NCBI GenBank assembly: GCA_023105745.1
Contig: JALGQZ010000009.1
Coordinates: 13,936,564-14,000,563 of the forward strand
Origin: Austropuccinia psidii
Taxonomy: Eukaryota > Basidiomycota > Pucciniomycetes > Pucciniales > Sphaerophragmiaceae
Reading direction: 5' to 3'
DNA length: 64,000 nucleotides
Position numbers and translations under genes: made by a program. The notes beneath the pieces were generated by a model. It searched no databases, had not been told where the DNA came from, and saw nothing but the letters and a program-made list of their open reading frames with translations. Each line of letters opens with the position of its first letter. Position 1 is the stretch's first letter. This document shows, piece by piece, positions 1 through 64,000 of this stretch.

Positions 1-346
1 TTGCATAATCTATTAGCACAAGTAGGTGACCAATGGAGTGATTTATATGAGGATAATGACCCCCCAAGCTCCAAAATATCACACAACAAGATGATGAAAA
101 TGGCCATTTGAATATGCATGAAATAGTCAAGCCCTACACTTTATATTGGTTCAGGAATAAATGAATAGATGAATTACAAGTGCTGACAATGTTTTAAGAT
201 TAATAAAACATGTTTATTTTCAAAGAGAATTATCTGAAGACTAATATTTGTATTACATTTTCAATCCATATCTATGGAATGGTAAATGTTAAGACTGGAA
301 TTGAATCATAATTATCAAATGTGTAAATATATATAATCTAAAATAT
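1..346. other. Unassigned left edge
   Basis: The first 110 bases could read as the end of a coding region on the plus strand, but the open stretch is only about 36 codons and matches no family I know. The remainder is AT-rich and holds nothing recognisable. Confidence 0.3.
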
Positions 347-1552
347 TTAAAAAAAATTATTTTTACATAATCTTTTGTTATCCTGTTCATTCCGCATGAT
401 TTGACTGTTGACTTTTGTTTCAATTTCTGAAGAGCTGAGTTGTTTGAATTTTTGTCCTGTGAGAAATAATTTCTTGTTTATTTGAAAAGAACAACCAAAG
501 TGTGCGATGGATTGGTGTTCAAGCAATTCTTTTGCTGGCTTGGTTGTTTGATGAAGAAGTTCAGACGTTTTCCAGAGTATTTCAACAATGCCTTCTTTTT
601 TTGAAAAATCAAAAATGAATTTGTGGTTGGGAAATGATAATCCATGCCCAGAGGGTGTGAAATCTGTAGGAATTGGAATGATATTGTTTTTATTGATAAA
701 AGAGAATATACAATATGTCCATGAATTGATGTCCTTATTATCAGTATGTGGTTTATTGTGGAAGCCATTGAAAGTAACTATAACATTTGAATAAGTTTTG
801 AAATTCGGTGATTTGTTGGAATGCCATTCAAGTTGGCTGAAGTTTGGCAAATCGGCTGCATTCATGATTTCTTAATTGTCTTTAAGTGCATTATGTGAAA
901 AACCTTGAATTTGGGAGTGAATGAATTCATCAAATTCTTGAAGTGTTGACCATTGCTCATTATCTTAATCAATTGTTCTTTTAGTCAAGCCTGCTTTCCT
1001 TGCATAAACCCCGGAAGATTTACCAGAATCAGAACCCTGACGAAATCCTATTCCTTTCATAATGCCATAAAGCATATCAGAGTTAGTGGTGATATTTTGA
1101 CGGTTCTTTGAAAGCTTATTTAATGTTATGATCAATTTTTGAAGTTTATGGAAGACTGGTGTTGGACTGCTGAATGGGTGAATTTGATACATGAAAATAG
1201 GTAAATAAGGCTTGTTATGTCTATTGATAAGTACATAGGGTCTGGGCAGAAGTTTGTGTGGAGGAAGCTTTAACCAGGAGGCATTCTCATTGTTCTTCTT
1301 GTCAAGTGTAATTATGGAGAAGTTGGGATTGTAAAGGCCAAGCTGGCCTGCTGTTTGGTTCATATAAGAAAGCATTCTTCTTTGTTGTCTGGTATTTGAG
1401 TTATTATGATTAAGAGAATTCTCTTCTGTTATATCATTCTGATTGTGAGGTTGAGTCCCAACAGGCTTCACATCATGAGTAATTAAAGAGAGTTTGGGCA
1501 CATTCAGCTCATTGACAATCATCTGGTCATTTGGTTGAGTCCCAACAGTCAA
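347..1552 (-). pseudogene. Broken TET/JBP-type 2OG-Fe(II) dioxygenase (copy 1)
   Basis: Two open stretches on the minus strand, 1552-965 and 865-347, lie in the same frame and are separated only by TAA codons at 965-967 and 872-874. Read through, they match the order of the intact copies in this window: a segment with GIGFRQG (compare AIGWRKC in the copy at 16.9-18.3 kb), then an iron-binding H-x-D in KPHTDNKD, then a second histidine in LLHQTT, then a terminal HFGCSFQINKK. At the place where the copy at 9697 has an arginine (R327), this copy reads His. The family is the fungal branch of TET/JBP oxygenases, which oxidise 5-methylpyrimidines in DNA. Two in-frame stops make this a dead copy unless one of them lies in an intron I cannot see. 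Confidence 0.7.
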
Positions 1553-1574
1553 ATGATCAGATGATTGATGAGAA

Positions 1575-1739
1575 ATGGCTAAAGAAAGGGGGAGTTGGTT
1601 GTTTCAAGGTGATGTCATTATTGCAGATATAATATATTCCAAAATTTTAATTCCTCCCCTAAATTTCAAAAAAAAAATATACCAGTGGTATATGTTGTTG
1701 CAGCGGTGGTGTGGCGTCAGTAATAACAGTTGGGGGGAG
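1575..1739. other. Spacer between TET/JBP relic and GGT-rich repeat
   Basis: This short AT-rich stretch holds an open frame of 60 codons that runs into the GGT repeat. I see no gene in it. Confidence 0.3.
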
Positions 1740-2035
1740 GTGGCCGGTAGGAGGTAGTGCTAGTGGTGGCCAATCCGCAGTGAGGGTAGTGGGTGGTTGG
1801 TCGGTGGTGGTGGTGGTAGTGGCCGGTTGACGGTGGGGGTGGGGGTGGTAGTGGCCGGTTGACGGTGGGGGTGGGGGTGGTAGTGGCCGGTTGACGGTGG
1901 GGCGGGTGGTAGTCGGCCGGCGTTGGTGGTGGTGGTGGTAGTCGGCCGGTGTTGGTGGTGGTAGTGGCCGGTTGGCGGTGGTGGTGGAGGTGTTGGATCG
2001 ATGGAGGAGGAGGTGGTGGAGGTGGTGGGACAGTA
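1740..2035. repeat. GGT/GGC-rich minisatellite
   Basis: This G-rich tract is built on GTGGCCGGTTGACGGTGGGG with a period of about 32 bp (starts at 1819, 1851 and 1883) and then breaks into irregular GGT runs. It stands out sharply from its AT-rich surroundings. Proline-rich frames on the minus strand are by-products of the triplet content. Confidence 0.8.
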
Positions 2036-2339
2036 AGCAGTAGTCAGTACCTTAATGACTACTGCGTAAATACAACAAAAGAAAGGGCTTACCGTTGCTA
2101 TTAAAAAAAAGCCCCCCAACATGTTTTTTTTTTCAAAAGTACTATCTGTGCAGAATGAAAGAAAATCAGTGCAAGAAGGTTAAGATCAGTTGCAGTGTAT
2201 GCACCTACAGCTTCCAAAAAAAATAATTTTGAAATGAATTGATCAATCAAAACTTGAGGAACTGTTTTAAAAAGAAAGACTGTTGAAAAAAATTACCCAA
2301 ATGAAGAATTTAGTAATCTTATACAAAAAACATGTGGTG

Positions 2340-4060
2340 AATTTTTAATCAAGGGGTAATTATAATTAATTATAACTAATAATAATTATTTATTATTAAT
2401 TTGATATAATTTTCATGAAAATTATTTATAATTAATTAAAGTAAATTATAATTAGAATTAATTATAATTAAATATAATTAACTATAATTATTTATTAATT
2501 AATTATTAATTATAATTAATTAAAACTAATAATAATTATTTATAATTAATTTGATATAATTTTCATTAATTATAATTAATTATAATTAATATTATTTGAT
2601 GAAAATTATTTATAATTAATTGAAATTAATTATATAATCAATTAAAGTAAATTATAATTAGAATTAATTATAATTAAAAGTAATTATAATTAAATATAAT
2701 TAACCATAATTATATATTAATTAATTATTAATTTTAATTGATTAAAAGTAATAATAATTATTTATAATTAATTTGATATAATTTTCATTAATTATAATTA
2801 GTTATAATTAATATTATTTGATGAAAATTATTTATAATTAATTAAAGTAAATTATAATTAGAATTAATTATAATTAAATATAATTAATTAAAATTAACTA
2901 TAATTATTTATTAATTAATTATTAATTATAATTAATTGAAACTAATTATAATTATTTATAATTCATTTTGAATAATTTTCATTAATTATAATTAATTAAA
3001 ATTAATTATAATCAGAATTAAAATTAATTTAAAAGAAATTATAATTCTAATTAATTATAATTAATTAAAATTAACTATAATTAATTATCAATTAATTATT
3101 AATTAAAATTAATTATAATTAATTAAAACTAATAATAATTATTATTAATTATAATTAATTATAATGAATTTTAATTAATTTTATTTGATTATCATTAAAT
3201 GTCATTGATTATAATTGATTTTAATTATAATTAATTTAATGAAAATTAATTATAACTAAGTTTAATTAATTATCATTAATTTATAATGAAACTTAATTCA
3301 AATTAATTATCATTCATGAGATTTAATGATAATTAATTAAGATTAATTATAAGTAATTTAATGGTAGTTAATTAAAATTAATTATAATTAATGATAATTA
3401 ATTAAGATTAATTAAAATTAATTATAATTAATGATAATTAATTAAAATTCATAAATTAATTAAAATTAATTGAATTATTATTAATTATAATTAATGATAA
3501 TTAATTAAAATTAATTAAAATTAATAATAATTAAATAAAATTAATTATTATGAATTATATAATTAATGAAAATTAAACAAAATTAATTATAAAATGAAAA
3601 TTAATGATAATTAATGAAAATATAATTCATTTTAATTAATTATCATTAAATGTCATTAGGTATAATTAATTTTAATTCATTATCAGTAATTTTAATTCAT
3701 TTTCATTAATTTTCATTAATTATATTATAATTAATTCTCATTTTATAATTAATTTCATTTGATTTTTATTAATTATATTTTAATTATAATTAATTTGAAT
3801 TAACTATTATTAATTATAATTAATTTTAATTAATTTTAATTAATTATTATTATCTTATCATTAAATCAATTTTAATTAATTATCATTAATTGCCATTATT
3901 TATAGTTAATTTTAATTAATTTTCATTATTTTTCATTAATTATAAATAATAATTAAAATATAATTAATGAGAATTAATGAAAATTAATTATAATTAATGA
4001 CCATTAATGATAATGAATTGAAATTAATTATAATGAATGACAATTAATGACATTCATTAT
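2340..4060. repeat. AT-rich low-complexity tract (TAATTA type)
   Basis: About 1.7 kb consist almost only of permutations of TAATTAATTATAATTAATT with very few G or C bases. Blocks near 2460, 2640 and 2870 resemble one another, so there is a loose higher-order repeat of some 190-240 bp. It runs directly into the hAT repeat unit at about 4.06 kb. Confidence 0.85.
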
Positions 4061-4359
4061 TTTTATGATCTTTTATTTGATTTTTATTCATTTATTTTGT
4101 ATTTTTGCTTTATTTATATAAATTAATAAGTAATCAAACAATAAATAATAGATAATGAGTGAATCATTATGAAATTAATCAAGTCTGATAGTGATTTGTT
4201 AAATTTCATGCAAATTTATGCATAATGAATATGTTTCCACATTAAATACATCCTAACCCTAATTATTTTATATGGCTTGGGCATGTTGAATTCGTTTTTG
4301 ATCCACTCTCTTCAAATTAATATTCATTTTACCTAATACATCTTTATCTAATTCTTAAT

Positions 4360-6618
4360 ATGAGTCAAATAAGCTCCCTAATAAATCCCAATGAATCAGC
4401 CAGTCAAATTTCACGGTCTTGCACCAAAAATCATTCTTCAAACTCCAAAGTAAACCAAATTCAGATCGCACAATGTTATTTTTCCCAAGCAAAGAATGGA
4501 TACCAGTTATTCCTAGTCAATGGATGCTAAAAGAAAATTAAGCAACATGAAGAAACCAAGCCAAACCTGGTATCTCATTTCAAAGCATTTCATAAAGAAC
4601 TATGGGCTGAAGCAATTGCCAAAAAGAACGCTGAAGGACAAAGTAACTTATCAAACTCACATGGAAGCAGCATAATAAAAAGTATGAATGTCCACTTAAA
4701 GAATAATTTCACTGATAATCTTGTCAGCTTCATAATTCAAGATCAACAATCATATGCATTAGTTAAATCAAAATCATTTCAAAAGCTTATTCACACCCTC
4801 AACAAGGACATTAACTTAATTTCTGAAACCACAATCTCCAAACGGATCAAGCAAAAGTTTCTGAATGATAAAGAACATATATTTGCCTTTATCAATTCAC
4901 AAGCACCACAGTTCTCATTTTCTACTAACATTTGGTCTGGTCCAGGTGGAATGTTGTATATTACTCTCACAGCTCATTACATATCATCTGATTGGAAACC
5001 ATTCACTGCAACCGTTGGATTTTCCAAGTTCACAAAAGCCCATACTGGTAAAAACATATACACAAAAATTGTGGATATGCTTAATGATTTCATTATTGAA
5101 CACTCTCAAAAGCCAAGGGGATCAAAGCGTGATGCAATTGAAATAGATACCTCAAGTGATTCATCTTCAGAAACTGAAAGCAATGTGTCCAATTTGTCAA
5201 ATGATTTTTATAGTTTGGATATCTCATCCATTGGTAATTGAATCATGGCCATAACATTGGATAATGCTTCCTCAAATACAACATTTATGGACCTTGCTGT
5301 TAAAAATAATTTGCTGAAAGGTTTTGACTCACACATTTGATGTTTTGCACATATTCTTAATTTAGCTGCAAAGGATTCTTTAAAGGAGCTTTATGGATCA
5401 ATTGATAAGGTTAAGAAGGTGGTTCACTTAATACGTCAATCAAACACCTCATGGGAACACTTCAAAAGCATTTGTGAAAAAAATAGAGAGCCACCAAACC
5501 GGCCAATGGCTGACAATTCCACCAGATGAAACTCAACATATTCAATGCTTTGTTCAGCATTAAAGCAGAAGAGCTCTTTTGATTATTTTATTTATGAGTA
5601 CAATAAGTCTCAAACATAAAAGCAAAAAACAAATCACTTTAAAAGTTCAAGCCAAAAAACATTTAGCAGCAAGAAACAGAAAACGATTTCCCAGGCAATA
5701 GAAAAAGCAGACATTCATCATGATATACGCCTTGTACGTCTGCCTAGTTGATTATTTTTCTGCATAATAAATCTCAATTCATTCCTTTCTAACTATTCAG
5801 GATGTAATTTTGGAAGAGGACTGGACATTTTTTTAACAAATATCAGAATTTCTGAAGGTCTTTGCCACTGCAACCAATGAAATTCAAGGTGATTCTTATC
5901 CCTCACTTGGGTTAGTAATGCCTTGGTACCAACTACTCCTTGAAAAATGTCAAAAAACAAAAAATGAAGTCTTAAGGGAATCCCAACTTTACGATGAAGC
6001 TGATCAAGCATATTCAAATCTTGAAAGTTATTACAATATTAGATCAAATTCCTGTGCTATGTGCTTGATTCTTGACCCACGATTCAAGCTTACATGGTTT
6101 ATTCAGCATGATTTGTTGCAAGAAGATGAAAGAAACAGTGATACCAATCCAATAAGATATAAGGACGAAGCACTCAAACATCTCAAAGAAGTATATGCTG
6201 AATATTCTTCTGAATACACAATCAACTTTCCACAAGAACCTCAGGTTTCTGAAACAGTTCCAACTAATCTGAAGCAATTGCATCCTTTTGAAGAAAGAAT
6301 GTCCCAACGAAAAAATAAAATAATGAAATTCTTGAATATTTACAAACTGATTCACCACATTATTCAATATGTATTCTTGAATGGTGGAAGAGCCACGCAA
6401 ATAGGTTTCCAATCTTATCCAAAATTGCAAGAGACTACCTTGGAATACCTGCAACCTCAGCACCTAGTGAGCATGTATTTTCAGAAGCTGGAAACTTGAT
6501 TACTAACAAACGCACATCACTTTCCTGTGATTCTGTGGAGGCAAATATGTGTTTACGTTCTTGGTTAAATAATGGAATTTATGAAAGTATGTATGCTTGG
6601 TATGATAATCTTCAATAA
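4360..6618 (+). pseudogene. hAT-family transposase relic (copy 1)
   Basis: The frame starts with an ATG at 4360 and ends at TAA 6616-6618, and is interrupted many times. There is a TAA at 4528-4530, a TGA at 5338-5340 inside the conserved HI?CFAHILNLAAK motif, a TGA at 5527-5529 (Trp in the other copy) and later frameshifts. Recognisable parts are a BED-like N-terminus, the FSTNIWSGPGG...TAHYISSDWK block of the hAT catalytic domain, and the C-terminal dimerisation domain (YLGIPATSAPSEHVFSEAG, then NKRTSLS) at 6439-6560. hAT transposases act by DDE cut-and-paste. This copy cannot encode one. Confidence 0.8.
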
Positions 6619-7034
6619 TTCCATTTATTATTTTTACTTGTTAAATGAATTTCTCTTGAAATCAAAAAATCTAATAAATCCCCGAATTATGCAAATTAAA
6701 ATATTTTTTCTTATTATTATAGTGATTTTAGATTCAATCTATTAATCAGAACATTATTATTTAGCAATTGCTCTAATTAAAATTCAAGTGATATAAGTGT
6801 TTTCTGACCAAAAATCACAATTCTATTTTTGAAATAAATAATACTTCCTGTTTGAATTCTATTTTTGAAATAAAAAATCCTTTCTGTTTGAATTATATTT
6901 TTGAAATGAATGATCCTTTCTGTTTGAGTTCTATTTTTGAAATAAATAATCATCATTATTTTTAAAAAATCCATTAAATATTAAGAATCAAAAACAAGAA
7001 GCCTATATTTTTTGAAACTTCTTGGGTTGAATGA

Positions 7035-7570
7035 TTGTTAAAATGCCATAAAGCACATGAATTTCATGAAAAATGCCATAAAAGTGGTATGAATAGCATC
7101 AGCAATTCCATAAGTAACATGAATAGCCTCAACAATTTCATAAGTAATATTAATGGTATCATCAATAATATAAATGAAATTAATGGAATAAAAAATGCAT
7201 ACATAAAATTAATGGCTTGAAGGGAATTAAAAATACCATAAACTGTGTTATGGAATAAGAATTCCATTTATTTCATAAACAAGGAGCCCATAGTGTTTTT
7301 TTATGTGTATTTAATAATTTATGGCAAAAACACTTAAGGGCCAATGGGTTTTTATGGTTTTACCAAAGGCCCAAAAGGGTTAATTATATATAAATGAAGG
7401 TGTCCATGGAAATTCAAAATTCACTTCCGAATATTCAAATATTTGAACATTCGATTTTGAATATTCAAAGGTAGGCGAAATTCGATTCTGAATATTCAGT
7501 CATGACAGAAATTCGATATTGAATATTTGATGACCCTTAAAATTCAACGAATTTTCAAAAAGCTATGCTC
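7035..7570. repeat. Degenerate CATAA / GAATATTC repeats in the hAT tail
   Basis: From 7035 to 7270 a loose repeat of CATAAGTAACATGAATAGCATCAACAATTC occurs in several variants. From 7420 to 7530 the palindrome GAATATTC or close variants recur about six times. Both parts reappear at 40.25-40.74 kb in the second copy, so they belong to the repeat family. Confidence 0.55.
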
Positions 7571-7889
7571 TGATTAAAAGAAGTGAAAAATACTACTTAT
7601 GGCATCAACCACAGCATAACCATGCCATAAATGGTATTGAAAAAATATTTATGGCATCAACAATGGCATAAATAATTCCATCTATGCCATTTATGGAACC
7701 AAAAATTCCATAAAGTGGGCTTTTACCAACCTAGGTATTTTTAAGCTAAACTTTAATTAGAAAACATACCTTATTTTTTTTACTAAATAATTACATGATT
7801 TTGCCAATTTATGGCAAATCTACATAAGGGCATATATGTTTTTGCCAAATTACTTATGTGTGTTTACCAATAACCCATCTTAATTATGA

Positions 7890-8530
7890 GTTTTTAGAAC
7901 TGGTTTAAATTAATTAATTAAAGTGAATTGAAATCAATGAAACTTAATAAACATTTTTTCAAGCTAATTGAAAACAACAAAATTGATGAGCATTAGTTGA
8001 AACTAGTAAAAATTAATTAGAATTGTTGAAAATTTAAAATGAATTACAATCACTTCAAATAAATTCAAATAAATAGAGCTTGACAGAAATTATTGCAAGC
8101 TAATTGGAAGTAATAAAAAGGATGAGCATTACTGAAATTGGTGAAAATTAAATAAAAATGCCAAACATTAATGAAAATTAATTAAAATTAATAAAAATTA
8201 CGTGAAATGAATTAAAAGAACTTAAACTAATTGAAATTAATCAATAAAAATTAATAAAAATTCCTTGAAATTAATCAAAATTAATCAAAACGAATTAATA
8301 TTAATTACAATTAATTAAAATTAATTAAAATTAATTAAAATTGATAACAATTAATCAAAATTAATGAAAATTAATTAAAATTAATTAAAATCAATTAAAA
8401 TTCACTAAAATTAATTAAAATTAATTAAAATTGATCACAATTAATTAAAATTAATTTTAATTAATTTTAATTAATTGAAATTATTTCAAATAAATTGAAA
8501 TTAATTAAAATTAAAATTAATTAAAATTAA
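7890..8530. repeat. AT-rich low-complexity tract (AATTAAAATT type)
   Basis: This tract is dominated by AATTAAAATTAATTAAAATT and variants, has few G or C bases and no coding capacity. It is similar in kind to the tract at 2.3-4.0 kb. Confidence 0.8.
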
Positions 8531-9696
8531 CCTGTGCCTCCAAACCAGAGCACAAGCATGACAGCCAAATACCATAAACTAATGGTAAAGCCAAGATATC
8601 AACAAAACATGGATCTGAGCCAAATTAGCTCAAAAGGTATCAAAGTAAAGAGGAAATTCACCCCTTCCCAGATATACAAGTCCCATCACCATAGGAAAAA
8701 TAATAACAAAGTTATTCCTACTCAAAGTTGTTGCTGAGCATAAACCTTAATTTTCACCTCTTATCTGAAATACAGAGTAAGAGGCTCAACCCCATCAAAT
8801 GGGTATTCAAAATGAAGCTCTAAGTCAGGGCTATCCAATAGTACAAGTAAAACTGGGCTAGCACCAGTATTACCGAAGTTATTGCCAAATTCAGGCCAAA
8901 TGAGGGTGAATAAAATATCTAACTTCTACAGTTTTAGTGTGAGATACTTAAAGTGGGGTCTTTTTGAAAAGAGCACAATGAGAGATATCTGATGGTGCCA
9001 TTCATTTTCCCATAACTCATCTAGAACAGAAGTTATGAAGAAAACACACTCCATACAGCTTTTTGCCATACCATGCATATGTACAAAAACTCTTGTACAT
9101 GGCATAACTTTGCTGTACTTAATGATAGCCATATCAAATGAGGTACCATTGTGTAGAAAGCATCCAGGGCTACATACTGAACCAACCTTTATGTTGATAT
9201 CTCCAGACCTGACAAAGTTATGGCAGTTTTAAGGTCAAAATCCTGCAGTTTGACTCATACTGCCTTATTATGGGATAATATCCGACAACCATTATTATGA
9301 GGTGTCAAACTGACAAAAAGGGCTGTTTATACTTCAATACTGGGGTCCCATACAGGTTCTGTACAGCATTCTACATGTCATACATGTTAGAATCAGGCTG
9401 TTTGGTCCCCAGATGAAAATTTTCACCCTGTATTGGTGAAAACTGCCCAGATGTGGTTTCAAAACCACATCTGAGCTCAATACAGAGTCTACAGGCTTTG
9501 TGAAAACCACAAGCCAGTACTCTGAAGTGAAAAAATCTTCACTTCCTCTATGTGGATGGTCTAGAGGACCATTCCACCCCATTTTAGGATAAAAGGAGGC
9601 CTTTTCCACACCAGAAAATGTTTCCTCATCCTGTTCTTAAATTCTCATATTAAAACATTTGAAGTATTTTATACGATAATTTAATTAATAATCTCA
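8531..9696. other. Unassigned region upstream of TET/JBP copy 2
   Basis: Base composition is more balanced here than in the flanking AT tracts. Several open frames of 65-91 codons overlap on both strands but resemble no family known to me. The segment may be the 5' part of whatever unit carries the TET/JBP gene at 9697. Confidence 0.3.
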
Positions 9697-10749
9697 ATGG
9701 ATAATAGAAATAATTCTGAATCACATAGAAATAACTACTTAATTCAAAAAAGATTAAAAGATAGACAAAGAAAGAATAAAAACAGAAGCAATATTATTGA
9801 AAATGTTATGTCAAATAGACAAAATTATTATTACCATGAAGTCATAGACCTTAAAGTACCAATAATATTTAGCCATGATTTTCTTATTAGTCAAAATCAA
9901 TTAGATTTTCATAATGTCAAAATTTTTGGTGGAAATAATTTTATTTTTGTTGACTCTTCCACGAAACACAATATTGTAGCTATTGTTAAATTCACCTCCT
10001 TTGAAGAAGAATTTAATTTGAAATTGATTGAAGATTTCCAGAAGGTGGCACATTGGCTGAAGAAGGCCTCTAGTGTGTATGGGAATATAACTGGGAATGG
10101 AACTCAAGGTGGCAAAATGATAGCTGATGGATGGAGGAAATCTCAAGACACGGAGGCATTTGGAAGATACAAACCCATCAAAATTGACCTCAAAGTCCCA
10201 CAGAATAGAGTGAAATATAATGAAATGAATGAGGAGGTAAAATCAATAGACTTATTTGTAGGCAACAGGTTTCAATTAATTGCAAATAAGGCTTTTGAAG
10301 AATTCCACAGAAAATTGGAATCCATTGGGGCTAGTAGCTTTGGAGAAATAACACATCAAGAGTCCATCAAGTCTCATCAATTTTCAAGCAATATGACATT
10401 TACCTTTGAGGATTTTCATAATAATTATCACAAGGATGAATATTTCTCAAATTATTCCTATGGAATATGGATGCCGGTAGAATTAGAAAAATTCAATTTG
10501 GTCAAAAACAAAGAGTCATATGGGGTTAAAGGGGGGCCTTTTGTGTTTCCAAGCACCAAATGTGGAATACATTTCTCAAAGGTAAATGGGGTTTATGAGA
10601 TAATTTGGCAACCAAGGGAGTGTGGACACCAAACATTGAGGAATTTTGTGGAAAAGAGATTTGAAAACAATACTAGGCTGGCATTATCATGCCAGATTGC
10701 AAATAAATTATCTTTGGCTTATAGCAAGTATAATCAGGGATTGGGATAG
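9697..10749 (+). CDS. TET/JBP-type 2OG-Fe(II) dioxygenase, intact (copy 2)
   Basis: This is an uninterrupted 350-residue frame. A very basic N-terminus (residues about 15-35, KRLKDRQRKNKNRSN) precedes an oxygenase domain. Likely iron ligands are H245 and D247 in NYHKDEY and H311 in ECGHQT. R327 in TRLALSCQI is the best candidate for binding 2-oxoglutarate. The glycine-rich GGPFVFPSTKCGIHFS strand before the second histidine also fits the family. TET/JBP enzymes oxidise methyl groups of thymine or 5-methylcytosine in DNA, and basidiomycetes have many copies associated with DNA transposons. The first ATG is used because TA-rich noncoding DNA precedes it. I see no transposase next to it. Family assignment comes from motif order, not a search. 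Confidence 0.72.
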   Translation: MDNRNNSESHRNNYLIQKRLKDRQRKNKNRSNIIENVMSNRQNYYYHEVIDLKVPIIFSHDFLISQNQLDFHNVKIFGGNNFIFVDSSTKHNIVAIVKFTSFEEEFNLKLIEDFQKVAHWLKKASSVYGNITGNGTQGGKMIADGWRKSQDTEAFGRYKPIKIDLKVPQNRVKYNEMNEEVKSIDLFVGNRFQLIANKAFEEFHRKLESIGASSFGEITHQESIKSHQFSSNMTFTFEDFHNNYHKDEYFSNYSYGIWMPVELEKFNLVKNKESYGVKGGPFVFPSTKCGIHFSKVNGVYEIIWQPRECGHQTLRNFVEKRFENNTRLALSCQIANKLSLAYSKYNQGLG

Positions 10750-10849
10750 TTCAAAAATGTTGCTGATAAAGGTGTTCGTTTGGGAGAGAGTAGTAATTGA
10801 TATGACTGAAGCTCATTTGTCTAGAGCTTCTTATTATTTCACCTAGTAT

Positions 10850-11760
10850 AAAATATAAGTATGGATTAATAGAAATGACTAATAAATAACATATTAAATA
10901 TATATATTTCATATTATTTATTTTTATTAATTATATTTTATATTTCAATTAGTGCAATTTAATATGAAATCAAGTATGGATTAATAAAAATGACTAATAA
11001 ATAACATATTCAATATATATATTTCATATTATTTATTTTTCTTAATTATATTTTATATTTTATATCATTTTTGCATGATTTTTATATATATTTCTTATTA
11101 TTTATTTTTACTAATTATATTTTATATTTTATTTATTATTTATTGTTTTTTTTATTAATTATATTTTATCTTTTATATATTCATTTTTGCCTTATTTTTA
11201 TATATATCTCTTATTATTGTTTCTTTTATTAATTATATTTTATCTTTGATATATTCATTTTTTCCTTATTTTTATATATATTTCTTATTATTTATTTTTA
11301 CTAATTATATATGATATTTTATTTATTATTTATTGTTTTTTATTAATTATATTTTATATTTTATTTATTGTTTATTGTTTTTTCTGTTAATTATATTTTA
11401 TATTTTATATATTCATTTTTGACTTATTTTTATATATATTTCTTATTATTTCTTCTTACTGATTATATTTTATATTTTATTTATTATTTATTGTTTTTTT
11501 TATTAATTATATTTTATATTTTATTTATTATTTATTGTTTTTCATTAATTATATTTCATATTTTATATATTCATTTTTTCATTATTTTTATATATATTTC
11601 TTATTATTTATTTTTATTAATTATTTATTCTTTTTTTATTAATTATATTTCATATTTTATTTATTTATTTATTATTCCTATTAATGATTCTTCCTATTTA
11701 TTTATGTTATATTTTATTTATTCATTTTTGCCTTATTCTTAGTTTTTTATTATTATTCAC
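10850..11760. repeat. AT-rich tandem-like tract (TTAATTATATTTTATATTTT type)
   Basis: About 900 bp are made of variants of TTAATTATATTTTATATTTT plus TATATATTTCTTATTATTTA blocks of roughly 90-190 bp. A hydrophobic open frame at 11368-11742 comes purely from this composition. Confidence 0.8.
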
Positions 11761-12659
11761 TATGGTATACACAATCTTGCATGATGTAACTGATTATGTA
11801 TCACTACATTAGGGTATGAAGTGATACATTTTGGCTCAGAAGGCTCAGGCTGCTGCTCTTGAATGGTGTTACAGAGCCAAAGGAGTTCATCAATCCTCCA
11901 ATCCTATCAAATCCAACAACAGAGAAAGACTTTTACTGGCTATTCCCTAAAGTACTCAAAGCGTTTCATTTTACCAATGAATTCAATCAAATCTGGGATC
12001 ACCAATGGATTGGGGCCCATCTCTGGTCTCTTGGCGATGTCTTCTCATGCCTATTTTCTCCAATCCCCTCCAACAACGGATGATGATCTGCTAAGGTCGG
12101 ACTATCAATTTGTGACTTACTGTAGTCCAGAAATCTAATCATCTGCTAAGGAAAAGCAGGACAAACAAAGCAATCCAGACTAGAAGAAAGCCAAACAAAA
12201 CCTTGATCCATACAACCAAGCCCTGTGATTGTAGTCAGTACTTTCAAATTTAACAACATCAAACTCCTTATTCAGTCCCAACTGATTATACCATAAAAAA
12301 TCTTTCAGTAAGCCTTATTACATGTTTCGTTATTAACTTATGAGTGAAATCCTTAAAATTTTCTTTGCGATAGTCTCATTCTATATTCTTGCCCAAACCA
12401 AGCTAAGTTTTTGTTTTTGCCATCATCAAAACAGGCTTTAAAGCAAAGGATAAAGTGCTTGATTGGTCATTGAAGTGTCGTCCATGGTAGTCAAGTCATT
12501 GGTTTGGCATGATTTGGCTTGCAATATGCCCAAGTAGGAAATCCTCTTTCAATCATCTCAATTCATCATTTTTCTCAAGAATCTTTCATTTGTTGGCTGA
12601 ATCTTTTCTTCTCTCTAAATTATTAAACCCATCCCATTTTTACAATTTTGATCAGACTC
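11761..12659. other. Left flank of the CACTA element, no gene recognised
   Basis: Composition is more balanced and gene-like here. Short open frames, for example 11859-12083 and 11863-12138, overlap in two frames and match nothing I know. This DNA was contiguous with 33,624 onward before the CACTA insertion, so it could belong to the same locus as the Dicer-like exon there. Confidence 0.35.
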
Positions 12660-12662
12660 AGA
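12660..12662. other. Target site duplication AGA, left
   Basis: The bases AGA lie directly before the left TIR, and AGA follows the right TIR at 33621-33623. A 3-bp duplication is typical of CACTA elements. Confidence 0.75.
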
Positions 12663-12708
12663 CACCAGGGCGAATCTTGCGTCAATCGTCGGCAATTGAC
12701 TTCACGTC
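12663..12708 (+). repeat. CACTA left terminal inverted repeat
   Basis: It begins CACCAGGGCGAATCTTG and ends in GACTTCACGTC. It pairs with 33620-33575 at 41 of 46 positions; the five mismatches are at TIR positions 5, 16, 18, 32 and 44. Positions 20-39 contain an internal imperfect dyad, GTCAATCG-TCGG-CAATTGAC. Confidence 0.9.
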
Positions 12709-12739
12709 GCACCGCGGTCAGTATAAAATCTTGCTTCAG

Positions 12740-12840
12740 TCTCGTTAGTGTCACTTTATAGTCACTGGATTTAGTGGGTCACGTCACGTCAGCGTCAAGA
12801 CAACGTCAATCGTCACATGTGTCACATGAGAATGTCACTC
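12740..12840 (+). repeat. CGTCA subterminal repeats, left end
   Basis: At least five copies of CGTCA in one orientation, plus several TGTCAC variants, lie just inside the left TIR. Further CGTCA motifs occur just inside the right TIR (33534-33553) in the mirrored orientation. CACTA elements carry such subterminal motifs as binding sites for their transposition proteins. That role is inferred here. Confidence 0.5.
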
Positions 12841-13018
12841 AAAGCCCAAACCCGTTTCAACACTATTCGCAACGTTCGGGTAATTTCACCTAATAGCTTC
12901 TGCCTCCCCGACGCTTAGCATGCTTAGGCGCCCGCACCACCCTCCAGATGAGACTCTGACACTGCCTGCCCCCCCATCTCCGTCCTCACCACTTCTTACG
13001 CTTTCAGACCCCCACCCT

Positions 13019-13603
13019 TACCATCCTTACGCTTGTGTAGTGCCCTCCCGACATGCTCCCGACACTGGTTACAATCCTTACGCTCGCGCAGTGCCCTCCT
13101 GACATGCTCCCGACGCTGCTTACGATCATTATGCTCGCGCAGTGCCCTCCCGACATGCTCCCGACACTGCTTACGATCCTTACGCTCATGAAGTGCCCTC
13201 CCGCCATGCTCCCGACACTGCTCACCATCCTTACGCTCACAGAGTGCCCTCCCGACATACTCCCGACACTGCTTACAATCCTTACGCTCATGAAGTGCCC
13301 TCCCGACATGCTCCCGACACTGCTTACGATCCTTACGCTTGCGGAGTGCCCTCCCGACATACTCCCGACACTGCTCACCATCCTTACGCTCATGAAGTGC
13401 CCTCCCGACATGCTCCCGACACTGCTTACGATCCTTACGCTCGCGGAGTGCCCTCCCGACATACTCCCAACACTGCTCACCATCCTTACGCTCATGAAGT
13501 GCCCTCCCGACATGCTCCTGACACTGCTTACGATCCTTAGGCTTGCCTAGTAGGTACCCTCCCGACATGCCTCCGACGCCGCTTACCATCCTTACGCTTC
13601 CGT
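13019..13603. repeat. 51-bp minisatellite, left subterminal
   Basis: About eleven copies of a 51-bp unit are marked by GTGCCCTCCCGACATGCTCC, at 13040, 13091, 13142 and so on. The unit also holds ATCCTTACGCTC and is rich in CpG. Since 51 is divisible by three, long frames run through it in several phases on both strands; these are artefacts. It shares ATCCTTACGC and CTCCCGACA with the 40-bp minisatellite at 18.4-19.0 kb. Confidence 0.9.
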
Positions 13604-13615
13604 ACTACATCCATA

Positions 13616-13641
13616 GTGTACGGTGGCTTGTTGGCGTACAC
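13616..13641. repeat. 26-bp palindrome P1
   Basis: Left part GTGTACGGTGGC, centre TTG, right part TTGGCGTACAC. The outer seven bases pair perfectly. It is the most diverged member of a six-member set inside the CACTA element and lies between the minisatellite and the first gene. Confidence 0.6.
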
Positions 13642-14097
13642 AATGGACGCCATCGCCGAAATATGCTGAGTGGCCTTCTCTGCCAACAGGACCTCAGGGG
13701 AAATTGGTCAGTATATTCACAATGTTGTGGTTAGGGTTTAAATCATGAGACTCGCAAATTAAAACCTAATAAGTGGACTATTTAAGACAAGAATTGTGTC
13801 TCCTTTTTTGCCGACAAAATCATTTTATTTCATATCATTCAAATGGAACACTTTGCTTAGTCCTTACCTCATGAGCGTTCAATAGTTCAAAAGTTGACTT
13901 TAGTAGGTTTCTCACTAGTCAACTTTATTCAATGTCTCACAGGGAAGTGATTTCATTTGCATGATATGAAATAATTTGCAAAACATCGCCTCCTTCAATT
14001 TCCCGCCAAATCGCATGTTGCAAATGCGATTATTTTACTTCCACCTAGTTATCAATCAACTCGTCACCATCTATTTGCTTACTAAACTACCTCCGCG
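13642..14097. other. Upstream region of the first CACTA gene
   Basis: No gene is recognised. The repeated phrases TAGTAGGTTTCTCACTAGTCAACTT and AGTTGACTT at about 13870-13925 form a short interrupted dyad. The stretch is the likely promoter region for the gene starting at 14098. Confidence 0.35.
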
Positions 14098-16338
14098 ATG
14101 GCCCAAACCCTGGGAAATTCAACGGAATTTAATGAACGACCAACTTCAGCCCCAGAGAGTGGAAGTGAAATATCTGATATGGCCAGTAGTCGTGAATTAG
14201 GCATTGAAGCAGAGAGCCAGTCACATGAAGATAATCAAGATCCACCAGTTCTTCCAGAATGTGAGTATACATCCATCTTGAGTATTTCTAATCTCTCAAA
14301 ACCTGATATTGTGTCATAGCCTTTATTTCAGGTCAACCTCCAAGCTCTCAGAAACCGAATTTTAAAACTTATGAGAAGGAAAAGACTGTTGAACCTTGTG
14401 CACCGACAGAAGATGATGGGCAAGATGATGTAATTTTCAGTGGGGAGGTGGAAATTATATCCAAGGAACAATTTGTCTCCAACATTGCTCAAACAATCCC
14501 AAGGCTCGAGAAAATCCAAAATGATAGTAAAATTCCTGATTATGTGCGTCAAAAGATTGCTGAAGCCATGAGCCTGCTCAAAATGGATTTGAACCATAAG
14601 TCCATTACTAATTCAAAACAAAGTTGATAAAAATAGCTGCTTACAATATATGGGCAGGTGTGGAGGTGGGAGAATCTCTACCTGAAGGATCTCGAGTCGT
14701 AATTGGATTTCCAGGCAAAGGATTAGGAAAAAGACCAAATATACATGCGACCAAAAAAACCAACAAAAAACGCCGTACCTTTGAAGCCGCAAAGGATTCC
14801 CGGGATCAAGGTGATGAAATGATCAATGTTGAAGGGGACGATATTGATAATGAACCTCCGCATACTGAACCCCCCCCATACTCAATGAAACAATCCATGC
14901 TGAAGCTCCACATACTGAAAGCCCCCCGATACCCAATGAAACAATGCATGATGCAACCCCTCCCGCCTCTCCTCGGAATATTCAAGCCCCTCAAGAAAGG
15001 GAAACAATTAAACATGATACAATGGGACGAGATATGACTGATATAATTCCCGACGCTGAGCCCAAAGTGTCATCCGCTGCGAATTTTCAAGGAATATTTT
15101 TATCCCGCATGGAAGAGTTTGCAGGCATTTTGAATTATCATTCCAATATTTCTCAACAATCATGGAAAAGGGGGCTTGATAATATCAATAGGATTTACAA
15201 AAATAGATGGGACAATTTACCAACAAAGGATGCTCATACATTCCTGCCCATTGGTATTAAGGTGATCAGTAACCGAGATCTTAAAATGTCGGCTTGGCTG
15301 CAGGACCTTGAGATGGCAGGTGAGTTTTTTTGTATCTTTGTGCATGATACTTGATTATTGGCTGTTGACTGGTGATATAAATTGCAATATACAGGGTTAG
15401 ATTTTTTTAAGCCAACTGAAACAGAAGCGTTTTTTGATTACAACATTTGGAATCTCAAATTGATGAAGGAATCAGCTAAACCTCCCGATAATCTCCCCAA
15501 ATCTGAACACTCCTTCTTCAAAATGGTTCAGAGCCTTATTTACCCCGCGAATCCAGTTAAACATTTTTGGGCAAATGTTATGTTTGAATCCATTAGTTTA
15601 GTCTCATACGATGTGATTGCACCCAAACCATATGTTGCACCAACATCAAATTCGACCGATCCTCTTGGACTCGAACGGGGAGCAGTTGAATACCTTGCCT
15701 CCTGCTTGAGTAAATCGAAGCAACGTGCAACCCAACTCAGCCTTGAAGGTGGCGGGGCTGACAATGAGATATCCACAAAGCCGCACAAGAACCTGGAGGA
15801 TCTAATGGATACAGTTATCCATTTGATGATTGCGTACAACATGGTACGTGCACATACAAAGGTCGAAGTTAATGGCATCAAAGGCAAACTCACGAACTCA
15901 AAAAAAAATGAGGCCATCAAAGATCTTTTGGCGTGTCACAAGAATCTCGGAATAAATCAAATTTGCTATGGTATATTAGCGGCATTCTGTGCGGCGGGGG
16001 TTCGTGGTTTGATGGTATGCTCAGATGACTGGAGAACAAGCTCAGTTAAAGGGGCTTTATCACTAATTGACATTTCCGCAAAACTTTCAGAGGGTAAAAA
16101 TCTAGTGGAGCCAGTGTGGCTACGTACTAATAAGTATATATGTAATTTACTGAATAAAAGTTTCTTCTCATCAGAGTCTTTTAACCCCACTGTACCTCTT
16201 AGATTTGAATTTGCACGATGCTTAGTATTAGACTTTGGTGATGCCTGGGTGGCGAAACGCGGTCTTGGTTCAAGTGATGAGGTCACCTTGACGGTACCCA
16301 GGTCAGCTAAACTCACAACCAGGATTGACCCGTTTTAG
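14098..16338 (+). CDS. Unknown multi-exon CACTA-borne gene, frameshifted at a C8 tract
   Basis: Exon 1 is 14098-14260 (MAQTLGNSTEF..., acidic and serine-rich), followed by an intron 14261-14331 (GTGAGT...TTTCAG) and an exon from 14332 that stays open to a TGA at 14625-14627. I could not settle how this exon joins the next open stretch at about 14624-14880, which has a basic patch (KKTNKKRRTF) that may be a nuclear signal. At the run of eight C bases (14870-14877) the frame moves, and the new frame continues to 15319. Intron 15320-15394 (GTGAGT...ATACAG) then joins in frame to the last exon, 15395-16338. The C-terminal 315 residues look like a folded domain (HFWANVMFES, VRAHTKVEVNGIKGKL, ARCLVLDFGDAWVAKRG) that I do not recognise. 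The gene sits between the left minisatellite and the TET/JBP gene, on the same strand. Confidence 0.6.
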
Positions 16339-16915
16339 ATTAGCTTTGTACTAGATAGATTGTAATTTAATTTTGCAAAGTTATTTATGAATTTAATAAT
16401 CATGACTTCCTATCCTACTACTGCCCGGATGCCACAGTCTGAGTACCAATAGTAATTGTACGGGGGCATGCCTCCGTACATCATTGCAAAGACTCCGCCA
16501 AGACGCAAGCTGAGTCAGGCTTTGTGCCCGCGAGTAGCACACTCGGGGGCATTGCGGGAAGTCGCGTTTATCACTTCCCGCCAGCCCATAATAGGCAAAT
16601 TGTTACTGTGTCTTTCAAGAGGACTGGGATAACTAGGGATCCGCAGCAGGATGCATATTGCATTTGCGTGTGCTTGCAATATTCCAAATGGTTGGATTGG
16701 AAAGTGATTGCATGGGAACATCAATGTGTAAAATTGAATAATGCACTATCCACTGCAATTTTCAGGTTCAGGTATTTGAGATCGTGAAGTTGCCAAGGTC
16801 AGGCGTGAGCTTTCTTTTTAGCCGCAATTAAAAAAGATTCATCCACCGCAATCCAATTTAGGTGATATTAATAAATCAGTAATCATTTGGTTTCATTTCA
16901 TTTTCTGCTGCAAGC
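16339..16915. other. Intergenic region between the unknown gene and the TET/JBP gene
   Basis: No gene is seen. It contains palindrome P2 at 16457-16480 and is the probable promoter region of the TET/JBP gene. Confidence 0.4.
16457..16480. repeat. 26-bp palindrome set, member P2
   Basis: TGTACGGGGGCA followed by TGCCTCCGTACA; the arms pair at all but one position. It lies 120 bp downstream of the unknown gene and 440 bp upstream of the TET/JBP start. Confidence 0.75.
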
Positions 16916-18259
16916 ATGCCATTCACGAAAAAAGGAAAAGAGCGTAAAAGGGAACTCGCGAGAAAGCGTCGGGCTGAGGAAGGAAAGTGTGAGTTTCTCA
17001 CTTAATCTCAGTGTATATATATAGATATATATATATGCTTCCACATTTATGTGGCACCCTCATTGGGCCCCACGGAAGAACATTGGCTTTAGTCGGTTCA
17101 GATTGTGCCAATGTCCTGTGGGCTCTAAAGGGAAGTCAAAGGATGTGTGCCGAAGAAAGCTGCTTGGCAGTATCTGATATCTTTTGTGCTTCAACACATA
17201 GTGATCCCACAACCACTCGGGAATAGTAGCAGATCCCAAAAGACAAATGAGTGCAAAACGACCCGAATGAATAGGTTTTTTTCCTCCTCTCGCCCAACAG
17301 CACAAATATCAATGCCAGTATCAGCAAATATCACCCCAAGTGAAATTCGGAGGGTGGTGGATGTCAATCAGATCAAACGCATTCACTTTGGCCGTGTGGC
17401 AATTTTCTCTTCAACCGGATTACTCATTGCCCTTGTTGAATTCCGACCATTCACAACAATGAGTGAAGTCGAGGTCAATCAATGGGATGAATTATCACAA
17501 TTCTTATTTCGCGAAAAGAGGTTCACTGACCCTATTGCAACAAATGGAGCATTACTGGAGGGATTTATGTTTGCGATTGGGTGGCGCAAATGCACCACGA
17601 AGAATGAACAATTTGGTCTGTATGGTAGTGCTGGCAAAATTGAAAATGCAAAAGATGAATGGCGGGACCGAGGTGCCAATCTTAGCTCGGTGGGTTGCAT
17701 TCTAGGTCAATCCTTACGATATGTTGGGGATAATTTATTTCAGAAGATTCAAAATTGCTACAACTCATTGGGGGTTCCGTCTTTTGATCAAGTCAACTAT
17801 GAAGGCAATAATCCCGCAAATCAGGGTGCATGTGAGTTTGCTTCGGCACTCACTTTCACCATGAATGGATTCAAAAACGCACCTCATGTTGATAAGGATG
17901 CATCGCTGTATGCTTCGGGATGGTGGTTTCAAGCTGATAAGCGGACCGGCCAAATTCAAAGAGATGCGTCAAAGCGGTGTACAGGGGGAAAATTGATTTT
18001 CCCAAATGAGCATTTTTGGATTGATCTATCCGCATGTCATGGGCTCATTCAGGTAGTGTGGGCCAGTAGTACATTTGTTCATTATACTGATCCAGCTCAG
18101 GACAACAAAAGCACGACACTAGTGGGTATGTCCGCACAATGCTCAAGGAGGTTGGCAAAAACAATGCGGCAAACAAGCCATGGCTATTATGAGATTGCCG
18201 AGAGAGTGGGCTATCAAATCAGGGATGGTAATACAATCTCATGCCGATTCAAAGAGTGA
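16916..18259 (+). CDS. CACTA-borne TET/JBP-type 2OG-Fe(II) dioxygenase (copy 3)
   Basis: Exon 1 (16916-16988) encodes a strongly basic start, MPFTKKGKERKRELARKRR. The intron 16989-17201 has GTGAGT and ATAG ends and includes a TA microsatellite. Exon 2 runs 17202-18259, and the joined frame gives 376 residues. Likely iron ligands are H252 and D254 in APHVDKD and H318 in FVHYTDP; the 66-residue spacing equals that in copy 2. GGKLIFPNEHFWIDLSACHG precedes the second histidine as in the other copies. The position that aligns with R327 of copy 2 reads Leu331 (TTLVGMSAQ), so binding of 2-oxoglutarate may be altered. The family oxidises methylated bases in DNA. It lies in the same direction as the preceding unknown gene, and I infer it serves the transposon by acting on methylated element DNA. 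Confidence 0.75.
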
Positions 18260-18387
18260 GGCAGTCGGAATAGCAGCGTGATTGGTAGATGATGGTGGGG
18301 TAAGGCAGAGGACAATATACACCAGGATTGGATGGATTCGAGTGCGGGAGATAGGGTGTCTCACAGGAAAAAGGGGTGAAGTGGATT

Positions 18388-18413
18388 ATGTACGGAGGCA
18401 TGCCATCGTACAT
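18388..18413. repeat. 26-bp palindrome set, member P3
   Basis: ATGTACGGAGGCA followed by TGCCATCGTACAT. Eleven of 13 pairs match. It lies 128 bp after the TET/JBP stop codon. Confidence 0.75.
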
Positions 18414-18445
18414 ATGCCAGGTTTGTTGCTCTTGTCCAGGATCCC

Positions 18446-19000
18446 AACGCTTCACACGCGAATCCTTATGCTTGTGCAGGTGCCGACAATGCTAAAAGTT
18501 TCTTACGCCTATGCGGGGTGCCGAGGCTTCACACGCCAATCCTTACGCCTGGGCAGGTTCCCAACAACTCACACGCCAATCCTTACACCTGTGCAGGTTC
18601 CCAACAGCTCACACACCAATCCTTACGCCTGTGCAGACTCCCGAAAGCTCACACGCCGATGCTTACGCCTGTGCAGGCTCCCGACAGCTCACACGCCAAT
18701 CCTTAGGCTTGTGAAGGTTGCCAACAATGCTGACAATTTGTTATGCCTGTGCAGGCTCCCGAAAATTCACACGCCAATCCTTACGCCTGTGCAGCCTCCC
18801 GACAGCTCACACGCGAATCCTTAGGCTTGTGAAGGATGCTAACAATGCTGACAATTTCTTACGCCTGTGCAGGCTCCCGACAATTCACACGCCAATCCTT
18901 TCACCTGTGCAGGCGCCCGACAGCTCACACGCCAATCCTTACGCCTTTTCAGGCTCCCGACAGCTCACACGCCAATTGTTACGCTTGTGAAGGTTCCCGA
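18446..19000. repeat. 40-bp minisatellite
   Basis: About thirteen copies of a 40-bp unit contain CACACGCCAATCCTTACGCC and TGTGCAGGCTCCCGACAG. Some copies are replaced by a longer variant with AACAATGCTGACAATTTCTTA (18720 and 18840). Open frames across it are repeat artefacts. It separates the convergent TET/JBP and Zn2Cys6 genes. Confidence 0.88.
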
Positions 19001-19425
19001 CAATTTAAACAATTCAATACATGACTAAGATTAATAGCGTGTGACCATAGGAACGGCAATTTCTCATGAATCTGGAGTGGATTGCTCACATGCCGGAACC
19101 TCCCGCTTTTTTACAGTTAAGATTTGATATGGCTCTAAACAATGGAGGAAGAAAATATAGGAGGCAGGAATGGTGACTATTGGCGCATTTTTGGCAAAAG
19201 ATTTTCTCACATACAAAAATACTAACTCAAACTTTTGGTGGGGCACTTACGAAAATTATTCTCACCCAATAGTAAATATGAATCATTGAGGAATTATAAT
19301 AAATTCACGTGAACAAAAAACGTAAGAGAAATTGAAAATATCTTTCATTGAATACAAATAATTTATCTAAAGGAGTGTATTACAAAAGGTAAAAAGAGGA
19401 AAGAATACGATTTTTTTTGTGGATT
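19001..19425. other. Gene-free stretch downstream of the Zn2Cys6 gene
   Basis: Moderately AT-rich. I see no coding region. It is likely the 3' region of the minus-strand gene ending at 19426. Confidence 0.35.
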
Positions 19426-20794
19426 TTATTTTTCTAAGAATTTGGAGACTATCCCGGTGATGTCCTCCATTGGATAAGCCTCTATCGCCTCGCCAAGGAG
19501 GGAGTTTAGTTCCTCCCGGAATTCCCGGTGCATCTCATTTCGATGAGTTGCATCCACGAAAGGAATCATGTGGAGCAACCGACGATGCTCCAACAAGATT
19601 CGGTTGATCGATTCGTGGACGATGGCTCGAGGAATCATTAGTATCGGGCGCAGGTTGGTGAATTCCTGGCGAGCGTCATCGTAGGAATGAGAGGAGCTTG
19701 GCACCGGGGGGGAGGAGGCTGTTGGGTTCTCGGCGTCAATGGGAGGGATATCCGGGGTAGGAGTGGTGGGAGGGGGAACAGGAGGGGAAGGTGGGGGAGT
19801 GGGTGAAGAAGAAGGTGGAGGGGGAGGGGGAGGAGGGGAACCGACTGGCGTATCGTCGATGATGATAATGGAGCGGGGAGTTGCGGGACGAGCTGGAGAT
19901 GGTCGAAGGAGGGGTGAGGAAAAGTTTAGTTGAGTTAAAAAGGTGAAATAGGGACTTACCAAAAGGTTCCTCCGTTGATTGCGTAGGAGCCACCTCAGGT
20001 TGAGGCTCACGAGTCGCAATGTCCTCAGGTGGTTCGGAGGATGGACTCGGGCCAGGAATAGGTGGCTCATTGTTCTGGGAGGCTTCTACAAAAGGAGGAA
20101 GAGTCAGTTAACTTGATGCGAAAGTGAAAATGAGAAAAGAGAAAGTTGGCTGCTTACTGCGGAATAAGTCCTCAGACCATCGGGTGCCACTCGGGCCTGG
20201 AGTGGGTTGCCGCGGGGTTTGCTCGCGAGGCAAAGTAGGAACGGGAGAGTCTTGTCGGGGGGGATTAGGGGGGTTTGGTTCTATGAGTAATGGAAAAAAG
20301 TGAGTATTGTTGCGTGAAGATAAATGAGAGAAGGAGGAGAAAGAAAACTTACTTTGGCGTTTGAATCCCATCGGTGACAAGACATGGTGACGATCAGCCC
20401 AAGCTCTAATGTCCTCTTTCCATCGCCATCCTTCATTGGCCGGATAATCACTTCGCTCAGGTCGAGGAGTGAAGTGACCATCGGATGTTGGCCTAGGAGG
20501 GGGGGTGGACAAATCGATGCTTGAGGGGACTGGGCTAATTGTCCTGAATCGTTCCCGCTGGCCTGTTTGGGGTCCCGGGGTCCACTCACGCTCGGAAATC
20601 GTTTCATCATCATCGGCCACAAAGGAGTCCTGGCAAGGGCGTCTTGGGCGGGAACTCCTCTGGCCGCGGGGTCGGAAGGGGCGGACGACGAATGAACATT
20701 TCTTGTGTGCTTGTCGGCAAGCATCACAAGCATCGGTCGTCGTCGAGGAACGAATGCAGGGGATACCCCGCTTGGTGCATAATGTGCACGACAT
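19426..20794 (-). CDS. Zn2Cys6 binuclear-cluster protein, intact (385 aa)
   Basis: Four exons on the minus strand (20794-20353, 20280-20158, 20085-19960, 19892-19426) join by GTAAGT, GTAAGC and GTAAGT donors and clean AG acceptors into one open frame of 385 residues. The N-terminus has cysteines 3, 6, 13, 23, 26 and 33, spaced C-x2-C-x6-C-x9-C-x2-C-x6-C, which is the fungal Zn(II)2Cys6 pattern for DNA binding. An arginine-rich stretch (RPRGQRSSRPRRP) follows, then a long proline-rich region and a C-terminal helical segment (INRILLEHRRLLHMIPF to SKFLEK). It may bind CpG-rich sites in the element, either as a regulator or as the DNA-binding partner of the transposase. That role is inference. 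It is convergent with the TET/JBP gene. Confidence 0.78.
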
Positions 20795-21374
20795 CTAAAA
20801 ACAAAACAAAACAGGTTAGTAACTGAATAGAAAGTAAGCAATCAAGAAAGAAAAGGAGGACATACGATGATTTATAATTTTAAAACGGAATTCAAATTAA
20901 AAAGACTCCAGTAGGAGGTTTTTAAAAGTCTAGAAGAGAGTCGTGAAGAAAGAAAATGATTAATATTGGACCATAATGTTGACAAAAGTTCAATTGGAGA
21001 AAACGTACAAAGTAGATAGAAGTGGGGTTCTGAAATTATCAGCAGGAAAAACAAAAAGCGAGCAGGAAGGGGAGTGGGGTTAGTCGAGTGCAAAAGAAAA
21101 GACTGGAAAGGCAGGAAGACGAGGGGGAATACGCACAAGAAGGACAAACGCGGGTGACGTTGAACGAAGTGGAGCGGGTGAGAGAGAAAGTGAAGTGCGC
21201 GTCGTGTGAAGATGGTCTTTTATACCAAGGTGAAGCTGAGACGATCGCAGCAGTTTCAGCACCCGCAAAAGTCTCAGCTTCAAGGCGTGTGGGCAAAATT
21301 GAAGCTGAGTCTCAGCGAATGCTGCAACTGAGAAGTGAAATGCTCGCGTGAGGCAGAAGAACAATGGGGGTCTG
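20795..21374. other. Upstream region of the Zn2Cys6 gene
   Basis: No gene is recognised; overlapping frames occur on both strands. Its right part begins the cluster of GCTGAG motifs. It probably contains the promoter of the minus-strand gene. Confidence 0.35.
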
Positions 21375-22370
21375 GCTGAGTATTGCAATTTATTGAATTG
21401 TCAAGCTGAGTCAAATCCCCTTTGTTTCCTTAAATAGCCACCCGATCACCCAAGAGGGTGGTCGTGAGGCCCTTGTTGAATGTGCATTCAACGTGCAATG
21501 CACAAGTGACCCATGCAGAAATGCACCCAGTGCATTTGGTCACAAGTGACAGCGGCAAGATCACCGGCTGTATGGCCTGGTGATAGTCTTTGAACAAAGG
21601 GGGGGCTGTAAGACAAGTGAATACAGTGTGAGCTTGCCTCGACCCATTGCTCAGGTTTGCTTTCGGGTCATAATTGAAATGCGCAGTGGCTGAACATTTT
21701 AATTGCACAGTAATTGAACAATTGATATAACAATATCAAATGCACCGCTGAGTATTGCAATTTATTGAATTGTCAAGCTGAGTCAAATCCCGTTTCTTTC
21801 CTTAAATAGCCACCCGATCACCTGGGAGGGTGGTCGTGAGGCCCTTGTTGAATGTCCATTGTGGGTGCAATGCACAAGTGCCCCATGCAGAAATGCACCG
21901 GGTGCATTTGGTCACAAGTGACCGCGGCGAGATTACCGGCCGTATGGCCTGGTAATAGTATGTGAACAAAGGGGGGGGCTGTAAGACAAGTGAATACAGC
22001 GTAATCTTGGCTCGACCCATTGCTCAGGTTTGCTTTCGGGTCATAATTGAAATGCTCAGTGGCTGAACATTTTAATTGCACAGTTGTTGAACTATTGATA
22101 TAACAATATCAAATGCACGATGCTGAGCAATTGCTAGGTCATTTTTGTAAGCACACAATCTGAGCATTTGGCACAGCATCGGATGACATTTCAGCCAGGT
22201 GCAGCATTTCACACGCTTTGGTGAAGTGCTCCAAATTGAGCCTTCCAGTGAGCTATTGCAGAATTAGTTCATTCCATGGCTTTACTGAGCACTTTCACAC
22301 GGTGCTTTTGACCATGACATGCTCAGCTTGCGTGTGCAAATCGGGTGAAACGCAATGCTGAGCATGTGGC
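21230..22370. promoter_or_regulatory. Cluster of GCTGAG/CTCAGC motifs
   Basis: About fifteen copies of GCTGAG, its complement or one-base variants lie within 1.1 kb, for example at 21235, 21302, 21374, 21404, 21747, 21776, 22111 and 22360. Chance would give fewer than one exact copy. The cluster is in the divergent spacer between the Zn2Cys6 and SNF2 genes, where a shared control region is expected. Function is unknown. Confidence 0.4.
21375..22118. repeat. Tandem duplication of a 372-bp block
   Basis: Two adjacent copies start with GCTGAGTATTGCAATTTATT at 21375 and 21747. They are very similar throughout, including AAGGGGGG(G)GCTGTAAGACAA and the closing TATAACAATATCAAATGCAC. Each copy carries its own GCTGAG motifs. 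Open frames in both copies are shadows of each other and not evidence for a gene. Confidence 0.85.
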
Positions 22371-22461
22371 ACATGAGCTACGTAAATGCAAACGATCGGA
22401 AGGTGCATGCACATTTGCTGTATGCATGCAGGCTCAAGTAGTATTACACCTTCCTGATCTG

Positions 22462-22508
22462 TACAGTCGACACTGTAGTACGCAGTACACCTTTGTAAAT
22501 GTACTGCG
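22462..22508. repeat. Two adjacent hairpins
   Basis: TACAGT-CGAC-ACTGTA at 22462-22477 is followed by CGCAGTACA and TGTACTGCG, a nine-base perfect stem, at 22481-22508. They differ from the 26-bp palindromes in sequence and spacing. Confidence 0.5.
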
Positions 22509-23313
22509 GGGCAGAGCAAAAAGCTGTTCAACAATGTAACATGCAATCACGTCAAGCCATCGAGTCATATCTCTCACCTGCATCCCTTTGATGCACCTTG
22601 TTGGACAGCTCTGCCTAACTACGGCACAGATGCGCATGTAATGCAAGTTAATGTAAGTGGGTCATAATGGGATGACTTAATATTTGGGTCATACACAAAG
22701 AGTTGATTCACTCCGGTGCCATTGTTGGGGCAAACAATGACTGGCCCGCTTGTTCATTGTCGGGCAGCCACACGCTTTCATGCGCACCCCCGATGGGTCA
22801 TACGCAGGCAGCTTTCACACGCCTGGAAGACATTTTTCTGCCAGTCTTCCAGCTGCCTATTTTCTTGGTCGGGTTGTCAGCTTGACTGCAGATGCTCACC
22901 CGCTTGCGCGTGGAAACCTGAGGCCAATCAGTGTGAATTTGCTTCAGCCTCATCCACATTAGAATAACAATCCCAGCCTATGATTGCTGAGGCTGGTCAT
23001 GTTTGCGTGGGTATCTCCCACCGCGGGTCATTTTCTTCACGTTCTCACACGCCCCGCGCAAGTTGTGGCACCTGGCTTGCAGCCAAAAAATCCCTGGGGC
23101 ATGTGGCCTCTTTCCTCCGGAGTTTTGTACACGCCTGAGGCAAAGACCCTGATGCCAATCTCGGTAGATTAGTACTCGCCTCAAACGCCATAGGGGTGAA
23201 TGTATATGTGGATCACGGCTCACGGATGGCGCCCCCTTTAATCATCCTACACATTCCCCCCTGAAAGCCCAGTATGCATCAGTCAGCAAAAAACTTCACG
23301 CAAAACCAAAGTC

Positions 23314-23339
23314 ATGTTCGGTGGCACGCCACCGAACAT
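23314..23339. repeat. 26-bp palindrome set, member P4
   Basis: ATGTTCGGTGGC, centre AC, then GCCACCGAACAT. The arms of twelve bases pair perfectly. It is the most perfect member of the set. Confidence 0.8.
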
Positions 23340-23453
23340 ATCTAACCCGCCTACACACAAGCATCCCCACAGTGAGATTGCCCTTTGAAACCGCCAAAAT
23401 TGCCCAGTAGGTCCCTGTGCGACAATTAACCTGAGGAAGATATATATGCATCC

Positions 23454-23479
23454 ATGTTCGCTGTCACACCAGCGAACAT
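23454..23479. repeat. 26-bp palindrome set, member P5
   Basis: ATGTTCGCTG, centre TCACAC, then CAGCGAACAT; ten-base perfect arms, extended one base by a C/G pair outside. It lies 140 bp from P4 in the SNF2 upstream region. Confidence 0.78.
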
Positions 23480-23845
23480 GACTGCATGCCTCTGATATGC
23501 CCTCCACAATAAGTTGCTACAACCCACCCAATTTCGGATGTGCTAATGTCAACCTTGTTCCACCAAAGTTTTCGTAAATCGCTGCAGATCCAGCAGTCAT
23601 AATGGTGCACCCACATTTTGGCCACCTTGCCTTGATATATGCCCCAAATCGGATATGAAAATTATGTGCCCAAGAGGCCCACCTCCATCAAGACCATTCA
23701 CGTAACCACAGGCCATCCCCCTTTTGGCCTGTTGCTGCCACTCATATAAGCTCCCCACCTGCGCTTATTGCGCTTCATTCCCTTTGGCTAACCCTTCCCG
23801 ATCATATAATTTGCAACTGTCCCCAAATAATTTAAAATAGCCATC

Positions 23846-26278
23846 ATGTCAACGCCTTCACAACCACTTTGCATCGGGATGATTAATATTCGTATTCAAA
23901 TAAATAGTGATATAACCTTAAAGCCTGAGAATTCCCACTTAGGTTCTTGGATTATCCTATGGCACAATCAACAAAACATATTCGTATATCTCCCCAATCA
24001 CCAGCATGCTATTGGCTCTCTCCCGGGAACCCTTTCCCAAACGTTGATACCATTCCTTGGGGCACCAAAAACGTTCATGCACTGTGGTCCTGGTGGGGCA
24101 TGGATTGAAAATTGCCAATCCAATCCTACTCAAATATTATTCGTTGAGGGAGTATTTATGACTGATGCCAATGATCCCTCCTCATCTCAGAAACCCAATC
24201 TAGCATTGATGTTCTTCACATGGTATCCAAACATTCTATTCATAATGGAAAGCTTTCGAACACAAGATTTCAAGCTTAAAATGCCCAAAGAATATGACTG
24301 TACTACTCATTGTCAATGTCAACTCTTTACTCCGACATTTCCCGCTTCAAACTCGATGCCTGCTTCATATCCTGCTGTTTCATCATTGATTTCCAAGCAA
24401 AAACTGATACAATTACCCAGTGGATCAGACCTCCCCATGATAACCCCGCCCCATGCCATTATTCAAACCCCCCTCTTCCCTCATCAAAAGACCGGACTAG
24501 CTTTCCTCTGGGATCGAGAAATCCCCAATGGCCAATCAGCCCGTAACCTTTGGGCCACCTCACCCCCAGGATCCACTTTCAATGCCAGGCACATCATTAC
24601 AAACAAGGTCATTAGCTCATTTGAATCCCTTTCGACCAATACCCCTCTTGGAGGACTGCTCGCGGATGATATGGGATTAGGTAAAACCATTCAGGCCATT
24701 GCTCTAATTGGTACCTCCAAGGAGTGGATGATTGCAAACCCCCATCGCTCCACGCCCACCATGATCATCTGCCCCCCTCGCTTAATTACCAACTGGCAAT
24801 CAGAAATATCCAAGCATGCTCAGGCTGGAGCACTGCATGCCAAAATCTACCATGGTCCCACTCGTCACTCATTATCCCAAGCCGACATTTTAAAATATGA
24901 TATCATCATCACTTCTTACAATACTATCACCCAAGAATTTAAGCAAACCAATCCCTCTACATCATTCATTTTTCAAATCAATTGGCATCGTATAATCTTG
25001 GATGAAGCACAGTGAGTGGCTGAGCTTAAATGATTCAAATTACCTTTTATATCCAATAACCCTTTCCCCCTCTTATAGCTATATTCGCTCTCAATACACT
25101 GCCACTCACCGTGCCATTAATAGCCTCCTTTCATCCCGTCGAATATGTTTAACAGGCACACCTATTCACAACACCATTTATGACCTTTTGGGCATAATAT
25201 CATTCATCACTCAACCCCAGAGCGCCGATCAAGATAACTGGTCACCATTCATCCTGAGTAGTCTTTCAAAAGGTTGCAATGATATTTTGCATTTGGCATT
25301 GCGGCATTTAAGTTTGCGCCGCACCAAAACCACACATCTCGAATCCCTCCCCACTATTAGCCATCATTATGAGCTGCTCCCACTCAACCCGACCATGCAG
25401 CAAGAATATTCCATATTATATGAAGAATTCCTATCATCCAAAAGCAAAGGACCAGGAGAATCTTTCAGAAATATTAATAAGCTGCGAATATGTTGTAACC
25501 ATCACATCATGCTTAACACAATTGCGGAGGCGGAGTTGGAAGACCCCGAGGGCAGGAGCACTCAGGATAACTCCCCAAGAATCACATGAACTATTGTGGA
25601 TGTGGAAACATGCATGATGAGTAGTAAAATTGCACACCTCCTACAAAGCTTAATGAAGAACAAACAAACAAGGTGTGGTCCGACGAAATCGGTGGTTTAT
25701 ACCCAATGGACCCAATTTCTAGATTTGTGCGTTAATTCTTATATGCATCCATTACCAATTGACTCCATCTGACTTTTTTATATTGTAGAATTGGTATTGC
25801 TCTTGCCCATCACTCTATCCTTTCAGCACGAATTGATGGAACAATTACACCACGAGCGCAGGACAAGGCGCTTGAGAGTTTCTTCAATAATCCTGAATGT
25901 GAAGTACTCATTGCATCCATTGCCGCGGCTGGAACTGGCCTCAATATAACTTGTGCTAATATAGTCTATTTAATGGTGAGGGGCCCCCCAAAATTCTCCC
26001 CTGATTTTCGGACCTTGACATCCACATTTCCAGGAGCCCAATTGGAACCCAGCCATTGAGGCTCAGGCTGTTGATCGTCTACATCGTATTGGCCAACAAC
26101 GACCTGTACAGGTCATCCACTATATCACTCCTCATTCAGTTGAGGTCAACATGCGGAAGGTACCTTTCAAGCTCATCTTTCACTTGATTGTATTACTATT
26201 CTGAAATCCTTCCTTATGGGAATGCCATATTCCAATCACCAATAGGTCCAAGAAAAGAAACAATCATTAACTGCGTGA
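23846..26278 (+). CDS. SNF2-family ATPase, five exons, one in-frame TGA
   Basis: Exons 23846-25011, 25079-25726, 25789-25975, 26034-26159 and 26246-26278 join into a 719-residue frame whose only lesion is TGA at 25587-25589. Helicase motifs appear in order. Motif I is DDMGLGKT (K280). Motif II is completed as DEAH (386-389) by splicing across the first intron. Motif III is LTGTPIHN. Then come LRRTK, KSVVYTQWTQFLDLIGIAL, AAGTGLNIT (V) and DRLHRIGQQRP (VI). SNF2 ATPases move along DNA and remodel nucleosomes. Domain order resembles the Rad5/Rad16 branch, but I see no RING finger. The stop falls between the two ATPase lobes and could be a CGA to TGA change, which would inactivate this copy. It is divergent from the Zn2Cys6 gene and convergent with the next unknown gene. 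Confidence 0.82.
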
Positions 26279-26584
26279 GCCTTACTGATATTATATAATT
26301 TGTGATTGACAAAGTTGATAACTCCTGTTGACTCTGGCACAGGTCCACAATTATGAACACCATGAGCTGGATCGAACTTCTTCAATATTTCCTCAATGAA
26401 AATGAGCAATAGAGTATTATTGCAAGGGAGACGGTGATACATTTCAATTCATATTGTCTATATTCTAACATATTTAGCAAGTTGTTGCATCCTTAAGAGA
26501 TAATAATCAGATTTTATTACACCTGCACAAATAATTCACAAAATTTTAATTTGTCACAGTGCTATACCGTGACAAATTACTAAG
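26279..26584. other. Spacer between convergent SNF2 and minus-strand gene
   Basis: AT-rich 3' regions of two convergent genes. Nothing else is seen. Confidence 0.4.
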
Positions 26585-28646
26585 TTATTGCAGAGCATCA
26601 CCATTAGGCCTAATAACTGGCATGTCAAGTATCTTGAGGGCGCTAGTCTGCATCTTACTACAGCCTTTGAGCCAATCTTGATCAAATACCTGAAATGATA
26701 GGCCTTCCGGAATATCACCATCATCTGTCGATCGTAATTCTGGCAATCTATCAATAGTTTTTTTACCCTTTTTTTTAATCCGATTACAAAACTCTATGTC
26801 TCTATCCATTTTCAATACCAAATCATTAAATAACTGGGAGCGCCAGCGTAATCCCACTTTGCGGTAAACTTGACGGCCATTTTCCAGTATTTCCTCAGTA
26901 TCTGAGCATACTCGAGGGTCATTGAATTGTGATGCTAGGATGGGAAATTTAGCCGTATCACACCATTCACGACGGCGCTCACAGGTCTGCACATAATCAA
27001 GTAGATCATCATCAGACTTGGTCCACAATGAAGAAGAGATACAGTAACTAACTCTTTGACGAATCTTCGCGAGCTTTTGATTCTCCTTCTTTTTAACCAA
27101 ATACTCCGCATCCTTTTGAATAGACTTCCATTCTCTTTTCAAATAAGTGAAATATCGCTCCATTAAAGCCGCCACGACCCCATAGTTGTTATGATCCTTG
27201 TTCCAACAGTAGGGATGATACTCAGTGCTGACAAGTGCGAGACGGAATGTACGGTAAAACACCATAGACATCAGCTCGTTAAACGGATGTTGCCATGAGC
27301 TCTCCCAGTCCCAAGTGAATCGCTTTAGTCCTAGCTTGTGGAGCTCATTTTCGCAGTAGCTTTGGAAACCCTGAGACTGAACCTGTGTTGATGGCTCATT
27401 GAAAACATCCTCGGGGACATAACCGAGATGACCAGCCACTTGAATTGCAATTTCACGCTCTTCTGTGCTGGGTGGTGCTGGTAGTGAGGAAAAATCCTTA
27501 TCCCTAACTTTGAGTAGGAACAGGCAATGTGCGTGTACTGCTGATCTCATTCCATGGACATTCTCTGGAAGTTCTGCCTTCAGCCATTTTTGTTGCTCCT
27601 TCTGGCTTGCACGTTTCGCCACATTGTGAGCTTTGCGGGCCTGGTTCCTTTGCTGTCTGACCTCGGATTGTTCAAGCATACTCTGGGCAAGGCCCAGCTG
27701 AGGATGGGTGAACTCACTATTTGATTGAGTGCCTTGCTCATGCGCGGTGAAATTGTCCCTCGTTGGTTCATCATTTCTTTCACTTTGAGTCGGAGACATG
27801 TTCTCATCCTCATCATCCACCATTCTTTCTCTTGATGTACTGGCATGACCCGTTCTTGGTTTGGAGGCATATGGATGATGACGTCCAGTGACTTTCTCTT
27901 TATGGACCAGAGGTGAAGACGCATAAAGTTCATCCCCTGCCATGCAAATCATCAGTTAACACATCAAAACATTAATGAAGACTGGTGATACTCACGATCT
28001 TCAATTGGCTCCTGAGATCGGACTGACTTGCTTTTAGGTGCCATATCTAACCCATGAAACAAACATATCAAATTGTGAATAAGTTTCTACTCCAAAATTC
28101 AAATGACTTACTTTGATGAAGCGTCAATACTGGATTTCCCTCCGACAGACCGCTCCAAGAGACATTTTCCAAAGGTCTTTTTCATCGCCCCCCATCCACG
28201 CGCCTTTCATCACCCACATGAACCTGAGATCCTGATGGAATATTGAGGGTTGGCTGTTTACTTTGGCCAAAGGGATCCTGGGATGCGACTGGATTCCGAC
28301 CGGGATTAAGGAGGAACTCACGTGGAAATTTTGATTGGGGATTAGCATGTGATGAGATTTGAGGTGTGCCTTCTGGCCCCTGAGACACATGAATTTGTGT
28401 ATTAGTGGGATTCGGGGGAATTGGAGTGACGGAAATATTTGGGATCAACCAAGTGCTTGAAGTTGGAGCCTTTGGATTGCCCACATCAATGTTAAGACCT
28501 GATACATTCATTGAGGATGCGATAGGGGTTGTGAGAGGAATGTTGGGACTAAATGGTGACTGTGTTTGAACATATTCTATGCTAGATTCACTATTTGAGT
28601 CATGAACAGAACCTGAACGGGATTTATGTGACTTGAAAGATGACAT
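26585..28646 (-). CDS. Unknown three-exon CACTA-borne gene with one in-frame TGA
   Basis: Minus-strand exons 28646-28112, 28046-27996 and 27936-26585 are joined by GTAAGT and GTGAGT donors and keep a single frame of 645 codons before the final stop. The one interruption is TGA at 28182-28184, next to a G-rich run. The N-terminal third is low-complexity, rich in Ser, Pro and Asn. The middle is basic and probably coiled (QRNQARKAHNVAKRASQKEQQKW). The last 300 residues look folded, with conserved-looking HPFNELMSMVFYRTFRLAL and HPYCWNKDHNNYG, but I recognise no family. It faces the transposase head to head across 960 bp, so the two may share control, as second genes of CACTA elements often accompany the transposase. 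Function is not known. Confidence 0.65.
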
Positions 28647-29606
28647 AAGGGCCGAAAAAGTACACTAATATTTTTAACTAGATAAAACACCTCAGTATTA
28701 TGATAAAATAGAGTGATATGAGATGAAATCTTTTCAAATTTAGAATAGAGAAATTCTATGAATAGTTGGAACTAAGTGTTGTGTGGAAGTCGGATAAGAC
28801 TCTTTTGAGGAGAATCCTCCCTGCCTCCTCTTGAGCTCCTCTGCTTTTGTCGGAAACCACCCTGCAAGGCCTACCAGAATATAATGTGATATTTCCTTGA
28901 TCTGAAAGGGGACCCATCATCCATAAGTAATCATATTTGGTAACATTTCCGCCTCCCTATTGTCACATTTTGTGAATTATCCAAACTGCCAATATATGCA
29001 TTGAAATTCCACAACATTGTACATCTGTAAAGGGGTATATTCATGAAGGATTTACCCACAAAAGAGACATCACCTTTTCACGAAAGGCAAGACAATCCAA
29101 ATCACATTCCAACTGATTCAAAGCCCACCGCACTCAAACCAAATACCAAGACTTTAGCTGCACTCCACCCCCTTATGTAATAGAGTTATATAGTTATGTC
29201 TGTAATAAGGTTTAAACCATGTACGATGGCGTGCCAGCGTACATGGGTTAAATGTTAATCCCCTCAATTCAATGGTAACACTTCACTAATGGAACCCCCT
29301 CAATGGTAAAACCCGCACTATCACAATGTGTAAATAAACTAGAATATGTATGAGCATTGAGCAGCATGGCATTTTACCCAATTAAACGCCTAACCAATTC
29401 CGCCATCCAGATGAGACATGTTAAACTTTATCCACTGCAGCTCATGCTCCATTACAAATGGGATAAAATCCTCAGCTGGCTCAAATCATCTCCCCCTTCA
29501 TAAATAATCACTGAATTTTATTTCCAATTAATAACACTCCTAAACACTTTCACATCAACCATAGATATTTATACACAAACCAACCGTACTCCCAATTCCT
29601 GCAACA
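28647..29606. promoter_or_regulatory. Divergent intergenic region of unknown gene and transposase
   Basis: There is no coding region. It carries palindrome P6 at 29219-29244 and is the expected promoter region for both the minus-strand gene and the transposase. No clear TATA pair could be assigned. Confidence 0.4.
29219..29244. repeat. 26-bp palindrome set, member P6
   Basis: ATGTACGATGGC, centre GT, then GCCAGCGTACAT. Arms pair except at one position, and two more outside bases pair (CC/GG). It lies 363 bp before the transposase ATG. Confidence 0.78.
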
Positions 29607-32600
29607 ATGACAACCCGGCCCTATTCCTCAATGCGTATATGCATGTGTCAACACTGCTCAACTCAAACACACTCTTCCCCTGAGGGTGATAAGCAAGGAG
29701 TTGCCTTCACACCTTTCCAATATAAACAGCACATTAAAAAGCTCAAATCAACCCTTGCACCCAAATCTCTTCCAAACATCCCTACTTCTGCATCAGGATC
29801 TGGGTGCCCACAAATTCTATTGGATCAAATCTTCCCAGCTGATTATTCACGTTTGACCCAAAGCACTTTCCCAACTGCAGCGGGTCTCAATTCATCTGCA
29901 CAGAAACCATATAGTGGCAGTCAAACCCTTCCCCCACAAGACCTAGGAATGATAATATCTGCCATTCTATCATTAAGGTATAATTTACCCCGCAGGGCTT
30001 CACGCATACTCAACCCCGCCCTGAACCTGCTGATCAAGTCCAGTATCTCAAGCTCAGCTGGTCCCCCCGCTCCTGCATTCCATATACCTCAAGATCTGAG
30101 TACCATATTTGAACATCTCCAATTGGAGCCAGTGATTCAAAACTATATATGTTGTCCTCAATGTTTCTCTCTTAATGGCCTTACTGAATCAGTAACAACT
30201 GACCAACCCCACTGTCAACGCCATAATGACCCAAATGATCATGATCCCCCTTGCACACAATCATTAGGCAAATTCATCTATTCATCTGAACCCCACACCC
30301 AAAACACAACCAACATGAAGCAAAAATTTATACCAACAAAACATTTCATTTATCAACCATTCAAAAATTGGCTTGCCAGATTTCTCCAGCGGGCTGGAAT
30401 TATGGACATTCTGCATCAACATCAACAATCCCAAACTCCCGAAGATTCCCCAAAACGTGACGTCTGGGATGGATTGGTCTGGAGACGCTTCACTGGCACT
30501 AGAAATATCCATGACCCCCCATTCATGTCCATTCCTGGTGCATTGGCCTTCTCCATATATGTGGACTGGTTTAATGCACATGGAAAGTCAACCCGGTTGG
30601 CTAGCATTGGACCTATCATGCTTATTTGTCTTAATCTCCCCCCAAGTGAAAGATTGAAGCCTGAGAATGTCTATGTTGCAGGAATCATCCCTGGTCCGAA
30701 GGAGCCAACTGCGCTTCAATTGAATTATCTATTAATGCCACTCATCAACGAGCTCAAAGAGCTATGGCAGGGTTACCATTTTGCACCCACCTCAACAGGT
30801 CCATCAGGATCCTTTATCCGTGTTGCCATCCTCACAGCCATTGCGGATGTGGTTGCCATGCGCAAGCTTACTGGATTTATTTCCCATTCAGGAAACCACT
30901 TTTGTAATTTTTGCACCATTCACAAAGCTCAAATTGAAGAAATTGGTCCTCAATTTCACTACACGCACTCATACCAAAGTCATAAATCAACCATTGCCAA
31001 ATGGCTTCGGGCAACCCCACAACAAAGACAAGCAATTTTCTCTGAGTATGGAGTGCAATATTCAATTTTGGAAGACCTTCTGTATTGGGATGCAACCAGA
31101 ATGGTTAATCTTGACATAATGCATAATTTAATACTTGGAATTTTGAAGGATCATGCAACTTTCAAATTGTGCATTCCAGAGGCAAAATCAAAAATTTACT
31201 TCAGGTCCCGCAGGAAATCCAATGACACCAACAGTTCAGACTCAGATTCCAAGACCTCCAACAGCTCTCTTGATAAAATCACATTGAGAGAGGCCCTCTC
31301 CCTGAGAAGAGACGCAGCAAAAATAATAAATGAGCCACTCCCCACTACTTCCACCCGAAAAAACTACTTCCCAATGCCCACCCCTAACACAGAACATCCA
31401 TCTAGTGGTTCTGCGGAGATTCCTTCATTTGATGCCGATTACATCCCCACTTCTGAAATACCCTCTGAATTGGATATCACTGCACTGAGTGATCACCAGA
31501 TCAAGGGTGAGGCTCTTGAGCATCTCCGACAAATCATATCTGAGACCATAATTCCCTCATCATGGACAAGAGTTCCCCGCAAAATGGGTTCCCCCTCTCA
31601 TGGTAGCTTAAAAGCCGCTGAATGGGCTCTCTTATATAAGGTCTATATTCCATTTCTAATGCTCAGTCAACAGATGTCATTAGATGCACACCAATCTGCC
31701 AACACTCAAAGAAAAATGGGTCAGTCAGAAGAACTTGCAAATGAACTAGCCAAGAATACATTCCATTTGATTAGTGCTATCAACATTGCCACAAGCTGGA
31801 CTGTTTCAATAGATGATGCGACTGCATTTGCTGAACATTGGAAAAAATTCCGCCTTTCCAATCAACACCTGTTCCCAAAACAGAAAAGTAAACCAAATCA
31901 TCATTTTGCTGATCATATTCCCGAACTCTTCCACCGTTGGGGCCCAGCACAAGCCTCAGCCACATGGGGTTATGAGCGCTTGATTGGAGTATTTGCAAAG
32001 ATGCCAACAAATAACAAGATATGTACGTCAATTAATAAGATCAATATATTCACATTGATGAAACACCTGAACTGAATAAGACTAACTTTTTGCAACTCTG
32101 AATAGATGATATAGATAAAACCTTACTTCAACATATCTGTCGATGTTCCAACCTTTCCGTTCTCCTGAAATCCCCATCTGTGCCATGTGAAATAAAAAAT
32201 CTTTTCGAATCACAGCCACCTGCCGTGTTCAATCACCATAAATATAACAAGCCATCCCGCCATGACCAACAAAATTATGCTTGCCTGGTTGAGTACTTAC
32301 AGAATTTTCATTCCACAAGGGAAGTAGTTGATTGGATCAGCTTAGACACTACCATGCAATCCACAAGTCCTCCCACTTCAAGGATTGTCTCACCTTGGTA
32401 TTTTCCAGTCTCAAACATTAATATTGGGAACAATATATTTTCAACTGAATCCAAAAATATCAGCAACAGTGTGATATGTTTTCTGAGGGGCAACTCACGA
32501 CAATTTGGTATTATTGATAGCATTTTCAAAGTCTCTGAGCCATCTAGCATACTGAATAATAACTTTCTGATTTTAAAAACTTTGAAGATTGATGTGAATT

Positions 32601-32767
32601 TCCTACCAGATTGGCCGTATCTCAATATTTATAAAGCTGTTGGTTTTGATGATGGACACTTGATTATATCAGAAGAAGAAATAGAAGGTAACTGTGGATT
32701 GTATGATAACAAAGCTCTGTCATGTGGACTGCTTGTAATGATAAAGCCGTTATTTCATGATATTTAG
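29607..32767 (+). CDS. CACTA (Tnp2-like) transposase, intact
   Basis: Exon 1 is 29607-32022 and exon 2 is 32106-32767; the intron 32023-32105 has GTACGT and ATAG ends. The joined frame is 1,025 residues with no stop. An N-terminal zinc-binding pattern (CMCQHC) is followed by DVWDGLVWRRF and YVDWFNAHGKSTR. Then comes the hallmark Tnp2 block GIIPGPKEPTALQLNYLLMP with INELKELWQGY, then KLTGFISHSGNHFCNFC, NLDIMHNLILGILKDH and, near the end, HIPELFHRWGP with YERLIGVF. These blocks match the Transposase_21 family, whose DDE-type catalysis cuts at the CACTA ends. Acidic residues in the DWF, DIMHN and ERLIG blocks are candidate catalytic positions. It lies nearest the right TIR and is the enzyme expected to have moved the element. 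Confidence 0.87.
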
Positions 32768-33030
32768 TCTACAAAAATGCAAATCTCTCAGATTCATTAG
32801 CAATTTTGCTAGTGAAATAATTGCCTCAAAATTTAGTGACAGAGACATGCCATTGTGACAAGCAAAGCCCATTATTTCACATTGCCACAAAGAACTTACT
32901 ATTTTGACATTGGGTACAGTGTGAATAAGCCAAGTCCAATGATCAAATGACCCACACACTCACCTTTCATAGCATCCAAAATTTCTAACTGCGCCATCAT
33001 CATGTTGGAAGCGGAATCGGCTTTTGCGTA
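32768..33030. other. Transposase 3' region
   Basis: No gene is recognised. It leads into the right subterminal minisatellite. Confidence 0.4.
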
Positions 33031-33320
33031 CCCACACCCGCATGTGCACCCGCACGCGCCAATGCACACGCCCACGCACCCGCACACGCCAATGCACACG
33101 CCCACCCACCCGCACACGCCAATGCACACGCAAACCCACCCGCACACGCCAATGCACACGCCCACCCACCCGCACACGCCAATGCACGCGCAAACCCACC
33201 CGCACACGCCAATGCACACGCCCACCCACCCGCACCCGCACACGCCAATGCACACGCAAACCCACCCGCACACGCCAATGCACACGCAAACGCGCCCGCA
33301 CACGCCAATGCACACGCACA
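33031..33320. repeat. 30-bp minisatellite, right subterminal
   Basis: About nine copies of a 30-bp unit begin AATGCACACG and end CACCCGCACACGCC. Units with CCCACCCACC alternate with units with CAAACCCACC, giving a 60-bp higher-order repeat. His/Thr/Pro and Cys/Val/Gly frames across it are artefacts. It mirrors the position of the left minisatellite. Confidence 0.9.
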
Positions 33321-33533
33321 CTTCATGGATGACCTGGTGAAGTCAAACCCCCCGCCTACATCAAAACTGGCTGAAGGACATCTTTGATGTGTGTGTGTGC
33401 AAACAGGCGGGTCTGGTGTAATTTTTACCAATCATCGGATGGTTGTGGGATGATCAGGTGGTGAGGAATCTGAGTTGAAGGCACAGGGGAACCAATATTA
33501 TTGGATGTCACAGGATTTGGTGTAAGACCAGAG

Positions 33534-33553
33534 TGTGACGTGTGCTTGACGTG
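33534..33553 (-). repeat. CGTCA subterminal motifs, right end
   Basis: TGACGTG and TTGACGTGAG lie just inside the right TIR. On the minus strand they read CACGTCA, matching the left-end motifs in mirrored order. Confidence 0.45.
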
Positions 33554-33574
33554 AGCTCAACTTTTATCCTGCTT

Positions 33575-33620
33575 GATGTGAAGTCAATCGCCGACGATTG
33601 ACACGAGATTCGCCCCGGTG
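33575..33620 (-). repeat. CACTA right terminal inverted repeat
   Basis: Read on the minus strand from 33620 it starts CACCGGGGCGAATCTCG. It contains the perfect dyad GTCAATCG-TCGG-CGATTGAC. It differs from the left TIR at five positions, every one a CpG transition. Confidence 0.9.
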
Positions 33621-33623
33621 AGA
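33621..33623. other. Target site duplication AGA, right
   Basis: It matches AGA at 12660-12662. Confidence 0.75.
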
Positions 33624-33688
33624 GGAACACCCCTGTGGCCAACGTACTCATTTCAAACCATCAATAAACCTAATTGAAATCTGAGTTT

Positions 33689-33923
33689 TATTGCCACACT
33701 TTCTCTACCACCCATTGATTTGGTTTTACCAATTGGCTTCAACTCTTTCACCACTTCTGTAGCTTTCAGCTCAAAATGCGAAGCAAAGCAACAAGTTGCC
33801 TTCTTGGCTTGCCAAGCACTTTCTGAACTCCATTTGCCCCCAACCCTTTATAACCTTACCAAAACTGTTCCCCCACAAGATCTTATTGAAACTCAAGAAC
33901 AAAAACCTTCTCAACAGTCATGA
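33689..33923 (+). CDS. Dicer-like dimerisation-domain exon, partial
   Basis: The frame reads ATLSLPPIDLVLPIG, then SSKCEAKQQVAFLACQALSE with LHLPPTLYNL. This resembles the Dicer dimerisation (atypical dsRNA-binding) fold: a TLP-type strand, then SKK-AK--AA--AC--L and a Leu-rich end. A plausible splice acceptor (CTGAG) lies just before it. The frame stops at TGA 33921-33923 and I find no RNase III domains nearby, so it is either one exon or a remnant. It begins about 70 bp from the right end of the CACTA element. If real, the transposon entered or abuts an RNA-silencing gene. Assignment is by eye and uncertain. Confidence 0.35.
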
Positions 33924-34920
33924 GACTCAAATTCACTTCTCATTTTTTGACTTTCCAATGGTACCTCCTTCAATGTTGATCAATCAAAAAATTGAGGTCA
34001 ATACCAAACTGGTCAGCCACTTCTTCAATCCAAATATTCATTTCACACAGTGACCACACCAAAGCAAAATCCGAGTTTTTTTTGTCACGATATCTTTACC
34101 ATCCATAGATTCACTCCCATGCTGAGTGAGACAAGAGCTAAATTATGCACTTGTTTTCTTGAGCAATTAAGTGTTTTAGAATTATGGCCTCAGCAGCTTA
34201 CTTACTTTTTGTCAATCTAAATAAATACATTTCAGGACAATGTGACAACCCGGCTCTCATGGTCCTCCAACCAAACAGCCATCTAGTCCAATTCGACACT
34301 CTCAAGGATTGTTGAATACAAAGAAAACAAAGCTAGTAAGATCTTCAGGGGCTACACCATCAACAGTCACGAGCAATACCAGCTCCCATTCAAGCCTTGA
34401 AGCCAATTATACCATTTAGAGAAAGTGCTGTTCAAGGCATAGGTCAGTTATGGATGGCATGAAAGAGTAAGCTAGCTATGTCATCTCACATTCCTCCAAA
34501 TTTAAGATATGCCACTGCCAAAAACAAAGGAGCATCCTTGAGGTACCATTAAACGATCTGTTTTGGGAGACTTGGTCAACTTCACAATCCGTGCAGTGCC
34601 ATTACCTGAGCAGATAACAGCGTATCTTGTCAAGTATTTGGATTTCTTGAAAGACACATTGCTGCGATGCAAATTTAAACCAACATCTCCAAGGCAGCCC
34701 TCAGCGGACTTTGTCAAAGCAAGGTGTTGCTTAAGCCTTTGCCTCTCTATGTGGGTGCACATGCATAGAGACGGCTTGAGGCTGTAATATTATGTGGAGA
34801 CTAAAAAACTGAGGGCTTGGGTCATTTCATCCACAAAAGAGGAGCTGTCAAGGCCAATAGGGCTGGTTCCCTGCACAATAAATAGTGAAATAACACTATA
34901 AAATTAGATGAACTACACAT
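33924..34920. other. Gene-like but unassigned region
   Basis: Balanced composition with short frames on both strands (33796-34053 plus, 34502-34762 minus, 34563-34787 plus). None belongs to a family I know. It could contain further exons of the Dicer-like locus. Confidence 0.3.
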
Positions 34921-37017
34921 CTTTAAAAAATATTTTTTATCATTATAATTAGAATAAGCTCTGGTCATGGTGGGGGCCCACACCATGACCAGTATTTGTA
35001 TTTAATTTTAATAGCCAACATGGGGGAATTGCTGCCCAAAATTCTTAGTAAATTTTATTCTATTCAAATTCGATGATTTTTAATTTATGTTTTGTAATTT
35101 AGATCATTTTTAATCAATTATAATAATAAATAAACAAATAGAATGGGTTATATTCCAATTAATGATTTACTTATAATTCTTGGCTTCAATACCTACTTAA
35201 TTATAAAAATATAAAGAAATATTCAAATGTAATCAAAAACATCTAATCCATTAAGGATATATAATAAATCCAAACAAAAAACAAATTCTTAATAAAGGAA
35301 AAAATCCCAAAAGATTATTTCACGAATAAAAATAACCACTAAAAATATAAATAAATAATAAAATAAGATAACTAAAAATTAACCCATAAATAATAAAAAT
35401 CAAACAATAAAAACATCAAAAAAAGGAAGGAACTAATCAATAAGATATAAATAATAAAAAAGCCCATGAATCATTTTCTAATTATGAAATTACAATTGTG
35501 ATTCATATAATATAGAATAAATAAATAAATGAGTTAATCAATCAAAAATAGATAAATAATACTTCAAGAATCCAGAGATAATAAATTATGAATGAATAAA
35601 CTAGAAATGATCATTAAATCATCAAATGAATAAGTAATATTTTTAATACAAAGAAATAATAAATTATAATTACAAAATAAATATAGAAAGCCCAAAACAA
35701 AAAATTAATCAATAAAGATTAAAAATATACAAAAAATCAAAAAAGTAAAAATTTAGTACTAAACAAATAATAAAACCTCAAAAATTCACGGTAATCAATT
35801 TTAAACAGTTCTAATTAGCTATAATTACTCTCAATTTATTTCAATTTAATTAAATTTAATTAAAAGTGTAGATTTTTCATTTCATTTTATTGAAGTGTAT
35901 GCATTTTTATTAAACAAAATCTTAATTAAGACTGATTGATTTTCTAAAATTCTTAATGAATGTCAATTTTTAAAACTAGTTTTAACAGATCTTAGCAAAT
36001 TTTATTCAAATTCAATGATTTTTGTTTTTTGTTTTTTAATTTAAATTCTTTTTAATCAATTATGATAATAAATATGCATAAATAATAAATAAATTAATAA
36101 ATAAAATGGGTTATATTCAAATTAATGATTTACTTATAATTCTTGGCTTCAATAACTAATTAATTATAAAAATATAAATAAATAATCAAATGTAATAAAA
36201 AACATTTAATCCAAAAAGCATATATAATAAATTTAAACAAAAAACACATGGTTAACAAAGGAATAAATTCCAAAAGATTATTTCAACAATGAAAATAATC
36301 ACTACAAATATACATAAATAATAAAATGAGATAACCCAAAGAAAGGAAGTAACTAATCAATAAATGAATAAATAATAACCAAAAACTAAATACATAAAAT
36401 ATAAAGCATAAACTAATAATGAGTCATTATTAAATTATTCAATTCTAATAGTGAATCATCAATATGCTACATTAAAATTCATGTATAATTTGTAATTGAG
36501 AAGTGCAATGAATAAGTTATCATTGAAATATGAATAAACTGTCTCTTCTTCAATAATAACAAATAAAGCATTAAAAAATAAAAAATGAAAAACCATAATA
36601 AACATAATGGAAATAATCCAAATGAATCAATATGGTATTATGAAAATAATTCAACTTCCAATTGAGTGTTTATTGCATTTATGTTGTATAAATCATAAGT
36701 TGTTTTGAGTATACCTTGAATTGATTGTTTTAGTACTTGGTATTTCAGTTATTTTTGTGGTGGTATAATTTTTAATTTAATTTAATTATATTTTATTAAT
36801 ATTTCCTATTTCATTTCTATTTGGGATTTAATAATGTCTTTCATTTGAATTTGAATTTGATCATTTTATTGAGTTATTATTGTTTTTATTTTGATTATTT
36901 ACCTTTATATATGTCAAAATTATCTGATAAAATTAATTATTATTCTAAGGGAAATTACATAATCAAACCAAATATCATTATAATGTTTATTTTGGCCTTA
37001 AGGTTATTATTCCTGTA
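34921..37017. repeat. AT-rich region with an internal 1-kb duplication
   Basis: Segments at about 35040-35360 and 35990-36330 are similar: TAGTAAATTTTATTC versus TAGCAAATTTTATTC, and the shared phrase ATGATTTACTTATAATTCTTGGCTTCAAT at 35160 and 36120, about 960 bp apart. There is no coding content beyond chance. Confidence 0.6.
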
Positions 37018-40000
37018 TATTTATGATCTTTTATTTGATTTTTATTCATTTTTTTAGTTTTTTTGTTTTATTTATACGAATTAATAAGTAATCAAGCAAT
37101 AAATAATAAAAAATCAATGAATCATTATGAAATTCTTCAATTGTGATAGTGATTGGTCAATCAGTTATATTAAATCTCATACAAATTTGTGCATAATTAA
37201 TAAATTTCAATATTAAATACATTCTAACCCTAATTATTTTACATGGCTTGGCCTTGTTCAATCTCTTTTTCAATCCACTCTCTTCAAATTAATATTAATT
37301 TTAACTAACACATCTTTATCGAATTCTCAATATGAGTCAAATCAGCTCCCTAATAGATTCCAATGAATCAGCCAGTCAAATTTCACCGTCTTTCCCAAAA
37401 AATCACTCTTCAAGCTCCAAAGTAAACCAAAGTCAGATCACACAATGTTATTTTTCCCAAGCAAAGAATGGATACCAGTTATTCTTAGTTGATGGATTCT
37501 CAAAGAAAATTAAGCAACATGAACAAACTAAGCAAAACCTGGTATCTCATTTGAAAGCATTTCATAAGGAAATATGGGCTGAAGCAATTGCCAAAAAGAA
37601 AACTGAAGGACAAAGTAATTTATCAGACTCACATGGAAGCAGCATAATAAAAATTATGAATTCTGACTTGCAGAATAATTTCACTGATAATCATGTCAGC
37701 TTCATAATTCAAGATCAACAATCATTTGCGTTAGTTAAATCAAAATCATTTCAAAAGCTTATTCATACCCTCAACAAGGACATTAACTTAATTTCTGAAA
37801 CCACAATTTCCAAACAGATCAAGAAAAAGTTTCTAAATGATAAAGAACATATATTTACCTTTATCAATTCACAAGCATCACAGTTCTCATTTTCTACTGA
37901 CATTTGGTCTGGTCCAGGTGGAATTTTGTATATTACTCCCACAGCTCATTACATATCATCTGATTGGAAACAATTCACTGAAACCATTAGATTTTCCAAG
38001 TTGACTGAAGCTCATACTGGTAAAAACATATACACAAAAATTGTGGATATGCTTAATGATTTCTTTATTGAACACTCTCAAAAGCCAAGGGGATCAAAGC
38101 GTGATGCAATTCCAATAGATACCTCAGTGATTCATCCTCAAAAACCAAAAGTGATTTATCCAATTCTTCAAATGATTTGTATAGTTTGGATATCTCATCC
38201 ATTGGTAATCGAATCATGGCCATAAAATTGGATAATGCTTCCTCAAATACAAGATTTATGGATCTTGTTGTTAAAAATCATTTTCTGAAAGGTTTTGACT
38301 CACACATTCAATTTTTTGCACATATTCTTAATTTAGCAGCAAAGGATTCTTTGTAGGAGCTTGATGGATCAATTGATAAGGTCAAGAAGGTGTTAAATTG
38401 AATATGTTGATCAAACACCTCATGGGAACACTTCAAAAGCATTTGTGAAAAAAATAAAGAGCCACAAAACCGGCCAATGGCGGACAACAGCACCAGATGG
38501 AACTCAACATATTCATTGCTTTGTTCAGAATTAAAGCAGAAGAGCTCTTTTGATGATTTTATTTGTGAGTACAATAAGTCTCAAACATTAAAACAAAAAA
38601 CAAATCACTTTAACAGTTCAAGCCAAAAAATGTTTAGTAGCAAAAAACAGAAAACCATTTCCCAGGAAATAGAAAAAGCTGACATTAATCATAATATATG
38701 CCTTGTACGTCTGCCTACTTGATTATCTTTCTGCAAAATAAATCTCACTTCATTCCTTTCTAACTATTCTGAAAGTAATTTTGGAAGAGGACTGAACCTT
38801 TTTTTCACCAAATATCAGAATTTCTAAAGGTCTTTGCCACTGCAACTGATGAAGTTCAAGATGATTCTTATCCTTCACTTGGGTTAGTAATGCCTTGGTA
38901 CCAACTACTCCTTGAAATGTGTCAAAAAACAAAAAATGAAGTATCAAGGGAATCCCAACTATTTGATGCAGCTGATCAAGCATATTCAAAGCTTGAAAGT
39001 TATTACAATATTAGATCAAATTCCTGTGCTATGTGCTTGATTATTGACCCATTATTCAAGCTTACATGGTTTACTCAGCATGATTTGTTGCAAGAAGATG
39101 AAAGAAACAGTGATACCAATCCAATAAGATATAAGGACAAAGCACTCAGAAATCTCAAAGAAGTAGATGCTGAATATTCTTCTGAATACACAATCAACGT
39201 TTCACAAGAACCTCAAGTAATCTGAAGCAATTGCATTGTTTTGAAGAAAGAATGTCTAAAAGAAAAAATAAAACTAATGAAATTCTTGAATATTTACAAA
39301 CTTATTCACCCCATTATTCAATATGCATTATTTAATGGTGGAAAAGACACACAAATAGGTTTCCAATATTATCCAAAATTGCAAGAGACTACCTTGGAAT
39401 ACCTGAAACCTCAGCACCTGGTGAGCATTTATTTTTGGAAGCTGGAAACTTGATTACTAACAAATGCACATCACTTTCCTGTGATTCTGTGGAGGCAAAT
39501 ATGTGTTTACGTTCTTGGTTAAATAATGGAATTTATGAAATTATGTATGCTTGGTATGATAATCTTCAGTAATTCCATTTCTTATTTTTACTCATTAAAT
39601 GAATTTCTCTTGAAATCAAAAAATTTAATAAATCCAAGAATTATGCAAATTAAAATATTTTTCCTTATTATTATAGTGATTTTAGATTGAATCTATAGAT
39701 CAGAACGTCATTATTGAGTAATTGCTTTAATTACAATTTAAGTGATATAAGTGTTTGCTGACAAAAAATCACAATTATACTTTTGAAATAAATAATCCTT
39801 TCTGTTTGAATTCTATTTTTGAAACAAATTATCCTTTCTGTTCAAATTTTATTTTTGAAATCAAAAATTAACACAAATCTGTTAACTTGATTGCCTTGTT
39901 TTGCAACATTATGATGGTGAAAAATATATATTTTTATGTAGTTTGGTTTGCATCATAGCAACCTGGATTTTTTTTAGGTGTATTTCTTACAACACATAAT

Positions 40001-40783
40001 TTTATGTAAAATCATATAAGTGACATCTTTTTTTAAAAAAAATCCTTAGGAAATGAAATGTTTTAAGGAATTTGTAATTTTTGTTTAACCATATTTATTG
40101 CATTGTGTTTTTTAGTATTTTTTTGGCTGATAATTTCTTTCAAAAAATGCCCCTTATGAATTTGATCATTATTTTTAAAAAATGAATTCAATCTTAACAA
40201 TCAAAAACAAGAAGTCTATATTTTTTGGAAACTTATTGGGTTGAATAATTGTTAAAATGCCATAAATCACATGAATTTCATGAAAAATGCCATAAATGCT
40301 ATGAATAGCATCAACAATTCCATAAGTAACATGAATAGAATCAACAATTTCATAAGTAATATTATTGGTATCATCAATAATATAAATGAAATTAATGGAA
40401 TCAAAAATTCATACATAAAATTAATGGCTTGAAGGGAAGTAACAATACCATAAATTGGATTCACAGAACCATTTATGGAATAAGAATTCCATTTATTTCA
40501 TAAAAAAGGAGCCCATAGTGTTTTTTATGTGTATTTAATAATTTATGGAAAAAAAACTTAGGGGCTAATGGGTTTTGATGGTTTTACCAAAGGCCCAAAA
40601 GGGTTAATTATATATAAATGAAGGTGTTCATGAAAATTCAAAATTTGCTTTTGAATATTTGATTTCAAATATTCAAAGGTAGGTGAAATTTGATTCTGAA
40701 TATTGGGTCATGATGGAAATTCGATATTGAATTCTTGATGACCCTTAAAATTTGACACATTTTCAAAAAGCTATGCTGTTCTC
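37018..40783 (+). mobile_element. hAT-type dispersed repeat, copy 2
   Basis: Same family and limits as the copy at 4.06-7.57 kb. It carries about 300 bp (39865-40167) missing from copy 1, either an insertion here or a deletion there. Confidence 0.6.
37332..39572 (+). pseudogene. hAT-family transposase relic (copy 2)
   Basis: The first 297 codons are open and cover a BED-like N-terminus (CYFSQAKNGYQLF with later H-x4-H) and FSTDIWSGPGGILYIT. A one-base deletion near 38131, relative to copy 1, shifts the frame; later there is a TAG at about 38356 and further breaks. The C-terminal dimerisation domain is again present at 39390-39530. It is better preserved at its start than copy 1. The conserved I-x-C-F-A-H-I-L-N-L motif reads HIQFFAHILNLAA here. 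Confidence 0.8.
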
Positions 40784-41557
40784 AGATGTCATCTTCCAAT
40801 TTTAAAAAACCTTTTCAAAAACCCACTTCTCTCCAGAAATTAAGACCTTAATAATATTATACTATATTTTAGCTGTTAGTCACATTCTGTTCATAAACTT
40901 AATCATTTGTTCTGGATGGATTCTTTCCTGTGAAAGACTCTCCAAGCCCATTTTTGGGGCTGTAAGACCTTACCCAGAATAAAACTAAATCCTTCCCTCA
41001 TGTCAGTAATAGTAATACTAACTTGATAATTTTTGGAATTTTTTGTCTATTTTGTTCAAACAGCTCTAGTGCCTTACCATCCAGCCAAGAACACTTTGGG
41101 ACTTACATCTTGATTTTAGCTTTTCATTCTGTCTTCAGCTTTCAATTAACACACAGCTCTCCAATATGATTCCTTCATCTCTCAAAATTATTTCTAAGGA
41201 AACCACTTTTTTCAAAAATTTATACCTCAACAAACTTCCTCTTTGTTACCTTTAAGCTGTTAGTCCCATTCTGTTCATAAACTTATTCATTGATTCTTGG
41301 TGGATGCTTGCCTGTGAAAGACTTTCTAAACCAATTTTTGGGGCTGTAAGACATTACCCAAAATAAAATTGAATCCTTCCCTAATTTTAGGAATAGTTAT
41401 ACTAACTTAAAATCTTTTGGAATTTTTTGTCTATTTTGTTCAAACAGCTCTAGTGCCTTACCCTAAAGCTAAACATACTTTGGGACTTAAACATCAATTT
41501 TGGCCCTGCATTTTGCCTTCAACTTTAAATTAATACACATCTCTCCAATATCTCCCC
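40783..41557. repeat. Tandem duplication of a ~385-bp block
   Basis: GCTGTTAGTCACATTCTGTT at 40872 recurs with one change at 41256, and TTCAAACAGCTCTAGTGCCT recurs about 385 bp apart. The two copies have diverged by about a tenth. It lies just upstream of TET/JBP copy 4. Confidence 0.7.
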
Positions 41558-41762
41558 TTCATATCTTAAAAGTATTTCTACGAAAGCCACTTTATCACAA
41601 AAATTGTCCCTTCCTGAGAGCTATGGCTGGAAAGCAAAAAGCAGGTAGATATCATGGAAAAGGAAAGAGCCATTCTCAATCTTGGCACCAATCTTAACTT
41701 CTTAATAAAAAAACTAGGCTGTTCAAGTTTAAATAATTATTTTAGATCTTTTCAATTTTCTG

Positions 41763-42690
41763 TTGAAAGTTTTTTCAACCCAGTTCCTTCTAATGAGCTT
41801 TGAAGAAAATATTGAAATGGTCTTTTTGAGAAAAACCGCTGTTTTTAGAGATTTCATTAAAAACTATTATCATTCTATTAATTCAGGCCTTACAATACTT
41901 TATGATAAATCACTCTCTCCTTCCTCAGATCAAGTATTTTCTATTATCCATTTCATTCCATTTAGAGAAATTACTGATAATGAGAAAGAAAAATTAAATT
42001 TTGTCTCTCAGTTTTTAATTGAATAAATTCCTTCTTATCAAAGCTTCAAGAATCAGGAAACAAAATCACTGGTTCTATGTTTTCTATTGGCTGGAATCCT
42101 CCAAGACTTGGTCAAGTAACAATTGGCTGGTATATCTCTTCTTCTAACATTTCAAAAGACATCCTAATTTATGGTCACTTAACCAACAAAATTTATGAAG
42201 TGGCCAAAATTCTCCAGAAATTTCTCGAAAACCTCTCTTTAGCAATCTTCAAAAGTAACAACAAAGATATGACTGAAGTTGGTATTCCTGATTTTGAAAT
42301 ATTGCATTTTTGTGATTGTGAAACTGAATCCTTTTCAAATCAATTAACATATACAATCAATAATTTTTCTAGCTTTCCACATTGTGGTAAAACTGATAAT
42401 TCTAAATTTGCTTATTTTCTCTCTATTCCAATCTCTAAAGACAATGGTAGTATTATTTTCAATAATATGATCTTTTTAATGAATTTTTTGTTTTTCCAGA
42501 TTATTAAATGAATCTCAACTTAACAGGAAGACAACCAGGAGTTTTTCAAATTGTGTGGAAAAGAAGAAGTGTGTGCCATTTTACAATTAATCCAGAGGGT
42601 GGCTCCTCTGTTTTCTTAAAATATTATCAATGTCATTACAAATTTCTAGAAAGACTTAAAAAATCTTCAAAGGATGAGATGAGGTGAAAA
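41763..42690 (+). pseudogene. Broken TET/JBP-type dioxygenase (copy 4)
   Basis: Frame pieces 41763-42026 and 42077-42511 and a third at about 42507-42690 follow each other with frame changes near 42024 and 42505. Together they match the other copies: GLTILYDKS with FREITDNEKEKLN, then GSMFSIGWNPPR, then LTYTINNFSSFPHCGKTDN, then GVFQIVWKRRSVCHFT. The iron-binding H-x-D has become H-C-G (Asp to Gly) and the second histidine remains in CHFT. The copy is therefore both frameshifted and catalytically altered. Confidence 0.68.
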
Positions 42691-42984
42691 TATCTAATTC
42701 TACTGTAGATAATCATGCCCAAATTGTAACTAGATTAGCCCCCACTTCAAAATAGTATTTCTGCTTAACAATATATTCCTATTAAGTCACTTTCTTATTT
42801 TAAAATTGATAAAACAATGATAAATTTGATTATTGTAATTAAAATTTCAAAAATTAATTAGAAATTTCTTCAACTGATTATAAGATTAAGGAATTCAGTC
42901 CATGATAAATATAACAATAATAATGCTTATAAATTGATAAATTTATGGTGCAATTGGGAAATTAATTGGATATTCAATAAAATA

Positions 42985-45900
42985 GCTATAAAATCAATAA
43001 ATTAAATATAAAATTGATCATATCATTATGAAATTAATAAATTAAACATAAAGTTAATAAATCAATTATAAAATTAATAAAATCATTATAAAATTAATAT
43101 GTTAGTTATAAAATTCATCAATTAATTATAAAATTAATAAACTAGTTATAAAATTAATGAATTGTCCATAAAATTAAGAAATCAATCATAAAACTAATAA
43201 ATTAATTATAAAATTAATAAATTAATTATAAAACTAATGAATTAGTTATAAAGTTAATAAATTAACTATGAAATTAATAGATTAATTATAAAATTAATAA
43301 ATTAATTATAAAATTAATAAACCAATTATAAAATTAATAAATTAACTATAAAATGAATAAATTATTTTAAAATTAATAAATTAATTATAAAATTAATAAA
43401 TTAATTGAAAATTAATAAGTTAATTATAAAATTAATAAATTATTATAAAATTGACAAATTAATTATAAAATTAATAAAATTGATTATAAAACTGATAAAT
43501 TAATTATAAGATTAATAAATTAACTAAAAGATTGATAAATTAATTATAGAATTAATTATAAGATTAATAAATTAATTATAAAATTGATAAATTAACTATA
43601 AAATTGATAAATTAATTATAAAATTAATAAAGTAATTATAAAATGAATTCTAAAATTAATAAATGAATTATAAAATGAATTCTAAAATTAAGAAATTAAT
43701 TATAAAATTAATAAATTAATTATAAAATTAATAAATTAATTATAAAATTAATAAATTAATTATAAAATTAATAAATCAATTATAAAATTAAGAAATTGAT
43801 TATAAAATTAATAGATCAATTATAAAATTAATAAATTAATTATAAAATTAATAAATCAATTATAAAATTAATAAATTAATTATAAAATTAATAAATTAAT
43901 TATAAAATTAATAGATTAATTATAAAATTAATAAATTAATTATAAAATTAATAAATTAATTATAAAATTGATAAATTAATTATAAAATTAATAAATTAAT
44001 TATAAAATTAATAAATTAATTATAAAATTAATAAATTAATTATAAAATTAATAAATTAATTATAAAATTAATAAATTAATTATAAAATTAATAAATTAAT
44101 TATAAAATTAATAAATTAATTATAAAGTTAATAAATTAATTATAAAATTAATAAATTAATTATAAAATCAATAAATTAATTATAAAATTAATAAATTAAT
44201 TATAAAATTACTAAATTAATTATAAAATTAATAAATTAATTATAAAATTAATAAATTAATTATAAAATTAATAAATTAATTATAAAATTAAGAAATTAAT
44301 TATAAAATTAATAAATTAATTATAAAATTAATAAATTAATTATAAAATTAATAAATTAATTATAAAATTAATAAATTAATTATAAAATTAATAAATTAAT
44401 TATAAAATTAATAAATTAATTATAAAATTAATAAATTAACTATAAAATTAATAAATTAATTATAAAATTAATAAATTAATTATAAAATTAATAAATTAAT
44501 TATAAAATTAATAAATTAATTATAAAATTAATTATAAAATTAATAAATTAATTATAAAATTAATAAATTAATTATAAAATTAATAAATTAATTATAAAAT
44601 TAATTATAAAATTAATAAATTAATTATAAAATTAATAAATTAATTATAAAATTCATAAATTAATTATAAAATTAATAAATTAATTATAAAATTAATAAAT
44701 TAATTATAAAATTAATAAATTAATTACAAAATTAATAAATTAATTATAAAATTAATAAATTAATTATAAAATTAATAAATTAATTATAAAATTAATAAAT
44801 TAATTATAAAATTAATAAATTAATTATAAAATTAATAAATTAATTATAAAATTAATAAATTAATTATAAAATTAATAAATTAATTATAAAATTAATAAAT
44901 TAATTATAAAATTAATAAATTAATTATAAAATTAATAAATTAATTATAAAATTAATAAATTAATTATAAAATTAATAAATTAATTATAAAATTAATAAAT
45001 TAATTATAAAATTAATAAATTAATTATAAAATTAATAAATTAATTATAAAATTAATAAATTAATTATAAAATTAATAAATTAATTATAAAATTAATAAAT
45101 TAATTATAAAATTAATAAATTAATTATAAAATTAATAAATTAATTATAAAATTAATAAATTAATTATAAAATTAATAAATTAATTACAAAATTAATAAAT
45201 TAATTATAAAATTAATAAATTAATTATAAAATTAATAAATTAATTATAAAATTAATAAATTAATTATAAAATTAATAAATTAATTATAAAATTAATAAAT
45301 TAATTATAAAATTAATAAATTAATTATAAAATTAATAAATTAATTATAAAATTAATAAATTAATTATAAAATTAATAAATTAATTATAAAATTAATAAAT
45401 TAATTATAAAATTAATAAATTAATTATAAAATTAATAAATTAATTATAAAATTAATAAATTAATTATAAAATTAATAAATTAATTAGAAAATTAATAAAT
45501 TAATTATAAAATTAATAAATTAATTATAAAATTAATAAATTAATTATAAAATTAATAAATTAATTATAAAATTAATAAATTAATTATAAAATTAATAAAT
45601 TAATTATAAAATTGATAAATTAATTTTAAAATTAATAAATTAATTATAAAATTAATAAATTAATTATAAAATTAATAAATTAATTATAAAATTAATAAAT
45701 TAATTATAAAATTAATAAATTAATTATAAAATTAATAAATTAATTATAAAATTAATAAATTAATTATAAAATTAATAAATTAATTATAAAATTAATAAAT
45801 TAATTATAAAATTAATAAATTAATTATAAAATTAATAAATTAACTATAAAATTAATAAATTAATTATAAAATTAATAAATTAATTATAAAATTAATAAAT

Positions 45901-48900
45901 TAATTATAAAATTAATAAATTAATTATAAAATTAATAAATTAATTATAAAATTAATAAATTAATTATAAAATTAATAAATTAATTATAAAATTAATAAAT
46001 TAATTATAAAATTAATAAATTAATTATAAAATTAATAAATTAATTATAAAATTAATAAATTAATTATAAAATTAATAAATTAATTATAAAATTAATAAAT
46101 TAATTATAAAATTAATAAATTAATTATAAAATTAATAAATTAATTATAAAATTAATAAATTAATTATAAAATTAATAAATTAATTATAAAATTAATAAAT
46201 TAATTATAAAATTAATAAATTAATTATAAAATTAATAAATTAATTATAAAATTAATAAATTAATTATAAAATTAATAAATTAATTATAAAATTAATAAAT
46301 TAATTATAAAATTAATAAATTAATTATAAAATTAATAAATTAATTATAAAATTAATAAATTAATTATAAAATTAATAAATTAATTATAAAATTAATAAAT
46401 TAATTATAAAATTAATAAATTAATTATAAAATTAATAAATTAATTATAAAATTAATAAATTAATTATAAAATTAATAAATTAATTATAAAATTAATAAAT
46501 TAATTATAAAATTAATAAATTAATTATAAAATTAATAAATTAATTATAAAATTAATAAATTAATTATAAAATTAATAAATTAATTATAAAATTGATAAAT
46601 TAATTTTAAAATTAATAAATTAATTATAAAATTAATAAATTAATTATAAAATTAATAAATTAATTATAAAATTAATAAATGAATTATAAAATTAATAAAT
46701 TAACTATAAAATTAATAAATTAATTATAAAATTAATAAATTAATTATAAAATTAATAAATTATTTATAAAATTAATAAATTAGTTATAAAATTAATAAAT
46801 TAATTATAAAATTAATAAATTAATTATAAAATTGATAAATTAATTATAAAATTAATAAATTAATTATAAAATTGATAAATTAATTATAAAATTAATAAAT
46901 TAATTATAAAATTAATAAATTAATTATAAAATTAATAAATTAATTGTAAAATTAATAAATTAATTATAAAATTAATAAATTAATTATAAAATTAATAAAT
47001 TAATTATAAAATTAATAAATTAATTATAAAATTAATAAATTAATTATAAAATTAATAAATTAATTATAAAATTAATAAATTAATTATAAAATTAATAAAT
47101 TAATTATAAAATTAATAAATTAATTATAAAATTAATAAATTAATTATAAAATTAATAAATTAATTATAAAATTAATAAATTAATTATAAAATTAATAAAT
47201 TAATTATAAAATTAATAAATTAATTATAAAATTAATAAATTAATTATAAAATTAATAAATTAATTATAAAATTAATAAATTAATTATAAAATTAATAAAT
47301 TAATTATAACATTAATAAATTAATTATAAAATTAATAAATTAATTATAAAATTAATAAATTAATTATAAAATTAATAAATTAATTATAAAATTAATAAAT
47401 TAATTATAAAATTGATAAATTAATTATAAAATTAATAAATTAATTATAAAATTGATAAATTAATTATAAAATTAATAAATTAATTATAAAATTAATAAAT
47501 TAATTATAAAATTAATAAATTAATTATAAAATTAATAAATTAATTATAAAATTAATAAATTAATTATAAAATTAATAAATTAATTATAAAATTAATAAAT
47601 TAATTATAAAATTAATAAATTAATTATAAAATTAATAAATTAATTATAAAATTAATAAACTAATTATAAAATTAATAAATTAATTATAAAATTAATAAAT
47701 TAATTATAAAATTAATAAATTAATTATAAAATTAATAAATTAATTATAAAATTAATAAATTAATTATAAAATTAATAAATTAATTATAAAATTAATAAAT
47801 TAATTATAAAATTAATAAATTAATTATAAAATTAATAAATTAATTATAAAATTAATAAATTAATTATAAAATTAATAAATTAATTATAAAACTAATAAAT
47901 TAATTATAAAATTAATAAATTAATTATAAAATTAATAAATTAATTATAAAATTAATAAATTAATTATAAAATTAATAAATTAATTATAAAATTGATAAAT
48001 TAATTATAAAATTAATAAATTAATTATAAAATTAATAAATTAATTATAAAATTAATAAATTAATTATAAAATTAATAAATTAATTATAAAATTAATAAAT
48101 TAATTATAAAATTAATAAACTAATTATAAAATTAATAAATTAATTATAAAATTAATAAATTAATTATAAAATTAATAAATTAATTATAAAATTAATAAAT
48201 TAATTATAAAATTAATAAATTAATTATAAAATTAATAAATTAATTATAAAATTAATAAATTAATTATAAAATTAATAAATTAATTATAAAATTAATAAAT
48301 TAATTATAAAATTAATAAATTAATTATAAAATTAATAAATTAATTATAAAATTAATAAATTAATTATAAAATTAATAAATTAATTATAAAATTAATAAAT
48401 TAATTATAAAATTAATAAATGAATTATAAAATTAATAAATTAATTATAAAATTAATAAATTAATTATAAAATTAATAAATTAATTATAAAATTAATAAAT
48501 TAATTATAAAATTAATAAATTAATTATAAAATTAATAAATTAATTATAAAATTAATAAATTAATTATAAAATTAATAAATTAATTATAAAATTAATAAAT
48601 TAATTATAAAATTAATAAATTAATTATAAAATTAATAAATTAATTATAAAATTAATAAATTAATTATAAAATTAATAAATTAATTATAAAATTAATAAAT
48701 TAATTATAAAATTAATAAATTAATTATAAAATTAATAAATTAATTATAAAATTAATAAATTAATTATAAAATTAATAAATTAATTATAAAATTAATAAAT
48801 TAATTATAAAATTAATAAATTAATTATAAAATTAATAAATTAATTATAAAATTAATAAATTAATTATAAAATTAATAAATTAATTATAAAATTAATAAAT

Positions 48901-49532
48901 TAATTATAAAATTAATAAATTAATTATAAAATTAATAAATTAATTATAAAATTAATAAATTAATTATAAAATTAATAAATTAATTATAAAATTAATAAAT
49001 CAATTATAAAATTAATAAATCAATTATAAAATTAATAAATTAATTATAAAATTAATAAATTAATTATAAAATTAATAAATTAATTATAAAATTAATAAAT
49101 TAATTATAAAATTAATAAATTAATTATAAAATTAATAAATTAATTATAAAATTAATAAATTAATTATAAAATTAATAAATTAATTATAAAATTAATAAAT
49201 TAATTATAAAATTAATAAATTAATTATAAAATTAATAAATTAATTATAAAATTAATAAATTAATTATAAAATTAATAAATCAATTATAAAATTAATAAAT
49301 CAATTATAAAATTAATAAATTAATTATAAAATTAATAAATTAATTATAAAATTAATAAATTAATTATAAAATTAATAAATTAATTATAAAATTAATAAAT
49401 TAATTATAAAATTAATAAATTAATAATAAAATTAATAAATTAATTATAAAATTAATCAATGAACTATAAAATTAGTAAATTAATTACAAAATTAATTATA
49501 AAATTAGTAAATTAATTATAAAATTAATAAAT
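42985..49532. repeat. 20-bp AT-only satellite array
   Basis: The unit is TTAATTATAAAATTAATAAA with no G or C. It is repeated about 325 times over 6.5 kb. Units from about 43,700 to 49,440 are nearly identical, with rare single-base variants. The first 700 bp and last 100 bp are more diverged, as expected at the edges of an array kept uniform by unequal exchange. Two 10-bp register changes occur near 44,525 and 44,595. The right edge adjoins a truncated gypsy pol gene. There is no coding capacity. Confidence 0.95.
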
Positions 49533-51073
49533 TAACTACTTCTTAGAGGGATGTGTCTTTGAGGTGATAACAGATTGTACAGCTGTCAAATCACTTTTAA
49601 ACATGAAAACACGCAACAGACATATGCTCAGATGGAAAATAGCCATACAAGAATACAGAGGCAATATGACCATTGCTCATCAGGATGGGAATATTCATAA
49701 TAATGAAGATGGACTAAGAAGATGGCCATTACCAAATAATATTGATGATCCTGCTTATGTGCCAGAAGAAGCTTCACCACAAATTCCAATAGAAGGCATA
49801 AGTGTTACAGACTTGAACACCACCTTCTTTGAAGAAGTCAGAAGTAGCTACACTCAAGATAAGAATTGTAGAATCTTATGCCAATTACTTGGCAAAGACT
49901 TTAAAGACAACTCTCTAATACATGCCTTGGATGAAGTATGGAGACAATCTTATGATGAAGGGAGATTTCACCTACTGGATGGTATAATTTACCACAGACC
50001 CAAGCACACATGTGTCATGACAGTTGTAGACAGGTCATTAATCAATCTAGTACTGAAAGAATGCCATGATAGTCCCTTTTCAGGACATCTGTCTGAAGAA
50101 AGAACAAGAGAGAAAGTAAAGACCTGCATATGGTGGCCAATGTGGCAGAAAGATGTTGCAGAGTATTGCAAAACCTGTGATAGATGCCAAAAGGCAAATA
50201 ACTCCACTGGAAAGAGACTTGGAAATATGATAAAAATCCAAGAACCAAGCAGACCTTGGGAAATTGTCCATATGGATTGGGTAACTGGCCTACCACCAGG
50301 AGGTGACAGAAGCTATAATGCTTGCCTAGTAATTATGGACAGATTCAGTAAAAGCATAATCTTTTTACCATGTCACAAAGATGATACAGCCATGTATACA
50401 GATCTTCTAATATGGAATAGAGTAGTGTCATGGACTGGGATATTTACAAATATCATTAGTGATAGGGATCCCAAATTCACTTCAGCACTATGGACAAATC
50501 TTCACCAATTATTTGGGACTAACCTGTCTTTCTCTACTTCCTACCACCCACAAACTGATGGCCCGGCTGAAAGGATGATCCAAACCTTGGAGGACATGGT
50601 GAGAAGATTTTGTGCATATGGCCTTGAATTCAAAGATTGTGATGGATTTACCCATGATTGGTGTACTCTGTTTCCAGCACTGGAATTAGCATATAAAACA
50701 TCAATCCATGCCAGTACCAATCAGACTCCTGCTATTCTAGAAAAAGGATGGAACCCCAAGTTACCCCAAGATTCCTTGAGGAAAGATTTAATTGAAATAC
50801 ATCCCACAGCTGCTAGCTTCAAAGGAATGCTAGACAAAGCTAGAAAGCATGCAGTAAGGTGCATGGAGGACTCTTTTGCATATGCTAAAGACAAATGCGA
50901 TAAATCACATGCAGCTCCAGATTTCAAAGTGGGGGACCTAGTTCTTGTATCCACCACTAACTTCAATAACATCAAATGAGGTAAAAATTTGAAAGACTCC
51001 TTTGCAGGACCTTTTGTGATTAAGGCCCTCCATGGAGAAAATGCTGTTGAAGTAGAGTTATCTGAAGAACTTA
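49530..51073 (+). pseudogene. Older gypsy element, left part: truncated pol (RNase H end and integrase)
   Basis: Pol sequence starts abruptly at [11 protein letters not shown], inside RNase H, where the satellite ends, and continues through the HHCC zinc finger ([13 protein letters not shown] to CDRCQKANN) and the integrase core ([22 protein letters not shown]). A TGA at 50977-50979 lies where the young copy has GGA. The segment ends at ACTTA (51069-51073), where the younger element inserted; the coding sequence resumes at 61171. All upstream parts of this element are missing. Confidence 0.88.
51069..51073. other. Target site duplication ACTTA, left
   Basis: ACTTA here and at 61171-61175 bracket the young gypsy element. 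The uninterrupted sequence GAAGAACTTAGCAATAAG is seen in the young element's own pol gene (59002-59019), which confirms the join. Confidence 0.92.
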
Positions 51074-52912
51074 TGTGAGCCTTAGAGGTAATTTCATATA
51101 CCCAAAAGACCACAAATATAAAAAATAACATATTAATATAAATAAAATAAATTTATTTATATTATTAAAATAAAAATAAAAAATATAAATATAAAATTAT
51201 ATTAAAAATAAAAAATTAATTATAATTTAAAAATAAAATTACTTTAAATTTTGTAAATATAAAATTACATTTATACTTGAAAAATTTAAGTAAAAATGAA
51301 ATTTTAACAAAATTGTGAAAAAATAAATAAATTTGGAAAAAAGTTAAATAAAATTTATTATAACTTTTTATCCAATAAATAAACATATAAATTTTATTTC
51401 ACCATTGGATTCCTCATAAAAAGTCAGGTGGGGTCACCTCTGAGTGAAATTTTTGTAACTCAACTCTAAATAAGCTTAAATTAAGTTTTTAGTATTTTCA
51501 ATACAAAAGTTGAAAATCCTCAAAACTTTAATTTAATTCACACCACATGTGGTGTTAACCATCAATTTTTGTGTTAAAATTGAGGTGTTGTGTTTAGTTT
51601 AGAAGTTATGAGGAATTGAAGTATTTTCAATTGAATTCAATTGAAATGTCAAAATGTGCGCGTGTATTACATAAGTGAACTTTGATTTACATATGAGGTG
51701 TCAATTATTACTGTATTGTACTGTACAATTGAATTGAATTACATATGTAAATTATAAGTATAATACATGATGAGGAATTAAAGGAAAAAATAAATTGGAA
51801 AGATTAAATTTGGGGGGGAAAAGGAACTCCAGCTCCAAGGGGGAGCTAGACCCCCAAAATCCTTGCTGACAGGCGTGGGATGTCAAAATTCACGCAAAAG
51901 TTCATCACTTTTGGCCTGGAATTGAGTTACAGGGTCTGTGAACTCAATTGATGATGAGGTTTTGATACCAACTGGGGTAGTTTTAGCTGTTGCCAAGAGG
52001 GTAAAACTACCCTTAAGATAAAACAATCATAGTAAAAACAGTTTTAACTGGTTTCTACGCCTCTGACACACATTCTGACGTGTTTTGAAGGCTCTAGGCC
52101 TGGTATTGCTATAGTAATGGCTGATTTAAGGGTCTAAAATGGCTAAAAATGGCTAAAAATGGCTTAAACCAGCCCTTTTTGGTCTAAACCAGGGTTCAAT
52201 GATGCCATAATTGGCTTTTCTGTTGTCAGACTGTTTTTCACGACTGACAAGAGTAAATTTTACTTTTGGAGTAAGAGAATTGATGGCTATAAAAGAATGT
52301 CTTCTTTGCCCCACTTTTCTCTTCATGTTAGAATCTTTTCCTTTTATTAATTAGTTTAAAACTGTTAAACCAATCAATCAAAGATTCCAACCACCACTTT
52401 TAAATCATTTTAATCCTTTTAACCACGTGAAAAAATCATTATAATCATTGTTTGTAACTCTTATAATCATTTTTACCCCTGAACCACCCCAAAAGTGAAT
52501 TAAAGCATCTTTCATCACTGTTAACTTTGTCACTTTGTTTCCAAATTCACTCTGGTCACTTTTGGGCGTGTTTTCTCTTTAATATTCTTTTTAAAGACTT
52601 TGTTCTTTAATTAATTGCTTGCAGTTCTTTGCTCAATTAATTCCAATTGAAATTGCTCTTGAAGAAATTTCTTTTGTAGCCTTAAAATATCTCTTGTAGA
52701 GTATTTTTTGGATAAATTTTTATTGTTGGTAAAACAATAAATTTTTATAATATTATTGTTTTATACTAATAAAGTTATAAACAATAAATTTGGCGTGTTT
52801 TCTCTTAAAAATAATATTTCATATCATTTTTAATTGAATTTTACCTTATACAAATTTTGAGGACAGGAAAAGTACTTGATTTTTAATCAAAGTTTCATAT
52901 CCACACCTTACA
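51074..52912 (+). repeat. 5' LTR of the young gypsy element
   Basis: It starts TGTGAGCCTTAGAGG and ends CCACACCTTACA, 1,839 bp, the same length as the 3' LTR at 59332-61170. Confidence 0.95.
52288..52294 (+). promoter_or_regulatory. TATA box in the 5' LTR
   Basis: TATAAAA lies within GATGGCTATAAAAGAATG and is conserved in all three LTRs (also 60546-60552 and 62704-62710). It probably sets the start of the retroelement transcript. Confidence 0.5.
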
Positions 52913-52914
52913 TT

Positions 52915-52932
52915 TGGGGGCCCAGCCGTGAT
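52915..52932 (+). other. Candidate primer binding site
   Basis: TGGGGGCCCAGCCGTGAT begins two bases after the 5' LTR. The TGG start fits pairing with the CCA end of a tRNA. I cannot name the tRNA, and I found no complementary segment in the LTR that would suggest self-priming. Confidence 0.5.
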
Positions 52933-53113
52933 ATTTTACCTGTGACATATTTTTTACTCTTTTTAAATCTTTTTTTCTTATATTGAAAAATTTAAAAACA
53001 TATAAAAAATACTTATAATCCAAAAAAATCCTTAAAAAATAATTTTTTTCATATTATAAGTGAGGCTTATATTTTTATTTATTTTTTGAAATAACCTTTT
53101 TTTACTTAATTAA

Positions 53114-53350
53114 TTGGCTTTTTCATTAATTTTAGTGTCTGACAACGTGGTAAGACAAGAAAACATTGAAACAGCCTCAACAGTAACCAGCATTATCCCT
53201 GCCAGTACTGTTAATTCTGATCATAATAGTACTGTTATTGTGACTCAAAATAATCAACCTGAACCAATATCTTCTGAATTAATTAACTTGGATATAAGTA
53301 ATACACTTCAGAAAGCCAAAAATTTGGCCAATAGTAAGTTTTTGACGTAA
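53114..53350 (+). other. Short leader frame before gag
   Basis: Open for 78 codons (VSDNVVRQENIETASTVTSI...), in a different frame from gag, ending 33 bases before the gag-pol ATG. It could be an untranslated leader or a small upstream reading frame. There is no family match. Confidence 0.25.
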
Positions 53351-53383
53351 AAATACTATTTTAAGCCTTTTTTAACCATAATT

Positions 53384-56300
53384 ATGCCTTCAACCAGGTC
53401 AGGAGCCAGCTACAACCCCTCAAGCAGCTCCCAAAAAGGTAATAGACGTGATTATGGCAGAGGCCAACCAGGTACAGAAGGAAAAGGGTCAGTTGATGAC
53501 TTCCAAACAACTAAAATGGGTCATTCTGAAGCTGATAATACCATTTTACCTTCAAAAAGAGCTGACACCGCCACAACAAGCCTCTGTGGACATATACAAA
53601 GCCAGCCACAGTGCATACAACAATGCACTCCAATTCAAGGAGTACCAGATCCTTGCAGACCTGTGGAAGAATTGCATGAATTCTTACCTGACAGTAAGAA
53701 AATTCTTGGGCCATCCCAACACTTGCAAATTGCTCAATGGATGGCATCCATTGATGGAGAAGAAAAACATGATGCTTTTGACACTAGAATGGAGGAAAAA
53801 CAACCCTCCACCAGCCAAACCAGTGCCAAAAACAGCCCCAGTGGCCAGCAGCAGCAATTCCAACGTGAAAAAGCAGCCACAAACTCCAAACAAGGGCAAA
53901 GGGAAGGCACCAGCCCCAAAACCTTACAGCCAGGGCTACAGAATCCCAAAGATTCAGCAGGATGCCATGGAAAATGTATTTCAGATGGCCAGAACCATGA
54001 TGGAATTACAGAAGAAGGAGGAAGCCAGATTAAGGTTCCAGAAATGATTTCTGACATATTTGATTCCATCCCAGAGTTGTATAATGCTATAAATGACGTG
54101 AAAAAACATCTTTCTGATAAAAATGACACCATTTGTAACAACATTAAAACAAACAACCTGAGTCTGTGCCAAATTAATGAAACACTTATGTGTTTTGAAA
54201 AAGTTTTGAGAACAATTAAAAATTCCAATAATGATAATTCTTCTAACAATAAAATAAATGAACAATCTGCCATTATTAAAGAATTAACGGATAAATATTC
54301 TAAATTCAATATTGATGACATAATTGAAACAAGAATTAAACAAGCCATAAATATTATCAAGACAGATAACAAGAAAGTCCTTGATGACATTTCAAATTCA
54401 TTTACTGAAGTAAAGACATATACCATTGCCTTGAAAAAGTGTTTTGATGCTTCACAAGAAGAAGTATCAAAATTATCAATGAAATTGAATCAAGTCACTG
54501 CTGATAATACAATACAGACAGAGTTATGGCAAGAACTTACACATAAAGAAGACATGTATAAAATTGAAGTAATAAATGTAATACAAAGCTTCCAACATGA
54601 ATACAGAAATTCCCAAAGGTGTAACAACAGTAAAATGAATGACATTGAACAATTACTGAACACCTTACCAAGAATGTCTACACCTCTAAATCAAAATGAG
54701 GGCACAAGAATTTCAAATCCACAAGTATTGGATCCTGATAATTCACAATTAAAAAATGAATTATCCACTTCTTTTCATAACTTGGAACCATCAATGGGCC
54801 AAGCACTCTTGAAAGAAGTTCCAAAACTTAAAGAATGGCCTCACTTCAGTGGTGAAGGAGAGTATGACCATATGGAATTCATTAGAGGTATTGACATGAT
54901 CAAAGAGGATTTTGAATTACCAGACAGATTGGTAACAGCCAGGTTTAACACCTTGTTTACCAGATCAGCTCACAGATGGTACATCAAAATAAGACAAGCA
55001 CATGGACACCAGAGTTGGACTTGGTGGAAAACCCAAATCATCAACAAATGGGCAAATGATGCTTGGAGGTTTAAAGTTGAAACAGCCTTTGAATCTGCCA
55101 AATTTAATGCTGATAAAGACAAAGCTTTACCATGGTTTTGCCAACAAAAGGACAGATTAACAGCATTATATCCTGACATGTCAGAATTTATGATCCATAG
55201 AAAAATTCTGAGACAATGTGGAGGTGACTTAGAGCATGCTATCAAAAGCAGGACTACTGAACAATCTTCAGCAGAGGATATTATCAATATACTAGAAGAA
55301 GTAACCACCAGAACCAAAATTGGTTCTAGTAGGGTGAATCTTAAAACAAGGTTTAATACACCTTGGAAAGATTCTGTGGACAAAAACCCCAAAGAAAATT
55401 CTAGTAATATTAAATATAAATCTGCAGATACAGTCAGAAAATTCCATATTTGCCAAAGCACCACCCATTTAGCCAATACATGTCCAAAAAGGGGGAAAAT
55501 CAATGAAATTGACATTGAAAAAGAACCAGATGTTGAAAAAGAAGACATAATTGAAGACAATTCAGATGATAAGTCATCCATATTCTCTGAATCTTCAAAA
55601 GATATAGAAAATATCAATGCCACTTTTGACATCATGGAATCTTATTCCCACTTACCACAATTGAGCAATGGTCAAGTTGATTTATCAAAAGTTCAAGATG
55701 CACAACTTATGAAGACAAAACCAAACAGAGGAAAAGGTTATACAGCTGGTAACTCCTGTATAACAGAAGTGGTGATTGACAACAAACCCACCAAACTTTT
55801 GCTTGACCCAGGAGCCTTCTGCTCTTGTGTTGGAAAATCTTTTCTTAAAACTTGTGTACCAAATTTTGAAGACCAATTGTTACCAATTGATGGTATAAAA
55901 TTCAACAGTGCAAGTAACCCAATGAAAGCATTAGGAATCTTTGAGACCAATGTCATATTCCCACACATAAATGGGAATTTAAGGATCACAGTTGAATTTG
56001 TTGTTATGGAAAATTGCTCTAGTACCCATTTTATATTGGGAAATGACTATTTAATCATGTATGGGATAGATTTACATAATAACAAAGACAGATACTTTAC
56101 AATTGGAGACAATAAGCGCCAGAAATTTGCCTTTTTACCCTTTAAAAGACAAATTACAGTAAACAAAGTATCACCAGTCAACTTAGAGTTAGAGAAATTC
56201 AAGTCTGAACAGTTAAATGAGGCTGAAATAAGCCTTCATCTGACTGATAAGCAAGAAAATGAACTTTCTTCCCTTTTGTATGACCACAGAGGAGCATTTG

Positions 56301-59300
56301 CTACAGACAAAGAACCCCTGGGAGCAATTATTGGTCATGAAGTTGACATCATTCTTAACATTGAGAGGCCTTATCCACCACTCTTAAGAAGACCTGCTTA
56401 TCCAGCAAGTCCAAAATCAAGAGAAGCTCTAGAAATTCATATCAAAGAACTTCTAGACCTTGGTGTAATAAGAAAAGTAGGCCACAATGAGGAAGTAGAA
56501 ATAACTACACCAGTCATAGTGGCGTGGCATAATGGAAAATCCAGAATGGTTGGGGACTTTAGAGCTCTGAACACTTACACTGTTCCAGACAGATACCCAA
56601 TACCAAAAATCCAAATTGCCCTTACTCAAATATCTCAAGCAGTGTATATAACCACTATGGATGCCCTTAAAGGATTCCATCAAAATGTAGTAACACCAAG
56701 AGCAAGAAAATACTTGAGAATTATTGTTCATTGTGGAGTGTATGAATACTTAAGGATGCCCTTTGGTATCAAAAATGCACCTTCACACTTCCAAAGAATG
56801 ATGAATGAAATCTTCCCTGAAGAACTCTCAGAGGGATGGTTAATCATTTACATTGATGACATTATTATCTGTTCAAAGACTTGGGAGGAGCACATGTACA
56901 GATTATCAAGAGTTTTGACAAAAATCCAATCAGTAAACATGAAAATCTCCTTGAAGAAATGTCATTTTTGATTTAAAGAACTTAAGGCACTAGGACATGT
57001 TGTATCTGGTTTGTCCCTTGGAATTGATAAAAACAAAGTTGCAGCAGTATTGTTAAAACCCATGCCTCAGAATAAGAAGGAAATTCAGTCATTCTTAGGT
57101 TTTGCAGGATATTACAGGCAACACATTAAAGACTTTGCATCCATAGCAAGACCACTTTATAAGTTGTGTGACAAAGACACAGTATTTGAGATGACTGTTG
57201 ACAGAGTCAAAGCTTTTGAGTCTCTAAGAGAAGCATTGACCACTGCTCCACTCTTACTGATGCCAGACTTTAAGCTGCCCTTTAAGCTTTATATTGATGC
57301 ATCAGGAGATGGGCTAGGTGCTGCACTTCACCAAGTTCAGATTATAAATGATAAACCTGTAGAAGGACCCATATGTTTCATATCTAGGCAAATCAAACCA
57401 ACTGAAGCCAGATATGGAGCAAGTCAGATGGAGTGTTTATGCCTTGTTTGGGCTCTAGAAAAGCTAAATTACTTTCTAGAAGGATGTGTCTTTGAAGTAA
57501 TAACAGATTGTACCGCTGTTAAATCACTTCTGAACATGAAAACACCCAACAGACACATGCTTAGATGGCAAATAGCCATACAAGAATATAGGGGCAATAT
57601 GACTATTGTTCACAAAGATGGCAATATTCATAAAAATGCAGATGGACTAAGCAGATGGCCATTACCAAATGATATTGATAATCCTGCTTATGTACCAGAA
57701 GAAGCCTCCCCACAAATTCCAATAGAAGGGATAAGTGTTACAGACTTAGACACCACCTTCTTTGAAGAAGTCAGAAACAGTTACACTCAAGATAAGAATT
57801 GTAGCATCTTATGCCAATTACTTAACAAGGACTGTAAGGACAACTCTTTAACACATGCCTTGGATGAAGTATGGAAAAAATCTTATGATGAAGGAAGATT
57901 TCACCTACTAGATGGTATAATTTACCACAGAACCAAGCACACATGTGTCATGACAGTTGTAGACAGGTCATTAATCAATCTTGTACTGAAAGAATGCCAT
58001 GATAGTCCCTTTTCAGGACATCTTTCTGAGGACAGAACAAGAGAGAAAGTAAAGACCTGCATATGGTGGCCAATGTGGCAAAAAGATGTTGCAGAATATT
58101 GCAAAACCTGTGACAGATGCCAAAAGGCAAATAAATCCACTGGCAAAAGACTTGGAAATATGATGAAAATCCAAGAACCAAACAGACCTTGGGAAATTGT
58201 CCATATGGATTGGGTAACTTGCCTACCACCAGGAGGTGACAGGAGCTATAATGCTTGCCTAGTAATTGTGGACAGATTCAGTAAAACTCCAATCTTTTTA
58301 CCATGTCACAAAGATGATACAGCCATGGATACAGCTCTTCTGATATGGAATAGAGTAGTGTCATGGACTGGGATATTTACAAATATCATCAGTGATAGAG
58401 ATCCCAAATTCACTTCAGCTCTATGGACAAATCTTCACCAATTATTTGGCACAAAACTGTCTTTCTCTACAGCCTACCACCCACAAACTGATGGTCTGGC
58501 TGAAAGAATGATCCAAACCTTAGAGGACATTGTGAGAAGATTTTGTGCATATGGCCTTGAATTCAAAGATTGTGATGGATTTACCCATGATTGGTGTACT
58601 CTGTTACCAGCACTGGAATTAGCATATAAAACATCAATCCATTCCAGTACCAATCAGACTCCTGCTATTCCAGAAAAAGGATGGAACCCCAAGTTACCCC
58701 AAGATTCCTTGAGGAAAGACTTAATTGAAATACATCCCACAGCTGCTAGCTTCAAAGGAATGCTAGACAAAGCTAGAAAGCATGCAGTGAGATGCATGGA
58801 GGACTCTTTTGCATATGCTAAAGACAAATGGGATAAATCTCATGCAACTCCAGATTTCAAAGTGGGGGACCTAGTTCTTGTATCCACCACTAACTTCAAT
58901 AACATCAAAGGATGTAAAAAGTTAAAAGACTCCTTTGCAGGACCTTTTGTGATTAAGGCCCTCCATGGAGAAAATGCTGTTGAAGTAAAGTTATCTGAAG
59001 AACTTAGCAATAAGCACCCTACATTTCCAGTAAGCTTGATAAAGCCATACAAATCTAGTGATGCTGAGAAATTTCCCTTGAGGAATAAGATTCCCCAAGT
59101 TATACCTCCTATTGAGACATCTGGTACTAAGAAAATAACCAAAGTTCTTAAAGAAAGGAAATTAAGAACCAAGAAAGTAAGGGAATACCTTGTTAGGTAC
59201 AGTGACCCAACTTGTGAAGATGAATGGTTAGAAGAGAAAGATATACCAGAAGCCACCAAACTCCTGAGGAGATTCAGACACACTAGAAACACCAATATTA

Positions 59301-59308
59301 CAAAGTAA
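53384..59308 (+). CDS. Gag-Pol polyprotein of the young chromovirus, with one in-frame TGA
   Basis: This is a single frame of 1,974 codons with one stop (TGA 56969-56971, codon 1196), directly after the RT motif LKKCHF. Domains in order are: Gln/Ser-rich and coiled-coil Gag; a retrotransposon-gag fold at residues about 475-650; a zinc-knuckle remnant [14 protein letters not shown] near 687, whose first Cys is Phe; protease DPGAFCSC (D808); reverse transcriptase with YIDD (1156-1159); RNase H ([20 protein letters not shown]); integrase HHCC finger and DD35E triad D1609, D1671, E1707; and a C-terminal chromodomain ([20 protein letters not shown]). Chromodomains steer integration toward marked chromatin. 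The start is the first ATG after the leader. The stop would separate RT from RNase H and integrase unless it is read through. Confidence 0.9.
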
Positions 59309-59319
59309 TATTCTTTTTT

Positions 59320-59331
59320 AGGGGGAGGGAA
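59320..59331 (+). other. Polypurine tract
   Basis: AGGGGGAGGGAA lies directly before the 3' LTR. The older copy has the same feature before 61500. It primes plus-strand DNA synthesis. Confidence 0.8.
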
Positions 59332-61170
59332 TGTGAGCCTTAGAGGTAATTTCATATACCCAAAAGACCACAAATATAAAAAATAACATATTAATATAAA
59401 TAAAATAAATTTATTTATATTATTAAAATAAAAATAAAAAATATAAATATAAAATTATATTAAAAATAAAAAATCAATTATAATTTAAAAATAAAATTAC
59501 TTTAAATTTTGTAAATATAAAATTACATTTATACTTGAAAAATTTAAGTAAAAATGAAATTTTAACAAAATTGTGAAAAAATAAATAAATTTGGAAAAAA
59601 GTTAAATAAAATTTATTATAACTTTTTATCCAATAAATAAACATATAAATTTTATTTCACCATTGGATTCCTCATAAAAAATCAGGTGGGGTCACCTCTG
59701 AGTGAAATTTTTGTAACTCAACTCTAAATAAGCTTAAATTAAGTTTTTAGTATTTTCAATACAAAAGTTGAAAATCCTCAAAACTTTAATTTAATTCACA
59801 CCACATGTGGTGTTAACCATCAATTTTTGTGTTAAAATTGAGGTGTTGTGTTTAGTTTAGAAGTTATGAGGAATTGAAGTATTTTCAATTGAATTCAATT
59901 GAAATGTCAAAATGTGCGCGTGTATTACATAAGTGAACTTTGATTTACATATGAGGTGTCAATTATTACTGTATTGTACTGTACAATTGAATTGAATTAC
60001 ATATGTAAATTATAAGTATAATACATGATGAGGAATTAAAGGAAAAAATAAATTGGAAAGATTAAATTTGGGGGGGAAAAGGAACTCCAGCTCCAAGGGG
60101 GAGCTAGACCCCCAAAATCCTTGCTGACAGGCGTGGGATGTCAAAATTCACGCAAAAGTTCATCACTTTTGGCCTGGAATTGAGTTACAGGGTCTGTGAA
60201 CTCAATTGATGATGAGGTTTTGATACCAACTGGGGTAGTTTTGGCTGTTGCCAAGAGGGTAAAACTACCCTTAAGATAAAACAATCATAGTAAAAACAGT
60301 TTTAACTGGTTTCTACGCCTCTGACACACATTCTGACGTGTTTTGAAGGCTCTAGGCCTGGTATTGCTATAGTAATGGCTGATTTAAGGGTCTAAAATGG
60401 CTAAAAATGGCTAAAAATGGCTTAAACCAGCCCTTTTTGGTCTAAACCAGGGTTCAATGATGCCATAATTGGCTTTTCTGTTGTCAGACTGTTTTTCACG
60501 ACTGACAAGAGTAAATTTTACTTTTGGAGTAAGAGAATTGATGGCTATAAAAGAATGTCTTCTTTGCCCCACTTTTCTCTTCATGTTAGAATCTTTTCCT
60601 TTTATTAATTAGTTTAAAACTGTTAAACCAATCAATCAAAGATTCCAACCACCACTTTTAAATCATTTTAATCCTTTTAACCACGTGAAAAAATCATTAT
60701 AATCATTGTTTGTAACTCTTATAATCATTTTTACCCCTGAACCACCCCAAAAGTGAATTAAAGCATCTTTCATCACTGTTAACTTTGTCACTTTGTTTCC
60801 AAATTCACTCTGGTCACTTTTGGGCGTGTTTTCTCTTTAATATTCTTTTTAAAGACTTTGTTCTTTAATTAATTGCTTGCAGTTCTTTGCTCAATTAATT
60901 CCAATTGAAATTGCTCTTGAAGAAATTTCTTTTGTAGCCTTAAAATATCTCTTGTAGAGTATTTTTTGGATAAATTTTTATTGTTGGTAAAACAATAAAT
61001 TTTTATAATATTATTGTTTTATACTAATAAAGTTATAAACAATAAATTTGGCGTGTTTTCTCTTAAAAATAATATTTCATATCATTTTTAATTGAATTTT
61101 ACCTTATACAAATTTTGAGGACAGGAAAAGTACTTGATTTTTAATCAAAGTTTCATATCCACACCTTACA
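59332..61170 (+). repeat. 3' LTR of the young gypsy element
   Basis: 1,839 bp and nearly identical to the 5' LTR. The differences I saw correspond to positions 51208/59466, 51423/59681 and 51988/60246 (approximate). Confidence 0.95.
60546..60552 (+). promoter_or_regulatory. TATA box in the 3' LTR
   Basis: TATAAAA at the same LTR offset as in the 5' LTR. From here it would direct transcription outward into the older element. Confidence 0.45.
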
Positions 61171-61477
61171 ACTTAGCAATAAGCACCCTACATTTCCAGT
61201 GAGCTTGATAAAGCCATATAAATCTAGTGATACTGAGAAATTTCCCTTGAGGAATAAGATTCCCCAAGTTATACCTTCTATTGAGACATCTGGTACCAAG
61301 AAAATTGCCAAAGTTCTTAAAGAAAGAAAATTAAGAACCAAAAAAGTAAGGGAATACCGTGTTAGGTACAGTGACCCAACTTGTGAAGATGAATGGTTAC
61401 AAGAAAAAGATATACCAGAAGCTACCAAACTCCTCAGGAGATTCAGAAACACTAGAAACACCAATATTACAAAGTAA
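61171..61477 (+). pseudogene. Older gypsy element, right part: end of pol with chromodomain
   Basis: It starts with the second ACTTA and continues the older pol gene: [16 protein letters not shown], then [20 protein letters not shown] and the end NTNITK. It corresponds to the final 100 codons of the young copy with a few changes, for example YLVRY to YRVRY. A polypurine tract follows at 61488-61499. Confidence 0.9.
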
Positions 61478-61499
61478 TATTCTTTTCAGGGGGAGGGAA

Positions 61500-63326
61500 T
61501 GTGAGCCTTAGAGGTAATTTCATATACCCAAAAGACCACAAATACAAAATTAACATATAAATATAAATAAAATAAATTCATTTATATTATTAAAATAAAA
61601 ATATAAATATAAATATAAAAATATATTCAAAATAAAAAATTTAATTACAATTTAAAAAATAAAATTACATTAAATTTTGGAATTATAAAATTACTTTTAT
61701 ACTTGAAAAAATTAAGTAAAAATGAAATTTTAACAAAATTGTAAAAAAATAAATAAATTTGGAAAAAAGTTAAATTAAAATTATTATAACTTTTTATCCA
61801 ATAGATAAACATATAAAAATTATTTCACCATTGGATTACTCATAAAAAATCAGGTGGGGTCACCCCTGAGTGAAATTCTTGTAACTCAACTCTAAATAAG
61901 CTTAAATTAAGTTTTTAGTATTTTCAATACAAAAGTTGAAATTCCTCAAAACTTTAATTCAATTCACACCACATTTGGTGTTAACCATCAATTTATGTGT
62001 TAAAATTGAGGTGTTGTGTTTAGTTTAGAAGTTATGAGGAATTGAAGTATTTTCAATTGAATTCAATTGAAATGTCAAAATGTGTGCATGTATTACATAA
62101 GTGAACTTTGATTTACATATGAGGTATCAATTATTACTGTATTGTAATGTACAATTCAATTGAATTACATATGTAAATTATAAGTATAATGCATGATGAG
62201 GAATTAGAGGAAAAATAAATTGGAAAGATTAAATTTGGGGGGGAAAAGGAACTCCAGCTCTAAGGGGGAGATAGACCCCCAAGCTCCCTGCTGACAGGCA
62301 TGTGGTGTCAAAATTCATGCAAAGGTTCATCACTTTTGGCCTGGAATTGAGTTACAGGGTCTGTGGACTCAATTGATGATGAGGTTTTGATACCAACTGG
62401 GGTAGTTTTAGCTGTTGCCAAGAGGGTAAAACTACCCTCAAGATCAAACCATCATAGTAAAAACAGTTTTAACTGGTTGCTACGTCTCCTAAACACATTC
62501 TGACATGGTTTGAAAGCTCTAGACCAGGTATTACTATAGTAATGGCTGATTTAAGGGTCTAAAATGGCTAAAAATGGCTTAAACCAGCCCTTCTTGGTCT
62601 AAATCAGGGTTCAATGATGCCATAATTGGCTTTTCTGTTGTCAGACTGTTTTTTCACGACTGAAAAGAGTAAATTTTACTTTTGGAGTAAGAAAATTGAT
62701 GGCTATAAAAGAATGTCTTCTTTGCCCCACTTTTCTCTTCATGTTAGAATCTTTTCCTTTTATTAATTAGTTTAAACACTGTTAAACCAATCAATAAAAG
62801 ATTCCAACCACCTTTTTTAAATCACTTTGAACCTTTTAACCACGTGAAAAAATCACTATAATCATTGTTTGTATCTTTTATAATCATTTTTACCCCTGAA
62901 CCACCCCAAAGTGAATTAAAGCATCTTTCATCACTGTAAACCTTGTCACTTTGTTTCCAAATTCACTCTGGTCACTTTTGGGTATGTTTTCTCTTTAATA
63001 TTCTTTTTAGAGACTTTGTTCTTTAATTAATTGCTTGCAGTTCTTTGCTCAATTAATTGCAATTGAAATTGCTCTTGAAGAAATTTCTTTTGTAGCCTTA
63101 AATATCTCTTGTAGAGTATTTTTGGATACATTTTTATTGTTGGTAAAACAATAAATCTTTATAATATTATTTTTTTATACTAATAAAGCTATAAACAATA
63201 AATTTGGTGTGTTTTCTCTTAAAAATAATATCCTTTACTATTTTTAATTGATTTTTACCTTATACAAATTTTGAGGACAGGAAAAGTACTTGATTTTTAA
63301 TCAAAGTTTCATATCCACACCTTACA
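61500..63326 (+). repeat. 3' LTR of the older gypsy element
   Basis: TGTGAGCC...CTTACA, 1,827 bp. It is clearly more diverged than the young LTR pair, and many differences are losses of CpG. It retains the TATAAAA at 62704-62710. Confidence 0.92.
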
Positions 63327-64000
63327 AAAACAGTGATGAAAAGACTCTTTTTATGTCTACAGAGCAGCTCTTGTGATTAATAATGGATATATAGCGCATT
63401 CCTAGGTTAAAAATGAAAAAACATGCTTAAAAATAAGGTTCTTAACTTAAGGTAGCTTATTTTCAATTCCAGTTAAAGGTTACCAGTGTTATGCTTAACT
63501 CCAAGTAACTTTAATCCTCATTTAGGTTAATTATTTTAAGCTTTAATATAAAATGAGTTTATTTATATTAAATTTCATCACATGAACAACTCAAAAACAG
63601 AGTTTCAAGCATAAATATCTTGAACTCAATTTTCAATCAAAACTTAAAGAAATCTTAATTTTCTTTAAGTGTAATTAAAAGAGTAAATTTCCAGGCTAAT
63701 TACCCAAGAAATCTGTTTAGAAAAGATAATTAAAATTTAACTTATATACAGATGATATTAAATTGTAAGCTCTGTGAAAATTTCAAGCAAATCCATTAAG
63801 AATTGGATTTTGAATGAATTTTTTGAATTTATTGCTATTTTTCCATGTAAAATAGCAATACACACTAAAACTTAACTCTTGATAAGGTTTTGATGCTTTT
63901 AACCTTAAATTTTTAATCTTATTTAAGCTCTGAAAGCTTTCAAAACTTTAATTTCAAGCTTGCATATTGGGGTTTACCCTTTGGCAGCTTGAAATTCCTG
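63327..64000. other. Unassigned right edge
   Basis: AT-rich sequence with no open frame or repeat that I can name. Confidence 0.4.

What the first reader, a model, noticed from the sequence alone, without database searches (positions are those of the whole stretch)
12663..33620. A complete 21-kb CACTA transposon that carries a DNA-methyl oxidase, a SNF2 remodeller and a zinc-cluster protein
Seen: 46-bp inverted ends at 12663 and 33620, AGA on both outer sides, and between them six multi-exon genes including an intact Tnp2-like transposase. Known: TET/JBP genes in basidiomycetes are linked to DNA transposons, best known for the KDZ group. Inference: here the oxygenase travels inside a CACTA element together with a SNF2 ATPase, a Zn2Cys6 protein and two unknown genes, which looks like a self-contained package for moving DNA and resetting its chromatin.
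Basis: partly seen in the sequence, partly recalled or inferred. Interest (0 to 1): 0.92.

Follow-up and report, generated by a model that had tools for sequence, protein, structure and literature searches.

The report
Six-gene CACTA transposon with demethylase-like cargo
A 21-kb jumping gene of a rust fungus carries, besides its own transposase, a TET-like DNA oxygenase, a chromatin-remodelling ATPase and other genes, and near-identical copies with the same cargo sit elsewhere in the genome, so the whole package moves as one unit.

Summary
A CACTA/EnSpm element spans 12663-33620 with 46-bp inverted ends (41/46) and an AGA duplication. The host is almost certainly the myrtle rust Austropuccinia psidii. 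Twelve copies in the window's own genome were examined, the window's included: TET sequence in 12 of 12, SNF2 in 11 of 12, transposase at its expected place in 10 of 12. Both ends were read in six; five have perfect 3-bp duplications (AGA, ACA, AAC, AGA, ATA). Uninterrupted relatives of the target show the flanks of two copies overlapping by exactly 3 bp. So the cargo moves with the transposase. Corrections: the window copy's SNF2 has a premature stop that nine other young copies lack; the Zn2Cys6 label rests on spacing, not Pfam; TET-bearing EnSpm elements of rusts were published in December 2025 (PMC12730594), whose main text does not mention SNF2. New: a 24-bp palindrome occurs five times, only inside the element, four times 364-787 bp upstream of a gene. 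Differences between two young copies are mostly CpG transitions, so the family has been methylated despite its TET. Escape from silencing is likely but inferred.

The parts
12660..12662 (.). target-site duplication AGA, left
   Evidence: other copies have their own 3-bp duplications
12663..12708 (+). left terminal inverted repeat, CACC...
13000..13610 (.). minisatellite near the left end
13617..13640 (.). 24-bp palindrome site 1 (3 mismatches to pattern), 458 bp upstream of gene A; present in 7 of 7 other fetched left-end loci
14098..16338 (+). gene A, unknown function, several exons (model uncertain)
16457..16480 (.). 24-bp palindrome site 2 (0 mismatches), 787 bp upstream of the TET ATG
17129..18259 (+). 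TET-like 2OG-Fe(II) oxygenase ORF (ATG 17267 by comparison with relatives)
18282..19020 (.). minisatellite downstream of TET
18389..18412 (.). 24-bp palindrome site 3 (0 mismatches), downstream of TET
19426..20794 (-). zinc-cluster-like gene, Cys spacing C-x2-C-x6-C-x9-C-x2-C-x6-C at its N terminus; exons uncertain
23315..23338 (.). 24-bp palindrome site 4 (3 mismatches), 499 bp upstream of the SNF2 ORF
23831..26412 (+). SNF2 ATPase gene, several exons; premature stop at 25587-25589 in this copy
26585..28044 (-). gene F, unknown function, long single ORF
28182..28664 (-). ORF G, unknown, may not be a gene
29220..29243 (.). 24-bp palindrome site 5 (1 mismatch), 364 bp upstream of the transposase ATG
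29607..32858 (+). Tnp2-like transposase (CACTA), open reading frame 29607-32022 plus short 3' exons
32960..33350 (.). minisatellite near the right end
33575..33620 (-). right terminal inverted repeat, ...GGTG
33621..33623 (.). target-site duplication AGA, right

Best explanation
One copy of a large multi-gene CACTA (EnSpm) transposon family of a rust fungus. The Tnp2-like transposase acts on the CACC...GGTG ends and inserts the whole 21-kb unit with a 3-bp duplication (unit movement shown, catalysis inferred). TET, SNF2, the zinc-cluster-like gene, A and F are constant cargo. Most likely the oxygenase works against CpG methylation on the element's own DNA and the SNF2 protein opens its nucleosomes, so that the element is expressed and can move in a genome that methylates young transposons (inferred). 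A DNA-binding protein of the element, for which the zinc-cluster-like protein is the obvious candidate, may bind the repeated 24-bp palindrome upstream of A, TET, SNF2 and the transposase and so tie the genes into one circuit or guide the enzymes to the element (inferred). The window copy is recent, but its SNF2 gene is already broken; if SNF2 is needed it must come from other copies.
For: Shared ends, 3-bp duplications in 5 of 6 copies with both ends read, collinear cargo in the copies tested, paralogous empty sites. Synonymous excess against a mutation-matched neutral model for TET (22 observed, 15.9 expected, P 0.036), F (10, 3.8, P 0.0015) and pooled over TET, SNF2, F, Tnp (52, 36.2, P 0.0005). 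CpG transitions make 22 of 37 differences between window and C10 though 6.7% of bases lie in CpG, so methylation is a real opponent; the host is reported to methylate young transposons most (PMC12774611, passages). Palindrome: 5 sites in the element, none in the other 43,042 bases of the window, none at up to 3 mismatches in 190,000 control bases; 4 of 5 sites also found in the diverged C1 copy at up to 4 mismatches.
Against: No enzyme activity, methylation or expression was measured. CpG transitions show that the TET does not keep the family free of methylation. Selection is not significant for SNF2 (P 0.31) or Tnp (P 0.27); stops occur in SNF2 of the window and C12 copies and in Tnp of C7 and C15. 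In the MF-1 annotation none of the 9 SNF2 tags or 17 named A. psidii transposase tags that I compared by eye adjoins a listed TET tag, though contigs there are short and only 120 of 237 TETs were listed. The TET structure model failed (pLDDT 32). The palindrome pattern was derived from three of its own sites, so only 13617 and 23315 are independent finds; binding by the zinc-cluster protein is a guess.
Confidence: 0.65

Rival explanations
1. The cargo genes are passengers: captured genes carried because a large CACTA element tolerates inserts, with no effect on transposition or silencing.
For: SNF2 and Tnp show no significant constraint in the parts probed; SNF2 is broken in the window copy; the family is CpG-mutated in spite of TET.
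Against: Constant order in the copies tested, no frameshift in 32 young-copy coding probes, synonymous excess for TET and F, and TET captured repeatedly by unrelated transposons according to PMC12730594.
Confidence: 0.25
2. Composite: TET, SNF2 or other genes sit in smaller elements nested in a CACTA element and only travel along.
For: Two copies of a palindromic motif bracket the TET gene (16457 and 18389), which gave an inverted pair of 25/28; PMC12730594 infers that TET genes pass between transposon superfamilies.
Against: The motif is itself palindromic and occurs at five places, mostly upstream of other genes, so it does not mark ends; the same content at the same relative place in young copies at unlinked sites shows that it is now a fixed part.
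Confidence: 0.07
3. Same unit, other chemistry: the oxygenase modifies another base or makes a protective mark, and the SNF2 protein, whose best solved match is Rad5, helps repair or strand handling during transposition rather than chromatin opening.
For: Best PDB match of the SNF2 model is DNA repair protein RAD5, 2.3e-55; PMC12730594 says that other activities of PU-type enzymes cannot be excluded.
Against: The similarity is to the ATPase; no RING or HIRAN domain was reported in the model. CpG methylation of young transposons gives the oxygenase an obvious target.
Confidence: 0.18

Closest known systems
TET+ EnSpm (CACTA) families of rust fungi, Kojima 2025, PMC12730594 (parts 1-4 of 7, figure legends and passages seen)
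   Same: CAC..GTG ends, 3-bp duplications, EnSpm-type transposase with similarity to Plavaka, a TET/JBP gene inside; related EnSpm families named for A. psidii.
   Different: SNF2, zinc cluster and remodelling have no mention in its main text. Its supplement was not readable here, so the A. psidii entry may be this very family.
KDZ transposons with TET/JBP genes (Kyakuja, Dileera, Zisupton)
   Same: A transposon-borne TET/JBP gene in basidiomycetes.
   Different: Other transposase; PMC12730594 gives 7- or 8-bp duplications, here 3 bp.
Plant VANDAL elements with VANC anti-silencing proteins (abstract of PMC10398659 in search listing)
   Same: Transposon-encoded counter-silencing and motif repeats in the element as possible targets (analogy).
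   Different: VANC is not a TET or SNF2 protein; other transposon superfamily. Analogy only.
Rad5/HLTF-type SNF2 ATPases
   Same: Both ATPase lobes; best PDB match RAD5.
   Different: 9 close relatives (70-81%), all named A. psidii; the next listed protein is 33% identical, from an ascomycete (120 of 4884 listed). Lies in a transposon.

Membership tests
CACTA / EnSpm | terminal inverted repeats starting CAC and ending GTG | tested here: met
   CACC...GGTG, 41/46
CACTA / EnSpm | 3-bp target-site duplication | tested here: met
   5 of 6 copies with both ends read; 3-bp overlap at empty sites
CACTA / EnSpm | Tnp2-type transposase | tested here: met
   PF02992 57.6 bits, cut-off 28.6
CACTA / EnSpm | D, D, E with C(2)C and H(3-4)H motifs | tested here: inconclusive
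   CNFC, HHFADH and YERLIG can be read in the ORF and fit the description in PMC12730594, but no alignment to known transposases was made
CACTA / EnSpm | actual excision and transposition | not testable with these tools
   only insertions were seen
TET/JBP oxygenases | family profile match | tested here: met
   PF20515 159 bits, cut-off 27
TET/JBP oxygenases | HxD...H iron-binding triad | tested here: inconclusive
   PHVDKD and TFVHYTD read by eye, HxD kept in the consensus of 35 sequences; structure model unusable
TET/JBP oxygenases | oxidation of 5-methylcytosine | not testable with these tools
   no assay
SNF2 ATPases | SNF2_N and Helicase_C lobes | tested here: met
   PF00176 1.5e-53 and PF00271 1.5e-15 on the model; the window copy has a stop between the lobes
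Zn2Cys6 zinc-cluster proteins | Pfam PF00172 above cut-off | tested here: not met
   12.1 bits against 21; only the cysteine spacing fits the recalled consensus
KDZ transposons | 7- or 8-bp target-site duplication | tested here: not met
   3 bp

The most novel reading that the evidence does not exclude
An autonomous transposon with its own counter-silencing regulon: a TET-like enzyme against DNA methylation and a SNF2 remodeller, the latter apparently acquired in the Austropuccinia lineage, in one element whose genes share a palindromic 24-bp site that an element-encoded zinc-cluster-type protein reads. Protein and site would direct the enzymes to copies of the family only, which would help to explain how it kept spreading in a heavily methylated gigabase genome.
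Probability: 0.25. Interest if true: 0.88.

Novelty: new variant of a known kind. Interest (0 to 1): 0.7.

Why it matters
Transposons that carry chromatin enzymes are natural experiments in the arms race with DNA methylation. This family offers near-identical copies at unlinked sites, some with broken cargo, in a species with published 5mCpG data (PMC12774611, passages). Whether a TET gene and a SNF2 gene change the methylation or expression of element copies, in cis or in trans, can be asked from existing data. A TET plus SNF2 combination in one DNA transposon was not found in my literature searches (one open-access library), which does not exclude the supplement of PMC12730594 or Repbase.

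Tried and rejected
Nested-element reading: internal inverted pairs were searched; the only pair of note that is not AT-rich (16457/18385, around TET) proved to be two sites of a palindromic motif found five times. First idea that all five end mismatches are decay after insertion: corrected, since three (positions 5, 16, 18) also differ between left and right ends of copy C10 and only positions 32 and 44 are private to the window copy in that comparison. Idea that an intron at 25534-25625 keeps SNF2 open: rejected, relatives and other copies read straight through. Locus-tag adjacency in the MF-1 annotation: no TET-SNF2-Tnp linkage among the listed hits, compared by eye; short contigs, weak. TET structure prediction: pLDDT 32, so no fold search. 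Interrupted host gene at the insertion: flanks 11.9-12.66 and 33.62-34.87 kb have about 40% GC but no long ORF. The step in GC at the element's ends is therefore not sharp. Genome-wide count of full copies: the whole-element query did not complete. Copies examined came from high-scoring ends (except C1, met by blind sampling), so short or cargo-free derivatives would have been missed.

Full report
What is there. The window holds a CACTA-type element at 12663-33620. Its 46-bp ends match at 41 positions; the next best inverted match of the left end in the window is 25 of 46. AGA flanks both ends. Inside lie, left to right, gene A (+), a TET-like oxygenase (+), a zinc-cluster-like gene (-), a SNF2 ATPase (+), gene F (-) and a Tnp2-like transposase (+), with three minisatellites. 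The element has 44.8% GC and a CpG observed/expected ratio of 0.63; the left flank has 27.7% and 0.30, 33624-37000 has 27.3% and 0.26, although the first 0.7-1.2 kb on either side are near 40% GC. Twenty 10-kb stretches of contig C1 have a median 1-kb ratio of 0.09 over 197 bins, and 2% of bins reach the element's median; one of those 20 stretches itself holds a copy.

Host. The TET protein is 97% identical to one of Austropuccinia psidii MF-1, and the 120 listed of 237 relatives are all named so. The window is C9:13936564-14000563 of a genome of 1,015,390,075 bases in 84 contigs.

Does it move as a unit? The genome search answered twice. Left end: 3743 first-look candidates, 40 scored, all at 97-100%, 30 of 40 starting at query 23-24, where 24 is window 12663. 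Eight loci, the window's own among them, were fetched; 8 of 8 start at CACC, and their 1-kb flanks are unrelated apart from two weak matches. Right end: 2560 candidates, 40 scored, 39 of 39 others stop at query 270-277, where 270 is window 33620.

Copies. C10:55163402-55184359 (-): 20,958 bp as in the window, ACA on both sides, 6 of 6 601-bp probes (A, TET, zinc cluster, SNF2, F, Tnp) collinear at 98.3-99.5%. C14:15506943-15527373 (+): TET, SNF2, F, Tnp at 97.3-98.8%, AGA on both sides. C12:45248211-45269288 (+): the same four at 96.1-99.2%, AAC. C3:68693196 (+): TET, SNF2, Tnp at 98.8-99.3%, ATA. C7:10048214, C5:31308949, C6:61609444, C15:29804794 (+): TET, SNF2, Tnp at 98.5-99.3%. C13:33471113 (-): TET, SNF2, F at 99.0-99.5%, Tnp probe without match. 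C12:31844756 (-): TET 99.3%, SNF2 and Tnp probes without match. C1:73995410-74025581, met by blind sampling: all six genes in the same order at about 86-94% (ends 77-79%), TET shortened and shifted, stops in A, SNF2, F, Tnp and the zinc-cluster ORF, an LTR retrotransposon inserted at window-equivalent 28.65 kb, and no duplication (ttt, ggg). With the window: 12 copies; TET 12 of 12, SNF2 11 of 12, Tnp at the expected place 10 of 12, F 6 of 6 tested, A and zinc cluster 3 of 3 tested. Five of six copies with both ends read have perfect duplications. A failed probe may mean deletion or displacement.

Empty sites. The flanks of C14 align to an uninterrupted retroelement in L018 at 6582-6240 and 6242-6166, and in L003 at 2835-2493 and 2495-2419; the flanks of C10 align to L018 at 7445-7345 and 7347-7247. 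The overlap is exactly 3 bp in all three. The flanks of C12 and C3 gave no such clean pair.

State of the genes. The transposase exon 29607-32022 and the TET ORF are open. SNF2 of the window copy has an in-frame stop at 25587-25589; 9 of 9 other young copies have none in that stretch and the decayed C1 copy has one. In 32 coding probes of young copies no gap was seen; stops were seen once in SNF2 (C12) and twice in Tnp (C7, C15). Against a neutral model with the same mutation classes, synonymous changes are in excess for TET (22, expected 15.9, P 0.036) and F (10, 3.8, P 0.0015), not for SNF2 (12, 10.2, P 0.31) or Tnp (8, 6.3, P 0.27); pooled 52 against 36.2, P 0.0005. C1 was left out and shared ancestry is not modelled.

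Methylation signature. Window and C10 differ at 37 of 3594 compared bases; 22 of the 37 are CpG transitions, although 6.7% of bases lie in CpG. Between window and C1, 301 of 1480 substitutions are CpG transitions and the window keeps the CpG in 232 of 301. The family has been methylated in the germ line, in line with the report that young transposons of A. psidii have the highest 5mCpG ratios (PMC12774611, passages). Its TET gives no lasting immunity.

A shared palindrome. While checking an inverted pair around TET I found that TGTACGNNGGCATGCCNNCGTACA, with up to 3 mismatches, occurs five times in the window, all inside the element and outside the modelled genes: 13617, 16457, 18389, 23315, 29220; 100 shuffles gave none. 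Four sites lie 458, 787, 499 and 364 bp upstream of A, TET, SNF2 and Tnp; the fifth is downstream of TET. Controls: none in the other 43,042 bases of the window; in 19 sampled stretches (190,000 bases) none at up to 3 mismatches and one at 4. The C1 copy keeps 4 of 5 sites at up to 4 mismatches, and the site upstream of A is found in 7 of 7 other left-end loci. The pattern was drawn from three of its own sites, so the numbers favour it. Two of the five sites contain CGG-N10-CCG, which resembles recalled targets of zinc-cluster proteins. This suggests, no more, that an element-encoded DNA-binding protein reads these sites.

Relation to known elements. PMC12730594 (parts 1-4 of 7, legends and passages) describes TET+ EnSpm families with CAC..GTG ends and 3-bp duplications in Puccinia striiformis and related EnSpm families in other rusts including A. 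psidii. SNF2, zinc and remodelling do not occur in its main text. SNF2 has 9 close relatives (70-81%), all named A. psidii, and the next listed protein is at 33%, whereas the transposase has relatives at 47% in Phakopsora pachyrhizi and 41% in Puccinia graminis. This suggests that SNF2 joined the element in the Austropuccinia lineage; absence from that database is weak evidence. In gene models of A. psidii, of 120 TET relatives 17 include upstream sequence of this element, 6 the downstream minisatellite, 1 part of gene A and 1 the start of the transposase.

Mechanism. Shown: insertion as a unit, constant cargo in most copies tested, selection on part of it, methylation of the family. Inferred: action of the oxygenase on 5mC of the element, chromatin opening by SNF2, and targeting or co-regulation through the palindromes. 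I put unit movement at about 0.97 and the anti-silencing function at about 0.55.

Noticed in passing
window 13617, 16457, 18389, 23315, 29220: 24-bp palindrome repeated inside the element, mostly upstream of genes; candidate operator.
   Followed up: partly
window 4058-7569 and 37016-40777, with TET-like ORFs at 9685-10749 and 42023-42511: Two copies (about 90% identical) of another repeat, each followed by a TET-like ORF that is only distantly related to the one in the CACTA element: probably a second TET-bearing element family on both sides.
   Followed up: partly
window 350-871 (-): A fourth TET-like ORF fragment in the same 64-kb window.
   Followed up: no
window 42760-49045: About 6.3 kb of 20-bp tandem repeats with 2% GC.
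   Followed up: no
window 49531-63327: Retroelement region with reverse transcriptase and integrase ORFs and repeated segments up to 99.8% identical.
   Followed up: no
L018, L003 and copies C14, C10: Two independent copies of the CACTA element inserted into the same retroelement family at different points.
   Followed up: partly
protein P0018 (O181_024241): An A. psidii gene model fuses the start of this transposase to the TET gene in reversed order, hinting at a rearranged or tandem copy.
   Followed up: no
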